DNA of 64,000 nt from positions 558,001 to 622,000 of the forward strand of contig JARGXX010000115.1 in the NCBI GenBank assembly GCA_030374765.1, read 5' to 3'. Under the pieces are notes generated by a model. That model saw nothing but the letters and a program-made list of their open reading frames with translations, searched no databases and had not been told where the DNA came from. Positions 1 through 64,000 of the stretch are shown piece after piece; position 1 is the first letter of the stretch; each line of letters opens with the position of its first letter. This stretch comes from Agarophyton chilense. Its lineage: Eukaryota > Rhodophyta > Florideophyceae > Gracilariales > Gracilariaceae. Position numbers and translations under genes: made by a program.

Positions 1-77
1 CCTTCGCCGCAAGCGACCCATCGGCAGTCCGAACGCTGTCGCAGGTGTCTGCTCTCTCCGTTAGAGCGGATACTACC
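1..77 (+). repeat. 3' tail of a family-A chromovirus LTR
   Basis: The first 77 bases match the terminal part of the family-A LTRs at 32769 and 42615, read on the opposite strand. They share the core GCAGGTGTCTGCTCT and the ending AGAGCGGATACTAC. This is a third copy of the LTR end, here in plus orientation, with most of the LTR lying before the window. The MULE coding frame starts directly after it, so the LTR probably belongs to an element inserted into, or deleted against, that MULE. Confidence 0.8.
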
Positions 78-2333
78 GATGGGAAGTGTTTATTAATCAG
101 AGGGTACCTTATTTGCAGACTACTCGGTGACGAACACTATAAATGTCCATTCTCCTTCAAAGTTAGCTGGGTTCCTGTTTTTGGTAGAGAAGTTAATGAG
201 AATCTGAAGTGGGGTTGCCATTTTAATGTGTCTAAAGCACATCACAATCATTTTCCAAAACGTAGCTCTTTGGAGAGAAAGTTGCCACCCCAGATGGAAC
301 GTGAAGCAGAACACCTTAATGGCTCTGTACATCTTAGGTTCTCTGAGATACTTAAACGTCTTGAAGACAAGTACAGCGTTAAAATGGACCGCAACCTCTT
401 CCGCAAAAGCTTGAAGTATATTTCAGACACTGGAAACCCCAAAGACAAGGAGTGTATGCGCCTTTACAACAATTTTCTTGAGCTGCATTCGAAGCATAAA
501 GGAACTGTTGTTTATTGTTCGACAGATAAGCATTGCTTACTACAGATCGTGGCATGGAGCTTCAAGAAATAGCGAAAAGACTACGAGCGGTTTTGCATAG
601 TACCTGGAGTATGTCTGGACTGCAAGGCGGTAGCAAACCGCTTTGGCCTTCCGCTTGTTACTATTAACGGCTGAGATCACAGTGGAAAAGTGACAACGTT
701 CTTCATGGGCTTCCTCCCGAACGACACGGGAGCGAGTTTTGAATGGATCTTCAACAGGTTCAAGGAGTGTAGGAAGATCTCCCCGAGCTCTTTTTCAATC
801 GACTAGAGCGCAGCCACAATTGGAGCTCTGAAAAAGGTCTTTCCTCTCTCTTACATCATCCTCGACGACTGGTACATTAAACAGAATCAGAAAAGTAATG
901 TGGCCCGGTGGTGCAAGAAGATCAATAGAATGCTATGGATAGACTGTATGCAGGTAGATCTATATGAGCTACGGAAGAGCACTACAATCGAAATATTCCA
1001 GCTGAAGCGATCACAGTTTAACCAAATGTACTTCACGAACTTCTCCCATCCCCTTCCGCGATAGTACAAGTTCCTGTACCATGAAAATCCTCCGATGCTC
1101 GTATCTTGCTAAAAGGACATTTATCTGCCGCGACGATTCCTTTACCAAGGCACCGGATATACTGAAAGTTCGAACGCTCGCTATCACCGGCTCATCGTGT
1201 CCCATAAGGTCCTGTTCTCTGAGGTTCGTTTGGAAATGAAAACCATGACGGACCGCCTTTATGCAGAGCGTTAGAGAGAAATATCGGTACAGCACACAGC
1301 CATCAGGAACAAGCTGCTCGATTCATCACTTCAAATTCCCCGTGTTGCCGCGAATACCCTCGTTTCCACCAATACTACATATAGTCTGAAGAAGTTCTTA
1401 GAGTCCGGCCTGAGACTCTCTCGATACCTCACGGTATTCAAGGCTTACGTCTCTCCAGTGAGCTCTGTCGATTGGACAGTATAAGAGATGGAGCTTGAGA
1501 ATCTTAACAGGCCTCCAGATACTCTCGTTGCAATCATGAACCTAAAGTTCACATTGGCTTCTTCTTCAACAGGGAGTATCCCGTCCGTGACGAGCTTTAG
1601 CCTCTACATTTCTGCAGAAACTGAAGAGGATCCGCAAATCAGGGCAGGATGTACGTGCTTCTGTTTCACTGCAGATGGATTTCCCGGCTGCCATATAACA
1701 CGTATTTCATGTGTTTACTCACAAATTACCGATAGATGGCCAGATGTTGGAGAACTTCTGGGCAATAGACTACTCATTGAACAGTTTTGGCTTCCATATT
1801 GGCAAAGAAACCGATACGACTGGACGCTACAACGTATTTTGAAGCTCAGGGGCGTCATGGGATCAGTTTGCAGCGAGGAACACATCAGATCTTCAACAGC
1901 CCTACTGGAAGCCAATATTGATCAAACAGCAAATGAGGATCACATTGTAGATGTAGCTCCAGTCGACGTGGTAGCTGGATTTAGAAAGCAACAGCGAGAA
2001 GAGATATCGAGCAATACGACTTATGCCAAGTGTACCAAACTTTGCGAGCAGATGCATAGGGTGGCTCAAAGTTTTGGTTCTGTTGCTATCCGAAGTCTGA
2101 TAAGGTATCTTGAAACCGGTCTGAACGATCTTAACAAGGACAATTACCCTTCCAACTCTGCATGTCCCATTCCCATTCGAGATACTCAACTGGAAGAGGT
2201 GATGCCAGAAGTTCCAGATATCTTTCATCATACGGGTACGAACAAGCATCATTGCATTGAAAACCCAAACAGGGGATTGGATAAATCCCGAAAGCTTGAG
2301 AAGTCGTTTCTTGAGCGTAGTCGCAAGAGATAA
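78..2333 (+). pseudogene. MULE (Mutator-like) transposase, decayed
   Basis: A single reading frame runs from the LTR junction to 2333 with about seven in-frame stops (TAG at 570, then TGA, TAG, TAG, TAA, TAG, TAA) and no indel needed. MULE transposases cut and paste DNA with a DDE nuclease. Visible parts in order are: an N-terminal region with HHNHFPK, as in FAR1/MULE DNA-binding segments; a core with CLDCKAVANRFGLPLVTIN near 620-670 (first Asp); FLPNDTGASFEWIFNRF near 705-760; SFSID before a stop near 800 (second Asp) followed by GALKKVFP; and a C-terminal SWIM-like zinc segment CTCFCFTADGFPGCH near 1650-1695. The 5' end is missing and adjoins LTR sequence. The stops are nonsense changes in an otherwise intact frame, so this is a dead copy. 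A domesticated FAR1-like gene is unlikely given the stops. Confidence 0.75.
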
Positions 2334-2668
2334 AAGACTAATTCCTTTGGTTTCCATATTGATCGGATGCAAAGTGTTCTTCAGCATCAGACTACAGAGT
2401 CTGCAGTACAGCTGGCCGTCAATATCGTTGATAATTTTTATGTCTACAGCAGAAAGTAGATGAAATGGATTTTGAGTTAGTTGAAAGTGAAAGGTGTTTT
2501 TGTGGAACGTATACCTTTTAAAACTGTAAAAGGTAATGATAATAGTTGGCGTATGACATTGGTATTGAAGTTTGGTATTGAAATACACATCCATGCTTGG
2601 TTTGTAATAAAACAGCCAAAAACGGTTATCTCGCTGATCGCTTCGTGATTTTTGATACGAAGCATAGC

Positions 2669-2808
2669 CCTGAGAATGCTCCCAGCTCTTCGAAGCCGTT
2701 TTCTGTAGCACCCGAAAATGCTCTCAGTTCGTGGAAACCGGTTACCGCAGCACCTGAAGACTGTTCCAGCTTGCAGCAACTGAAGATGCTCCCAGCTTAT
2801 GGAAGGCG
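2669..2808 (+). repeat. 42-bp tandem repeat (14-codon units) in a short ORF
   Basis: Two clean 42-bp units (2669-2710, 2711-2752) are followed by a diverged third stretch to 2808. In the open frame 2597-2839 they encode PENAPSSSKPFSVA and PENALSSWKPVTAA, then PEDCSSLQQ. The period is a multiple of three and the reading frame is kept, which hints at a repeat-containing protein. The ORF is only about 80 codons and I do not recognise it. Confidence 0.55.
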
Positions 2809-2839
2809 TCTACACGACTGTACAACCAGTGATAAGTGA

Positions 2840-4141
2840 TGCCAAAACGCGCGCGCATTTTTGGAGTTGCGCTAGAGCTTAAGCTTTGAAATGATGTCAC
2901 AGTGCAAAATGAGCACCATTGACTACGCTTGTGCGTCACGCTTGCGTGTAGCGCTAGCGGAACCAATGAGAGTTCCCTCAAGCGTAATTGGCATATGCAT
3001 TTGCTGAATGACCCAATAAGCGGAACTGGACGTAAGGATTTAGTAGGATCCAGTCTATTTGGCATGTTTTTATTGGGTACTAAGTACCTTACAGTGGATG
3101 ATGAATACAGTGAGGATCACCCCCCTTTTTCATAAGGATCTGGGGGTGTTTTCACACATACCACACAGTACGTAGATTCTCCATAAGCCCTGGAAAGGTA
3201 TCAGAGAAGAACGCAGGGTGGGAGGACGAAAATTTATTGTAGCTCGCTTCAGAAGCAAGCAACAGGCGGGAATCTTCGTCGTAGCGTTGGGAAAAGCGTT
3301 CTTGACCACACGATTAAAAAATTGTACTTAAATTGGTGAATTGCCAACCTCCAGAGCCCGATCGAAACAAAAGCTGTTCCAATTCACCCTGGTCTGGAAT
3401 GGTAGTATATTTCGCCCAACCACATACCGCATTCAAGATGCTCCAGACAATGGGACAAATGGGTAACTAAATCGCCTTTTTGAGGCAAGAATATACAAAC
3501 CCGGCCGTCCCACTACTATAAGCTAAAATGTAAATAAAACGAGTGTGAACGTTTTATTTGGAAAAGAAATGAAAGTCATAAGCCGAAAGAACACTCGCTT
3601 CTCTGACCGACGACACAAAAGCAAAGAGAACGGCAAGTATCTATCCCCAGTCATTGGTATCTCAGTTGTAAACCATTTCACTCCTCCCTTTCTTGTTGCT
3701 GCCTGGGAAAGCGCCGTTCCATCGCAGATAAACCCGATCGATCAACACAACTCCAAGTTGCTTCCCCTCAAATTTAAACTGTTGAGTAGTATGAACTGTA
3801 TACCAAGCGGAACTGCCGTTAGATGGCCGAAAAAGCGCTCAATAAATCTGCAATCATTGTCCAAACTCATATGTCACTTTGCAAAGCTCTTGAGGCGATA
3901 CGTTCCGCTAAACGAAACGAATTCTCTTCATTTGGAGGCATGTTGTTCACGAAAAGGCCTTTTTTGGCTTGATGTATGTAATACGTACTCTTGTGGTAGA
4001 TACAGAAGTTGTTGCGTCGAAGCTACTGACGATTTACTGTCGCTGTGTCGCTCTACTAGAGCCATAAGTACTACTCGTTGTAGCCACTTGGCCTCCAGCC
4101 TTCTAGTCTCTGAAACATGAAAAAGTAGAGCTGCACTGTCC
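2840..4141. other. No recognisable gene
   Basis: I see no element or conserved gene here. An open frame of 191 codons lies at 3545-4120 (+; GTG at 3545, first ATG at 3569) with no recognised motif. Its amino-acid make-up (many Ser, Leu, Arg, Cys) does not set it apart from chance. It could be the N-terminal side of the pogo-like scrap that follows, but I cannot show that. Confidence 0.4.
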
Positions 4142-4247
4142 CAGTGCTCCAAATTGAGCGCAGTGTAGAACCCAAACGTCCGTATCGGACAACGCAGTGC
4201 TCCAAATTGAGCGCAGCGTAGAACCCAAATGTCCGAATCGAACACAC
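4142..4247. repeat. 53-bp direct repeat, two copies
   Basis: Two adjacent 53-bp units, 4142-4194 and 4195-4247, both begin CAGTGCTCCAAATTGAGCGC and differ at only a few positions. This is a simple local tandem duplication. Confidence 0.85.
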
Positions 4248-4480
4248 ACCACATTCCAGTCTTGCATCTCCCACCCAACACGTCCTTTTTTTTCCAACCT
4301 TGTGACTCGTTGATTAACAAACGTTTCAAACCCAAAACAAAAGAACTTCCTGACCCCCGTGTAACTTACAGGATAGCATGCAAACGGACCTTCAAAATAC
4401 AAATAGCGGTAGCAGCGCATCGTGTTGTTACTTCAAATCAATCATTTGCAGTTTCAGCAGGATTGGATTGCGGACAATGA
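4229..4480 (+). pseudogene. Possible pogo/Tigger-type DDE transposase remnant
   Basis: The frame contains LPPNTSFFFQPCDSLINKRF at about 4271-4330. In pogo/Tigger/jerky DDE transposases the segment just before the third catalytic residue reads roughly LPPNTTS-x-x-QP-x-D-x-G-x-x-x-x-FK, and this matches LPPNTS, QPCD and the phenylalanine in order and spacing. No other transposase block is recognisable nearby, and the rest of the frame is unremarkable. If real, this is a short relic of the C-terminal catalytic region. The claim rests on one motif. Confidence 0.35.
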
Positions 4481-6496
4481 ATTTTCAATTTATAGTAATC
4501 TGAAGCGCACTACGAACGAACAATGCAGACAATATAAGGAATACCATAAGGCTTCGTGCACACTGCTTTATAAGCTCGGACGCCAGGATCTTCGAAAACG
4601 TTCAATACAATATTGGAACGTCGTCAAATCCAGCGGAACTCTAGACCACTATTGAACATGTATCGCAAAACCAAGACACTACGAACCGGGTTCTTTGATA
4701 ATGCTCATCTCTAGGCGCACCAACCCGAAACAGTCAGACGGAGAAAAGTCCCATTGGTGGCACGCTAGCGCTTTGGCTTACAAAGAATAAGCACTGCCAA
4801 CACCTTGCGCGTACTTTTGAAGACAACAAAAACTGTTTATGGATACATAAAAATATGGCAGTCTCGAACAGGTCAGATGCAGCGCAGGCTGGAGCCCATG
4901 GAGATTGTCGAGTGGAACAACTTAATATTCCAAGTTTGTGGCCTTTCGGAAAAGAAGATGTACCGATAGCTGAGTGGTTGCGACGAAGTTTTGGATGGTG
5001 GGCAAATGCGTATGTTGCTTTACGCCCGGAGCATGCAAATCGCGGGGCTGGGCCTGTTGCGCGCGCTTGCGATCGATGCGCTCGACGCATTAAAGGGAGT
5101 TGAAGGCCTGGTGGCGACGTCCCTAATAAAGCCATAACCTAGTCATCATTTGATGGATTTGCAACTGAAAAAGTCTATGTTTCTGATGGCAGGCTGCCAT
5201 TGTTTTTCAGATGCAACATGTGTCCCAAATTTAACCGATGGGATTGCTAAGCCTTTACCGCATGCATCGTCTGTCTTTTTCTGCTCCTTCTGCTGTGCGC
5301 GGCCTCCCCTTCCATCCCGTCCACCACCTTTTGCCTGTGCATTTCGCACTGCAGTCGCAGATTTGGGCTGCGAATACACGCCTTCCAGTGCTTTCGCCAT
5401 GCCACCGAAATAGTGCTGCAAACTTAACCAAGTTTGGGTGTTTTCCGTTCCTTTAGCGTCTTTTGAAAGGTTGTGGTACCGAGCAACCTGTATCGTAACT
5501 ATGAGAGTGATGTATCGAACAAACGGTAGCCCAACGTGGTAGCAGTTTTTCATGGATTGATGCTCGCTCTTGTGAGTTCAAGCACCGTGGGTAAGCTCTA
5601 TATATTATTCTAGAGTATCTATATAGCCTACGATGGTTCCAAATGCGGAAGCTCTTCCAATCAGGTGAGCAACCTTTGAATAGCAGGATATCCGAAAGGG
5701 TCGCAACCCAAACGAGATGCATGTGCATCCAAAACGGCTTCCGTAACGATCCCAAAGAGGTGACAGCGACTGTAGCTCTTGATAGTCTTGTTCAGAAATG
5801 CGGCTGTAAAATTTCAGTATAAAGAGAGCCACGAGGTCAGATCAAAGGCAGGCTAGGATCAACTAAAGCTCTGTCTCCGATCGAAGGACAGTTGTAGCTA
5901 CTTCTAGAGATAACTTACCGGTAACTAATAAGATGTCCAGTAGAACACAAAGCTTGGCTTGCTCCTCAGAAATCCAATCAGATCTTCGGTCGAATCGCCC
6001 TACCAGTCTCAGTATTACATTGGCAGTTTGGTAACCAACACTGCCCATTTCCAACAGGGCGACTCGAAGGCGGCAGCTACACATTTCGCATTTTGACTCG
6101 CTGGCACATGAGACTCATTCATTCTGTTGGCTTAGAACATGATCTGTCACAGGAGTTTTCAACCTTTCTGTAACCCTAATCCTTCATTGCACGGTGAACC
6201 CCCGTTAGGCTGGTTTGCTCGAGTTGAATAGTCAAAATACGAAGCGAATCAAGCCTCGTAGCATCCAGCTTTGAAACACAGAAACGAAGTCAGTCAAGCC
6301 GCTCTGCGGGCGACTATTCGCAAACTTCATATAAGTTACACGCTGCCAGTCAGAAATTTTCAGCTTTGAACATGACACTTTTTGTTTACATTGGAACCAT
6401 TAATGAATTTCTAACAATGGAAAGCACTCAAACAAAAGACAGTGCTCAATATGCTCTGCATCATTCTCCTTTAACTAGCTCGCACATACAAGTGTT
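4481..6496. other. Unassigned region with several minus-strand open frames
   Basis: No element is recognised. Minus-strand frames follow one another at 6084-5863 (73 codons, helix-rich, with DILLVTGKLSLEVATTVL), 5832-5605, 5755-5453 and 5553-5146 (135 codons with a Gly/Lys-rich middle, AKGGGRDGRGGRAQQKEQKK). They could be exons or frameshifted pieces of one unknown gene transcribed leftward, since their order is consistent. Nothing in the sequence proves it, and chance frames are equally possible. Confidence 0.25.
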
Positions 6497-7201
6497 CTAT
6501 TCCAAAGAGTCGCGTGTAATCCTGAGATCATGTTTGAGGCTGCGACGGACTGTGCCCCGCAGACAGTTCACACCCTCGCTTACGGACGGCCGAGATCCGA
6601 CTGCCACCATGATGTCAGTAACGGAGCAATACCCCGCGTACCTAGACAGAACGAGCACAGTACGGTTCGCGTGGGATGGAATGAGCCAGTGACTTGGTCG
6701 AGCACAACTCGGCAAAATCTTTGTGATGTAGAACATTTCGGCCAAGTCCCGTCCACTCGCCAATTGATTATGACAAAAGAAAAAAATGTCTCCCACAACC
6801 GCGTCGTTCTTCGGCGTGTTATCCCAGAATGGGTATTCGTCTCCTCCACCAAATTTTGTAAGCTCTGCCATGTAATCGTTTTTGGCGCAAACGCTTAACA
6901 CTGATTTAGGATTTAGAACATTCACTGGAGTCAATATTAATTGACTGTTAGTCAGAGTCAAAAAGGGGCCACTCCTTGATCCAGTTTCAAGCTTGACAGG
7001 AATTTTTTGAATTCTTTGTAAAAAAGGATTTCGGCTCGTGACCATCGCAACAGAGGGTTTCTTTTTCTTATTTGTCACTGGAGACTTTTCCATATTACAA
7101 CTGAAATGTTTCGTTCCTGACTGTTGCCGAACGCGACGAAGGCAGCGGAATCGTTTTGCGGAAAGAGCTGGACAAGAGTCAAGTACTGTAAAAATGAACA
7201 T
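6497..7201 (-). CDS. Hypothetical protein, 234 aa
   Basis: An uninterrupted frame from ATG at 7201 to 6497. I do not recognise the family. An internal Met at about 7096 opens a Lys-rich stretch (MEKSPVTNKKKKPS) and could be the true start. The C-terminal half has the feel of a folded domain: DEYPFWDNTPKND, then VGDIFFFCHN, RPSHW and NRTVLVLS, with alternating hydrophobic residues typical of beta strands. There is no signal peptide or clear membrane segment. The minus frame is much longer than any plus frame here, although short overlapping plus frames exist. It lies alone between unassigned stretches, so context gives no hint. It is one of the few unbroken frames above 200 codons in the window and may be a host gene or an old captured gene. 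Confidence 0.45.
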   Translation of the reverse strand: MFIFTVLDSCPALSAKRFRCLRRVRQQSGTKHFSCNMEKSPVTNKKKKPSVAMVTSRNPFLQRIQKIPVKLETGSRSGPFLTLTNSQLILTPVNVLNPKSVLSVCAKNDYMAELTKFGGGDEYPFWDNTPKNDAVVGDIFFFCHNQLASGRDLAEMFYITKILPSCARPSHWLIPSHANRTVLVLSRYAGYCSVTDIMVAVGSRPSVSEGVNCLRGTVRRSLKHDLRITRDSLE

Positions 7202-8769
7202 CGTTTAAATCAAAAGATGATGAACAAACGGCAATATGAATTTCAGTTCTGCCCCAGCTTTGTGCTTCATTCCGCAAATTAAGAACCGTGGTTCTATTTT
7301 TGGAATCTTGGGCTCCACGTGTCTCCAGCTTTGCCAAATGTTTGCATCTCGGCGCTGTCATGCTTTTCCGTGTCCACTGCGTGTAAAGACGGTTGATGAC
7401 TGGTCAACAACTGTAATGTTTAATCACCCAACAGGATCATTGGCAAGGGAACTAATTTATTATGTTCATGCACTTTTTTCGACAGGATGATTTTTCATCT
7501 TCAGCTGCTGATGAAGCAATAGTGACGTTCAAAAAGAACGACATTTTATGAATTTGCGTGTCACAATCCGAGAAGTTAGATACAAGGAGAGAATTGACGA
7601 ATCTCAAGCGTTAATTTTTTCACGCTCATTCTCGAAACAAGCTGAAGAACGCACCAAATCTTATAATGGTTAGAACTAAGGGGGGTTGGGGGTTATTCGC
7701 GTTTAATTCTCGAGCTACGGCTTTTACTTGTTGCAACGTTGCAGTTTGGTATTATACTCGCACAAGCATTCGAAAGCTTTTATATTTGGTACATTACACG
7801 AAGGTATAAATGGCGTAATTTTGATACATTCGTGACTCGAAGCTCTACACGTTGGACACAGCCATGTGTTTAACCCTCTGAGCGAGGGCTTCGCAGAGGT
7901 GGTGCAATGTAGCGCTAGGATATAGAGAGCAGAGCGCCGTGGACGTAACCACTTCAAGCTAGATATTCAACCCAAGGCTTGAATCAGCCCTACCTAGTAT
8001 TTACGTACTAGATTAGAGTTTTACGGATTGCAAGCTACGTTACAGCCTTACCACCGGCCCTAACGGCTACCAAGTTAGACTACAGATTAGACTCCAAAAT
8101 GGAGCTCCCGACTCGACTTGCCGTTTATCTCAAACGGCAAGCACGACCCGGACGAGCCACAAAAATCAAAAAAGGGCACTTCTCAAAAAAACAGTGCTCT
8201 TGCCTGCATTTGCATTACACCTTTAGCACATCATTACAATTGGTCGAATCTATATCACGTTCCTCGCTGTGGAGAGATTGGATATCAAAGAAGGAACAGG
8301 AAGACAGTACTGTGACTTACTTGAGTGGTGAACGACAAAGCAGAGCAGCAAGTAGAATTTACTGTTCTTGTGACGCTTGCTGGAACCAGTAGAACAAGAT
8401 AAAAGCATTAGCTTTTGGTCACCTGCGTAGTTGGAGCAAGAACACTCACAACAGAAGTAAACCACTTTGGTCTCTACAACTGCAACCAGCTCTTTGACGA
8501 CTACCTCGGTGTCATTCCCCTGAAATGACGCAGCGTACTATTCCAGCTCTGAATAATCCAGATCTGAACCTGAAATACCATGCCAAGGCGTAGCATGTGA
8601 CGAGTACTCCGAATCGCTGACTCTGGACTAACGTGCGTCTACTATACACATTGGTTCTAGGTTCCTTGACACTCTTCACTTGAACCATTACCCTCCTTCT
8701 CCGAAACAAAAGTGTACGACTTCTCTAGTCTGGCACTCCAAGCTAGGGCAAGCGTCACCACCACTGTAC
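7202..8769. other. No recognisable gene
   Basis: I found no coding signal I can name. Only short frames occur (for example 8099-8392 plus, 7957-7724 minus). The stretch includes one copy of a dispersed repeat at about 8095-8250, listed separately. The right end runs into the truncated RT/RNase H edge of the B1 gypsy fragment. Confidence 0.4.
8095..8250 (+). repeat. Dispersed repeat, copy 1 (pairs with about 32215-32365)
   Basis: The two stretches share AACGGCAAGC followed by GACC and GGACGA, and then parallel wording: AAA runs, CAGTGCTCTTGCC against CAGTACTTTTGCC, TTTGCATTACACC against TTTTCATTACGTC. I judge them diverged copies of one element. The identity of the element is unknown; an LTR leader or short interspersed element is possible. 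Boundaries are approximate. Confidence 0.5.
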
Positions 8770-9305
8770 CGTCTTCATCACCTAGCTCCTTTTATCAATC
8801 ATCGTTTGCATCCACTCAAACCTTTTTTCAGCCAATCGAACAGATTTTGTGCCCGTGGTACTCTATCTTCTGGTCGAACAATATGCACTTTCTTACCTTT
8901 AGAGTGACTACAGCCTTTCTCAGAAGATCTATCACGGTACGAACGTGCTCGTAGTGCTCCTCCATGTTTTTTGAGTAGATCACCACATCCTCTATATACA
9001 CCAATGCAGTTGTCTACCTTACATCCGACATTATAATTTCAAGAGCCCTTTATAAGGTTGCTCGCGCATTGCGTAAACCAAAAATGCATCCAATGGATTC
9101 GGTAAAGACCAGCGTGACAGATAAACGCGGTCTTATATCTTTCCTCCTCTGGTATTTCTATTGACAAATAGCCACAGTTTGCATCCCATGTGGTGGATAT
9201 ATATTTGTGCTCCCTAGGAAATTGAATCATACGTCCATTCTTGGTATCATATACGAGTCTCTTATTGTAATGGAATTCGACGTCTGAAAGTCGATACAGA
9301 ACCAC
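8770..9305 (-). pseudogene. B1 reverse transcriptase remnant
   Basis: DANCGYLSIEIPEEERYKTA and CHAGLYR at 9305-9100 match the B2 RT segment NANCGY, QIEIPEED and CHAGLYC. Further down, on the minus strand near 8960, the catalytic box reads VYIEDVVIYSKNMEEH against VYEDDVVIYSKTMEEH in B2, so the first Asp of YxDD is replaced by Glu. In-frame stops and a frame change occur between 9060 and 8960. The segment HGHKI near 8860 matches GHKI in B2 and is the last recognisable homology. Confidence 0.75.
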
Positions 9306-10059
9306 ACTCGCGTTGATCTTCGTTTTCTACAAGCACCACGAGGTTTACCTGTTTCGTATTCGCGGGTCCAATCACCCTTTCAATGAACATTCTCTGTAGC
9401 TCCTGTACTTCTTTTTTCAACGGTTCCGGTAGATAGAGTATCCTTATTTTGGTTTCTTTCAGTATGAAGGCCTATGTTTATTTCTTCTCTCCAGTTCTTT
9501 ACCTGATCCAATTCCATGTTGGTGTCGTTTTTCTCTCTGTTTCGGCGTCTTCCTTTACCTTCTGGTTTTTATTCTCCCTGGCCTCCCCCGTCCTTATCGT
9601 TAACGTCCAGGTGAGACTATGACGGTCTCATTGTGGAGATGTGACCTGGAGCCGCAAGCACTAAGCCGATAACGGTATTTTGGGGGGTTTTAACATATAG
9701 TTGCTGAAGTTAGTGAGGTATACCTTGAAGGTTTTGTTCTATATATTCTCCGTCATCCCATTTTCCAGCAAGGTCGTGTGTTTATCCACCCACTTTGCAG
9801 GGTTTTGAATGGATACCATACGTGGTCGCAAGGATGTGACTTGTACTACCACTTGGTGGGAACATGGAATGGATACTGTATAAGCTAACCGGACCTTATT
9901 GGATATTGTACTTTCTGGTTGGTGTGTAATCTTCCGTATGGTGTTCTGTTTCTGGGGTCCTGTGTGCGTACCAATAATGGAAATGCATGGTCCATTGTTA
10001 AAAAGCACCGTATAGGATCTGGGTAAAATACCCCGGATGTGGCGGTCGCTGAACGATGT

Positions 10060-10777
10060 TCCCTGAATTCAGTCTGTTGCCCGTCGGTTGTTCACGATAA
10101 AATGGACTCTCAATTTCAGGGTTTTAACTATGCCGATGAGTGTAAGGTAACGGCGGACTGAAAGAGGTCCATTGTAGCATCCACGAGTGGGTTCTGCAAT
10201 GTGTAGGGCTGTATCCTGTCCAAAAACCTTGGTTGTAGTAGTCTGGCATTCACCGAATTGGGTCTTGCTCCTATATCCAGGACGGTAACACATGGAACCA
10301 GATGGTTGGTAGTAAATCCAAGGGTGATGTTTGCCTTATAGTTACTGTATTTAAGGGAGCATATATTGACTGGGTCACCCATAACTCTTCCCTTCCAGTG
10401 ACCAATAGGTACTCATCCATACCTCAACCAGACGGTATGAGATAGGCTTCCTAGTGGGCCCAGTTGAGGGGTGGACTTGACTCCAACCGGTTGTCGTTTT
10501 CCCCCTCGTAGACGGGCTCAGTTTACTGAGTTCGGTACTTGACCAAAATTGATTTGTCGAGGTGCCATGGGGCGCGTACTCGCGTTATTTTCAGGACGAA
10601 CTGCGGAGGGCTGGGGACCGAAGACAGGAGCATGGTTCGTGTCTGAGGAGCAACGCTTGTATACTGCGTAGCCAAATGGTGGGGAGATAAATAAAACCAG
10701 CAAAGGAAGTTGCCTGTCGCGGGGTCTCTTAACGCCATTGTGGTTGGTCTAGGTTGAAAATTATTCAGGAATATCAT
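10060..10777 (-). pseudogene. B1 gag zinc knuckle and aspartic protease remnant
   Basis: The frame 10777-10523 (ALRDPATGNF, then LSPHHLA) aligns with the B2 frame at 47561, which reads ALRDPATGNL and LSFHHLA. In B1 the CX2CX4HX4C knuckle has lost its second and last cysteines (CWFY and QY). The protease follows at about 10382-10128 with VLDIGARPNSVNARLL, where B2 has FLDTGAGPNLVNARLL. The catalytic DTG has become DIG, so the protease is dead. The rest is continued in another frame (10293-10069), implying at least one frameshift. Confidence 0.75.
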
Positions 10778-11350
10778 TGCAGTTCTGTATAAGGGCTGCC
10801 CACTAACTTCAGTAGCATATGGTACTGCAAAACCTAATGGTGTGGGGCAGATACCATCGTTGAGGGAGTCGACGGTGGTGCCGAAGATGACCTACCAGCT
10901 ACTGAACTTGCCCAGTTGGATCTGGGGAGCGAATGTTCCCCGACCTGAGAGCTGTCAATCAGATGAGTCGCTTGCCCATGACCCGTCATTGGTCGTGGAT
11001 GCTTCTTCGATGCCGAAGGCTGACCGTTTCGGTATATCTTTTGTCCCTTTCGGTGTGATGGTCAGACTGACAAGGGAGGATACGCTGCTTTTTGTTCTGT
11101 GATATCGTGTGCTCGCATATCCATGAACACATATTTGCTTGAGGTCTTGAAACTTTTACTGGGTAAAAGCTCGGTGAGCAGTGTTGCGACGGATTCCTCG
11201 ATGATTTTTAGGCCAGACACTTCAAAGAGCGATCAAAGCAGTGAATGCATCTGCAATTTCAGTAGGGGCTATAGAGCAACATTGGGTTGTGGTAAGAATT
11301 CCATCGGGGGAGGAAGCAGAAGGACGTCTGTTCTCGGTTCAGAAGATGAA

Positions 11351-11918
11351 TTTATAGCCTAACACGGTAAAACAACTCAGTGACAGCCCTACAAGAAAAT
11401 TCTTCTTTTTTGGGAGAGGGATTGGAGTGCAATGTGCCACAATTCGGTCGTATGGAGGGTAAATAGAGTGCAATCAAAGTGCACGGCGTCGAGACACTTT
11501 CGCCGATGGGTTCCGTAGGCGGAAAATTGGGCGCAGATGGAGGGCGTGGTTTCTGCTCCTCACAAACTCATCTTCTAAAATTTCTTTACTGAAACATTTG
11601 TTCGCCCAATGCACAATAAAAGTACCGTTGTACCGCTGTACCTTCGTCTTTCAGAAACAATATCATCCGAATTCCGAGAGTTTCCCGCCTCCCTCCATCC
11701 TGTAACCCTCTCACCACTCTTTATTTTCTGTGCTCACGTTCACATTACGATCTTTGTAATCTAGCGAAGGACACGCTGCGTCAAATCACCCCTCGCAGGC
11801 ACGCATCGATATCTTCATCGCCGTCTGCCTGACGACAAACTGCGACAACATCTTCGCCTAGGTTGGTTTCGTCGCCCAACTTCTCGGCTAACACCACTCT
11901 GCCGGAGGCTGTGGAGTT
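11351..11918. other. No recognisable gene
   Basis: This intergenic-looking sequence between the B1 fragment and the unknown minus-strand gene holds no long frame or repeat I can identify. Confidence 0.4.
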
Positions 11919-13200
11919 TTATAACGGATCCCACGGCAGCAGATCCAGTTTTTTTCGTGTGAAACGCAAAAGTGCGTCTGCATGGCGACTGGCTTGGAAT
12001 ATAACCTTTGCTCGAATCTCAGCTTCAGCTAATACTCCGACCGCATCAACGTCCACGCCCAAAGCCCTTCGGAACGAGTGTGGTTTTCTTTCGTAAACAT
12101 ATTCTAGAGTTTTGCAAAACCTGTGAGCCAGTCTTAGGGCACCATTGATAGCTGCTTTTGGGCGAAGCACGAACAGCTTCCCTCTTGCTGACGTTTGAGC
12201 GATTTGATGAAGCGCGTCCACCTCGGATGCGGCTGTATTGGCTTCTGGTGACATGAAGCCAGAGAGTCCGATGTTCAAAAGATATACTGATAGAGCATGA
12301 AGATCGAATGAACAATCGATATTGTCTTCATTTTGATCTTCTACACTCTTGGCAATCTTGGCCAAAAGCAGTAATGCATGTCTTTCGAGCTCAATGTCCG
12401 CCAGCCTGATTTTCTGCACGTACTCGCGTGTTGGCTCAGCTCGTGACTTGTCTTTCCTGATTGATATTCTGCCAACCCTTTGCGACGCTCCGTTAACACT
12501 TAAAATTGATCATATGCTGCTTTATGCTCTCTTTTCATCGTCAGAAGCTGAGATGATGCTCCGGGTATGGCTCCAGTGTATTCGTCCTCGCTTAAATACG
12601 TCAGACGGTCGTCTAGTGAGGAGGTGTTAACAAATTTGCATAGTTCTCTGTGAAGGATGGGAAATTGTTCCTCCAAAACATGGTTTAAATCCCCGTTATT
12701 GATCCATTCGAGCGGTCGAGCATTGGTATGCAGGTCTCCTGGTCCGACACATCGATGCACTTTGTTCTTTAAGGTGTGTCCTATCTCCTGCTTGAAATCA
12801 TGTGGGATATCGTTTCGGTGTGAAATATCTCGAATTCTTGTCTGCGGCACCCTTGTAGTAAACAGCGAACTGTAAGACGGAAGCTGGGGGTAAATCTACC
12901 GAACCACGTATGGAATAAAGTCTTTTTCGTCTGATGAACTGCTTATAGTCTTTCTTTCCAACACATGTCGAATGATAAACTCCAGTGCTTCTTCCAATTT
13001 CTGTGCTTCATGAGCATGATGGTTAGGACGATGATGTCTACCGTCTTCCTTACATCGCACCTGACCGCTAGAGAGGAAGGACAAATACACAGAAACCCGT
13101 GATAGGCTATCCATTGAATGCTTATCAAAACCCACGTCTTCTGCAATGTTGTCATTTGCGAGCAAAAAGCGAATAAAAGAGAGTCTCAGTGCAAAACAGG
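11919..13200 (-). CDS. Unknown multi-part minus-strand gene (broken or spliced)
   Basis: Three pieces follow in order. 13165-12896 and 12850-12500 are in the same frame, separated only by one TAG at 12898. 12480-11919 is in another frame; its frame stays open upstream of the apparent start at 12419, back to about 12495. The predicted protein is mostly helical and acidic/basic mixed (for example KLEEALEFIIRHVLERK, then LADIELERHALLLLAKIAKS), with no family I recognise. The TAG sits inside a 30-nt stretch that starts GTAGAT and ends CTTACAG. Removing it would keep the frame, but 30 nt is very short for an intron. No ATG precedes LANDNIAEDVGF in frame near 13165, so an upstream exon is possible (a CTTTGCAG lies just upstream). 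It could be a host gene with introns or a decayed transposon-borne gene. Confidence 0.4.
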
Positions 13201-13394
13201 AAACGGGACTGCAAAGTGGAAACGGGGAAGGAATGAGGCAAGAAGTAACACCAAGGGATGATGGGGATCTAACTGAGATAAGCGCATTCGGTATTTTGGG
13301 CTTTAATGGAGCTATGGGAAACAGAATGGGAGGTGAAAATGAATCTCCAAAATTTTCAGAAACCGCGGTTTCTTATTCCCTCTAGGCGACGCCG

Positions 13395-13535
13395 TCGCAA
13401 GACCCTTTCTCTCCCTCCCCATCATCTACACTCTCCGTCTCTGTCTCCATCTCCTTCTCTGTCTCGTCTCTCTCTCCTTTGTTCGTGTTCCTCCCTCTTT
13501 CTCTCATTGCGTCTCCTTCTCTTTGAATACCTAAT
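13395..13535. repeat. Pyrimidine-rich low-complexity tract
   Basis: About 140 bases, dominated by CT, CTC and CTTTCT on the plus strand, lie just upstream of the T1 partner gene. This may be a promoter-type polypyrimidine tract or simple-sequence DNA. Confidence 0.6.
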
Positions 13536-13679
13536 AGCATTCCATGGTGTCGCTCACGCATACAACGAAGCAGACTACCCCAACTGGTTTGCGCAGGGGG
13601 GCGGGTCGGGTACAGGAACCCGGTATTACGAAGAGGAGAAGCACTGGGTCGGGCGGGACTCAATGGAGGGCGCAGCGAA

Positions 13680-16080
13680 GTGGAATATCTTCGGAGACTC
13701 CGGGACGTGCAGCGCGTGCGTGCCAGAGATAAACCTGAAACGCACGCGAAAAATCTCTCCATTGTAACGAAAACCATTGAGAGTGAGCTCCTCGCCGCGA
13801 AACCCGCAAGACATGGAGATGAACGTCTCAATGTAAAAACCCCTATGCCGAAGCCAAAGCCGAAGCAGAAGTCGAAGGTGAAGGAGAATCCGAGTGCAAA
13901 CCCGAAGTCGGCGCGGAGGGATTCTGCGGAGGTTACTCATGTGGAGCGCAGGAAACCGTCGAAGGAGGCGCCATCTAAGCGTAGGCAGGATGATTATGAA
14001 GAGGGCAGGGAGCAGGACTTCGTACCAGATTGTACGGGCGTAACTACTATAGACAACATCAGCAAGCTGGCGAAAATTACGCGAAGAGCCACGCATAAGG
14101 CGACGAAAGCGACAAGAGCATCGCCTGGACAAAGAACTGTGAAAACTGTGTCTCGAAAAAAGGATGTGCAGGGGGATGTGAGGTTTTCAAGTCAAGGTTC
14201 AGAGATCCATGAGCGGGCGACAAGTGCGATTGGTAAGGTGGGGACGAGACGTATAGGAAGGTTTCATCGACCACGGGATCGGGGTGACGTGTTTACGAAC
14301 AGAGTGGAAGAAAAAAAAGATGGAGAAAACGAAATCGAGATACCGATAGATTTTGAGGACTTCGTGCATCCCGTTGCACAGGTATCCGGAGAGAGGGGGC
14401 AGGCGATGATCAGGGAGCCGGGTTGGAAAAGGTAAAGAGTGGATAGAAGGTCTTCATGGGGTATGAGAAGGGAACGAGACCGGGGGGATGGTTTTGAGTA
14501 TTAAATTTGGTTTGGGGACCCTAATGAAGAGACTGGCGGAGTGCAGTGTGTAGGGGAGTCGAATGCCGCACGAAATGAACTGCTTACGAAGATGGGTAGC
14601 TTGAAGGGGGAGCTATATACTGCGAGGGATGATTGTAAGAGTTTGAATATGAGTCTGTGCTTAGCCCAGGAAGAGATCCAACGGCTTGGAAAGGAAGTGA
14701 GAGATCACCAACTTCATTTACCATCGCTACGGCAGGCGGTGAACAACAAAAGATGGGAAGTCGAATATAATGGAGAAATGTGGGAGAATGTGAGATGAGA
14801 TAGAATTGGATGGAAGGTTCTACGGGGTGGCGAAGGATGTGTAGAACAGTGCAATTCAGTATGCGAAAAGTGAGACGTTGGAGCTGTGTCTATCGGGTGC
14901 TGTGGCGAGGAATTGGGTGAAAAAGTGTGAAGATGTGGGAGAAGAGAGGGAGGAAAGCGTGATGGTTATGAATGGGAAAGAGATTTTTCCACGATGTCCG
15001 ATGGAGGTAACCGTATACGCCGTCGGTGAAGGGAGGAAGTGAGGCTTGGTTATACGATGTGTGGAGTATGCAGTTTGGGAGGCCGATGTGGGCATCATTA
15101 CGGTCGTTGGAAAAGGAGGAGAGATGTGTGCAGAATTTGATGGAGGATGCGTGTTTACGGAAGAGAGTGAAGCAGGCTTTGAGCGATGCTGTGGGCGGAC
15201 GAAAGCGGAATGCCAGGGAGAAGCTTTTTTTCGGACTGGGATATAATTTGATAGCTAGGCGTCCTAGACAAGTAGAGGACAACGAAGTACAGAGGAGGTA
15301 CTGCAAAGGAGGTACTTGGTACAGGTGCAGGAGGCGCTTCAGAAGCTACTTCCGAAGGATATTGGTGGGAATGAAGTGTGGCAGACATGGGGGATGAGGA
15401 AAGTAGAAGAAATAAGTTTCTCTGGGTTTAAAGTGACGTCAAAGAAGTATGAAGATGAGTCTGATGACATGTACTTCCGGAATGGAGTGATTTTACAAGT
15501 GCTTAGGGAGTTTCTTGGGTACGACGTACAGCAACGGCTGCGGGAAGCGGAGGAAGGATATATGTATTTGGATGGGAGAGTTGTGCAGCTGGGGCGCCTG
15601 GATGCGTGTATTGCGTCTGTGATGCAGGCGATGGATTGTGATGAAAGAAGAGATGGGAGACGGCAGATACTTTTCACGTATTTTTTTTCAAAGTACCTTC
15701 CGCTCGCTGTAGGAGGAATTTTAGAGACGGCGAGGGGAAAGGAGATATACAGGAAGAAACTGGAGCATCGGGGGGTGAATAGGGAAGAACCTAGGCATTT
15801 TTTTGGAAATACAGAACGGGTCGGGAATGTTGCACTATGCATGCCTTCGAAGCAAATAGTGTATGTGGCAGTTCGTGATGAAGTGTTGATGAGCGAGTTC
15901 ACGGACCACCTGAGAAGTGAGGCGGACTGTTACGTAGGAAGTTGCAGGCCGAATGACATGGAGTGTGAGCCACTAAGATGCGATCCGGAGGTTGTGGCAA
16001 GTCCTGTTCATGAAGGAGAGGATCATGCAATGCTACCAGAAGGAGAAAAGGAATTGGAGAAGGTTTGGGGAATGAGTTAA
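13680..16080 (+). pseudogene. T1 partner gene: unknown basic/coiled-coil protein, frameshifted
   Basis: The frame 13680-14435 encodes a Lys/Arg-rich protein with KPKPKQKSKVKEN and many charged residues. The same frame continues through stops at about 14435 and 14498 into 14541-14798, a heptad-like segment (RNELLTKMGSLKGELYTARD, AQEEIQRLGKEVRDHQ) likely to be a coiled coil. Homologous-looking coding then hops frames (14800-15250) and ends in the unbroken 254-codon frame 15316-16080, which has no known motif (FTYFFSKYLPLAVGGILETA, VYVAVRDEVLM). It converges on the Tnp2-like transposase, whose end is at 16145, only about 65 bp away. I infer a second gene of transposon T1. It could instead be a neighbouring host gene. 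Function unknown. Confidence 0.5.
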
Positions 16081-16144
16081 TGAGACTGGGCAGAAAATGT
16101 GTTTAATGCTTGTGGGAAGATTCTCAGTGTTACCGATGCGAAGT

Positions 16145-19100
16145 TTAAGCGTGTTCGCTTTGGGTGGAGACGTATGCACGAGCACGTGGGTCTCTGTAGA
16201 ACCTGTTAACGGAGAAGCGGTGGAATCGCCTGTGAAGGGATGGAAAGAAGGACTTGGCGGGATATTTTTGGCGGACGACGTGAATTGAGCCTTTGATGAT
16301 GGAGAAGGGGAGTAGACCGAACCACGAGGAGACGTTGTGATAGGGGCTGGTGTGATTGGGGGAGGGGGAGTTGTCGAGTTCATCATCTTTGTTCCAACGA
16401 AGGGAGACGCAGTTGAGGGTGCAGTAGACGAGATCGACTGGTTTGGTGACCTTGAAAAAGCGTATTAAGTCATACTCTTCATCGCTTGAGTGGTTTTTTT
16501 CGAATCGAACCGGATAAGGTCTAGAAGTTTTCAGATCCAAGTGGTGGGATGGTGCAGTGTTTTGTGGGAGGACCGGAGACGAAGATGTGCCATAATTTGG
16601 GGGACTTGGATGGATCGAAAGAGGGGTTCGCAAAGATGCGCTGGAGGAGAGGGGCACATGGCTCTGATGAACGGATGCAATTGAAGTGGGAGTCGTATTT
16701 ACGTAAGGAACGGTTGAAACCGCCGCGAACGAAATCTGAGTTGATGACTATGAACTTGAGATTGAGAAGATAAGAAGAGGATAAGTAGAGGCCGATAATG
16801 TCGAGGAATAGGTTATGGAAAGCGGAGAGGGCGTCTTAAAGGATTTGGTTGATGAAGGAGAGGGTGAAAAGGAGGAAGATGTGTGGGAGGGAGTAGATTG
16901 TGGAATGAGGATGGGAGTGGAGGTACTTGTCGGCGGTGGGGACTTCGTGGAGGAGGATAGTGATGCCATCGCAGACCATGCAGGGCTGTCGAGGTGGAGG
17001 AGAAGGGGTGGAGTTTGAGGTTGAGGTGGAGATGGAGTTGCGGATGTTTTCTGACTGTTTGACGGCGTCGATTGTTTCTCTGTGAGCTATTAATATTTTG
17101 CGGGAGGTGCAGCGGTAGTCGTTTTTGAAGAGGAGGTGTGCATGTTCATAAACTCCTGCGTCACCGAAGTGGAGGCCTCCGTATCTGCTGATGTCTGGGA
17201 TGATGTGATCGAGGAGATGGAACTTGAGTATTCGGAAGTTGGAAGCCTGGAAGGGGCCGAGGATGGAGACGGCGTTTGGCTTGAAGTTCTTGATGAGGGT
17301 CTCCAAGGAGCGAATGTGGGTCTGTGTCCATTCTGCGGAGTTGTGGTAGTGGAGCACGTTGTTGAAGAGGTTGGTGTAGGACGTGAAGATGGAGGTGGTG
17401 GGTGCTGCGTCAACTTCATCGCAGAACCGGTTGGAGAAGGCGCCGATGAATGGAAAGACCATATCCAGTGCTCTGTACTCCTTTGCTTCTAGCATTCCTT
17501 TCATACCGTCGGGGGTAGAGAAGCCGTTGAGTGAGTTACCCTTTCGGGAGTTGAGAAGGCGATATGAAGACCCGGAACGGGGAAATGGAGTTAGATGTCC
17601 GCGAGGATGTTGTTTTTCAGAAGAGAGGTGCGGATGGTCTTGAATGATCTGATGGAGAGTGAGAGACCAAAGTTGGAGAATTTATCTTCGGACTTGACTC
17701 TTTCGATGGTAGCGGGCTTGATGAGCTTTGAGATGCCGAGGTGGAAGTTGTAGAGTGGTTCGAAGCAGAAGACGGAGTAGGTAGTGAGGAGTGGGGAGAC
17801 TTTTAGGAGTGGGTATGACTCGAGTAAGGAGGCGTAGGAGGAGAAAGAGGTGGAATGGAGGAGTTCTGTGACTTGGTTTCTTCGTGTTCTGGCGACGCGT
17901 GGTTTTCGGGATAGAATGGCTTCCTCGGAGTTTTGGAGCAGTTGCTTGTGCCGATACGTTGTTTGAGTGGTGTGGGAGACAGTTCGGGAAATGAGGGTGA
18001 GAGTGCAGAGGTTGAGTTCTGAGCATGGGACGAGGCATCTGTGGCAAGGCTTCATTGGTTTTGTGCCATGGAGATTGGCGAGGATATTCTTTGCTTCCGA
18101 AATGTCTGCGCTATGGTTTGCGATGACTGAATGGCATTGATGGATGACGCTGTCAGCGTCGCGAAAGTGGAACCCTTTTAGACCGGCGAAGCAGAGGGGG
18201 TCTAGGATTGTGTTGAATGACTTCTGTACGAGTTCCATTCGCGCTGTGCAGTCCATGGAGTAGGAGGAGGGGTTGATGTCGATGGACTCGTCGCCTGGAG
18301 GGGAGGAAGTTTTGTTGATTGAAGTGGGGAGGTAACCAACGAGGGTGTAGTTGCAGAAGATGCATTGGCGGCCAAGGAGTCTTAAAAGTTCAGGAGGATT
18401 ATGTGCAAGGAGTAGAAAGTGACGGAGGAGCTTTTGAGAGTGGTGGAGGACTTGTCTGAGTAGAGTTGTATGAATCCGATGAAGGAGTCGATGCCGGTGG
18501 TGTTAAGTTCGATTCAGATGACGTCTGGGTCTCGGGAGTGGAGGATGTGTATCTTCACTGCGGGAAAGAGGTATGAGCCGAGTTCCGAAGCCATGGGGTG
18601 GGCGACGGCGAGTATGCCGGCGGTGGAAGATTGCCTGACTGGATGGAAGAATGAGTTGTTATGGGAGGCGAAGTGGAGTTGCTTGCATTGAACTTCTATG
18701 AGATCTTTGAGATACAAAGTTGCGGAGAATTTGTTGAGTTTGTCTGATATGATAGAGATTTTTAATCCGATGGAGCCTACGGTGTGATCGAATAGTTTCG
18801 AGTGGAGCTGTAGGCATTGGGACGCCGAGAAGATAGACTGCTGGAAGTCTGAGAGTGAAAAGGGGGGTTCTTGAGGATGTGGATGAGTTCGTTTGCGGTT
18901 CGCTGTCCGAGTTGGGTGGCGATGGAGGAGATGGTAATGACCATCTGATGAAGGATGTGGTTCATGGAGGAGAAGGGCGTGAGTTTCGGGAGGGATGCGG
19001 AGGGGCAAGTGGTGTGGAGCAAATCAACTGCATCTCCGGAACGTGTTGCGAGGGCGATTTGGTTGGAGTGATATGGGTCGTCGTCTAGGAGTGGGACGTT

Positions 19101-19391
19101 ATCGGAGGGGCAGTTTGAGACACGGACGGTGGCGGTTTGGGAGGTTGGAATGCGTGGTTTTTTGGTTCGTGGGGCGAGCGTAAAACCTCTCTGGGGGGGT
19201 TTGTAAGACGTAAGGGCTAGAGGTTTTGCCGTGTCGACAGCGTTTTTGATGCTGACAGAGGAAGTAGAGGGATTTTGTGCGATAAAATCAATCAAGAAAG
19301 AAGTGAGACGGCATGACGGGAGAGTGCTGGGATGGAGATGGGAATATGTGAAATGGTGAAGCGCAAATTGTAGTTTTGAATGATACTTCAC
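16145..19391 (-). pseudogene. Tnp2-like (CMC/Plavaka-type) transposase of transposon T1, broken
   Basis: Transposases of this group cut and paste elements flanked by terminal inverted repeats. Ordered blocks on the minus strand are as follows. 19391-18777 is a Ser/Thr-rich N-terminus. About 18880-18510 contains HSRDPDVI. 18256-17591 has CFAGLKGFHFRDADSV and LHGTKPMKPCHRCLVPC, as in the family's Asp-containing block plus CxxC before the catalytic insert. 17504-16836 has EYRALDMVFPFIGAF, then KFHLLDHIIPDISRYG and GVYEHAHLLFKNDYRCTSRK, matching the family's conserved H...fG...E..H...K region that carries the last acidic residue. 16657-16145 has DLVYCTLNCVSLRW and IIKGSIHVVRQKYP, typical of the C-terminus. 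Several frame changes separate the blocks, so the copy is inactive. Family-level assignment is from motif order, not a search. Confidence 0.65.
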
Positions 19392-20221
19392 GTGGGGAAG
19401 TTACATTGAAAGCTATACTGTCCATCTCGCCACTGTGCATAGCAGGCGGAATGTTTGCGTGAAACCTTTCGCAGCGTGCAAAGATGCACTGTGGGAGAAC
19501 TTGTGTGAAACGTTTGAGCTAGTTTTTGATTTTGGGCGAATAAATTTGAAGAAATCGGGACCGGCGGCGAGGGTGTTTAGAGAGGTCGGGTGTTGTGCGT
19601 GGCTCATGGCTGCCTCGTGTCTTTGATACTGCTTGGCTGTGCGGCTAGCGCCTTTGGCGCTATGTGAGCGATTGGCGTTGCTGATCTCCACGTCGTCGCG
19701 AGTGTAGAGACCGGCATTAAAAGGCGGGGTACCAAACAGACATTTTCTCCTGTTCTCTTCGTTTTCTGACTGTTGAACGTATGTGCGGTACTGAGCGATG
19801 TATGAGGAATCGGTTTGTTTCTCAATTTCCTCTCAGAGTGGTTTCAGGAAGTGGTAAGTTTTATATGCAGGGATGGTCATGAAGAAGTGATCCAATGATC
19901 GGACTTCAGCTTGTTTGTGTGTGTGTATATGAGAAGTACGTTAGGTAACGTGTGCAAGATGGAAACATGGAAGGTTTGAAGAGGTTCGTTTGCTTTCTGA
20001 AATGCTTGAATGGCAGATTGTGACTGACTGTGTTTTGCTGTTCTGCTTTTCGTTGCATTTCTAGGTGTGGTTGTTTCGGTTCTTGGGTGCGTTTAAATTT
20101 TGAGTGGTGATTTGGGATGTTTTTTTGGGGTGGTAGGTACTAATTTGGGATGGATCCTATATGGTGTGAGTGTTACTAGCCATGCTAAGGATGGGCCGGA
20201 AAAGCTGTTCCGGAGGGTGGT
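19392..20221. other. No recognisable gene
   Basis: Presumably this is the flank of transposon T1. Only short frames are seen (for example 19435-19626 plus, 19691-19413 minus). A GT run (19916-19928) and G/T-rich bases precede the copia C1 fragment. I could not identify terminal inverted repeats of T1 by eye. Confidence 0.35.
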
Positions 20222-21110
20222 GTAGCGCCCCTTTTCAGCCTTGAAAGTCGGTTTATTCTAGACAAAAACATCCACAAATCTTTGTTGTTGGCTAGTTTGC
20301 TAGTATTATTGTGATAAAATACACATCGAAATTGACATTCATTTCTGCTAATGCTCTGGTGCTCGAAAGGAGGACCTGAGCCATGAAATTCTTCACCTCA
20401 TGCTAGTCTTTTTATAGGTTGCTAGATTTTCTAGCACTTTCATACTAGCACATTTGCAGACTAACAACTGACTTCCTAGCATTAAAATACTAGATTTTTT
20501 GAAAGTAAAATTCCACTTCCGAGAACAAAGACATGATGCTGAGTTTGAATCAGAACCAGCTGACAATTCAGAATTGATGGCAATATGGGAGGTCGAGTGG
20601 AGATCTACTGGCGACTAGATGACCAGTTATCCCCAGGAATTATTCACTCTGCTGAAGACAATGGGCAGAAGAATGTCCACCATGACGATGGTGGTAAAGA
20701 ACTACTACACCTGACCAAAGACTTCTGGAGCTACACCGAGAGTATACCATAAAGCCTCCCTGCAAGCTCAGACAAGATAGATCGAGGATCAGAAGTGCAA
20801 AACCAACAGGTTACAGCGTTGCAGGAATTACTGGGACATTTCGCTAATAAGCCATTTTTGCAACACCACGCCCAGGTTTTTGAGGAATACCCCATGGCCA
20901 ATTCGTACAAGAAAGAAGAAGAAAGTTGTTAAAAACGGCCAAGACCGTGCTCCGACGACTCGTGGAACCCGATGCTAATATTATATGTAGCCACACGCTC
21001 TATGTAATTAAGCATAACGATGACGGAAGCATAAAATTCAAGGCGCGAATAGCGCCTCATGAACCCAGTGGAAATGGGAGACATAAGATAGATATGAGTC
21101 CGATATAAAA
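20222..21110 (+). mobile_element. Ty1/copia fragment C1 with Tudor-like domain
   Basis: The left edge may be an LTR start (TGTAGCGCCCCTTTTC at about 20222), but no second LTR is in reach. At 20587-20733 a frame reads RVEIYWRLDDQLSPGII, then NVHHDDGGKELLHL and DFWSY. This is the pattern of a Tudor/PWWP-like chromatin-reader fold (RV-x-YW-x-D, PG-x-x, YDDG-x-x-E-x-L-x-L, W) that occurs before RT in some protist and algal copia elements. At 20926-21108 the RT begins (ICSHTLYVIKHNDDGSIKFK, then ARIAPHEPSGNGRHKI), as in the copia RT entry block. The element breaks off there and the catalytic RT is absent. A stop lies between the two domains. Confidence 0.65.
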
Positions 21111-22428
21111 CAAGTTTTTTGGATATATATTTTACAACTAATAGATATAATTTTAGTATAAAGTGCGATTAAGGTTTTGAACGGAGGATACAGAATCGAT
21201 GCAGTGTAGATATAACTTTGAGCATATATGGTTTCCTGATATAAATATATTATAGTTTTGATAAAGGTCCCCGTTCGACATGCGTTGGATAAAGGTACGC
21301 GTGATATGAGTTAGAAGCCCTTTCGATGTGCGATGGATATGAGTTAATTCTGATACAATAATGATACCAGAGAGATACAGGTTAGCTTTTTTTCAAGGAT
21401 TGAGTCGTGACACTGACTCGGCTTGTCCGCCATCCGCCCCCACCGCCTCCCGACGCCGCTGCAATTCGCGCCCGTCGCCCCCGTGTACGCCGCCGCGATG
21501 TCCTGGCCACAGCACTCCATCTCCATCGCTCTGCCGTCTTCTGTCTTGCGAAACGCACAGTCATCCGAGCTCCGCATCTACTGACCGTGTAGGTTGCGCG
21601 CGCCGCGCCCAACCTCCGCGTGCAAGAGGGGATCATCTTTGACGAGCACCCGTACGAGTCCTCTCCGTGGTCACACGGCTTGCCTGTAGATGCTTCCTTT
21701 CCCCGTGTGTGCTGAGCTCAGATTCTTAGGCTTGCTCAATCCGCTCGCACTTGCCAATCACGTAGCTCGCGGCGATTGCATGCCGTTTCGCGAAGAAATC
21801 GCTGTATCTAAGTATTCCGACAGGGCCCTGCTGCCAGCATGCCACCCACAAGGTACATCGATGTCAGTCTACCACGTATGGTCGAGGTTCATCGCGCCGT
21901 CTCCCCGATCACCCGTGTCAGCATCTATATGAAACCGTGCGCCGATGACTATCAAAACATTTCTGGCAAGTACCTTTTCGGACGCCTAGTGTCCCGCAAC
22001 CGCACACGAGCAGAGCACACGTACTGGAGCTATCAGGTCTGCACAGGAACGTGCTTGTCCGATATGTTCACCAAAAGCGTCTTGTGCGACAAGTACGATC
22101 TGGTCATCGGAAGCTCAGAGCCCAGCACCCCCATCGACGCTTTCGAGCCAAATACGGCTCCCACCCCCCTTGTAACGATCTTCCCACTGTGTCTAGCCTA
22201 TTGAAAGGCCCCGAGCACAGCGTAATCTGCACATGCGGCTTCGATTGATCTTTCTTGGCATCTGGGTTCGCATCTAAGAAGGCGCATTGCTCCGACAGGA
22301 GTGATTAATACTCGAAAATATAACACCATTCTGTGAAACACATAGCTGCGGCACCCAGCCAGTGTTCAAAAAATGGAGAATCACCTCTTTAGCCTTCTCA
22401 ACACCCTGTATATCGCTATCTTTATTAT
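21111..22428. other. Unassigned; GC-rich patch with short open frames
   Basis: 21115-21360 is AT-rich with repeated GATATA words. From 21361 base composition jumps to GC-rich. The frames 21361-21642 and 21839-22204 (+, ATG at 21839, 121 codons, with MFTKSVLCDKYDLVIGS) have no family I know. The right side (22250-22428) is the downstream flank of the T2 partner gene. The composition shift suggests foreign or exon-like DNA, but I cannot name it. Confidence 0.3.
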
Positions 22429-23616
22429 TTAAGAAGCACTCAACTGACGCATGACACCTTCCAGACACTTAAGAGAGCAAAAGTACTGTCCTTCAATGTG
22501 CGCTTCGCCAAGGACTCGCTGTCCGCAGAGGTTATGCATCGACGCACGGCAAAGCTGAGAGTTATGAGCGGATGGGCTGGGCAAGGAGCAGCCTTGGAGT
22601 GCACAAATGTTGTTTGACGCCGCTCTGCGCTTCTTGGAGCGTCTCTTAGCCACCACTCGTTCATGCTTCTGGGAAAATCTAGCAAGCCGTTTCTTTTTTT
22701 TTCCAAACACCGGTGTAATCTCAACTTCTTCGTCATTGTTGACGTTCTTTGAGTTGTGATTGTTTTCAACGATTCTGCTTCCTTCACTCTCTCTTACGCC
22801 GAACATCAGGGTAACCTTGCTGTCTTCATCGCTTTCATTGCAAGTACCTGAACCATTTATGGCATCACAATCAAGTTCACCAGCATCAGAAATGTTATGC
22901 GACATATCATTTAGCCGAGACGCTAACGAAGTTCTTTGCATGTGTAATGCACTTAAATGAGTCTCGTCGTCTTGTGACGAATTTCTATGAAGTTGACGCT
23001 TCGTCATATCGTCTGGCGGAGCAGAATCCCTTGCAACCCCCTCTTGCTCTGCGTCACAGATGTCATCATCATCTCCATCGCATGTATTGTTGCCCTTCCC
23101 TTCACGTTTGCCCTTATTACTGGGATGAACCCTACCTTTTGGAGCCTTTTTATATTTCTTGCCGGTCTTGAACACCTCTTGGAGAAACATATCCGCCGCC
23201 CAGTAATTTTTTTGCCATTTGCAAGAAGCTGAAAGTCGCATTCAGTTCTCTTCGAACCGCCTGCAAATGAATATGGAAATGATTCTCTGCCTCTTCGTAC
23301 GTAAGAAGTCCTTTCTTAATGCTCCAATTGTTTTCAAAAGATCCCGTATAAAGCGTTTTGCGGATTCTCAAGCGGATACGAAGAGCCCTATCTTTTAAGA
23401 CGATGATGTACGACGGACTGTACGCCACATTCTTCTATTCCGCATGTGCCCGATTGAAATTATCCGCCGCTGAGCGTTGACTGCGTCCTCCGTTCGTACG
23501 GCGACGAATAGAGGCACATGGGTACACTAAGACGGCCGCCTCTTTGTGGATGCGGACCTCGGCTGGCAACACATGATTCTTGATATTTGCATTTTGATCC
23601 TGACGCGGCAGTGCCA
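22429..23616 (-). pseudogene. T2 partner gene: acidic/basic protein with C-terminal zinc-binding segment
   Basis: ATG at 23616-23614 opens a frame with one TAG at 23437-23435, then reads on without a gap (VAYSPSYIIVLKDRALRIRL). At the A7 run (minus strand, plus 23207-23213) one extra A shifts the frame; with six A's it would continue directly into the 270-codon frame ending at 22429. Features in order are: a globular N-terminal third; an Asp/Ser-rich acidic middle (CDGDDDDICDAEQEG); a bipartite nuclear-localisation-like stretch (KKKKRLARFSQ, then AKRRSKKRR); and a C-terminal Cys/His cluster CALQGC, MHNLC and CSLKC resembling a PHD- or FLYWCH-like zinc site. It diverges from the T2 transposase about 380 bp away. 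I infer a transposon-encoded accessory DNA-binding protein. Confidence 0.5.
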
Positions 23617-23997
23617 TTGCGGAAAGAATAAAAAAACGCAAGGAAGAACGATAAAGAGACACGAAGGAAAGGAGCCCAATATACCAAAGGAGAATTCCAA
23701 GCCTAGGGCAAAGCCAATCGCAGCCGTGCACCGTCACAAGAGCAAAGCGAGAGTTATTACAGACGAGCTTCGCTCCCTCACCAAGAAGGAAAAAAAGTAT
23801 CAGCCTGGGCGGGAACGGTGATTTTATCGAATTCGAAGTGAAATGTGAATGAATTTTCGGTTCATGATTCAAGCAGATACGCCCTGCCGACTGAAGATGT
23901 CAATCAATAAACACAAGGTTTATCTCTTCACTTATACTCCTTCATCTGTTCTGCCAACCTCCTAATTCATTCGTTTCCTACACATGGAAGTCCTGTC
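23617..23997. promoter_or_regulatory. Intergenic region between divergent T2 genes
   Basis: About 380 bp separate the partner gene (minus) from the start of the transposase frame (plus), so a shared bidirectional promoter is the natural inference. No clear TATA box was identified. The stretch includes a Lys-rich chance frame on the plus strand (to 23821). Confidence 0.3.
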
Positions 23998-26900
23998 ATG
24001 CCGTTCTCAGAAAAGTCTTTGTTGTTTCCCAACCCATCTTTTACCCCTGAATCCCCAGATGTTGGCTCCTTTTCGTTCGATCAGGAAGAAAGCATCTCCT
24101 TTCAGAACAGCTCTAAATCTTTAACTCCTGATTCACCAGAATTCGGGTCCTTGCTATGCGATCAGGACAATATGATCTCCTCCAAAAAGAGCTTTGTTTC
24201 TATATCTCCGTCTCCAAAAAGCGATGAACACTTCGTAGCGGTGAACGAAGGGGTTTGGAGACCCCGTAAACGACAGAAGACTTCTTTATGGTGACAACTT
24301 TGGCAGAGAAGTTTAAGAGATGCATTTGTTGAGCCTCATTTGCCTAACAATGACCATTTAAAATCAAAGAAAGTGAACGGTATGTCTTCATTACATCCAC
24401 AAAACCATTTCGGTTATGTGCCTCATCTCTTGGATTTTCCTGACCGTGGAAATGAAAGCCAAGAAGCTTCCGTACGTCTTGAGCGTGCACTGTTAATCCG
24501 GGAAACAATTTTCGGCCGCATTTCTCGACTAGAAACTGAGGCAACAGGTCTGGTGTAACTGTTAGACGTCTTGCAGCACAGTGCTTGCTCTCGTGAGGAC
24601 AGTCACAGAATCTCTCGTCTAACTTGCGGTGAATCTCATCTAACTTATGACAATATGAAGAGTTACATCATACAACGAACTGGAGTTCATGTGCAGTCAA
24701 CTAAAAACTGTCCTGATGGACACATGGCTGCAACTGGTCTGTACAAGAATCATGAGTACTGCATTGTTCAGGGTTGCAATAAATCTCTTAGTAAGGCACG
24801 GCGTTTCGCGTACTTGAAGCCAACACACCTTTTCCAGGCAATGTGTATGGAGGAGAATTCATTTCGTGAACTTTTCGAAGGCTGTCGACGAGCTCACAAC
24901 GCCATGAGAACAAAAGAGACATCTCACTTGTTTGACTACTTTCACGGTAAATCCTTTGCACGACGAAACAAGGAGACACTCCAGACTTAGAACGTAGAAA
25001 AAGAACTGATCATTTTCGTCGCGTTGAGTACGGATGGCGTCGATATAGGAAAGAATAGACTCCCTTCGATGCAATCCTGCTGTCCCATCATGCTTAATGT
25101 TCTCAATCTCGATATGTCCTACAGATTCAGAGCATGCAATGTTCCTATCCCGGCTATAGTACCAGGTACTCACGACAGCGATGTCTTCGAAACATTCTTT
25201 CAGCCTATATTTGACCACTTGGAAAAATTGCAGCGGGGTATTGAAATGAGCTGTTGGGATGGTTTTGATAGACGAGTGTCCGTTTTTGTCCTGTTTGTTA
25301 CAGCGGATTGGCCCGCCACCTCCAAGATAGGAGGGTTTGTTGGGCACAAGGGAAAACTTTCTTGTCGTTACTGCGAGAAGACAGCTGTCAGTAATGCGTT
25401 GAAGCCATCTGGAAGTGTCCAATGGCGAAACCGTGTAATCAGAGGGAGCAACTACTTCGGATGGATTCCATCAGAGTGCCACAATCCAAGGACAAACAAG
25501 AGTATTCGAAACACACGGGACAGGCTCAACAGGGCGCGCAGTGGACAGGCTCGCGGTACAATTTCTAGAATCAAGCGGAAACCGGAATTAAGCGTACGCC
25601 GTTAGTCTCAACCACTATTCCTGACTTTGCGAACTCGTTACCTTACGACACAGTGCATTTATGTTTGAGTGAGCTTGTATCGACAATGACACGTTTGACT
25701 TTAGGAATGCATGATAAGCTTTGTTCAGAGTCTTCTTTCGTCTTATCGAATGTTCATATAACACGAATCAACCGCTCTCTAGAGCGTTGTGCGTCCTGAT
25801 TCCCCACTGACTGGGGGCGATTTCCTCTCTCTTTAGAGCAGTTCTCTTCCTTCAAGGCTGAGACTTTCAAGATCTTCGCTCTTCATTATTTTGTCCCTAT
25901 TTTGTCACACACCAGATGCGATTCACATATGATCGATGTGTGGGTCACGCTGCGCAGAGTGCTTTTCATCGTTCTGGATCCCACTCCTCGGCCTGAGTCA
26001 GTTCAGACTCTCACATATCTATTTCAAAAGCTTCATGCGCTGTATGCAAAGAATTTTTTCGTTGACGAGTACCACTCTTTCGTTTTCACTCCAAGAATAC
26101 ATGCTTTTCTTCACCTTCCTGAAATGTTGGAAGAGAATGGCCCATTTCTGAATACTTCATAGTTTCTTCCGTCATTCACACTCCTCGAAACAAATCTTCT
26201 GAACGGCTATCTGTCTCGATTTGCCACTGGAATGCTGTTTGGAGGAGTTCGTCAAGGATTAAAACCTACTGATAACCACACTACTTCTTCGTAGTCTACT
26301 GAAGAGATTCGTGACGACCTTGATCCAAAGAACAGCACAGAAGAATCTGACGGAGAAGAATATGACGAGAGCGAGTCCGACAGTTTTCTGAAGGGATCGT
26401 CGAATATGTATTCGCTAAGGGCAGCTGGTTGGGGTGATGAATCAATGTGGAGTTTGGCCGGACCAAGAGGAAATTCTTTCACTGGGGAAGTTCTCAAACA
26501 GGTGGTGGACTGTGTTGAGAAAGTTCTTTCCCTTGAGAACAATCTTCTGCAGATTGTATCGGTACACTCATACCAACGCGCTATAATTAAAGATGAGCAC
26601 AATGGCTTTGCGATTGCAATTCTTTCACACTATCAGAAAAGAGATTCCAAGCAGTCAACGAAAGGATTCATGGCTCGCCAAAACCATTGGATAGCTGCTA
26701 ACTATGCCTCTGAACTTGAGAGTGAGGTCATCGAAACATACAATGGAAGCGTTCTGGATATCTATGAGGTTGAAATCTACGTTGAACACGCTACCACCAG
26801 AGCCAAAAAGAATGCTTGCTTCAAGTTAGTTCGTATCCAATGGCAGAATGGACTTCGCGTAAACCGAAAGCACGAGACAGTCTCCACAAAACGTGGCTCA

Positions 26901-27068
26901 AATGTACGAAAGGGAACAATCTTGGACATTTACAAAACATTTGAGCAGATATCGTCTGTTGATCGAAATATTGGATACTTTGGTCATGGTGGGCGGCGGT
27001 ATTTTCTACATGAACTGCAGAGAAGTGTATTTGAAGATAGTACTGTACGTATTCAAGGAAGTTGTTGA
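23998..27068 (+). pseudogene. Tnp2-like (CMC/Plavaka-type) transposase of transposon T2, broken
   Basis: Frame one runs 23998-25605 with stops at 24294 (TGA), 24558 (TAA) and 24990 (TAG). It then shifts to the frame carrying 25620-27068 with further stops at about 25799 and 26162. Blocks in order are: a 27-aa repeat N-terminus; a zinc-type CPDGH then CIVQGC near 24712-24780; STDGVDIG near 25027 (first Asp); VLNLDMSYRF and IPAIVPG; TADWPATSKIGGFVGHKG then CRYC near 25300-25375 (second Asp and cysteine pair); YDTVHLCLSELVSTMTRL near 25645 (the family's D..H block); FKIFALHYFVPIL and HALYAKNF near 25880-26060; and a C-terminal region to 27068 with SVLDIYEVEIYVEHA. Motif order matches Tnp2/Plavaka transposases, more clearly than in T1. 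It cannot be active as read. Confidence 0.75.
24043..24228 (+). repeat. 81-bp coding repeat (27 aa) in the T2 transposase N-terminus
   Basis: Units start at 24043 and 24124, with a partial third at 24205, exactly 81 bp apart. They encode TPESPDVGSFSFDQEESIS, TPDSPEFGSLLCDQDNMIS and a shortened SPSPKSDEH. The repeated SP-x-x-GS-x-x-x-DQ pattern looks like a disordered, phosphorylatable tail. Confidence 0.7.
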
Positions 27069-27916
27069 GATTTAAATCGTTTGGGACGTTATTGTGGAGC
27101 ATACCATCTTCATTTGCACAGGCTGGTTCAACCGCGACTACTAGGCTACTTAGAATGTGGGCATCAGCAAATTGCAAGTCAAAACTAAGGTGAGCGAAGA
27201 GAAGCAAGGTTGATTGGGAACATGCGTTTGGAAAACAATCTCCCTTTCAGTGTTGTGTGTGTGTTGGCGTTCCACATGACACAATGGTTGTTAGAGATGA
27301 AGAGAAAAGAGCGGAGCCCTTCGTATTACATTGATGCTCGTTATCCATTCCAAGATATCGGCAAAGGAATGAAAACGACTTGGTCGCAGAAACTGCCGGA
27401 GGTCAAACAGCTCCGCAACACGTGTTGGGCTGTTTGGATAGGAACAATTTTCCAGAGCTTTTCTCAATGTGAGCCTGGAGTTGTCCTTTTGGAGCAAAGT
27501 AAACAGTGCGCAATACCACTTTTAACGAGTAGGTTCTCTCGGCACACATTGTACACGTATGCAAGCATTTGATGAACTCGCTTGAAAGAAATGGCGCCGC
27601 TTGCTCCCGACATCTTGAAAGGAAAGGGGTTTCGAAATCGCTCAGACTCCAAAAGAGCCATCCCTGTCGGGTGCCCCTGTCGTCCGACCCACCATCCGCA
27701 TCTTTGCTTGTCTGGCTTCGAAATTTCCGAGCGACGTCGCTTGCCTTCGTTCCTGCTACCTCTCTCTCAATCAAACCTCTCTACTTCTTCCAGCGGCCCT
27801 CTCCTCGTTCAACCGGCTGCGATATTTTCACAGGACAACACTCGTCGGTTTCTCCATCTGACAACTTGGCACATGGCTTCCCTCGTTTGCGCTAAACTTC
27901 GTATTGCAAATGTATG
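27069..27916. other. Unassigned flank of transposon T2
   Basis: No named gene. Opposed frames at 27210-27572 (+) and 27774-27403 (-) overlap each other and have no motif. This may include the 3' end of T2, but no inverted repeat end could be matched by eye. Confidence 0.3.
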
Positions 27917-28026
27917 GCACCGTCTCTCGAATAAATCTGCTTTGTCTTGCTAATGCACGGGCTTCCTCTGCTGAACGCACCTATTCGTTTCTTGAGTACA
28001 TGTATCTTGTACGCCGCAGTCTATGG
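27917..28026 (+). pseudogene. Possible hAT transposase dimerisation remnant
   Basis: The plus frame reads LLCLANARASSAERTYSFLE and then RRSL. hAT transposases end in a dimerisation block of the form LA-x-x-P-x-SSA-x-x-ER-x-FS-x-x-x-x-x-x-x-x-R-x-x-L, which fits well over about 25 residues. No upstream hAT catalytic block is recognisable, so this is at best a short relic. Confidence 0.35.
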
Positions 28027-29766
28027 ATCTGTTTCACGTGATAGACGCACTGTTTCACCATGATGCATCCTCCCCTCCGTGCAATACTTCACTTTGCGCT
28101 GGTAGAGTTCTATTTCATCTGACATTGGGTGCACCGTATGATGGGGTGGTTTGCAGCGACGGAGGGGCCTTGAGCTCGGGCATTTTGGCCATTTTGGCCG
28201 GTGGCAGCGTTCTCTAAAGAGTGGGCATGATGACCAAGAACGACGTACGACTGCCCCAAAGGCCATGGACTAGGCAGAGCCGAGGGCAGGGAAGGAAGCG
28301 GTGGAGGATGTACGCACGTAGGTACAAGACGTACTTGGGACTGGTGGTGTGAAGGCATGACGGAATAGCTCATGGTCGAGATAGCAGCTTTCAAGGGAGA
28401 CTCTGCGCGTTTCAATGCGCCCAGCACAAAGGACCTCACCATCCCCAAATTCGGTTATAATAACAGGAACGCCGCCCGGCTGTCGGGGCCAAGCGTCAGC
28501 ATCCGCTGTATCGCTCCCCAACCCCACCCGTTCGCTGTGGCACGCCGCTGTCCCATACACACTTGCTCTCGAGCTGCCCTCCTTAAACTTTGACATTCTT
28601 CCCCGTCCGAACCCCAACCGCAACCAGCTCGCCACCCACCCGTTATTCTTGCTGTGCTCGTCCAACTGAAGCTACGAGTGCGTTCCATCTAGGGCGTCTC
28701 CGACTACCAGGTCGACCCAGCCCACATTTTCGGATCGCCAAAAGTTCAATTACGTGCGACATCGAGTACGTTCTCCCTCTCCCACCATCCCAATATGCAT
28801 GCTTCTGACCTTTTCAACTGTGCTCTTCTATGCACCGACATTCTCCGTTACTCTTACAGTACGCAGTGGCTTCCCGCCAAAACCCCTTACCGACGATGAG
28901 GAATCGCCCGTATCATATGTGTTATCCCCATGTTTATGTGCTCATCCTCCAGTTGATGACGTCCTCGGTCCCAATTGCACCGTCGGCTACAGCACAACGC
29001 GCTTCCAAGCTTCATCCAATCCATCGTCGTCCATTCTCTCAAATGGCAAGCTTTTCATCGGTGATATTCCAGACGACAACTCGCGTGTCTTAGGCTCTGT
29101 AAGTACCTTTCTCAGACGCACAGCGCAAAACCGGTTTCACTGCGAAATTGTGAGGGAAGCCGTGGGTGCTCAAGAGCTTTAGATCATTAATCTCATGGAG
29201 CGGAGCCATTGAACTTTCCATTATCTCCAACTATTTCGAGAGAGAGCTCGCCGCATTTGACGTCCAGACGATGCGCTGGGACCGTTATGCTGAATGAAAT
29301 GGATTCCATACTGTTGGATTCCTGATCTCTGACGGTATCCACTGTATAAAACTAGGTAGGGCTGGCGTTCGGTGGCGCGTCCTCGTTCCTGGGGTTCGAC
29401 GTGCCGCAGTTTAAAGTGCACAATACTATGGTTCTTGAAAATTTGAGGAAGGTGGTCTAAGCGCGGCACGATGCAAGAAAGTACAGTACGGGCGATGGAA
29501 ACTTCATGTGCGGTCAGTGAATAAGTGCGGCGCCTTGTTGTTGAAGGGTGAGCATCAAGTCGTCGCCGATGCGAAGCAAAGTGGTGTGGTGGAAAAGTAG
29601 GAATAATCAGATGCACCCATTAGGTGCTACAGGTTTTTCGTCATCATACCCTGCTATTATTTTGGACTAGGTCCCGATAATGCAGGCCTGCCCTGCTTAT
29701 AAATAAAATTACCGCCCTATCCAAAGATGTTTCATAGCTCATCATAACCGCATCAATGTTGCCCTT
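28027..29766. other. No recognisable gene
   Basis: Several overlapping frames of 70-142 codons exist on both strands (for example 28754-29182 plus, 28665-28270 minus), none with a recognised motif. A GTAAGT at 29100-29105 could be a splice donor at the end of the plus frame, but nothing else supports a gene. Confidence 0.3.
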
Positions 29767-30036
29767 TTGTATCCACGGAGAAATGTCGATGCGATTACTG
29801 GCCTCTATCTCTGTAATAATAGAACGACATCTGGCCTTTCTCTTAATAATATCCTAAGGGTATCCGAAATTTATCAAACAAACATTAAAAACATATCTGT
29901 CAAGGAACTTAAACATATCAAATCTATGTATACCCTTTATCTGAAACACGTCGGTGAAATATATCCAAATTATATCTCTGAGTTTATATCAAACTTATAT
30001 CAAACCTCTATCTCAGATTTCCACTGGGGAAAGTGA

Positions 30037-31370
30037 GGATGATTTCACAGATATATTGAGTAAAGATTGCTCGACCTGCCCCTCTATAAGGCTGAGGATA
30101 TTAGAAAGCACCGTGTTACTGCACGGATGGACACTGCACATATCATACATCACTGCAGCATTCCTGCAAACAAGACATGCCCAGAGCAACGTATATTTGC
30201 GCCCTCATAACGAAAGTGGAATGAAAGCTACCCATGCGGGACTAGTTCTGGCGGCATCCAAGGGGCTCGTGAACGCAAATCCCAAATGGAAAAACCTATC
30301 AGACGAAATGATGAGATAGATCGGTTTAATTCAGTCTGCATATGTGCCGTAGTTATTCTACAAAAAGCAGAATGGAAAATTGGTGCTTATAGTGGCCAAG
30401 ATCGATCATGATCTGATAGTGAAAAGCGAAGGCAACAGAGCAGAACGCTTCATCGCAAAGTTTAAGGAAAAACTTAAGCTCGGAGTTATTAACAAAGGTC
30501 CAGGAAAACTCAGGTTTTTCGATATCAACTCGTTACGGAACGCTGACTTCATTGTGAAGACCAACGCTAACGACATTATAGAAGGCGTATCAGAGTATCC
30601 CATAAACGTCCGAGCAGGAAGGAGTATGATAAAGCGCACAATAAGATCGAGAAAAGTGCACATGTCTCTGTGAACAGCTCCGTTAACTGGATAAGGATTG
30701 CAGCTTCCCCGATTAGGGCTTTCTACTGTAGCTACGTAGAGCAGAAACCGCCAGACCTATGCTAATTGCATCTGATCTAACAGACCAATACTCTTCGTAA
30801 GCTGAAAACGCTAAGCACCACGATTGCATACCCAAGGCTTACTGATCGTCAAAACTATTATTTAACATTCTATTATTTTCTGATGCATCAAGGATTGATG
30901 ACTTGCGCCAACTCGGTGTAGTGACAGAACTGCTCATTGGACCGATGGTGAAAGATGTCATCTATCATGTGGTTTCGTGGATTTCACACCAATCTAAACG
31001 TTTTATTAAAATCTTACATGCAGCAGAGTTTTTTGGTGCTGGTGAAGGGATATTAGAAGGAAAGACCGTAAGAAACGCATGTCAATAATTATTGGACGTT
31101 GATATCCGCTTAAGGATATTAGTCGATTCTAAAGACTTGATTACATCGACGGCCATGCAAAAAATCTCAATAGACAAATCCATTATAGGAGATGCCAGCA
31201 GTATACGATTCGAGTTCGAAACTGGATGCGTAGAATCGATTTCATGGATACCAGGATCTATCAACTTAGCAGATCTCCTTACAAAGAAAGATAGTTGTTT
31301 AACTGATTCTCTACAGTTGACGCTATACACCGGTCGACTAAACATTGACTTTAAAGAAGCATCGTGTTAG
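30037..31370 (+). pseudogene. Ty1/copia C3: reverse transcriptase and RNase H remnant
   Basis: YITAAFLQTRHAQSNVYLRP near 30140-30200 matches the copia RT box with its first Asp region lost. LVLAASKGLVNANPKWKNLS and a frame change lead to KLVLIVAKIDHDLIVKSEGN near 30378-30430, the position of the YVDD catalytic box, here IDHD and so damaged. RNase H follows: HVVSWISHQSKRFIKILHAA near 30968-31025 and, in another frame, ILVDSKDLITSTAM near 31118, then SISWIPGSINLADLLTKKDS near 31230-31290, the copia C-terminal signature. Stops occur at several points. No LTR could be paired. The AT-rich sequence 29767-30030 upstream may be another part of the same element. Confidence 0.75.
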
Positions 31371-31454
31371 GAATTCAGATGATTTTTAATCAATTATGTT
31401 ATGCATTTATGTTATGATTTAGTTATACTATGCTTTAAGTATGTTATTTGAGTT

Positions 31455-32062
31455 TCAGTGCTTTGGCGGTCCAGTCCCATAATCCATTTTGACCCTAATC
31501 GTCATTTCAAGGACCATTGTCATCTCACACGTCACAATGACTTTATAGATGACATTCTTGTCACAATCAACAAAGCTGTCAACTTCAGCATCATCGAGCA
31601 AGTGACAACGAGGCATTGGACACGCATGCACGATTGAACCTCGTGGAAGCAACCATGTTTCACACGGCACCCAATTAGAATGGTACATTAGAAAACACTC
31701 TTTATGACCTCTTCTTCGAAGGTTCAGTAGTCTATATAAACCCTGGTCGACCGGCCGACTCTCACCTCGGCCGTCACGATCATTCACATTTTCAACCACT
31801 GACCAGTGGTCTAACACATCGGGAATCAAAACCTCTCAGAAGAATTTTGGTCGACAAGGAAGAGATATGGGTATGAATGTCTTGATGTCGTGGCAGACAT
31901 GTAACTGAAACGAGGGAATTCGATGGGGAAGACTGCTGCTGCAAATTGCAGCCATCGTTGAAATGACACATCTCTGAATCGAAAAAAATCATATACAGAA
32001 TGCTTTTGGTACCACCTGTAATGTACTGCTATGTTAAAGATATCAGAGCGCCGTAAAACCAA
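31455..32062 (-). pseudogene. Possible chromodomain-bearing integrase tail
   Basis: The 124-codon frame 31829-31455 contains LLNLRRRGHKECFLMYHSNW followed by VPCETW. This resembles a chromodomain (IL-x-x-R-x-x-x-G-x-x-x-Y-L-V-x-W, then x-x-TW-x-P), with Met-Tyr where Val-Lys is usual. Chromodomains end the integrases of chromoviruses, and two other lineages in this window have one. The overlapping upstream frames to 32062 have no integrase motif. Weak support. Confidence 0.3.
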
Positions 32063-32763
32063 TCACTTTTGTCAAGAATTCTAATTTTGGCCTTGAAGAA
32101 GCCACCCATAGTTTGGGTTAAGTTTTAAATCAGGGTTAACGGATGGAAATCTAAGTAACAACGTTGAAACCGCCTCTTACGGCAACTGGGGTAGAATAAA
32201 CATAGACTAGAAGTATAGATCCAAACTCGTTCCATCCACCTTATCGAACGGCAAGCGCGACCAGGACGATCTGGAACACAAAAAGCGTCTTTCATCGAGA
32301 ATCAGTACTTTTGCCAGCGTTTTCATTACGTCTTTCACGTATTATTATATCAAAAGTACTAAATCTTAGATGCTCGTGACCGAAAAAAGGCGTGTGCGTT
32401 CACGTGTAACACTAAATACTTGCGAGCACTAGATACAAACGTTCAATAATTTACGTAGTCGTTAGGTAATCTAAGGTATACTTCGGTTACTCGAAACTGC
32501 ACACCAGATGTTCGCTATCAGAAGTAATACGCCAATTCTCTACTACGGTTCGTATGGTTCTAACAATATCACAAACTGCATAACGAACATAACTACATAC
32601 GACTCAATGGCCCATACATCAATCACCTGCCTTCAACTTCTTCGCAGATATTTGCGGAGAAGGGAAATCTAAGGATAGTACTGACTTTCACTCATTTATT
32701 ATTATCTATATAAGGGCACTTCCACGCATGCTAAAAATTAGTAGAATCGCTTTAAGTTCTTTG
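32063..32763. other. Unassigned flank of element A
   Basis: No gene seen. It holds copy 2 of a dispersed repeat (about 32215-32365), then AT-rich sequence with TATATAAG at 32706-32713 before the target-site duplication of element A. Confidence 0.4.
32215..32365 (+). repeat. Dispersed repeat, copy 2 (pairs with about 8095-8250)
   Basis: This is the diverged partner of the repeat at 8095-8250, in the same orientation, sharing AACGGCAAGC, GACC, GGACGA and the following CAGTACTTTTGCC/TTTTCATTACG wording. Confidence 0.5.
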
Positions 32764-32768
32764 ATACT
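32764..32768. repeat. Target-site duplication of element A (left)
   Basis: ATACT directly flanks the LTR at 32769 and is repeated at 43269-43273 outside the other LTR. A 5-bp duplication is the normal mark of Ty3/gypsy integration. Confidence 0.85.
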
Positions 32769-33416
32769 TGTAGTATCCGCTCTAACAGAGAGAGCAGACA
32801 CCTGCGACAGTGTTAGAGACTGCCAAATAGGTGCTTGCAGCCAAGGGGAAGATGTGGTAGAGCACAACACTATCGAGCTAGAATGGGGCTTGTAAGCCAC
32901 TCGCCTATGAGGGTGGTTGGTACTATGAAACAGACAAGTACTTGTTGTAGCTCGTCCGGATCTCCGGTTAAGGAATCCTGAACGAGGAAAAAGACAGTTC
33001 GTAACCCTTTGTTGTCTCCTTTACTTTGGATTCGGCGCTCCACTCTTTGCCTTATGTACTGGGCCCAGAGGTGAGCGCCGCACACAATAATATCTAGTTA
33101 TAAACTTGGTTAGCTAGAAGAAACCTCTTCACTACGGGATAAATAGCTCTAAATGGGCTTCCACCTACGAAGGGTAGGCTTAGTTGCCACATGGCTCCCC
33201 ACTATATGCGCCGTTGCCAATCCTGTATTTCCCTACAAAGGGTCGATTCGAATGCGCCGTTGCAGTCCAAGATCCCAAGAGTAACATACCCCCTCGCTGG
33301 CTATCTACGGGATGCCGCTTCATGACTTCATCATAACTGTTGCATTCACCTATGAGTATTATCGTACTTAAACGAAAAATATTTCATCGGCATTCCGAAA
33401 GTAGTATAATAGTACA
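32769..33416 (-). repeat. 3' LTR of element A
   Basis: Read on the minus strand it starts TGTACTATTATAC and ends GGATACTACA. It pairs over its whole length with 42615-43268. It sits directly after the polypurine tract, which identifies it as the 3' LTR. Confidence 0.9.
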
Positions 33417-33427
33417 AATCCCCCTTG
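33417..33427 (-). promoter_or_regulatory. Polypurine tract of element A
   Basis: On the minus strand AAGGGGGATT immediately precedes the TGTAC start of the 3' LTR. It would be the primer site for plus-strand DNA synthesis in reverse transcription. Confidence 0.8.
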
Positions 33428-33474
33428 TTAAGCGCGGAACACGAGCAAGTCAAGACCTCTTTATATGACCGAAC

Positions 33475-35256
33475 ATGCATCGGCCTTCCGAAATCTCCTT
33501 GTCTCCACGGAATTACACCAACTTCTGCTTCACTTCAGACGATTCACATTATTCTGCTTGCACTCGTTCAGCGATGAATCCTTCTACGCCGCACAACTCC
33601 AACAACGGAGAGGTACCCTTAGAGGGCCCTTACGCCAGCAGTGGCTTCAACTCGCCAGCTGCGGCGCCTTCGGCCTTCCGATCAGTGCGGTCTCCTCGCG
33701 TGGGTTTCTACTGCTTGCCATTGCAGCCTTCGACTTCAAGTGTGATACCGAATGCGGCGTATGTATACTCCACTGGGATCACTCGAGCGCCGTCCATTCT
33801 GGCTCATTGCAGCTATCTAAATCCCGCGGACTTTTTGGGACGAGACTCTCTCGACGATGCTGACCTCCTCGCGCAGGCTTCTTGGTTTGACACAGTCGCT
33901 CTTCGCGATGACGTGTTGATGAGCCGGTACGTCTTCAGCGGGGACCGTCCAGGTGAAATTCATTATACGCTTATCCGCAGCCACGATTGGCTTACTCACT
34001 TTGCTTTGCCAGATAACGCGATTGCCTAGTATACCAATGAGAGTATGGACGAAGCCCGTACTCGGTTCACGAAGCTGATATTCCAGCGTCAGCACAGTAT
34101 CATTAGCACGGTCGTTCTCAGAGGAGATTGGAATATGGATCCCCGGATGGCTCGCACGAATGGAGAAGGATACTCTTACATCGAGCCCTTATAAGAAGTC
34201 GACGTCGACGAATGGCGTGGCTTACGCAATGTACGACATGCGGCACTTTGCCTTCGCCGGCCCTTTCTCCGAGCGGACTTCTGCTTCCTCCACAAGAGAG
34301 ACATTCCTTACTGGGATCATCCTCGTTGGGAAGGACATACGAGATGCCGCTTGGGGTACCTGGTTCCATACCATATGATCGAGATTGATCGAATTAGGCG
34401 GAATGCTCTCGGCGGACGCTATGTCACGCTGCCTGAACACTGGGAGGAGATCGAGAGCCCTCGTGAATGTCCAGTGGAGCTTCCTCCTGCCATAACCTAT
34501 ATCGGTTCGGCGTTGAGTAACAACCCGTTCTCGGGATACTGGACGGTCGTGTTCTCCGAGTTCATTGGCAAGATGGCGGCGTATATCTTCTGGGAAACCT
34601 ACGATACCTATCAAGTTTGGTACATGTCGCTAACAGCGCGGAAACATGCGAGAAAACTCGATCTTTCCCGTCTGTTGGGGTCACGTGCCAATTATGACGA
34701 TTTCCTACTCTTGGTAGACTTGATCGACAGTATCGAATGGTATGGGGTTCCATTGGAGCAATCAGCTAGAGACACATGGGTGCGTCATTGAGATAACTCG
34801 TCGGGACGCACAGCTAATGCTGAAGATTTTGTCTGGTACAATCCCTGGATCAGCCAGATAATCACGTCTGATCAGGCTCGTGACCTTCGAGCAAATCCTA
34901 GAGAGTTCCCTTCAAATCAGCATACTGGATATTTGTACGAATCCACACCTTCCGAGTCTTCAGATCAGGAGTGTGAAGAAGCTCCAGGTGCTGATGCAGA
35001 ACTCGATTTCGAGGATGAACCTAAACTATCCGGTACTGCGCTTGTGTCGGATTCATTGCCACCAACGGCTGCGACATCGGGTGTCAACCGGTCGATGGGA
35101 GACTATCATAGGTTCGCCCAACAACCTAGCGATGCAGAGGATCCCTTTTTGGCACTGTCGAGACAATTCATCTTAGACGCGAGTTTCCCCAAAGCACAGC
35201 TGCAAGGCGATCGTGCTGCGCTTACCACCATGCTGAATCATTGTAACAGAGGGTAA
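33475..35256 (+). pseudogene. Antisense accessory ORF of element A (aORF-A), SGNH-like candidate
   Basis: It runs on the strand opposite to gag-pol, between the chromodomain end and the 3' LTR. One single frame spans ATG 33475 (or ATG 33571) to 35256, about 594 codons, with only three internal stops (34029, about 34195, 34791) and no indel. That is far longer than chance would leave open in a decayed element. The N-terminus is Ser/Pro/Asn-rich. The middle has LPPAITYIGSALSNNPFSGY (GS at 34504-34509), then SLTARKHARKLDLSRLL and DDFLLLVDLIDSIEWYG (Asp at 34726). The same blocks recur in the antisense ORF of B2. Block I (Y-x-GS) and a hydrophobic strand ending in Asp/Asn resemble an SGNH/GDSL hydrolase, though the usual GDS is absent. 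The C-terminus is acidic. GTAAGT at 35253 and a pyrimidine tract ending CTGAAG at 35404 could splice on a few more codons. Function is inferred only. Confidence 0.6.
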
Positions 35257-35439
35257 GTTCTTTGACCGACTTTAGATGTCTTCAACACCCTTGAGGCGAT
35301 AACATAAACCAAGTTCTTCTGTTTCTGTGACTTCACGTGTTCCTAAGTAATTCTTCTTCTTCTCGAGTCTTCTCGTCTTCTTCTCTCACATCCTTCTTCT
35401 GAAGGGAAAGAGGATTAGCAGTCGCTCCGCGAAATGGCG

Positions 35440-35610
35440 CCTAGAAAGCGCCATGATAAAGCACAACCTGCGAGCGCTAGATATGAGTTATAGGCTCCCA
35501 AGTATCTCTTCCTGAGGATAACCGTATCAACGGATACAATACAGTAGTCTGTGGGTGTTTTCGTCTTTGCCGTGATCGATGATGCGATCAATGGCGTATT
35601 CCTGGGCATT
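35440..35610 (-). pseudogene. Chromodomain at the end of element A pol
   Basis: On the minus strand EYAIDRIIDHGKDENTHRLL is followed by YCIR, a TGA where chromodomains have Trp (35529-35527), YGYPQEE and, after a one-base frame change, TWEPITHI. The order is that of a chromodomain, which reads methylated histones and targets integration in chromoviruses. The stop is a TGG to TGA type change. This places family A among chromoviruses. Confidence 0.75.
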
Positions 35611-35619
35611 TCCCGGCGT

Positions 35620-36213
35620 TTAGGCGGATGGCGCGAGGTTCCGGTTCATCGGCTTATACCGTCTGACAAACGAACACGTCGAATCATTATGGGATTTGAC
35701 AACGATGTCGTTTCCTTGAAAATCCCTGGAGAGCGCTTGAGAACTTTCTATATCTTCTGGTTGAACCTGAGTAGTCTGTTCGAACAGCTGAGTGCATTTT
35801 TGTGCCAATGTAGAGCCGTTCTCGGCTTTTGACTGCATCGTAGTCCGGTCTACAGTTACCCATTTTTCTTCACGTTGCGTGTTATTTCTGTCCTTCTTAG
35901 GACCCTGAGCCAAACTGGGCTTTTTCACCGAAGTTTCGGGCGGAGGTGCATCCACCACCAATGGAGTTTTAGCTTCATCTTCGCCTTCTTCTCTTTGGTC
36001 GGTTGACAAGCGCGATCGTTCATCGAGTGGCGTTCCACTTGACGGTTTAACCTGAACGGGTAATGGCGTGTGTGCAGCCGCTTTGGGACCGTATCTAATT
36101 GGACCAAATTCGAAAATATCTTTCCTTTCTTCAGGTACTATGGTGGTACCGGAGTGCTGGCTCTTGCCACGGGGCTGATTCAGATTTTTCGGATATTTGC
36201 CTTGGAATGCCAC
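35620..36213 (-). CDS. Element A integrase C-terminal extension/linker
   Basis: An open 197-codon frame between the integrase core and the chromodomain. It is rich in Pro, Glu, Lys and Ser (VDAPPPETSVKKPSLAQGPK) with no recognised fold, and it is continuous with the chromodomain after frame changes. I read it as the variable linker of the pol polyprotein. Confidence 0.5.
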   Translation of the reverse strand: MAFQGKYPKNLNQPRGKSQHSGTTIVPEERKDIFEFGPIRYGPKAAAHTPLPVQVKPSSGTPLDERSRLSTDQREEGEDEAKTPLVVDAPPPETSVKKPSLAQGPKKDRNNTQREEKWVTVDRTTMQSKAENGSTLAQKCTQLFEQTTQVQPEDIESSQALSRDFQGNDIVVKSHNDSTCSFVRRYKPMNRNLAPSA

Positions 36214-36814
36214 TGTACTGCAGCGCAGCGGGAGACCCGAGCCGTGTCAGCGCCTTGTGCCACGGGAAGCAGATCGTCTGATTCGAGGGGTAGCTCCCGT
36301 ACCTGCTGCTAAACAGCGCTTCCATTCCCAGTTTCCTGGGGTTCCGAGTTGTCTGGTGTGGTTTCAACGCGGTCGCACAATAATCGTTTATCGTCTTCTC
36401 CTGTCTTCGAGACTACCGTGACATCGGTGAGCTGCATTACCTTTAAAGGTCCAGATGATACCGGTAGCAATTTGTGACGGGGTCCATCCTGCTTTTCAGG
36501 TCGTTCGACGCGAACAAACGCGTATCCTCCTACCCGGAGATCTGAAAACTGTCTTCGCCGTCGGGCGTCCGAACTACATTTGTAACGCGCTTGCGTTTTT
36601 AGAAATTCTCGAGCTGCTTACTCTGTCCTTTACCTCAGGTCGTTTCTCGACTTCATATGGTTCTTCGCCGGTGTCAGTTTGTCTTCCTCGACTTCATCCA
36701 ACCCAATAGGTAGTGACGGTGGGCTACGTGATATCACGAGATCGAATGGAGCCGCCTTTGTAGACGTATACACTTGCGTGTTGTACGCAAAAACAGAATG
36801 TGTCTGTGTACATT

Positions 36815-37494
36815 TCTCACTCCTTGGGGTGATCCGTGATGTAATGCTGAAGAGCGGCTAATAACGTACGGTTATAGCGGTCCACCTGACCATTTCAATA
36901 TGGATGGTAGGTCGTGGTATACACGTTCTGGGTGCCCATTCTTCGGCATAAGTTCTGAAAGAACTTAGCGACAAACTGTTATCCATTATCTGATAGCAGA
37001 ACTTCCAGCGGCCCGTACATATACACTCAGTCTTTGATGAAAGCCTGAGCTATTATCGAGGCGGTTATCCTCTTCAGCGGTACAGTCCGTACAAGTCTTG
37101 AGAATCGATCCGTAATTACCAATAGGTAGCGAGATCCTTGATGGGAACGAATTAGCTCTCCAACTATGTCGATGCTGAAGAACTGTAGAGGCGCCTTCGC
37201 CGGGAATGGGGTCATCTTTTTCGTCTTCTTATAGATTTTCACGCGATTCATCGCACACATTCGGCATAGCTGTACCGCAGCATGGCAGTCCATTGCCAAC
37301 GTTGGCCGAAAGAAGTTCCTTCTTAGGGTCGTAAACAACTTTGTTCCTTCTGGGTGTCCAGATAGCTTCGCATAATGGGCCAAGTAGAGTACACGACTCT
37401 TCAAAGCGTGCGGAACCACGATCTGATCATGCTCCTCGACATGTCTGAGCACTCTACCTCGTGAATCGAGCGAAAAGGGCAAATCCTCCCCCAC
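36815..37494 (-). pseudogene. Element A integrase
   Basis: Integrase inserts the cDNA into the host genome. The N-terminal HHCC zinc site reads H-x3-LSGH at about 37385-37365, then CRMC near 37255. The DDE core has FSIDIVGELIRSHQGSRYLL (first Asp, near 37165), LLSDNG near 37000 (second Asp) and NGQVDRYNRTL near 36880, where Asp replaces the usual catalytic Glu. In-frame stops occur at about 37024, after SDNG, and before NGQVD. It is in the same frame as the upstream RNase H. Confidence 0.85.
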
Positions 37495-37743
37495 GCTAAG
37501 ACGAGAGCGTATCGCTGTACAGAAGTTATCTGTGATTTGCTCATTGAAGAGCCGAGTGATAGAGATACTCTGGGGTTAATGAGGAGGTTCAGTTCCATAG
37601 GATGCCATGAGAGGGTCCAATTGTGGGAAATCCCCTTCGTCTTCTTGATCCTCAAGTTGCGTTTCATCTTTATTCGTCTTCATTGAGAAACAAGGTGAAT
37701 CGTCATCGATTTCTCCTTGGGTTTCCTCTAGAGTTTCCAATCG

Positions 37744-38307
37744 CTATAAAGCGTCGGCCTCTATGCTAGCCATTCTCTTCTTATATTTATCCTCGAAATC
37801 GATTTCAGATAGTCGTAAACGCCAACGTGGTAATCTCCCGGAGGGGTCTCTTAATGATAACAACCATCGTAGGGATGAATGATCCGTATGGATGGTAAAC
37901 GTTTCTCCCTGCAGATAGGGCCGTAAAGTAGTCAGCACCCAGACCATTGCAAGGCATTCGTTTTCTGATACGGAGTAATTCTTCTCTGCAGAGATCACCG
38001 TTCGTGACCAGTAACCGATTGGTTTCCTCTGACCGTCGGGATGGGTCTGAAAAAGAGCGCACCCTAGCTGATGCTCACTGGAGTCGGTATCCAAAGAATA
38101 GGGTGGGTTGGGTTTTGGAAATGCCCAGGTTGGTGCTGTGACGATATTTGTCTTCAAAGTCCTGAAGGCTTCGTGTTCGGCGGGTCCGAATTCCTCGAAC
38201 TTAACAGGCTGTCCCTTACGCATCGATGCGTTTAATGGAGCTGCAATGTGCGAGTAGCGCGGTATGAATCGTCTGTAGATGTTACATAATCCAAGGAAGG
38301 ATCGCAT
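37744..38307 (-). pseudogene. Element A RNase H and RT connection
   Basis: It starts with MRSFLGLCNIYRRFIPRYSH, the Ty3 RT connection, then YSLDTDSSEHQLGCALFQ (first Asp of RNase H), NYSVSENECLAMVW (Glu) and FTIHTDHSSLRWLL (third acidic residue in TDH). The frame is unbroken for 187 codons and would degrade RNA in the RNA-DNA hybrid. It ends at a TAG (37746) and then continues in frame toward the integrase. Confidence 0.88.
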
Positions 38308-38342
38308 TTGAGTCCGTGTGAACGGTCGTTGCGATATGCAAA

Positions 38343-38950
38343 CTACTGCTGTCTGAGCTCATGAATTGCAAGCTGACCAGGCCTAATTATGGTGCCCAAA
38401 TACTTAACAGAATAAGCGAAACATCCGAATTTCTTGAACTTCGAGGTTATACCTGCTGTCTGCAACGCTTTGAGGATCTCCTCCACATTTTGCATATGAC
38501 TCTCCACATCCTGAGGGACGATAATTATATCGTTCAAATACACTAGACATGTTTTCCATTTATACTTCGAGAGTAATATGTCCAGGGCGCGCTGGAAAGT
38601 TGCCGGAGCATCGGTAAGTCCAAAGGGCTTCCGTTTCAAAAAGTGTATTCCAGAGTGTGACACAAATGCAGTCTTATCCTGACCATTTTCGGCTACAGGA
38701 ACCTGCCAATAGCCAGTGTTGGTGTTAAGCGTGGTGAATACGTTCGAGTCGACTAAGCTTTCCATACATTCGTCCACGCGAGGAAGTGGATATGTATCTC
38801 GTATCGTAACTGCGTTGAGTTTCCAGTAGTCCACACTGAATCGTAAAGAACCATCAGGTTTTGGGACTAACACCACAGATGAAGCCCGAGCAGATTGTGC
38901 TGCTTCTATTACTCTCGCTTGAGCATCTTGGTAACATTGTCCTCCTCGAT
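38343..38950 (-). pseudogene. Element A reverse transcriptase
   Basis: Clear Ty3 RT blocks are LVPKPDGSLRFSVDYWKLNA, TYPLPRVDE, FTTLNTNTGYWQVPV, FGLTDAPATFQRALD and the catalytic box VYLNDIII, where YLDD has become YLND, which would abolish polymerisation. Upstream (39084-38900) a frame-shifted piece still shows KKYDSMWSGKLGKI of the RT N-terminus. RT is out of frame with RNase H, so there is at least one indel. Confidence 0.88.
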
Positions 38951-39210
38951 CTAACGAGTTCGCGGTCCTTCTCTGTAAGGTGACTGAGAACTGGGACGAG
39001 ATCCCAGGATAACATCGAGAGATGTTCTGTGGCGCAGATCTTTCCTAGTTTTCCACTCCACATAGAGTCATACTTTTTCAACATTTGTTTGATTCTTCCT
39101 TTATATCCTTCGGGAACATTGTCGAGAACTAGTTCTTCTACCAGCTTGTCTGGGTTCTTCTGTTCTTCTGTCGTTTGCGACTACTCTCTGGGACCTTCAT
39201 GCGCGCCAGT

Positions 39211-40002
39211 TTATTCGTCTGACACATTAGAAATTCCTAGCACTTCTGTGGCAGAGATATGAGTCGAAACCACTGCTGTAGGGTGCGGCAGAGCAGATGC
39301 AACGATGTAATTCTTGGGTAAACTATAATCGTTATGGGTAAAGTTACTGGTGAGTATTCGGAAGGGTTTATGAGGTTTAACTTGGGCAATTCCATTCGGT
39401 GCGAGAATTACTCGATGCTCGTACATAGCTGCATTAGGCTGGATTACCACGAGACCGTTTCGTTGTGTTATCACTTGTATTCATGTTTGGGATTGAGTCT
39501 GAAACACAGTAGGTTTCGACACACGAATCTTTGGTGATGTAAGACCAAAAGCCAACTCGTATTCCATGGAGGAAGGAAGTGGAGCAGCTGTAGGGACTCT
39601 TCATAATGCTCTTCTCACTATAGGCACTGTCGAGCCATCGTCTAACGTAACCAGTTGACTCCGAGGGTGGATCGCTTCGACTAATCTGTCAAAATAATCA
39701 CACCCCAGAACAACTGGTGCGACCAGTTACTCGCAGACAATAAAAGTCACCTTCACTAAAAAGTGCCCGAGTCGAACGAGCAACTTCACTCTTCCAAGTG
39801 TTCTCACTGCATTCTTATTAGCATCTGGGATATCCGGCAACGGACCGTAACGAATTTGTTCCTGATCGGTGGGTCCTAGTTCGGATATCCGAAAAACGTT
39901 CGGTCCGGCGCCTGTGTCAAGAACTGTCAGGCGGCGGGTCAATAAATCCTTGTTTGAGCCGATGTCGGCATGAACTTTACGTATCCTCTTCTGCGTTATC
40001 AT
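39211..40002 (-). pseudogene. Element A aspartic protease
   Basis: LTVLDTGAGPNVFRISELGP near 39935 holds the catalytic DTG triad of retropepsin-type proteases. VVLGCDYFDRL near 39705, after an in-frame stop, is the conserved C-terminal strand (usually LLG-x-D-x-L). The frame stays open, apart from three stops, to 39211 and so includes the protease-RT linker. Confidence 0.8.
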
Positions 40003-40460
40003 AATAAAGTTTTACCGTTTTTATGGACAAGTTTAACGTCTCCAAGGACGTTTGAGTTCGCAGTCAAACTTTACTCGCTTTCCAACGGACGGATTCAATC
40101 CGCTCGACGGAAGATGATGAGTCCTCAACACGACCTTGGGTTTCCAAGCACGGGAACAAAGAGGCGAATACTCCCTTTTAGGCTCTACGCGATGGAAGAG
40201 GGCAAACCCCCTAGTGGTTCCCTCACTTAGTTTCCCGAATGAGGCGGGTCGTCCGCCCTTAGGGCGTTGCTTCCAACTTGCGGGTTATCCTTTGGTGCTT
40301 CAGTGTTCTGAGCTACTGGAGCTCCAGATTGATGTCCAGGATGGTAGCTAAGCCATGCTTACACCTTCCAGTAGGTACCAGCCAGCACTAGGGTTCTTTC
40401 CTCCACTGAGAGAGTCTCGTAGTTCGTGAGGGCGCGACCTAAATCCTTTGCCGGAAGAGT

Positions 40461-40502
40461 ACATTCTGAAGACAGATGATGACGGCCATAGCACAGATAG
40501 CA
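40461..40502 (-). other. Element A gag zinc knuckle
   Basis: On the minus strand CYLCYGRHHLSSEC is a perfect CX2CX4HX4C knuckle, used by gag to bind genomic RNA. It lies between the gag frame and the protease in the expected place. Confidence 0.88.
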
Positions 40503-40723
40503 TATTGACGCTTCACGGCGTGCTGCAGACATCGGTTGTGATCGATACGCTATTCGCGTGTTCAGCCATCCAGGTTTTCCATTCTTGAATCCTCCGTCTG
40601 GGGTTTCATGTATGCACGGGATACTGGGCGTCTGCCCTCCATAGCCACGAGAGCTTCTTCTTACTGGGATTCTGAGTGAGATAGATCTTCTGTGGGTACC
40701 GAAGAGGGCCGATAATTTATAAG

Positions 40724-42470
40724 TTAAATAGAATTGTGTTGCGATTGGTTATCGTGTCTAACAAACGACGACTCTCGAGAGTCAACTGGAGATCCCAGGT
40801 GGAATAACTTTCGAGTGGGTTTTGCCGCTTGTTTGCATATTGTCTCTGCTTTCGATGCACAACTTGTGGTGTTCCGCTTAACTCCGCGAGCTTTTAGTGC
40901 GTCACCTCCAGCTTGCGCAAACTGAACCAACTCCAGAAATGGGGTTCTTTCATGCTTCTCTCGAAGTCGAGCAACTAGAGATTTGATAGTAGGATCGATC
41001 CCATCGATGAACAACGTAATCTTGTCCTCCGTGTAGTGAACGTTTCTACAGCTCGTGGCCATTTTATTAAGCCTCGAGCTGTACTCTGCTTCTCCCTCAC
41101 CAGGTTTCTGGGTCACATCACGAAGATCCAGGACAGCCTGTCGGATTGCGTTCGATGTCGCATTGCTTCGCAGTAAGTACAGCACTGCCTCCGGCCAGGA
41201 GGTTATACCTCCTTCATCAGCTGTCAGGGATCCGCAAACGGAGCGGAATTGCTCGGACGCAAAACCAGTCAAGAAAAGTGGTATTGATACCAAAGCTTGA
41301 GGTTCACTCATTTCTGAGGTGTTCGCCTCGGCAACGAAACGAGTAAAGAAGTCGATAACGAGAATGTGCGTTTTTCCATCAAAGACTAGAGCATTCAGTC
41401 CATTGTTCAACCGCTTAATGTGGTCCTTAACCTTTGCGGTTTCGCGACCCGATCCCTTCTTTCCGTCTCTCTGTAGGCTATAATACCTGTAGTCCAGGAC
41501 CTTCCGATACAACGGATTCGTACAAGGAAGTGGTCTGAGACGCTTGTACTTAGAACCTCGCTTCGTTAGTAGCCAAGAAGATTTTTTCCTGTTCCTAGAA
41601 AGCGAACTACGATGATCATCATCACTAGAATCGTCGCTGGACTTATTCGACAAGTCAGACTCGTCAGCACTGGAGTTCTCATCCTCCAATCCTGACGAAT
41701 CATCATTAGTGTCCGACTTGGACTTTCGCTTGTTGCGACGTCTTGACTTCGATTTTCTTCGATCGCTCTTCCCTCAAGGGGATTTCATTTTCGTCTCTCA
41801 CGACTTGGGTAGTAGTAGGCTGCGCATTCACTACTGCCTCCAGGCGTTGCAGACGAGGGCTAACTAGAGTGGGGATTTGCTCAACGTCAACGGTCAGGCC
41901 CGGTGAAGCCTGCGGAGCATTACTTTGCATTTCCATTGCTTGGTTCAAATCCTCTCGCAGGGTTCTCCCATCTGCCGACATCGGGTCTCTCTCTTCTCGA
42001 CGAGCGAGTACGCCTCGTTCTCGGCGCAAGCACTCGACATCCTCGGTAATGACGGTAATCTGCGATTACAATCCAATGATTCGCTTACGATGGGCGTTTG
42101 GTTCCGATTTGAGATTAAGCACCTGAGCGCGTAAATCATTTTCTCCAGCAGTGTTTACGACCTGTTGGTGTCTAGGTTCATTATGGGAACCATCTGCATC
42201 CGTGGTTGGTTCAATAGCCAACTTCACGGTCGTGGGTACATCCGAGAGATCTCGTCTATCGGTTACCGAACGACAGCGTGTCATCGCCTGACGGTATAGT
42301 CGCTTTCCGGCTTCTGTAGATGAGGCGAGCCTTGGTCGTGGCCCTGAGTCTGAAGGACCTGGGGCACCAACATTAAACTGGGTCTTCTTTCTTTGGCATT
42401 CCGAACAAATGCAATGTTCGCAGACGAAATAATTGACATCTTCAGTTGAATATGACAGCGTAGTTAACTA
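40724..42470 (-). pseudogene. Element A gag
   Basis: The main capsid-like frame is 41689-40724 (321 codons): an acidic Ser/Asp-rich head (DDSSDDDHRSSLSRNRKKSS), then the helical gag core (FDGKTHILVIDFFTRFVAEA, GEGEAEYSSRLNKMATSCRN). An upstream frame from about 42470 to 41706, with one stop and one shift, adds a coiled N-terminus and a small cluster CEHCICSEC near 42420. Gag forms the virus-like particle. No ATG is preserved at the N-terminus. Confidence 0.78.
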
Positions 42471-42614
42471 CGAAACTCTGTAATAGCCGGACGTGTTTGG
42501 AAACCGTTCACGAGATCGTGTTCCACTCGACTTAAATATCAGTATCGATTCCACGTTCCAGGTGCGAACTATTTGGAGTAGCCAACCACAGTGTTTCGAA
42601 GTCGAAAGACCACT

Positions 42615-43268
42615 TGTGGTATCAGCTCTGACGGAAAGAGCAGACACCTGCGATAGTGTTCGGGACTGCCAAATGGGTGCTTGCGGCTAAGGGGAACATG
42701 TGCTAGAGCACAACACTATCAAGCTAGAATGGGGCTTGTAAGGCCCTACTCGCCAATGAGGGTCGTCGGTACTATGGAACAGACAAGTATATGTTGTAGC
42801 CCGTCCGAATCTCCGGTTAAGGAATCCTGAACGAGGAACGAGACAGTTTGTAAACCCGTTGTTGTCTCCTTTACTTTGGAGTCGGCGCTCCTCTCTGTGC
42901 CTTGTGTACTGTGCACAGCGGTGAGCGCCGCAGAAAATAATATCTAGATATAAACTTGGTCAGCCAGTTAACTGCTCTGCAGTACGGGATAACTAGCTCT
43001 AAATGGGCTTCCACCTAGGAAGGGTAGGCTTGGTTGCCACATGGCTCCCCACTATATATGCGCCCTTGCCAATCCTGTATTTCCCTACAAAGGGTCGAAT
43101 CGAATGCGCCGTTGCAGGCCAAGATCCCATGTGTAACATACCACCTCGTTGGCTATCTACGGGATGCCGCTCCACAACTTCATCATAACTGTTGCACTCA
43201 CCCATGAGTATTATCGTACTTATCCGAAAAATATTCCATCGGTATTCCGAGAGTACTAGAATACTACA
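42615..43268 (-). repeat. 5' LTR of element A
   Basis: On the minus strand it starts TGTAGTATTCTAG and ends GATACCACA. It pairs with 32769-33416 with many substitutions, showing long residence. The sequence after it (AGTGGTCTTTCGACTTCG) is the place of the primer-binding site, but I could not match a tRNA with confidence. Confidence 0.9.
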
Positions 43269-43273
43269 ATACT
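43269..43273. repeat. Target-site duplication of element A (right)
   Basis: ATACT, identical to 32764-32768. Confidence 0.85.
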
Positions 43274-43825
43274 GTAACGAACCGACCATTCCCATGCGAG
43301 AAAAACAAAAGCTGTTTGCGCACCAGTCAAAGTTGGAACAACGTTGTATCACATCATCTTCTCTCTCTCTCTCTTTATGTGAGAACGTATGTTAGTTATT
43401 TGTATTGCGTGAGGCTTTCTAAAGACCCCAAATAACTTGTAGCACTTTCTTCTACACTGTAGCCGCTCACTACATTTCTATATCCGTGTTTCGCTAATCA
43501 GGCTGCTACATAAGTTCGTTGAAGAAAGCACTAGGTTTCTAAAGTTGTTTTCGACAGCAGAAGCGTTTCGTTACCGAAGACTTTAGCCTTTTGCTTTTAA
43601 TAAATCTCTTCATTCAACCTCTAGAGATCGTCAGTTAAGGGGAACCACATGACAAGGCGCTGCGCATGTACGACTTTTGCCGCCAGAAAATCCGTTGACA
43701 ACATTCTTTTACCCAACCCTCATATAATTGGCGAAATAGGGCAAAATAGCCGGTGTGTAACTAGCATTTTCATCTGGCCCAAGCGTAGTTCCTTCGTAAT
43801 ACACCCTAGAAAAATCCCTGTCCGG
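43274..43825. other. No gene; short CT microsatellite
   Basis: This is the flank of element A. A CT run lies at about 43357-43376. No frame of note was found. Confidence 0.5.
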
Positions 43826-44056
43826 ATAGGGATTTGAACTGTTTGCTGTGCGTAGCTTTGCTCTGAGACAACTACTGAAGCTTGTCGCCCAGAGGCGGTA
43901 GTCAAATGACTCCTGTAATTCTCTTCTATCCTCTACTTATACTTGCAAATGCTAGATGATATTAAATACAGCTAAATGACATGTAATACAATATCTCTAA
44001 AAGGGCGTCATTGAATATGCCAAGTAAGTGTGCCTCGTGTTTCATATTACTCGACA
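43826..44056 (-). repeat. 3' LTR of copia C2
   Basis: On the minus strand it starts TGTCGAGTAATATGAAACAC and matches 55775-55999 over about 225 bp. A purine-rich tract (AGAAAGAAAAGAGAGAAGAG, minus strand, 44060-44090) directly precedes it, which marks it as the 3' LTR. The low-coordinate limit is approximate. Confidence 0.75.
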
Positions 44057-44089
44057 TCAATACTCTTCTCTCTTTTCTTTCTAACCAAA

Positions 44090-44716
44090 GTGTTCTTCTG
44101 AACTCTTCGACTTTGCAACTTCGTTTAGATAGATGCTCAGTCTTCCAGAGAATAGCGTCAACTGTAGAGCTTTTGACAGGCAGCTATCATTCTTCGTTAC
44201 AGGGTCTGCGTGGTTAACAGACGCAGGAATCCATGATATATAATCGACGATACGTGTTTCAAATTTAAATCTAATAGAGCTTACGTCTCCTTATGTCAAT
44301 TTGTCCACGGAGTTTCGTTGGGTCCATATAGATGAAAAGATGTCTTTTTAATCGACTAGAATCCCCAGTTTGATCTCTAGGTCGAGTGGTTCTTGGGAAG
44401 CATTTCTTTTAGTCTTTACTTCGTCTATTCCTTTTCCAGCTGCTAAAACTTCGGCTACCGGCACACTTTTGACAGGTCTCTTGGCCTTATGAGACATCCT
44501 TGACGTTACATGATATGTAGAGTTCTTTTTCATTCTGCCTATTAGCAGTCCAGTTGAAACACCGAGATGTCCAACATCATCGACTCCTGATGCATCAGAA
44601 AGTACAAGATTGCTTAGTTCATATTTTTTGCAGTCCGTCGGACGTGGATACAAGATGACTATGCCAGGCTTTTTGAGCTTTGTCGTAATGTTGATCTGCT
44701 CTTTAATATGGCTCAT
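44090..44716 (-). pseudogene. Copia C2 RNase H
   Basis: The frame 44716-44348 has LSNLVLSDASGVDD (first RNase H Asp), RMSHKAKRPVKSVPVAEVLA (position of the SS-x-AE block, here VAE) and LGILVD. Continuing with stops toward 44090, it shows ISWIPASVNHADPVTKNDS, the copia C-terminal signature also seen in C3. The RT and integrase are missing: gag lies only about 230 bp upstream on this strand, so C2 has a large internal deletion. Confidence 0.75.
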
Positions 44717-44949
44717 ATTAACATCTGGAGCCTTTTGTTACAAATAACTGCTCTACCTGTAAAAAGAACATAATGAAGATCATGTATTTTCAATGCAGCT
44801 AATTGAGCTGTTTACAGATGAAATGCGGCATTTTCTATTTGGTTCAGGTTCTGATTGTACTCCATCCTTCTGCCTTTGGATACTGCATACTATAATATGC
44901 CTTCTAACTTTTCTGCTGCATTTTTCTGTATGGTGTAGATATCACAGGG

Positions 44950-45297
44950 CTATTGGAGTGTCGGGCTGCTGCTCTTCGAGCGACTGCCACGAGGCCCACG
45001 ATTGCCGCGGTATGGAAGGTGAACGATGCCTGAGTTCAGCGCGTCTGTCTGCTGCAATACTGGGTTACCAGTACGGTTGATATCATCGAACTGGCTCAAC
45101 ACGGATGTAATTTTCTCGTACTTCACTTTGTTGAGGTAATCAGTGGTAGATGCCTGTCCACCAAGAGTACTGTTTCCCGCTGCCGCCATAAGGACTGAGA
45201 AACACTGTCCATTCTCAATTGATGAGTTGGCAAGAAGTATGAAGGCGGCAAGGGCTTCTGGGAGTTTGGCCGTTCTTGACTGGGCATTAAATTTAGA
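44950..45297 (-). pseudogene. Copia C2 gag, 3' part
   Basis: On the minus strand the frame reads SKFNAQSRTAKLPEALAAFI, CFSVLMAAAGN and VKYEKITSVLSQFDDINR, then an Arg/Gly/Ser tail to a stop at 44950. The style is that of copia gag (LP-x-x-L, then a helix with V-x-x-x-L-x-x-x-E). The other half lies beyond the B2 insertion at 55431-55690. Confidence 0.6.
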
Positions 45298-45540
45298 CGC
45301 CTACAGTCGAACATAAAGGCAAGTATAGTGTTTTTACGTTTTTCTGGACCCGCCTGCGCTGTTCATCAACGCCTACCAACGTGGTCTCAGTATGCCAGCC
45401 GTTCCCATAGCACCTTTCAGTGGCTGGTTCTGCCACACTTTACAGGTATCTACAATCTCCTCTTCCTAGTTCGAGCTTATTGCACTCTCCCTAGAACCGT
45501 CTGGTCTTACACCTTTGCTACCGTTTTGGTTAATACCACA
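45298..45540 (+). repeat. 5' LTR of B2 (truncated)
   Basis: It matches 55197-55430 from CTACAGTCGAAC to ACCACA. Homology to the 3' LTR stops abruptly at about 45300, so its first part is missing. After the ACCACA end comes TTTTGGTCTCCCAACTTAAG, the expected place of the primer-binding site (TGGTCTCCCAAC). Confidence 0.8.
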
Positions 45541-45659
45541 TTTTGGTCTCCCAACTTAAGAAATAGGTGCTCACCACGTTTGGAATGGAATTAGAGGACT
45601 TGGAGTTGAACCCGTGCCGTTTGGTGAAGGAGTCACTGAAATAGCAACTACTGACTCAT

Positions 45660-47366
45660 TTGTTTACCTCAATGGACAAATCATCGAAAAAAGCACCGAG
45701 ACGCGTCACGATGGCTCCTATCGCACCAGTTGGTGGTACTTTCTCACGAAGAGGCCTTGCACAACCAATTCTGTTCAACCCGAAGGAACTTCTTCGGAAG
45801 CCGAGAACCACTCAGGTCAATACGGCAGGACGAGAGACAGAATGTCTCTCAACAGAAGTCAGACATACTAATGTGATTAGACAAAAGGAAGAACCCCCTG
45901 GTCCCCGTATGGAAATCAATGCAATTACCAGTGTGGTGGTTGATTGGGCCTATCAAAAAAGGATGGACCGTGTGCCGGTATTAATCATCAACTACCTCGA
46001 GAACGAGGTTAAAAGACAAATTGACAAATTGGTGATGCTATCCCTACAGAATCATGGGGTTTTCCAATCCGAAGTAAGGGCGAAAGCAAACAACGTGAAG
46101 GTGGAGGCCCAAGTTTCTTTTCAGACACCTCATGATATTTCTGGTGATCTCCAAACCAACGTTCCATTTTCGCAAACTAACGAGAAGCCGCAAGAACTAC
46201 TTCTGAGAGGGGCAGAGCCTCCGACGATTGAGGCTCAGGGTATTTTTACCTACCGAAACCTGTTGTTAGAGCTGCGCTGGGAACCATTGGCGGAGACCCT
46301 GGTGGCAAATATGGATCTTCAAACTTGTAAGAAAAGCGACTCCGACGACCATCTGGTAAGAAAAAGAAGAAAACCAAAAAGGGCGAAGAGAAAGTGGCAT
46401 CAGTCCGACCCTGACTGTTCGAGCTTGGAATCCGAATCAGGTTAGTCCACGGATGAAAGCCGAAAAAATTCACGGAAACGCAGGAAGGATTCCCGTCGTA
46501 AGAAAATGAAAAATAACCGCAAGGGTAAAACCAAACGGTATGACTCGTCGGAGTCAAATTCCGACAGCAATCTCGACCTACAGGTGATCGTTCCGTTTAA
46601 CGACCATTTTACAAAGGCAGTCGACTATCACACCTATAGGTTGGAGAACAAGAACTTTGATTATACCAAAGAGGTTGCTCAAAAGATAACTAAGCATCAC
46701 CGGAAGCTTAGTTTCCAGATGGGGGATACCCGTTTTTTGGTAGATGAATCTATCGCTATCATCGACTTGTTTCAGAGATTCAAGATATCTTGTGACTAAA
46801 ATGGGTTTTCAGAAGAGGCCCCAATGTGGTTATTTGAGGATTTCCTCAAAAATCAGGGCGGCGACATGTTATACACCCGCTTAGAGGGCAATAAAATGGC
46901 GGTGGATGATGAACAGACGGAAATGCTGACTAGATACACACAGGTGGTGAATTCCCTTCTGGAGACCTATGCAACCGATGAGTTGATTCAAGAGGCCTAC
47001 TATGAAGTGCTCACAAACCGTCAACAAGCAGGACGAACCGAATTAAAATACACATGCTCAGTCTGGACGACTGCGTCCAGACGCGATAACATGTTTACAA
47101 CCACAAGGTTAAAGTCAATGTACGCTGATAACATTTACAAACCAATAAGGTCTCAGGTAAGGAATTATCTTGGTACAATTCGTAAGGTACATTACAACGC
47201 ACTGGCGCGTTGTGCGCAACGCCTAGTAGATACGCTACGAATGGAGAAGAGGACTGTGGTCCCCGTATCGAAAGGCACAAAAGATAAACCGAAACGGTCA
47301 GTCTTCGATATCGAAGAAGCATCCACGACCGATGACGGATCAGCTGGGCACACATCACATGGGTAA
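45660..47366 (+). pseudogene. B2 gag
   Basis: A single frame of about 569 codons has just two stops (TAG 46443, TAA 46797). The first ATG is at 45672. It has a basic N-terminus (MDKSSKKAPRRV), a charged Lys/Arg/Ser/Asp middle (KKSDSDDHLVRKRRKPKRAK), then a capsid-like helical region (FLVDESIAIIDLFQRFKIS, ELIQEAYYEVLTNRQQAG). It lacks recognisable sequence identity with family-A gag but has the same architecture, an acidic-basic head before the capsid helices. Confidence 0.75.
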
Positions 47367-47560
47367 GCGATTCATCTGATCGATACGTCTCATGTCGGAG
47401 AACATTCCCTCCCCAGCTCCAACTAGTCAAATTCAGTTTCTGGTGAATCACCGTCAGAACACCGTCGATTCCCTCAACAATGGTGTCCGCCCCACACAAC
47501 CAGGTTTTTGCAGTACCATATGCTAACCAAGCTGGTGGGTAGCTCTCATACAGAACTGCA

Positions 47561-48449
47561 ATGCCATTCCCTAATAAGATTAAACCGAGACCAATCACAA
47601 TGGCATTAAGAGATCCCGCCACAGGCAACCTCCTTTGCTCGTTTTGTTTATCTTTCCATCATTTGGCTATGCATTGCACTAGCGTGGCTCCCAAGATACG
47701 CGTCATGCTTCTACAGGTGCGGCAGCAGAACCATCGGGAAGCCTTTGGTCCCCAATCTGCAGCGGCTCGCTCTGAAAGGATCGCGAATGCGCGCCCCATT
47801 GCATCTCAACAGGTCACTTTGGTCACGGACAAAACTCAGGAAACTGAGCCCGTCCACGGAGCGGAAAACGCCAACCGGTTGGAGTGAAGGCCACCCCAAC
47901 CGGGCCCACTCCGAAGACCTTCCAATTCCATCTGGTTCAAGTATGGATGAATACCCATTGGTCACTGGAGAGGAAGAGATTATAAATGACCCAGTCCCTA
48001 TATGCTCACTCAAATAGAGTAACTACAAGGAAATTATCACCCTTGGGTTTGCTACTAACCATTTGGTTGCATGTTTTACCTTCCTGGATACAGGAGCGGG
48101 ACCCAATCTGGTGAATGCCAGACTATTATCACCGAGGTTTTTGGACAAGATGTTGCTGTGCACATTGCAGAAGCCACTCGTGGATGCGATCAACAGACCT
48201 CTTACAGGCCGTGGTTACATTACCTTCATGTTCATAGTTAAAAACCTGAAGGCAAGAGTCAGATTAATAGTGATCAAGCAATTGGCAACGGATTGTATTC
48301 TGGGGACATCGTTTATTGACTGCCACATTCGGAGTATTTCCGCCAGATCCTGTACGGTACTTTTCAACAATGGACCTCGCATTGCCATTATTAGGAAGCA
48401 AAGAGGACCCCATAAACGGAACACCAGACAGGAGAGTGCAGACCAATAA
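47561..48449 (+). pseudogene. B2 zinc knuckle and aspartic protease
   Basis: CSFCLSFHHLAMHC (47636-47677) is a complete CX2CX4HX4C knuckle. The protease begins near 48078 with FLDTGAGPNLVNARLL, retaining the DTG triad, and CILGTSFIDCH near 48297 is the closing strand. A frame change separates knuckle and protease. The B1 fragment has lost the same residues, so B2 is the better preserved copy. Confidence 0.85.
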
Positions 48450-48846
48450 ACCGGTACAATATCCAATAAGGTCCGGTTAGCCCATATAGTATCCATTCCA
48501 CCGTCCCATCAAACGGAAGTACACCACACATCCTTGCGACCAGGTATGGTATCCAATCAGAACCAAACCAAGTTTATGGACAAAAAAATGACCTTAATGA
48601 CATTAGAATTGTCGACAATATACCGAACAAACCGTTCAAGGTATACCTCAGCAACTTCAGAAACCACATGGTAAAGCTCCTCAAAAATACCGTTATCGGC
48701 TTAGCGCCCCTGGCGCCACGTCACATATTCACAATGATTCCATAATGGTCTCACGTGGATGTGATCGATAAGGAGGGGAACCGAGGGAAAATGAAAACCA
48801 GAAGATATGGAAAAATGCCGAAAACAGGGAAAAGACCGACACCAGC

Positions 48847-49584
48847 ATGGAAATGGATGAGGTTAAGGATTGGAGAAAGGAAGGTTACAGAGTCCTTAAA
48901 GGTGAAAAAAACCGAAAAAGGATACTCTCTCTATTAAAACAGTTCGAAACCATGCGGTCGGGACGGGTGGGTGCTATAGAAGCAGCCCAGCACCGCATAG
49001 ACTTTGCACCAGGCGCCAAGCCTATTCATCAGCAACAGCACCGGGCCGGTCCAAAATCCAGTGAGGTAGGAGTACAGGAGGTGTAGAGAATGTTCCGTGA
49101 AGGTGTAATTGAACCCATAAATGCGGAATGGGCTAGCCTCGTATGGCTTGTGCAAGAACGAGGATAAACTCTAATGCGGTTCTGTATCGACTATCGGAAT
49201 TTGAATGCCGTTGCTATAAGAGTCTCATATCTGATACAGAGAATGGATGAATGTATCGATTCTCTAGCGGAAGAAATTATATTCACCACATTTAATGCCA
49301 ACTGTGGTTATTAGCAAATAGAGATACCCGAAGAGGACAGGGATACGATCGCGTCCACATGTCACGCTGGTCTCTACTGCTTCTTGCGAATGTTTTTTGG
49401 TTTAAGCAATGCGCTAGCAACCTTCCAACGGGCTCTCGACATTATACTGTCAAAAATATGGTGGACAACCGCATTTGTGTATGAAGACGACGTGGTCATC
49501 TACTCTAAAACCATGGAAGAGCACCCCAAGCACGTTTGGACCGTACTGGATCTCCCAAAAAAGGTTGGAGTAACTCTGATGTGA
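48847..49584 (+). pseudogene. B2 reverse transcriptase
   Basis: One frame has stops at 49084, about 49165, 49312 and 49582. Blocks are ETMRSGRVGAIEAAQHRIDF, VIEPINAEWASLVW, FCIDYRNLNAV, FNANCGY before a TAG (TGG in relatives) then QIEIPEED, FFGLSNALATFQRALDIIL and the catalytic VYEDDVVIYS, in which YxDD is intact. Downstream, VEYVGHKISTGKH and SLIGLCNVYRRFIKGFVKIA (49594-49857, another frame) form the connection. Confidence 0.87.
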
Positions 49585-49839
49585 AGCAAATACATGTGCT
49601 TCAATCACAAGGTAGAGTATGTCGGGCACAAAATCAGCACAGGAAAACACCAAGTAGCGAACCGAATTTTGAGAGCTGTGAAAGAAGCAAAAACCCGCTC
49701 AACCCAAACGAAGATACGCTCCTTAATAGGTTTGTGCAACGTCTACCGCAGGTTTATCAAAGGCTTTGTGAAGATAGCAGCCCCTCTAAACCGAAGTCTC
49801 CAAAAAAAGGTTTGTATATATAGAAGACGACGAACTAGA

Positions 49840-50330
49840 CGCCTTCCACCTCCTTAACGCCGCGCTGCTTTCACCTTTTATGTTGGCATTATCGAAAGCG
49901 GGAAATCTATTTACATTGGATACTGATGCCCCGGAAGCCCAGATTGGTTGCTGCCTAAAGCAGGAGAAGGACGATAAATGAAGGGCATTAATTGGTTTTT
50001 AGAGCCAAGGGCTCATACGGACGGTAAAAACCTACTCCGTCACGGAGAATGAATGCCTCGCTGTGGTATGGAGCATGTTGATGCTACGACCCTACCTATA
50101 TTGTGCCCGTTTTACTGTACGAACGGATCACGAAGCGTTACGGTGGATATTAGGTCTGGCAGACGCCTCCAGACGGTTAGCTTGATGGAGACTCTGACTC
50201 TCGGAGTTTGAATATAAAGTACAATACCGTCCTGGTATAAAAACTAACATCGCTGATGCGATGTACGGTTTAAATACCGATGGGCTGGACACTGAACCGG
50301 TTAAAGATGATATACCATGCTTCAAGATTC
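49840..50330 (+). pseudogene. B2 RNase H
   Basis: LFTLDTDAPEAQIGCCLKQE (first Asp), TYSVTENECLAVVW (Glu), FTVRTDHEALRWIL (third acidic residue) and FEYKVQYRPG follow in the right order. Stops include TAG at 50000 (TGG type) and TGA at 50183 and 50195 (CGA type). Confidence 0.85.
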
Positions 50331-50410
50331 AGCTGGCACAACCGTACGGTAAGGACGAACAAAAAGCACTATGAAATGATGTAGAACGATGGAGGGAGAA
50401 ATCACCTGAA

Positions 50411-51402
50411 ATGGTAGGAGACATCAAAGAAGGGGGGGACACTCCCATAACCCGAGAGAAGTTCTTGCAAGCGCAAACTACGAACAACTACTGCAGGAAA
50501 TTGAGCAACCAAATTAGTATAAAAGGATCGCCGTTCAATATAGACCATGAAGGTTTCCTAGTGCCTCGTTCTACCTTGGACGGAGCACTCCAGAAGGTGG
50601 TATCAGAGTCTCTACGCCCGAAGGTGTTGTCTTTGGACTATCACCCAAGACTGGCAGGTCATCCAGGAGCCACACGGATATATTATACCTTGAGGAAACA
50701 CTTCTAGTTGCCCACGAAGTTTACACCTATGTGGCTCGCTGGGCTTCGTGTGTGAATACCCGAGGTGGTTCATAAAAGCACAGGAGGTACCTGGAGTTTT
50801 TCCCAGCGGCTAGGTCTTTGGAATTGGTAGCTATCGACATCCTGGGCCTACTGCCAGAATACTAAGAGGGTTACCGATTCGTGATGGTCATCACCGATCG
50901 GTTCTTCAAACTAACAAGAGCCTTCCTTAATAGTTGGGTATATCCGTACGGTGCACCAATGTATCTACTCACCAACAATGGTTCGAACTTAGCATCGAAG
51001 TTATTTGAAGCAGTATGTACCATGCTTGGGTTGAAGCATTACTTCACTACGGCGTACCATCTGCAGACGAATGGCCAAGTGGAACGTTTCAACAAAACCC
51101 TCGTGGCAATAATACGACACTATGTAGAAGAACACCAAACTGGATGGGATGATTATGTACAGCCCGTAACAAATACCTATAACCTTCAGGTACACCGATC
51201 TGCGCAGACTACTCCCTTCGAACTGGTCCTCTCACGTACACCTCATGGTATTGTCCTCCAACTCGGACCCGAGAACTACGGAGCAGCTGGTACACTTACC
51301 CCCGCTCAAGTCAAGAAGAGTATAACCAACAAGCTCCGCATCACCTTAAAAGAAGCCAATGCAAAATTGACACTAGCCCAAAACCAGTACAAAGCCTACT
51401 AA
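50411..51402 (+). pseudogene. B2 integrase
   Basis: The zinc site shows HPRLAGHPGATRIYYTLRKH near 50640-50700. The core has AIDILGLLPEY (first Asp, near 50830), VMVITDRF, then YLLTNNGSNLASKLFE near 50962-51010, where the usual SDNG is TNNG, so the second catalytic Asp is lost. NGQVERFNKTLVAIIRHYVE near 51070 retains the Glu. The C-terminal helix runs to 51402. Confidence 0.87.
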
Positions 51403-51839
51403 GACAAAGGAGTAAAGATGGCTACCAAGGCGGAAACCGGGGACTATGTCTTCCTAGATATCTCTGCCAATGCGTCGATACCGACACCATCCCAAGAAAG
51501 AGACGATATTTAATGATGTTAATACCAAATCAAAGCTACTTCTCAAGTCTAAAGGACCGTATGAAGTAATCTCAGCGAGTGAGCACACCGTTACGGTTCG
51601 AATGGATGGAATCGAAAACACCGTATCGGTGTAGCGGGCCTCTATAGACCCTAGGAAAGGTGTCACTACAGCGGACCCAGCCTTTGGTCCGGCACCCACA
51701 GAACCGTAGTTGAATTCGCCAAGTGGTACGGGTAGTATTCAATCGCAAAACCTGAAGAACACTCCAGACCCTACGACAACCAAAGGAGCCCCAGAGCAGA
51801 GCTCTGCACCTCAACAACGCGGGCACCATGAGGTTCCGG

Positions 51840-52021
51840 CCTCCGAATGCGCGATCGACCCCATTGTAGGTCACAAACGAATAACAGAAGGTCTTCGTTA
51901 CTCCATACGGTGGAATGGCTCTGGCCCTGGAGATGAGACATGGGAACCTCCTCACCATATACCACACAACTTACAATTACAGTACTGGCGCAGGCGCAAC
52001 GAACTCCCACCAACCGATTGA
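51840..52021 (+). CDS. B2 chromodomain
   Basis: The frame ends AIDPIVGHKRITEGLRYSIR, WNGSGPGDETWEPPHHI, LQLQYWRRR. This has the chromodomain aromatic positions Y, W and W and the TWEP signature, unbroken by stops. It sits at the pol C-terminus, as in all chromoviruses, and would direct integration to marked chromatin. Confidence 0.88.
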
Positions 52022-52158
52022 TAAAGACCTACACTGGTGCAGTCCGCTAAAGAGGGAGAAGGTAGACATTGGCTGTGCGATTACTCGGCGAGAAGGAAAA
52101 AGAATTGGACAGTTAAAAAGAAGCACAAGTTTATTGAAAACCGCAATAGGTAAAAACC

Positions 52159-54155
52159 CTATAAAGCCCACTCTAAGAATGGATCCCAACCACGTGTGGT
52201 AGAAGGTCCCCCAGAAGACCCGGAACCAGTGCCACGGAGGTTCGGAGTGTGGGACTGTGAGCCCGCACTAGACCAATGTGGAGCAGAACCCTGGGGAGTT
52301 TGAGGCAACAGCGGCAGACCTGAAGAGGTACCCGAGGGGAAAGGAGCAGTAGTGAAAGACGAAGAGCCAGGCATGAGCATCAGGACGATACCCGCAGGGT
52401 AATTGCTGGCGGAATCTAAAAAAAGACCAACATTGGTGCCCATGAAGGGCTCGCTTGAGGTGTCCCCTCGCTCCAGAATAGTGCTGAGGTCCGCGACGTG
52501 AAGCTTAACCACCTGGTACATCCCGACCTGAAACCGATTACGGAAGGCAACCGCCTGGTTGATAGCGGCGATATAGTCCGCGTGGCAACAAATGAGTTGC
52601 TACAGGAGCGCAAGAGCTTCCTGGAGGGAGCGCGGACCGGGAAGGTTGAGACGAGAGACAAACACGCGCTGCATTCTCATAAGCGCACCACTAATAGAAG
52701 GAGCCGTAACAGGCTCACCACCGCCAGCTGTGGTAGATTCACCATGGAGGATTGCGCAGGCCCGTCTGAAGGAGCAGGAACCGAACGGGGAAACGTGGAT
52801 AGGAGAGAAGCCAGGAGAACCAGCAGGTGCAGCGGTAGCGGAGACGGGACTAATACCTTACGCAGTCTCTCCCTCATGGGTAAACGGCGGAAGGGATCCA
52901 CTAGTGAGTTCCGCGCCTGGGAATACCCGATTTGCTTCACTGGGGATGGCTAGCTTCTCGAAGTCCCAAAATTCCCAGCATTGGTCATACTTAACGGATG
53001 CGACAGAGCCACCTCCAGGTAAGTCTCCAGCTGAGCAATAGTGTACTTAGTATCAAATAGAGTCTCATTCACACCAATCTGGAGGATAAGGACCACTGTT
53101 GGGCGAGGAAGCCTAAATATACGACGAACAGGTGAGAAACCATAATTGGAAATCCGAGGGTCAGCGGAACGGCTGTTCCAGTTAATACCGTCGCAGGAAG
53201 CTTAAACAGCTACAAGGGAAACAAGGAAGGCCCACTCCGCGAGAGCCCCAGACCAAATGGTGGGATAGTACCCCTCGTGTTGGCCGCAATGGCTGCCAAA
53301 GTACGCCAGCACGGGGGGAGTCGGAACGCACAACCATTGAGGTACCTCGTAGCCCGCCCGCAACTCGGGACAGATAATATACCATTTGCAGCGATTCTCC
53401 GTCATCTGAGAGAAGATCTCAGTGCAGTTGAAATCATGAATGGTTCGGACGAGACTACTCCGACAGCAGATCTGGGCCTTGGTGGCAGCGTCCTCGCCCC
53501 AACGGTTACGATCCAACTAGTGAATGTTGTTTAAGGGTGTGTTGAACTTCACCATTTCTGGGTCAAGCTTCAGCCACTTCGTCGATGGACCGATACGGTG
53601 CAACAGTCTCACCGGGTTACGGATGTAAAAGAACTGGTCCGTACACCGTAGATACAGTATGTCGCTCGGGATGGTGTTAAGAATGAAGACCCGAAATGGT
53701 GAGTTCTGTTAGAGCTTCTGGAAGCAAGGCTGCCTCCCTGGGCAGGAACTATTCTCCCGTGACCACGTTGGTAGATCCAATGGCACGGTGCCAAGATGGT
53801 GGCTGTCCGAACGATTCCAAGAGGCATAACCAGGAAGGGCAGGATGCTTAAACTGTGAACCCAGTACAGCGGTGTTAATCGGAACAGACCAGGAGGGGCC
53901 CTCCAAGTGCATCGCCTTGAGATCCTTCGGGAGCAAACCGTAAGGGTTGAGGGTTGCCGGCGGGGCGCTGCACAAGTACGGATCGTAATGTCCGCTACCA
54001 GGAGGGAAATCAAAGGCCTCACCAGGAATTGGTAACGAAGAGAAAAATGGAGAGATAATGGACGGGCCACAACCACGACCCCGAGAGCGAGAGCGGGTCC
54101 AAGGCTTCGAGATACCACGGCTGCAGTTCGCACCACGAGTAAGCTTACCAGACAT
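52159..54155 (-). pseudogene. Antisense accessory ORF of B2 (aORF-B), SGNH-like candidate
   Basis: It is transcribed against gag-pol, from ATG 54155 toward the chromodomain. One frame runs to about 52950 with stops at 53709, 53517, 53202 and 52950, then the next frame continues to 52159. The N-terminus is Arg/Ser/Gly-rich. Then come TPPVLAYFGSHCGQHEGYYP (GS at 53297-53292), RISNYGFSPVRRIFRLPRP, TVVLILQIGVNETLFD (Asn at 53069) and, near 52520-52370, YQVVKLHVADLSTILERG and GLFLDSASNYPAGIVLM. This order matches SGNH/GDSL hydrolases: block I (GDS, here GS), block II (N-x-G-x-S), block III (G-x-N) and block V (D-x-x-H, here D-x-x-S). Key residues are partly lost. The element A antisense ORF shares PP, Y-x-GS and GY at block I and the block III strand. 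An esterase-like accessory protein is my inference. Confidence 0.6.
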
Positions 54156-55072
54156 GGTGGCCAACAGCGATGAAGATGCAGACCAACGTATTGCCTCGGA
54201 ACCAGAGTCTTTGTATCTATCGACGGTCGGCTCTCGCGTCCGATGCAAACCATGACGGTCGTGCAAAGAATCCTTGGAGGTGTTCGAACTCTCCACTGAT
54301 TGAGCTGTAAAGAATTGGAGGGGCCGACAGACACGGAAATCACACCAGTAGTCCGGTTGGACGCATGGTTGAGAGCCACCACCGTGTTCGGTTTTCAATT
54401 CGGCGGAAATTCGACTGGCACCAACAGATTTGGGGAATTCCGCACGCATTGCGACCAAAAAAAGCAAACCAAGACGGTACTGGAAAAGAAGGAAAAGGGT
54501 ATGAACAGAAACGACTACACTAAGAGGGTACGGCGCGACGAAGGAAGGAGAAGCGGAGGAGACACAAACGAGGTATGACGTACGCCTAGCACGGAACGCA
54601 CACGAAATCTGCAACGGAGAACGCGAAAAAAACGATTGGTACACGAACTCCCTACCAATAATGGCAACCTCCGAGGGAAGCTTAATTGCTAAGAAGTTAT
54701 GAACGACCACGGGGGATGAACCTCAAGCGCCACGACGGTGGTCGAAACCGTTCGGCTCACCGCACGGCATCACCAAACGGTATAGTGCATCAGTGCGTCC
54801 CGCACTGGCGACTGCTGCAGTGTGGTGCTTTACCGCACTGGCGAACGCGTTAAGGTACAGCTACGGGGCGTGGCTGTCGCTAGGAGTGGATCTGTAGTAT
54901 AGTGAGCTACATCAATGAGGCAGTTATGCCACGTGTTGTACTTGGATGGTTGCCAGCATGCGCCGTGTACTTAATTGGTTTGGTTATCAATTAGTTTAGC
55001 TTTTTGCTTATTTAGTATTAGTTAGATAGGATCAAGTAGAAAGGGGAGGCGCACCTCAAGTACACCTCCGGT

Positions 55073-55430
55073 TGTCACGTGGCGATAAGCGCCACCGTAG
55101 ATCTAGTGGCTGGTTAGATATATATCTTCCCCAAGCATGGCCACTCCGGTGACTATTATAATGGCAAGCACATAAAAGAGTAATGTTACCTGTTTTGGTA
55201 TCTACAGTCGAACGTAAAGGTAAGTAAAGTGTATTTACGGTTTTCCGGACCCGCGTGTGCTGTGCATCACCGTCTATGAACTTGGTCTCAGTACGCCTCC
55301 GTTCCCGTTTCACCTTTCAGTGGCTGGTGCTGCCTCGCCTTAAAGGTATCTACAATCTTCTCGATTCCGTCGCGCGCTTTCTAGAAACGTCTGGTCTTAT
55401 AAAATTGCTACCGTTTTGGTTCACACCACA
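55073..55430 (+). repeat. 3' LTR of B2
   Basis: It ends ACCACA at 55430, like the 5' LTR. The probable start TGTCACGTGGCG lies about 20 bp after the purine-rich AGAAAGGGGAGG (55039-55050). Only 55197-55430 can be confirmed against the truncated 5' LTR. Confidence 0.65.
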
Positions 55431-55690
55431 TAAACCCCACGGATGACAAACAGCGTGTCACGTTTATAGATAGCTTGAACGATCGAGGTGGCCCCAGTTT
55501 TTGACGTGATGTCAGCGTTGGGTATTGCGGAGCGCAAGTCATTGGATTTGACGTATAGTTCTGACTATAGCATTTTCCCTTGAAGAGAGACGGCTATCTT
55601 GTTTCTTTTTGCATCAGGTAGTCGCTCATGAAATGAGGTCCATAAGGCAACTGCTTTTGCGTATTCTTCTTGATTGCATTTGCCATCAGT
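55431..55690 (-). pseudogene. Copia C2 gag, 5' part
   Basis: On the minus strand, NQEEYAKAVALWTSFHERLP, then NKIAVSLQGKML and IVQAIYKRDTLFVIRGVY, run up to the B2 boundary. The W-x-x-F pattern and helices fit copia gag. It continues at 45297 on the far side of B2. Confidence 0.6.
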
Positions 55691-55774
55691 TCAGGGCACA
55701 TTTTTGAGGTCCCACGAGAAGCTCGAACGGCTGGGCGTTCCTGCTGGTGAGGGTGCTAGGCCCAAAACTAGGGG

Positions 55775-55999
55775 TTTGAACTGTATGCGGTGCGGTGTTT
55801 TGCTCTGAGTCATTTACTGATGTTTGTCTCCAAGATGCGGTAATCAGATAACTCCTGCTTTTCTCTTCTATCCTTTACTTACTGTATACTTGCAAGTGCT
55901 AGATGACATGTAATACAGCTAACTGACATGTAATACAGTATCTCTGAAAGGACGTCATTGAATATGCCAAGTGTTTCTCGTGTTTCATATTACTCGACA
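55775..55999 (-). repeat. 5' LTR of copia C2
   Basis: It matches 43826-44056 in the same orientation, starting TGTCGAGTAATATGAAACAC at 55999. Together the two define C2 as the host of the B2 insertion. Confidence 0.75.
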
Positions 56000-56971
56000 T
56001 TAATACCAGAGGCTCTGTTGGAGCTCTTCCTTCGAAGGAAAAATTCAGGGAAGACGGCGAGTGGATCCTCTTCCGATAAAAGTTCGTGACCAACTGCGTT
56101 CGTGCAGGTAGACGGGAGTTGTTTCATGACGTACCATACAAGTCCGCAAGGGCGACCGGCAAGCTGACCGATTGATTGGACGAGTTTAATGACCTCCTGG
56201 GTCACATCATCTTCATCCTCACCCAATACCTCGCACGACTCTGCATCACACTCTGTCTTCCTTTTGTCACAGACAGACAACCAAATGGACCCAAAACCCG
56301 TCCTCCAAAGCCTTATCGAGCTTCCAAGGATGACCCTGGTCCGCTGCATTACGTCAAAACAACCCCGTACAGCCGGGAAGACACCAGTGACTGGAAATAC
56401 TCCGCCCTTTCGGCGCCCAGCTCAGACCACGGCACAGCAATATATATTCTTCCTCCGACCAAAAGAGCTTCTTGCATGCAATAACTAGTAGCAGCAAACC
56501 TCTTTAATAGTCATTGAAAATCTCCACTCAATGCAGACACATCTGGACGTCTTGCTTCCCTAGCGCCCATTTTCGTGTACATTCATCTCCAACTTTCTTT
56601 CCACCGCCAGACACCGCTCTGTTGCTGCCGAGAAGGCGAACCAAGTTGCTTTCTGTCTCCCCACCAAAATCTGGACTCGGCCGATCGACTTCATTGCTCC
56701 AAACAATTAACTTGGCCATATCAACCGCATACCATTGAAAAGAAGATTCATGAATCTCTCCAGAGAATTGAACATTCATCGTCTCCACACGCCGAGTCAC
56801 AGTTCTCGATACTGTGACTCCAGCAGAAGAACTGCACATCGCCATGTGCCTTCTCCGGGACTCTCCCAGCAAATGATATATGCGGGACGCTAGATGACAA
56901 GGCCTTTTTCAGTCCCTTGACAATCTAAACGATACCATGATGGTGGAATTTGTCCCGGCTAAAGTACAAAC
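56000..56971. other. Unassigned; one acidic minus-strand frame
   Basis: The minus frame 56349-55990 (VLGEDEDDVTQEVIKLVQSI) looks protein-like but is opposed by a Pro/Ser-rich plus frame at 56189-56488. Neither is recognised. A second pair of opposed frames lies at 56528-56872. No element is identified here. Confidence 0.3.
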
Positions 56972-57230
56972 GTGTTGTAGAAACCTCTAGAAGGTTCCAG
57001 AATGCAACTGGAAAATGCTTTATGTAATAGAAGTATGTAGAAGAACCAAGAAGCTTCTATAGAACGTTATGTAGAAAAGGCAAGAACTATCGTAGAACAA
57101 AATGATATCAGTCTAGAACAATTTAGAAGTGCTTTAAAGCGATATAAAAGAAAAGAAGAAAAAAGACTGAGTCGAGAAAAACGAACTGAAGTCAACACTT
57201 CACAAAATTATCGTCGTTTGAGTGGTCTTT
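56972..57230 (+). promoter_or_regulatory. LTR promoter region of gypsy G3 with heat-shock-like elements
   Basis: TGTTGTAGAAACC at 56972 looks like an LTR start. GAAGGTTCCAGAA (56990-57002) is a perfect three-unit nGAAnnTTCnnGAA heat-shock element; GAAGCTTC (57050-57057) is a two-unit one; and several lone AGAA words repeat between. TATAAAAG follows at 57143-57150. The arrangement is that of a heat-inducible retrotransposon promoter. No second LTR was found, so the LTR label rests on position before the pol remnant. Confidence 0.5.
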
Positions 57231-57834
57231 ATTAGATCAAAACGTCCCCTTTCATATTTTTTTTCCGTTTGCGTTACACGGACCGTCCGCTCCAGCCACA
57301 AATCTCTCGCTCCCTCAACTTGGTATAAATCTTTGAAATCTCGTTCCACGAAACCTTCATACTTTTCCATCTGTCTCTCCCTACTAGTTCCAAGTGCAAG
57401 CATTGAGACGGGTTTTCTAACGGCCGCCCGCTGGGCAGGGTTATGGCCTACAGCTGCGTGCGGACCCAGTATCTGTCAAAAGCTGGGCTGAATGTTTTGC
57501 ACTGGACACGCCCAGCTCTTTGCGACCTCCCCGCTCCCAAGAAAAAGACCGATCAAAGAGAACTATCTCTTCATGCCCAACTGACTTGGCTCTCTTCAAC
57601 AAGGACCCGATAGTGGAATACTGGGGATCTGCTTCATTTTGCAATGCTACAAAGAACAGCATCTACAGGTCACACGAGCGTTGCATGTGCGTGGACATGC
57701 TCCTTGGAGTGATTTGAACAACTATGTGGGGCCAGCGCTCCTGCTCCGGCATCCCGTAGACCAGGGATACATGCAGAAAATTAGGCAGATCGCATTCGAG
57801 TGTAGCTCACAAGGTTGCTAAACTTCAATCTCGG
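57231..57834. other. Presumed G3 leader and gag region, not recognisable
   Basis: It lies between the LTR-like promoter and the protease remnant, where gag should be. Frames at 57222-57491, 57520-57717 and 57639-57821 show no gag or knuckle motif. A minus frame 57403-57200 is also open. Confidence 0.35.
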
Positions 57835-59990
57835 TTATTCGCGATTGGAGCGACCCCTTCTCGAGAAATGGTCTACATGGGAACCGTGAATGGATATCCA
57901 GTTGCTCTGCAACTAGACCCAGGCGATTTGCATATCTTCATCTCCGTCAAGACCGTCTGTAATTGTTGCTTCAAGCTCTGCACCTACGCATTCCCCATCA
58001 CTGAACTTGTCAACAACTCGGCTGCCCCCATCTTGAACTAGCCATGCGCAACGTTTCTCTTCCTTGAACACCTGAAGGCCATGTACGCACACGTCATTAA
58101 CGTCATTAACATGAATGACTCGAAAGATGGACTCTGGCTCATTACTGTTGGATATCATTGGCTGCGAGAAGTTTGTCTGTGGATGGATTGGAAGCCTTAC
58201 AGCCTTACCATAAGGCGTGCTGGTGTCATTCTTATGGAAGCGCTCCCCCGCCGCTAATCAGCCCTTGGAACAAGCTTCTACAGCAATAAGGTCACTTCCA
58301 TAAACTTCAAGAGCATGCAGTGTCATGTCAAGGGGTGCGAATGCGAACTTTTTGTACTCAACCTACAGCCTTCTTCATTCTTGAAAAGCCAAGCCGCGCA
58401 GACCTCAACCATTGAAGGGTTGAGAAATGGGTTTTCAGAGAAGAGATACCTGAAGACTTTCAGACAAACCTCAAACATCATCAACAACGGCCCCTCCGCC
58501 TCATCATGCGGATTTATAACAATAAGCACGGGCGACTCCGGAACATCTTGAACAAACTCCTACAGAAAGGCCTCAGCAGACCATCTTCATCTCAGTTCGG
58601 AATTCTGGTGTTTTTCGTCCGAAAAAAATTCAGGAGAACTCGGGATAGTTTCTGATTACCGTGCACACAATCAAATAACCATCCCAGATTCCACACCTCT
58701 TTTTCTGGTTGACGAAGCCCTGGACCAAATCACAGGCGCCACAATCTTCTCACAGATTGACCTCATTGGAACTTACCACCAGATGCGCATCTACTACGGA
58801 GAGTGCCACAAGACCCCTATTCGAACGCAATTTGGCTGCTTCGATTAAGGTGGCCTCTACATTGGGCTTTATAACGCATCCGCAGCGGGTTTCAGGCTTA
58901 TTTACGTAGCCCTCGCTGGATGTAATGGACTCTGTCTTGAGCTCTACCTCGATGACATTCAATTCTACAGCCAAAAATTTGAAGAGCACAAATAGCATCT
59001 TCATCAGATCCTTTCAGCTCTCCCGGAATGTGAAATCTACCCGAAACCCTCCAAGTACGCCTTTTACGTCCCCGATGTAGAGTTATTAGAATTTACGGTA
59101 TCATCCCAAAGAATCTCCACGGAGAACTACTTGCTAGCCTCTGTTAGAAATTGGGCTATTTCAATCATAATAGAGCATTTCCTACAGTTGTTAGGACTTG
59201 CAAACTTCTACGAAAGATTTGCTTCCGGGAATTCTGCCATTCTTCGCCCGTTAACTGACTATCTCCACTCCTACACATTGCAGTGGACGCCTCTGCGGCC
59301 GGCAGCCTTTGACACAATCAAGATAGAACTTACCCCTGCACCCGTTTCGGCCCGCTCCGGCACTTCAAAACAGTTCATCCTGGCCAACGTCGCTTCGAAG
59401 TACGCCGTCGGTGCATCACTTTATTGAGACTGCCATTAGGTTGTCTTCCTTTACCACCGACTCTTCTGCACCGAGCACAACTGGGACACTAGAGACCAGG
59501 AGTTACTGGGGGACATGATTGCTCAACGCGTGTGGAGATGGTTCCTACGCAGTTGCTTGTTCATCCTCCACACCGAACATGACCCCATCAGATACCTACG
59601 CTCGAAGCCAAACCTAAGCGGTAGACGATGTAGGTGGCTGGAAGAGATCCAGGAACACTCCTTCGAGGTCTTGCATTTCCCTGAAAAATGGAACATTATA
59701 CCGCAAACTCTCAGCAGAAGACAGGACCACGTTTCAATCTAACTCAACTCCCTCAACATCCCACTAACGGAAGTAATCAAGAAGCTCCCCACCCTGTACA
59801 GGACGGATGACTTGGTTTGAATGATTTTCGCCGCCCACAACTCAAATACGGAGTCTGCTGAAGACGTTCAAGAAACTCCACGAACAATCTAAGGCGCATC
59901 CAATGTAGCTGACAACCGTGCAACCACCAACTTCAAGATTTTCCATGGACGGACTTAATAGAAATGAACTGCCCACCAACGGCTCTACAG
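57835..59990 (+). pseudogene. Ty3/gypsy G3 pol remnant (protease, RT, RNase H)
   Basis: A protease-like YPVALQLDPGDLHIFIS near 57897-57950 keeps the strand-DxG layout (DPG for DTG). RT blocks follow with frame changes: NKLLQKGLSRPSSSQFGILV near 58550, then SDYRAHNQITIPDSTPLF, TIFSQIDLIGTYHQMRIYYG near 58745-58800, and LCLELYLDDIQFYSQKFEEH near 58935-58990 with the catalytic YLDD intact. RNase H: LQLLGLANFYERFASGNSAI, QFILANVASKYAVGASLY near 59370, LLGDMIAQ, FILHTEHDPIRYL near 59565. Integrase is not recognisable after about 59990. It is a separate lineage from A and B, with no antisense frame or chromodomain in view. Confidence 0.75.
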
Positions 59991-60815
59991 CTGATTCTCG
60001 GCAAAAGCCTAAGCGTAGGGACACAGCATAAAAGTAGAAACAGTCGGTCTTGGGCTGGGAAACCAAAGAGCATGGCGTTGAGCGTACAAGAGCGAAACGA
60101 CGAAACCAAAATCTGTGCTGTCCAAGTGTTAATACACTCTACAGATCTGCCGCGACAGCCTCACGAAATTTCAGAGAAAACCCGAACTGGTGAACAACGG
60201 CATTGTTTTAGGCTCTATGAATATTAACCGTACTGCTAGAAGAGTACGCTGAATTTCTCAGAAGACTTTGTGTTTCCCAGTACAACGATGAAGGACATGG
60301 ACACCCATTGTGGCCTTTCAGTTGAGCCTAAGTCAAAAGGGCACTGGACAACGATCGAGAAGACGCAGCCTTCGATCTAGCAAACGAAAGTCAATGGCAG
60401 AATAGATAGGAGCGGTCTGTGCTGAACAACAAATCATGGGAGTTCCAATTCTAAAGAGGCGGCCCTACGAGATGTGAGGCAGTACACCAGACTCGTTGAA
60501 ATTTGTACAGTTTCGGCCAACTTTGAGCACGCATATACGGCCCATTGATTGCATTCTCACCTACCGGGACATTTTAAGTTTACGAGAAATGATGTCACAC
60601 TGGCTAATCCGTTTCCTTTTTAGAACACTTTTTGCAGTGTCACGTGCGAAACTGCTTGATAGCCCCATTTGCGCCAGCTCATGAATACAGTTAGCTTTCG
60701 CTACGCTCTGGAGGAAGCATACTAGTAGGGAAGGCACGCAATTCCCGCATACAAACTCAACTGCTGCACGTAATCACTTGCCCATCTGCCGGTTTCAGAT
60801 ATGCTGCCGAATTAG
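59991..60815. other. No recognisable gene
   Basis: Degraded sequence beyond G3 lies here, with no integrase motif and no matching LTR found. Confidence 0.4.
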
Positions 60816-62262
60816 CATCTGTTCAGATGCGGTCGAGTGAGAAACAGTTTTGAGACGCAAACGTTGAAGTGCACGTTTTCCTTCTTGGCCCACAGTCGTC
60901 AACAACATGTTTATTTTACGCAAGCTGTTCTCACCCGATCACGTCAGGCACTATCTGCTCATGAATATCCATTATTGTTTCCGAATCGCACATCTTCCTA
61001 TCAAACTGAAAATCCCTTCCCCGTTCAGCAATCGCTCCCAATTCTGTAAACTGCATCCACAACGCAACTTTTATATCCTATTCCAATCGCGTATCAGATG
61101 TGATCACTTTTGAGTTCACAGCTGCTCAAGATACTTTTCGAGCGCCACTATAGTAGTACCTATCAGTTTTGAATGCCAACGATACAAGTAAGAGCCGTCC
61201 AAACATGCACCTCTATCGTACTACACGAGACAGACTAGCAACTACCACACTCACTTATTGTCCAACTGTGTCGATATCTTGAATCAATTGTTTCCTTCGT
61301 CGACAGCAATTGCGGCAACTGCATCCAAAGCAACGCCGAGTGCATTTAGTCCTGCTCGACATCCATGCTGCCATGCGCTTCCCTCCGTTTCGGCACGAGA
61401 ACCAAATGCTGTTCAGTCCACAATTTGTTGACTAGCGCAGCCCCTGAGTTCTTTCTGTTCTGGTTTATTGCGACAAAACTCGTCCAAGATGATTCACACT
61501 ATTCAAATTTCTGTTTTCAAATAGAGTGGCAACCAGTGTGCTTGTTGGCTGCGATGAGAGAATGCTCCGTGACGAAAATTTTTGAGTACTTTAGAACATT
61601 AGATCAAATTGAAATGGATCAAACTTTACCAATAACGGAACACTTGGGTCCGCCGGCGAGCCCTCAGCTACCTCGGGTCTTGGCGATCGACCTTGGTCGA
61701 GAAGTATCGCCCTCTGTGGGGTTCATCGTTTCTCTCAGCGTTCTGTGTACTTCATTTGCGTTTCAATCCTTGTGACTTCCCTCGAAATAATGATGGCATC
61801 TCAGTAAAACAAACAAAAGAACAAACACCCCGATCATTAACGATGGACGACGAGCTTCTTGCAAACCAGGTTTCCGTTTTTTGTGGAGAGAGGGGCGCTG
61901 CACTAAACAACTCGAGGCAACCAAAATAGAAGAAGCTCGGGTGGATTTCCCCCGCTCTCCGACTACCGCTGCTTGGAAAACCTCAAACAAGGAGTCTATC
62001 AAGTTTCGAATCTACATTCGGCCGCCCGGAACATTTCACAATTCCATCCGGTCAGCAATCTAGTTCCCTCCGACTAGTACCGGTTGGTAAACCTCAAACA
62101 GGAAGTCTTCTAAGTTTCGAATATATTTTTGGCCGCCCTGCAGCGTTGAGACATCCATCCGATCACCGATCCAGTTCTTTCCGAATACAGCCGCTTGGAA
62201 AATCTCAGCCGAGAACTCTTCCAAGTTTCGAATCTACATTCGGCCGCCCGAAACTCTACTCT
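60816..62262 (+). repeat. Left arm of a large inverted repeat (foldback-like element)
   Basis: The sequence is the reverse complement of 62975-64000 (extending past the window end), apart from an arm-specific insert at about 61365-61725. Shared anchors include CTGTTCAGATG, CCTTCCCCGTTCAGCAATCG, GATACTTTTCGAGCGCCACT and CCCTCGAAAT. The inner part is a tandem array (61947-62262). Confidence 0.9.
61947..62262 (+). repeat. Tandem array of about 112-bp units in the left arm
   Basis: Units start at 61947, 62064 and 62175, each with CCGACTA (or CCGAATA), GCTTGG-AAA-CCTCA, AAGTTTCGAAT and TTCGGCCGCCC. The third unit is partial. The right arm has two such units (about 63200-62985, inverted). Confidence 0.85.
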
Positions 62263-62974
62263 GTTCTTCAAAACGTAACATGAACACAGGATTAGTCAAA
62301 TCGTACTTGAATATCGGCTCCGAAACGAATTCGGACCACGGCACTGGTTTTTCGTCGTTCTTGAGACCATTGCCATCAAAGCTCGGCCGGAATGTTCAGG
62401 TGCTAGATAAAGATGGCGCCACGGAAAGCTGGGTGCGAGGTACATGGGCCTTTTCTTTGAAGGATTTCTGGTGCCCTCTTGGCGCGTCACCCCGTGTCCT
62501 GAGAGAGAAAATATTCCAACAACAACAGCCGGCCGATGAAAGGGTTGCCGTGGGCCACCGAGAACCTCTAGCGCACACAACTGTATCAAAAGGCCTACAG
62601 GTCGAACGGCGCCCACGGTGGACTTCCGCCATGCTGACAGAGAGTTTCGAACTATGCAATGTGCGTCCGCGGCCCAGAGCAAAGTCTTTCCAGGTAATAA
62701 TTGCTAGCGACAATGTATCTAAATGAGCAAAGCTACTATACTGAGGACGGCTCGCTTCTTCGCTGGTGTCATTTGGAATAGATCACCGTTGCCTGTGATG
62801 TCGTGCCTGTGGTTTCTTTTTTCGTCCTTTGAAGACATGATTCGGTCTAACTTGTTGACAAAACGCAAAAAAGTGTTGTATCGATGGCAACGTGTAGTGC
62901 GTGTCTTGTTACATGAGAGACACGAGACGAAAGGTTCCACGTTTACTCCGCCGTACATCGCAAGGACTGGTTAG
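62263..62974. other. Central spacer of the inverted repeat
   Basis: About 700 bp of non-repeated DNA lie between the arms. An open frame at 62280-62726 (+, ATG at 62280, 148 codons) and a partly opposed one (62682-62296 minus) show no recognised motif. No transposase is present. Confidence 0.5.
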
Positions 62975-64000
62975 ATGGCCGAATCGAAGCCTGTCATATT
63001 CTGAGCAGCCGAATGAAGATTCGAAACTCAGAAGATTTCTTGTTTGAGGGTTTCCAAGCGGCTTTAGTCGGATGGAACTGGATTGATGACCAGATGGAAG
63101 TCGTGGATCTTCCGGGCGGCGGAATAGAGATTCAAAGCTTGGAAGACTCCCTGGTTGAGGGTTTCCAAGCGGCGGTAGTCGGAGAGCGGGGGGGGTGATC
63201 CATCTGGGCTTCTTCCGTTTCCGTTGCTGCGATTGTGTCGCGCGGCCCCGCACTGATCAGAAAACCCGAAACCTGGTGCCCAATAAGCTCATCGTCCATC
63301 TTAAATGATTGGGTTGTTTGTTCTGTCTTTTTTATTTACTGAGATGCCTTGGTTATTTCGAGGGACGACACAAGGATTGAAACCGAATTGAGGTACCCAG
63401 GACAGTGAGAGAAACGCTTTACCTTATGCTAAATAAAAAGCTGTTGCAGCAGACACGAACAAGCAGGACGAAATGCACTCGGCGTTGCTTTGGATGTAGT
63501 TTCCGCAATTGCTGTCGACGAAGGAAACAAGTGATTCAAGATATCGACACAGTTGGGACAGTAAGTGAGTGTGGTAGTTGCTGGTCTGTCTCGTGTAGTA
63601 GGATAGAGGTACATGTTGGACGGCTCCTACTTGTATCGTTGGCATTCAAAAGCGATAGGTACTACTTTAGTGGCGCTCGAAAAGTATCTTGAGCAGCTGT
63701 GAACACAAGAGTGATCACATCTGATAAGCGATTGGAATAGGATATAAAAGTTGCGTTGTGGATGCAGTTTACAGAATTGGGAGCGATTGCTGAACGGGGA
63801 AGGGATGTTCAGTTTGATGGAAAGCCGCGGGCTCTGGAAACAAGAATGGACATCCATTAGCATATAGTGCCTGTCATGATCGATGAGAACAGCTTGCGTA
63901 AAACATACATGTTGTTCGCGACTGTGTCCCAAGCACAAAAACGTGCACCGCAACCTTTCCGTCTCCAACCTCTTTGTCACTCGACCACATCTGAACAGAT
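62975..64000 (-). repeat. Right arm of the large inverted repeat
   Basis: It pairs with 60816-62262 in inverted orientation and runs off the window end. It lacks the roughly 360-bp insert of the left arm. The arms differ by scattered substitutions, so this is not an assembly palindrome. The outer end and any target duplication are not visible. Confidence 0.9.

What the first reader, a model, noticed from the sequence alone, without database searches (positions are those of the whole stretch)
33475..54155. Antisense accessory ORF shared by two chromovirus families, with SGNH-hydrolase-like blocks
Seen directly: elements A (minus strand) and B2 (plus strand) each carry, between chromodomain and 3' LTR, a long frame on the strand opposite gag-pol (A: 33475-35256 plus; B2: 54155-52159 minus). 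The two proteins align at block I (A: LPPAITYIGSALSNNPFSGY; B: TPPVLAYFGSHCGQHEGYYP) and at a hydrophobic strand ending in Asp or Asn (A: DDFLLLVDLIDS; B: TVVLILQIGVNE). In B2 a further N-x-G-x-S segment precedes it and D-x-x-S-x-x-P-A-G closes the protein, the block order of SGNH/GDSL hydrolases. Established: esterase domains of this fold occur in ORF1 of some CR1/L2-type LINEs, and antisense ORFs are known in some plant gypsy elements. I know of no SGNH-type antisense gene in chromoviruses. Inference: an accessory enzyme gained once and kept across lineages, expressed from a promoter in or near the 3' LTR.
Basis: partly seen in the sequence, partly recalled or inferred. Interest (0 to 1): 0.88.

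Follow-up and report, generated by a model that had tools for sequence, protein, structure and literature searches.

The report
Antisense gene in red-algal jumping genes

Summary
The antisense gene is real. The window copies are broken: A has three internal stops, B2 has stops and a frameshift. Many copies lie in the same genome, a gracilariacean red alga at or near Agarophyton chilense. Twelve A copies chosen for openness read 574-615 aa without stop, eight B copies 662-876 aa. Between A subfamilies antisense dN/dS is 0.09-0.16 in 17 of 20 loci; the other three belong to the reference's own subfamily, 0.57-0.68. The same codons read on the opposite strand give 1.11-1.48. Window A gives 0.146 for the antisense gene and 0.148 for pol. 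The A and B cores are homologous: 25 of 30 tested pairs beat shuffles. Other relatives found: A. chilense gene models and one assembled-transcript ORF.

The SGNH/GDSL reading is not supported: no such Pfam match, N-x-G-x-S is a frameshift artefact, no conserved Asn, and the one shared His column changes in the transcript ORF. Both structure predictions failed, so the fold is unknown.

The kind is known (plant Grande/RIRE2/Retand, fungal Boty brtn). This protein family, in red-algal chromodomain elements, appears new. Likely role: an element-encoded regulator with its own 3'-end promoter (inference).

The parts
33574..35256 (+).
34195..34791 (+). Conserved core of the A antisense protein, including the motif shared with B (PE-W...PP-x-x-x-Y-x-GS)
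32766..33417 (.). LTR of A on the 3' side of gag-pol; its edge is about 156 bases from the antisense ATG at 33574
42612..43269 (.). LTR of A on the 5' side (88% identical to the other)
40724..41689 (-). A gag (Pfam Retrotrans_gag)
38343..38876 (-). A reverse transcriptase (RVT_1)
37744..38307 (-). A RNase H
36513..37494 (-). A integrase (H2C2; rve below cut-off; matched by the open copy's pol frame)
35491..36509 (-). A pol tail; related copies match the B chromodomain-containing tail here; no Pfam Chromo match
52273..54182 (-). Antisense gene of element B2 (likely ATG at 54155; broken by stops and by a frameshift between 53013 and 52983)
53202..53516 (-). Conserved core of the B antisense protein
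49150..51414 (+). B2 reverse transcriptase, RNase H and integrase
51500..52018 (+). B2 pol tail with chromodomain (Pfam Chromo E 2.7e-5, 24.5 bits against cut-off 25.1)
45301..45541 (.). Probable 5' LTR block of B2 (79% to 55202-55431)
55202..55431 (.). Probable 3' LTR block of B2, about 1 kb from the antisense ATG

Best explanation
A protein-coding accessory gene on the strand opposite gag-pol, between the pol end and the 3' LTR, is a standing part of two families of chromodomain-type Ty3 retrotransposons in a gracilariacean red alga. Shown by sequence: it is coding, under purifying selection between subfamilies, placed consistently, and homologous between the families. Inferred: it is transcribed from its own promoter in or just inside the 3' LTR, because the sense genomic RNA cannot encode it. 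Inferred: the product regulates the element's own expression or replication, working like maize Grande GENE23, fungal brtn or HTLV HBZ, without known relation to them.
For: Open frames of 574-615 aa in 12 fetched A copies and 662-876 aa in 8 fetched B copies (all 20 were chosen for openness). Of the 106 best-scoring A matches, 30 have no stop over the 388-aa core; these include the query itself and four copies with identical scores. Between-subfamily dN/dS is 0.09-0.16 in 17 of 20 A loci, and 0.21-0.29 in the 6 of 12 B loci where dS could be estimated. Control: the same A codons read on the opposite strand give 1.11-1.48 in 17 of 17 loci, with 8-18 stops each, against 0.11-0.17 in the antisense frame. 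Antisense and pol dN/dS in window A are 0.146 and 0.148. Pol-tail sequence lies on the opposite strand beside the gene in 18 of 20 A and 11 of 12 B loci. From the pol side, the gene is found in 13 of 16 B loci and 12 of 16 A loci, ten of the latter by only 18-59 C-terminal residues. A-B homology. Third-party gene models in A. chilense and an assembled-transcript ORF of another lineage. Role: the B N-terminus is Arg/Ser/Gly-rich in both subfamilies and the A core has a basic stretch; precedents in PMC7264820 (passages and section 5) and PMC11963269 (passages).
Against: Within recent subfamilies dN/dS is high (ratio of medians A 0.71, B 0.57), as expected if copies decay after insertion, so it gives no support by itself. 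In B the antisense gene is less constrained than integrase (0.297 against 0.144), and codon periodicity is weak in several stretches of B. Long sense-strand frames (209-327 aa) overlap the gene in 11 of 12 open A copies, though not in the other subfamily (106-190 aa, 17 loci). In 3 of 16 A and 3 of 16 B pol loci the gene was not seen, and one further A locus showed only an N-terminal piece. No fold, localisation, promoter or strand-specific transcript was shown. The A protein is acidic (pI 5.3), which does not speak for nucleic-acid binding.
Confidence: 0.45

Rival explanations
1. The antisense gene encodes an SGNH/GDSL hydrolase.
For: A hydrophobic stretch followed by Gly-Ser is nearly invariant in A and B, and a His and an Asp column further on are shared by the A rows and 4 of 5 B rows with letters there. 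GDSL ORFs do occur in bdelloid LTR elements (Vesta ORF3; PMC5408684, passages).
Against: No SGNH/GDSL family among Pfam matches up to E 10 in 19 A and 19 B members, though HMMER's filters drop most weak matches; no PDB sequence match of that kind. The Asn block is absent or out of frame. The His and Asp columns change in P0005, and the alignment there is weak.
Confidence: 0.05
2. Real accessory protein, but structural or membrane-related (env-like or particle-associated) rather than regulatory.
For: B has a strongly hydrophobic 19-residue stretch in the core (mean Kyte-Doolittle 2.09).
Against: The best A segment reaches only 1.2; no env-type Pfam family matched.
Confidence: 0.2
3. The selected product is the antisense RNA (for silencing or control of sense RNA) and the frame is incidental.
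For: Non-coding antisense transcripts are known in other elements (PMC7264820, passages).
Against: Third-position excess and dN/dS of 0.09-0.16 in the antisense frame, near that of pol, against above 1 on the opposite strand.
Confidence: 0.04
4. A host gene picked up by the elements, or an element gene since taken over by the host.
For: Listed as proteins in an A. chilense gene set.
Against: The matches in this genome are dispersed and numerous, with pol alongside in most loci examined; no homologue outside these gene models and P0005 in three protein searches.
Confidence: 0.08

Closest known systems
Antisense accessory ORFs of plant Ty3 elements: Retand lineage, Grande GENE23, RIRE2 (most Retand clusters with the TRP28 domain PF04195)
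   Same: Position between pol and 3' LTR, antisense orientation, presence in most copies, conservation (PMC7264820, PMC11963269, passages); about half of the Retand elements studied there have tandem arrays in the same interval, as one A copy here does
   Different: Retand elements are non-chromovirus (PMC11963269). The proteins here gave no PF04195 match in member scans, and the only PF04195 hit in this genome is below cut-off and elsewhere
brtn of Boty-like Ty3 elements in Botrytis cinerea
   Same: [quoted passage not shown] PMC8365987 passages, including its reference list)
   Different: Fungal host; its sequence was not compared here
HTLV-1 HBZ and HTLV-2 APH-2
   Same: Antisense protein gene, antisense promoter inside the 3' LTR (PMC7264820 and PMC11963269, passages)
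   Different: Retroviral; no sequence relation claimed or tested
GDSL/SGNH ORF3 of bdelloid Vesta LTR elements and esterases of CR1/L2/RTEX LINEs
   Same: Extra ORF in a retroelement
   Different: The bdelloid ORFs are reported with invariant catalytic residues intact (PMC5408684, passages); the present proteins do not show the signature

Membership tests
[quoted passage not shown]
   LTRs and pol mapped in the window; pol tail on the opposite strand in related loci
Antisense accessory ORF between pol and 3' LTR (aORF-3R) | Present in most copies of a family | tested here: met
   12 of 16 A and 13 of 16 B pol-anchored loci; only the 16 best-scoring loci of each were examined
Antisense accessory ORF between pol and 3' LTR (aORF-3R) | Coding conservation like that of other element proteins | tested here: met
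   A: dN/dS 0.146 against pol 0.148, pol tail 0.467; B: 0.297 against integrase 0.144, with RT, RNase H and pol tail saturated
Antisense accessory ORF between pol and 3' LTR (aORF-3R) | Transcribed antisense to gag-pol | tested here: inconclusive
   One transcriptome ORF, P0005, of unknown strand and species
Retand TRP28 antisense protein | Transposase_28 domain PF04195 | tested here: not met
   Not among matches of 19 A and 19 B members at E up to 10
SGNH/GDSL hydrolase | Profile match to a GDSL/SGNH family | tested here: not met
SGNH/GDSL hydrolase | Conserved Ser, Gly, Asn and His blocks in order | tested here: not met
   Gly-Ser shared; no conserved Asn block; the one shared His column changes in P0005
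SGNH/GDSL hydrolase | SGNH fold | tested here: inconclusive
   Models failed, mean pLDDT 30.7 and 32.7; no fold search made
Chromovirus | Chromodomain at the integrase C-terminus | tested here: inconclusive
   B2: Pfam Chromo E 2.7e-5, just under cut-off; open B copy L055 E 0.012. A: no Pfam match, but the B pol tail matches in 17 of 20 A loci

The most novel reading that the evidence does not exclude
Red-algal chromodomain retrotransposons independently evolved an antisense regulatory gene in the same place as plant Grande/Retand, fungal Boty and HTLV, using an unrelated protein of new fold. This would make an antisense regulator at the 3' end a recurrent design of LTR elements, here old enough to predate two families whose reverse transcriptases are only about 54% identical.
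Probability: 0.35. Interest if true: 0.7.

Novelty: new variant of a known kind. Interest (0 to 1): 0.52.

Why it matters
It adds red algae to the plants and fungi already reported to carry antisense genes in Ty3 elements, with a protein family for which no relative was found. In family A, selection on it is close to that on pol, which suggests the element needs it. That gives a testable case for why LTR elements repeatedly evolve antisense genes at the 3' end. It also warns annotators: an A. chilense gene set lists such element genes as unnamed proteins.

Tried and rejected
SGNH hydrolase: not supported at sequence level. TRP28 (PF04195): no match. Antisense RNA without protein: disfavoured. 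A competing gene on the sense strand of the same interval: sense frames of 209-327 aa overlap the gene in 11 of 12 open A copies, so this was tested. In the other subfamily the longest such frame is 106-190 aa in 17 loci. The phase of the 271-aa frame carries 8-18 stops per locus there, and its dN/dS is 1.11-1.48. Rejected. Two structure predictions failed, so no fold search was made. A search for related loci in viral and bacterial collections did not run, as the alignment had no conserved stretch long enough, and was not repeated. Eight answered paper searches listed no paper on antisense ORFs in red-algal LTR elements; the lists show only the top 1-20 papers of each, and most subscription papers are not in that library. 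Gomez-Orte 2013 and Zhao 2011 were seen only as citations.

Rows and pieces dropped: one search used open pieces of 60 aa or more; searches left out codons reading as stops; 6 of 12 B loci had saturated dS. One search tested 30 of 77 possible A-B core pairs; the five pairs with copy L031 failed. The B profile ranked 4 of 7 A rows above the best of 700 shuffled sequences, and the A profile 9 of 11 B rows above the best of 1100.
Full report
What the window holds. The window is part of contig C115 of an unnamed 79.8-Mb genome. Protein matches point to the red alga Agarophyton chilense or a close relative: gene model P0001 is 88% identical to the open A copy L038, and P0006-P0008 look alike by eye. 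Element A lies on the minus strand between LTRs 32766-33417 and 42612-43269 (88% identical), with gag, RT, RNase H and integrase. Element B2 lies on the plus strand, with RT to integrase at 49150-51414 and a chromodomain just under the Pfam cut-off. Its best LTR pair is 45301-45541 / 55202-55431; another repeat (43827-44063 / 55769-56006) flanks it.

The antisense frames. An open A protein from elsewhere in the genome aligns to 33487-35235 (+) in one frame at 56% identity. An open B protein aligns to 54182-53013 and then, in another frame, to 52983-52273 (-). The window copies are broken: A has three internal stops, the B2 frame eight stops and a frameshift.

Is it a gene? A genome search with the A core scored the best 150 of 1540 candidates, and with the B core 150 of 314. 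I fetched 12 A and 8 B copies chosen for open frames; they read 574-615 aa and 662-876 aa without stop. With an open A core as query, 30 of the 106 best matches have no stop over 388 aa (my count of the list, from 1703 candidates). Twenty A loci, the window's own among them, were compared with copy L038. Three belong to its subfamily (dN/dS 0.57-0.68); the other 17 give 0.09-0.16, with codon positions 1, 2 and 3 differing at 0.22-0.30, 0.16-0.25 and 0.51-0.59. As a control, the same codons of those 17 loci read on the opposite strand, in the phase of the long sense frame seen in open copies, give 1.11-1.48 and 8-18 stops each, against 0.11-0.17 in the antisense frame. Twelve B loci against L048: dS saturated in six, 0.21-0.29 in the others. 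As a yardstick, window A against an open relative gives 0.146 for the antisense gene (574 codons), 0.148 for pol from RNase H to integrase (461 codons) and 0.467 for the pol tail. For B the antisense gene gives 0.297 and integrase 0.144; RT, RNase H and pol tail are saturated. Codon periodicity is weak before the conserved Met of A (codons 1-50: 0.58/0.44/0.61), so the gene probably starts at 33574. Within the recent subfamilies the ratio of median dN to median dS is 0.71 (A) and 0.57 (B), as expected for copies decaying after insertion.

Is it part of the element? Pol-tail sequence lies on the opposite strand beside the gene in 18 of 20 A and 11 of 12 B loci (best hit of each query; both sets include the window; L010 also has a stray 44-residue pol hit on the same strand). 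Starting from pol instead, the gene is found in 13 of 16 B loci. For A the fetched flanks barely reach it: 10 of 16 show 18-59 residues of its C-terminal end, one shows an N-terminal piece, and two more have it further off by coordinates, so 12 of 16 are counted and three show nothing.

Are A and B related? BLASTP of the window cores gives E 1e-4. hhalign gives E 8e-4 with a probability of only 24.6. Smith-Waterman scores exceed at least 299 of 300 shuffles in 25 of 30 core pairs tested, z 3.9-14.4; the five pairs with copy L031 fail. Profiles rank 4 of 7 A rows and 9 of 11 B rows above every shuffled sequence. Shared features are an R-W segment and a PE-W...PP-x-x-x-Y-x-G-S motif. The RT of window A and of an open B copy are 54% identical over 166 residues, so the gene either predates their split or was exchanged.

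What is it? Among 38 members scanned the best Pfam match was E 0.036, to an E3_binding fragment. PDB sequence searches gave nothing up to E 1 for A and one chance-level match (E 0.16) for B. No Transposase_28 match was found among the members, and the one hit in the genome is below cut-off and elsewhere. P0005 matches copies of this genome at 38-67%, so it probably comes from another species. It shows the gene in RNA, but not on which strand. AlphaFold models had mean pLDDT 30.7 and 32.7 and are uninformative, so nothing is said about the fold. The SGNH reading rests on motifs that are not conserved or are out of frame. Gly-Ser is shared, and a His and an Asp column are shared by the A rows and four close B rows but not by P0005.

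How it may work. Since the sense genomic RNA cannot encode it, an antisense promoter is needed. In A the ATG lies about 156 bases from the LTR edge, so transcription likely starts in the LTR or that short gap. In B about 1 kb separates ATG and LTR. This is inference. By analogy with maize GENE23 (nuclear, own promoter), TRP28 proteins (predicted DNA binding) and HBZ (PMC7264820 and PMC11963269, passages; PMC7264820 section 5 read), the most likely role is regulation of the element's own expression. Hints in the sequence are weak: an Arg/Ser/Gly-rich B N-terminus and a basic stretch in the A core, while the A protein as a whole is acidic.

Novelty. [quoted passage not shown] None in red algae was listed by eight searches of an open-access library. 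The protein family seems new. Verdict: new variant of a known kind.

Noticed in passing
window 14001-20000: Very strong GC skew (+0.42 to +0.47 in three successive 2-kb blocks), unlike the rest of the window.
   Followed up: no
window 58621-59715 (+): A distant RT and RNase H match (27% and 22% to B), probably a third Ty3 lineage; inverted-repeat arms lie at 60817-61202 and 63616-64000.
   Followed up: no
window 8843-10832 (-): Relative of B2 (inverted match to B2 over gag to RT; RT hit); no RNase H, integrase or antisense gene found beside it with the queries used.
   Followed up: partly
L053 107-372: 31-bp unit repeated 8.6 times between the antisense gene and pol in one A copy, recalling the tandem arrays of plant Retand elements.
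   Followed up: partly
window 43827-44063 and 55769-56006: An 83% identical repeat pair flanks B2 outside its probable LTRs; possibly LTRs of an element into which B2 inserted.
   Followed up: no
G000 C114:3160, C115:2894, C115:49474, C34:486566: Four A antisense copies with identical scores, two of them near contig ends: recent or assembly duplication.
   Followed up: no
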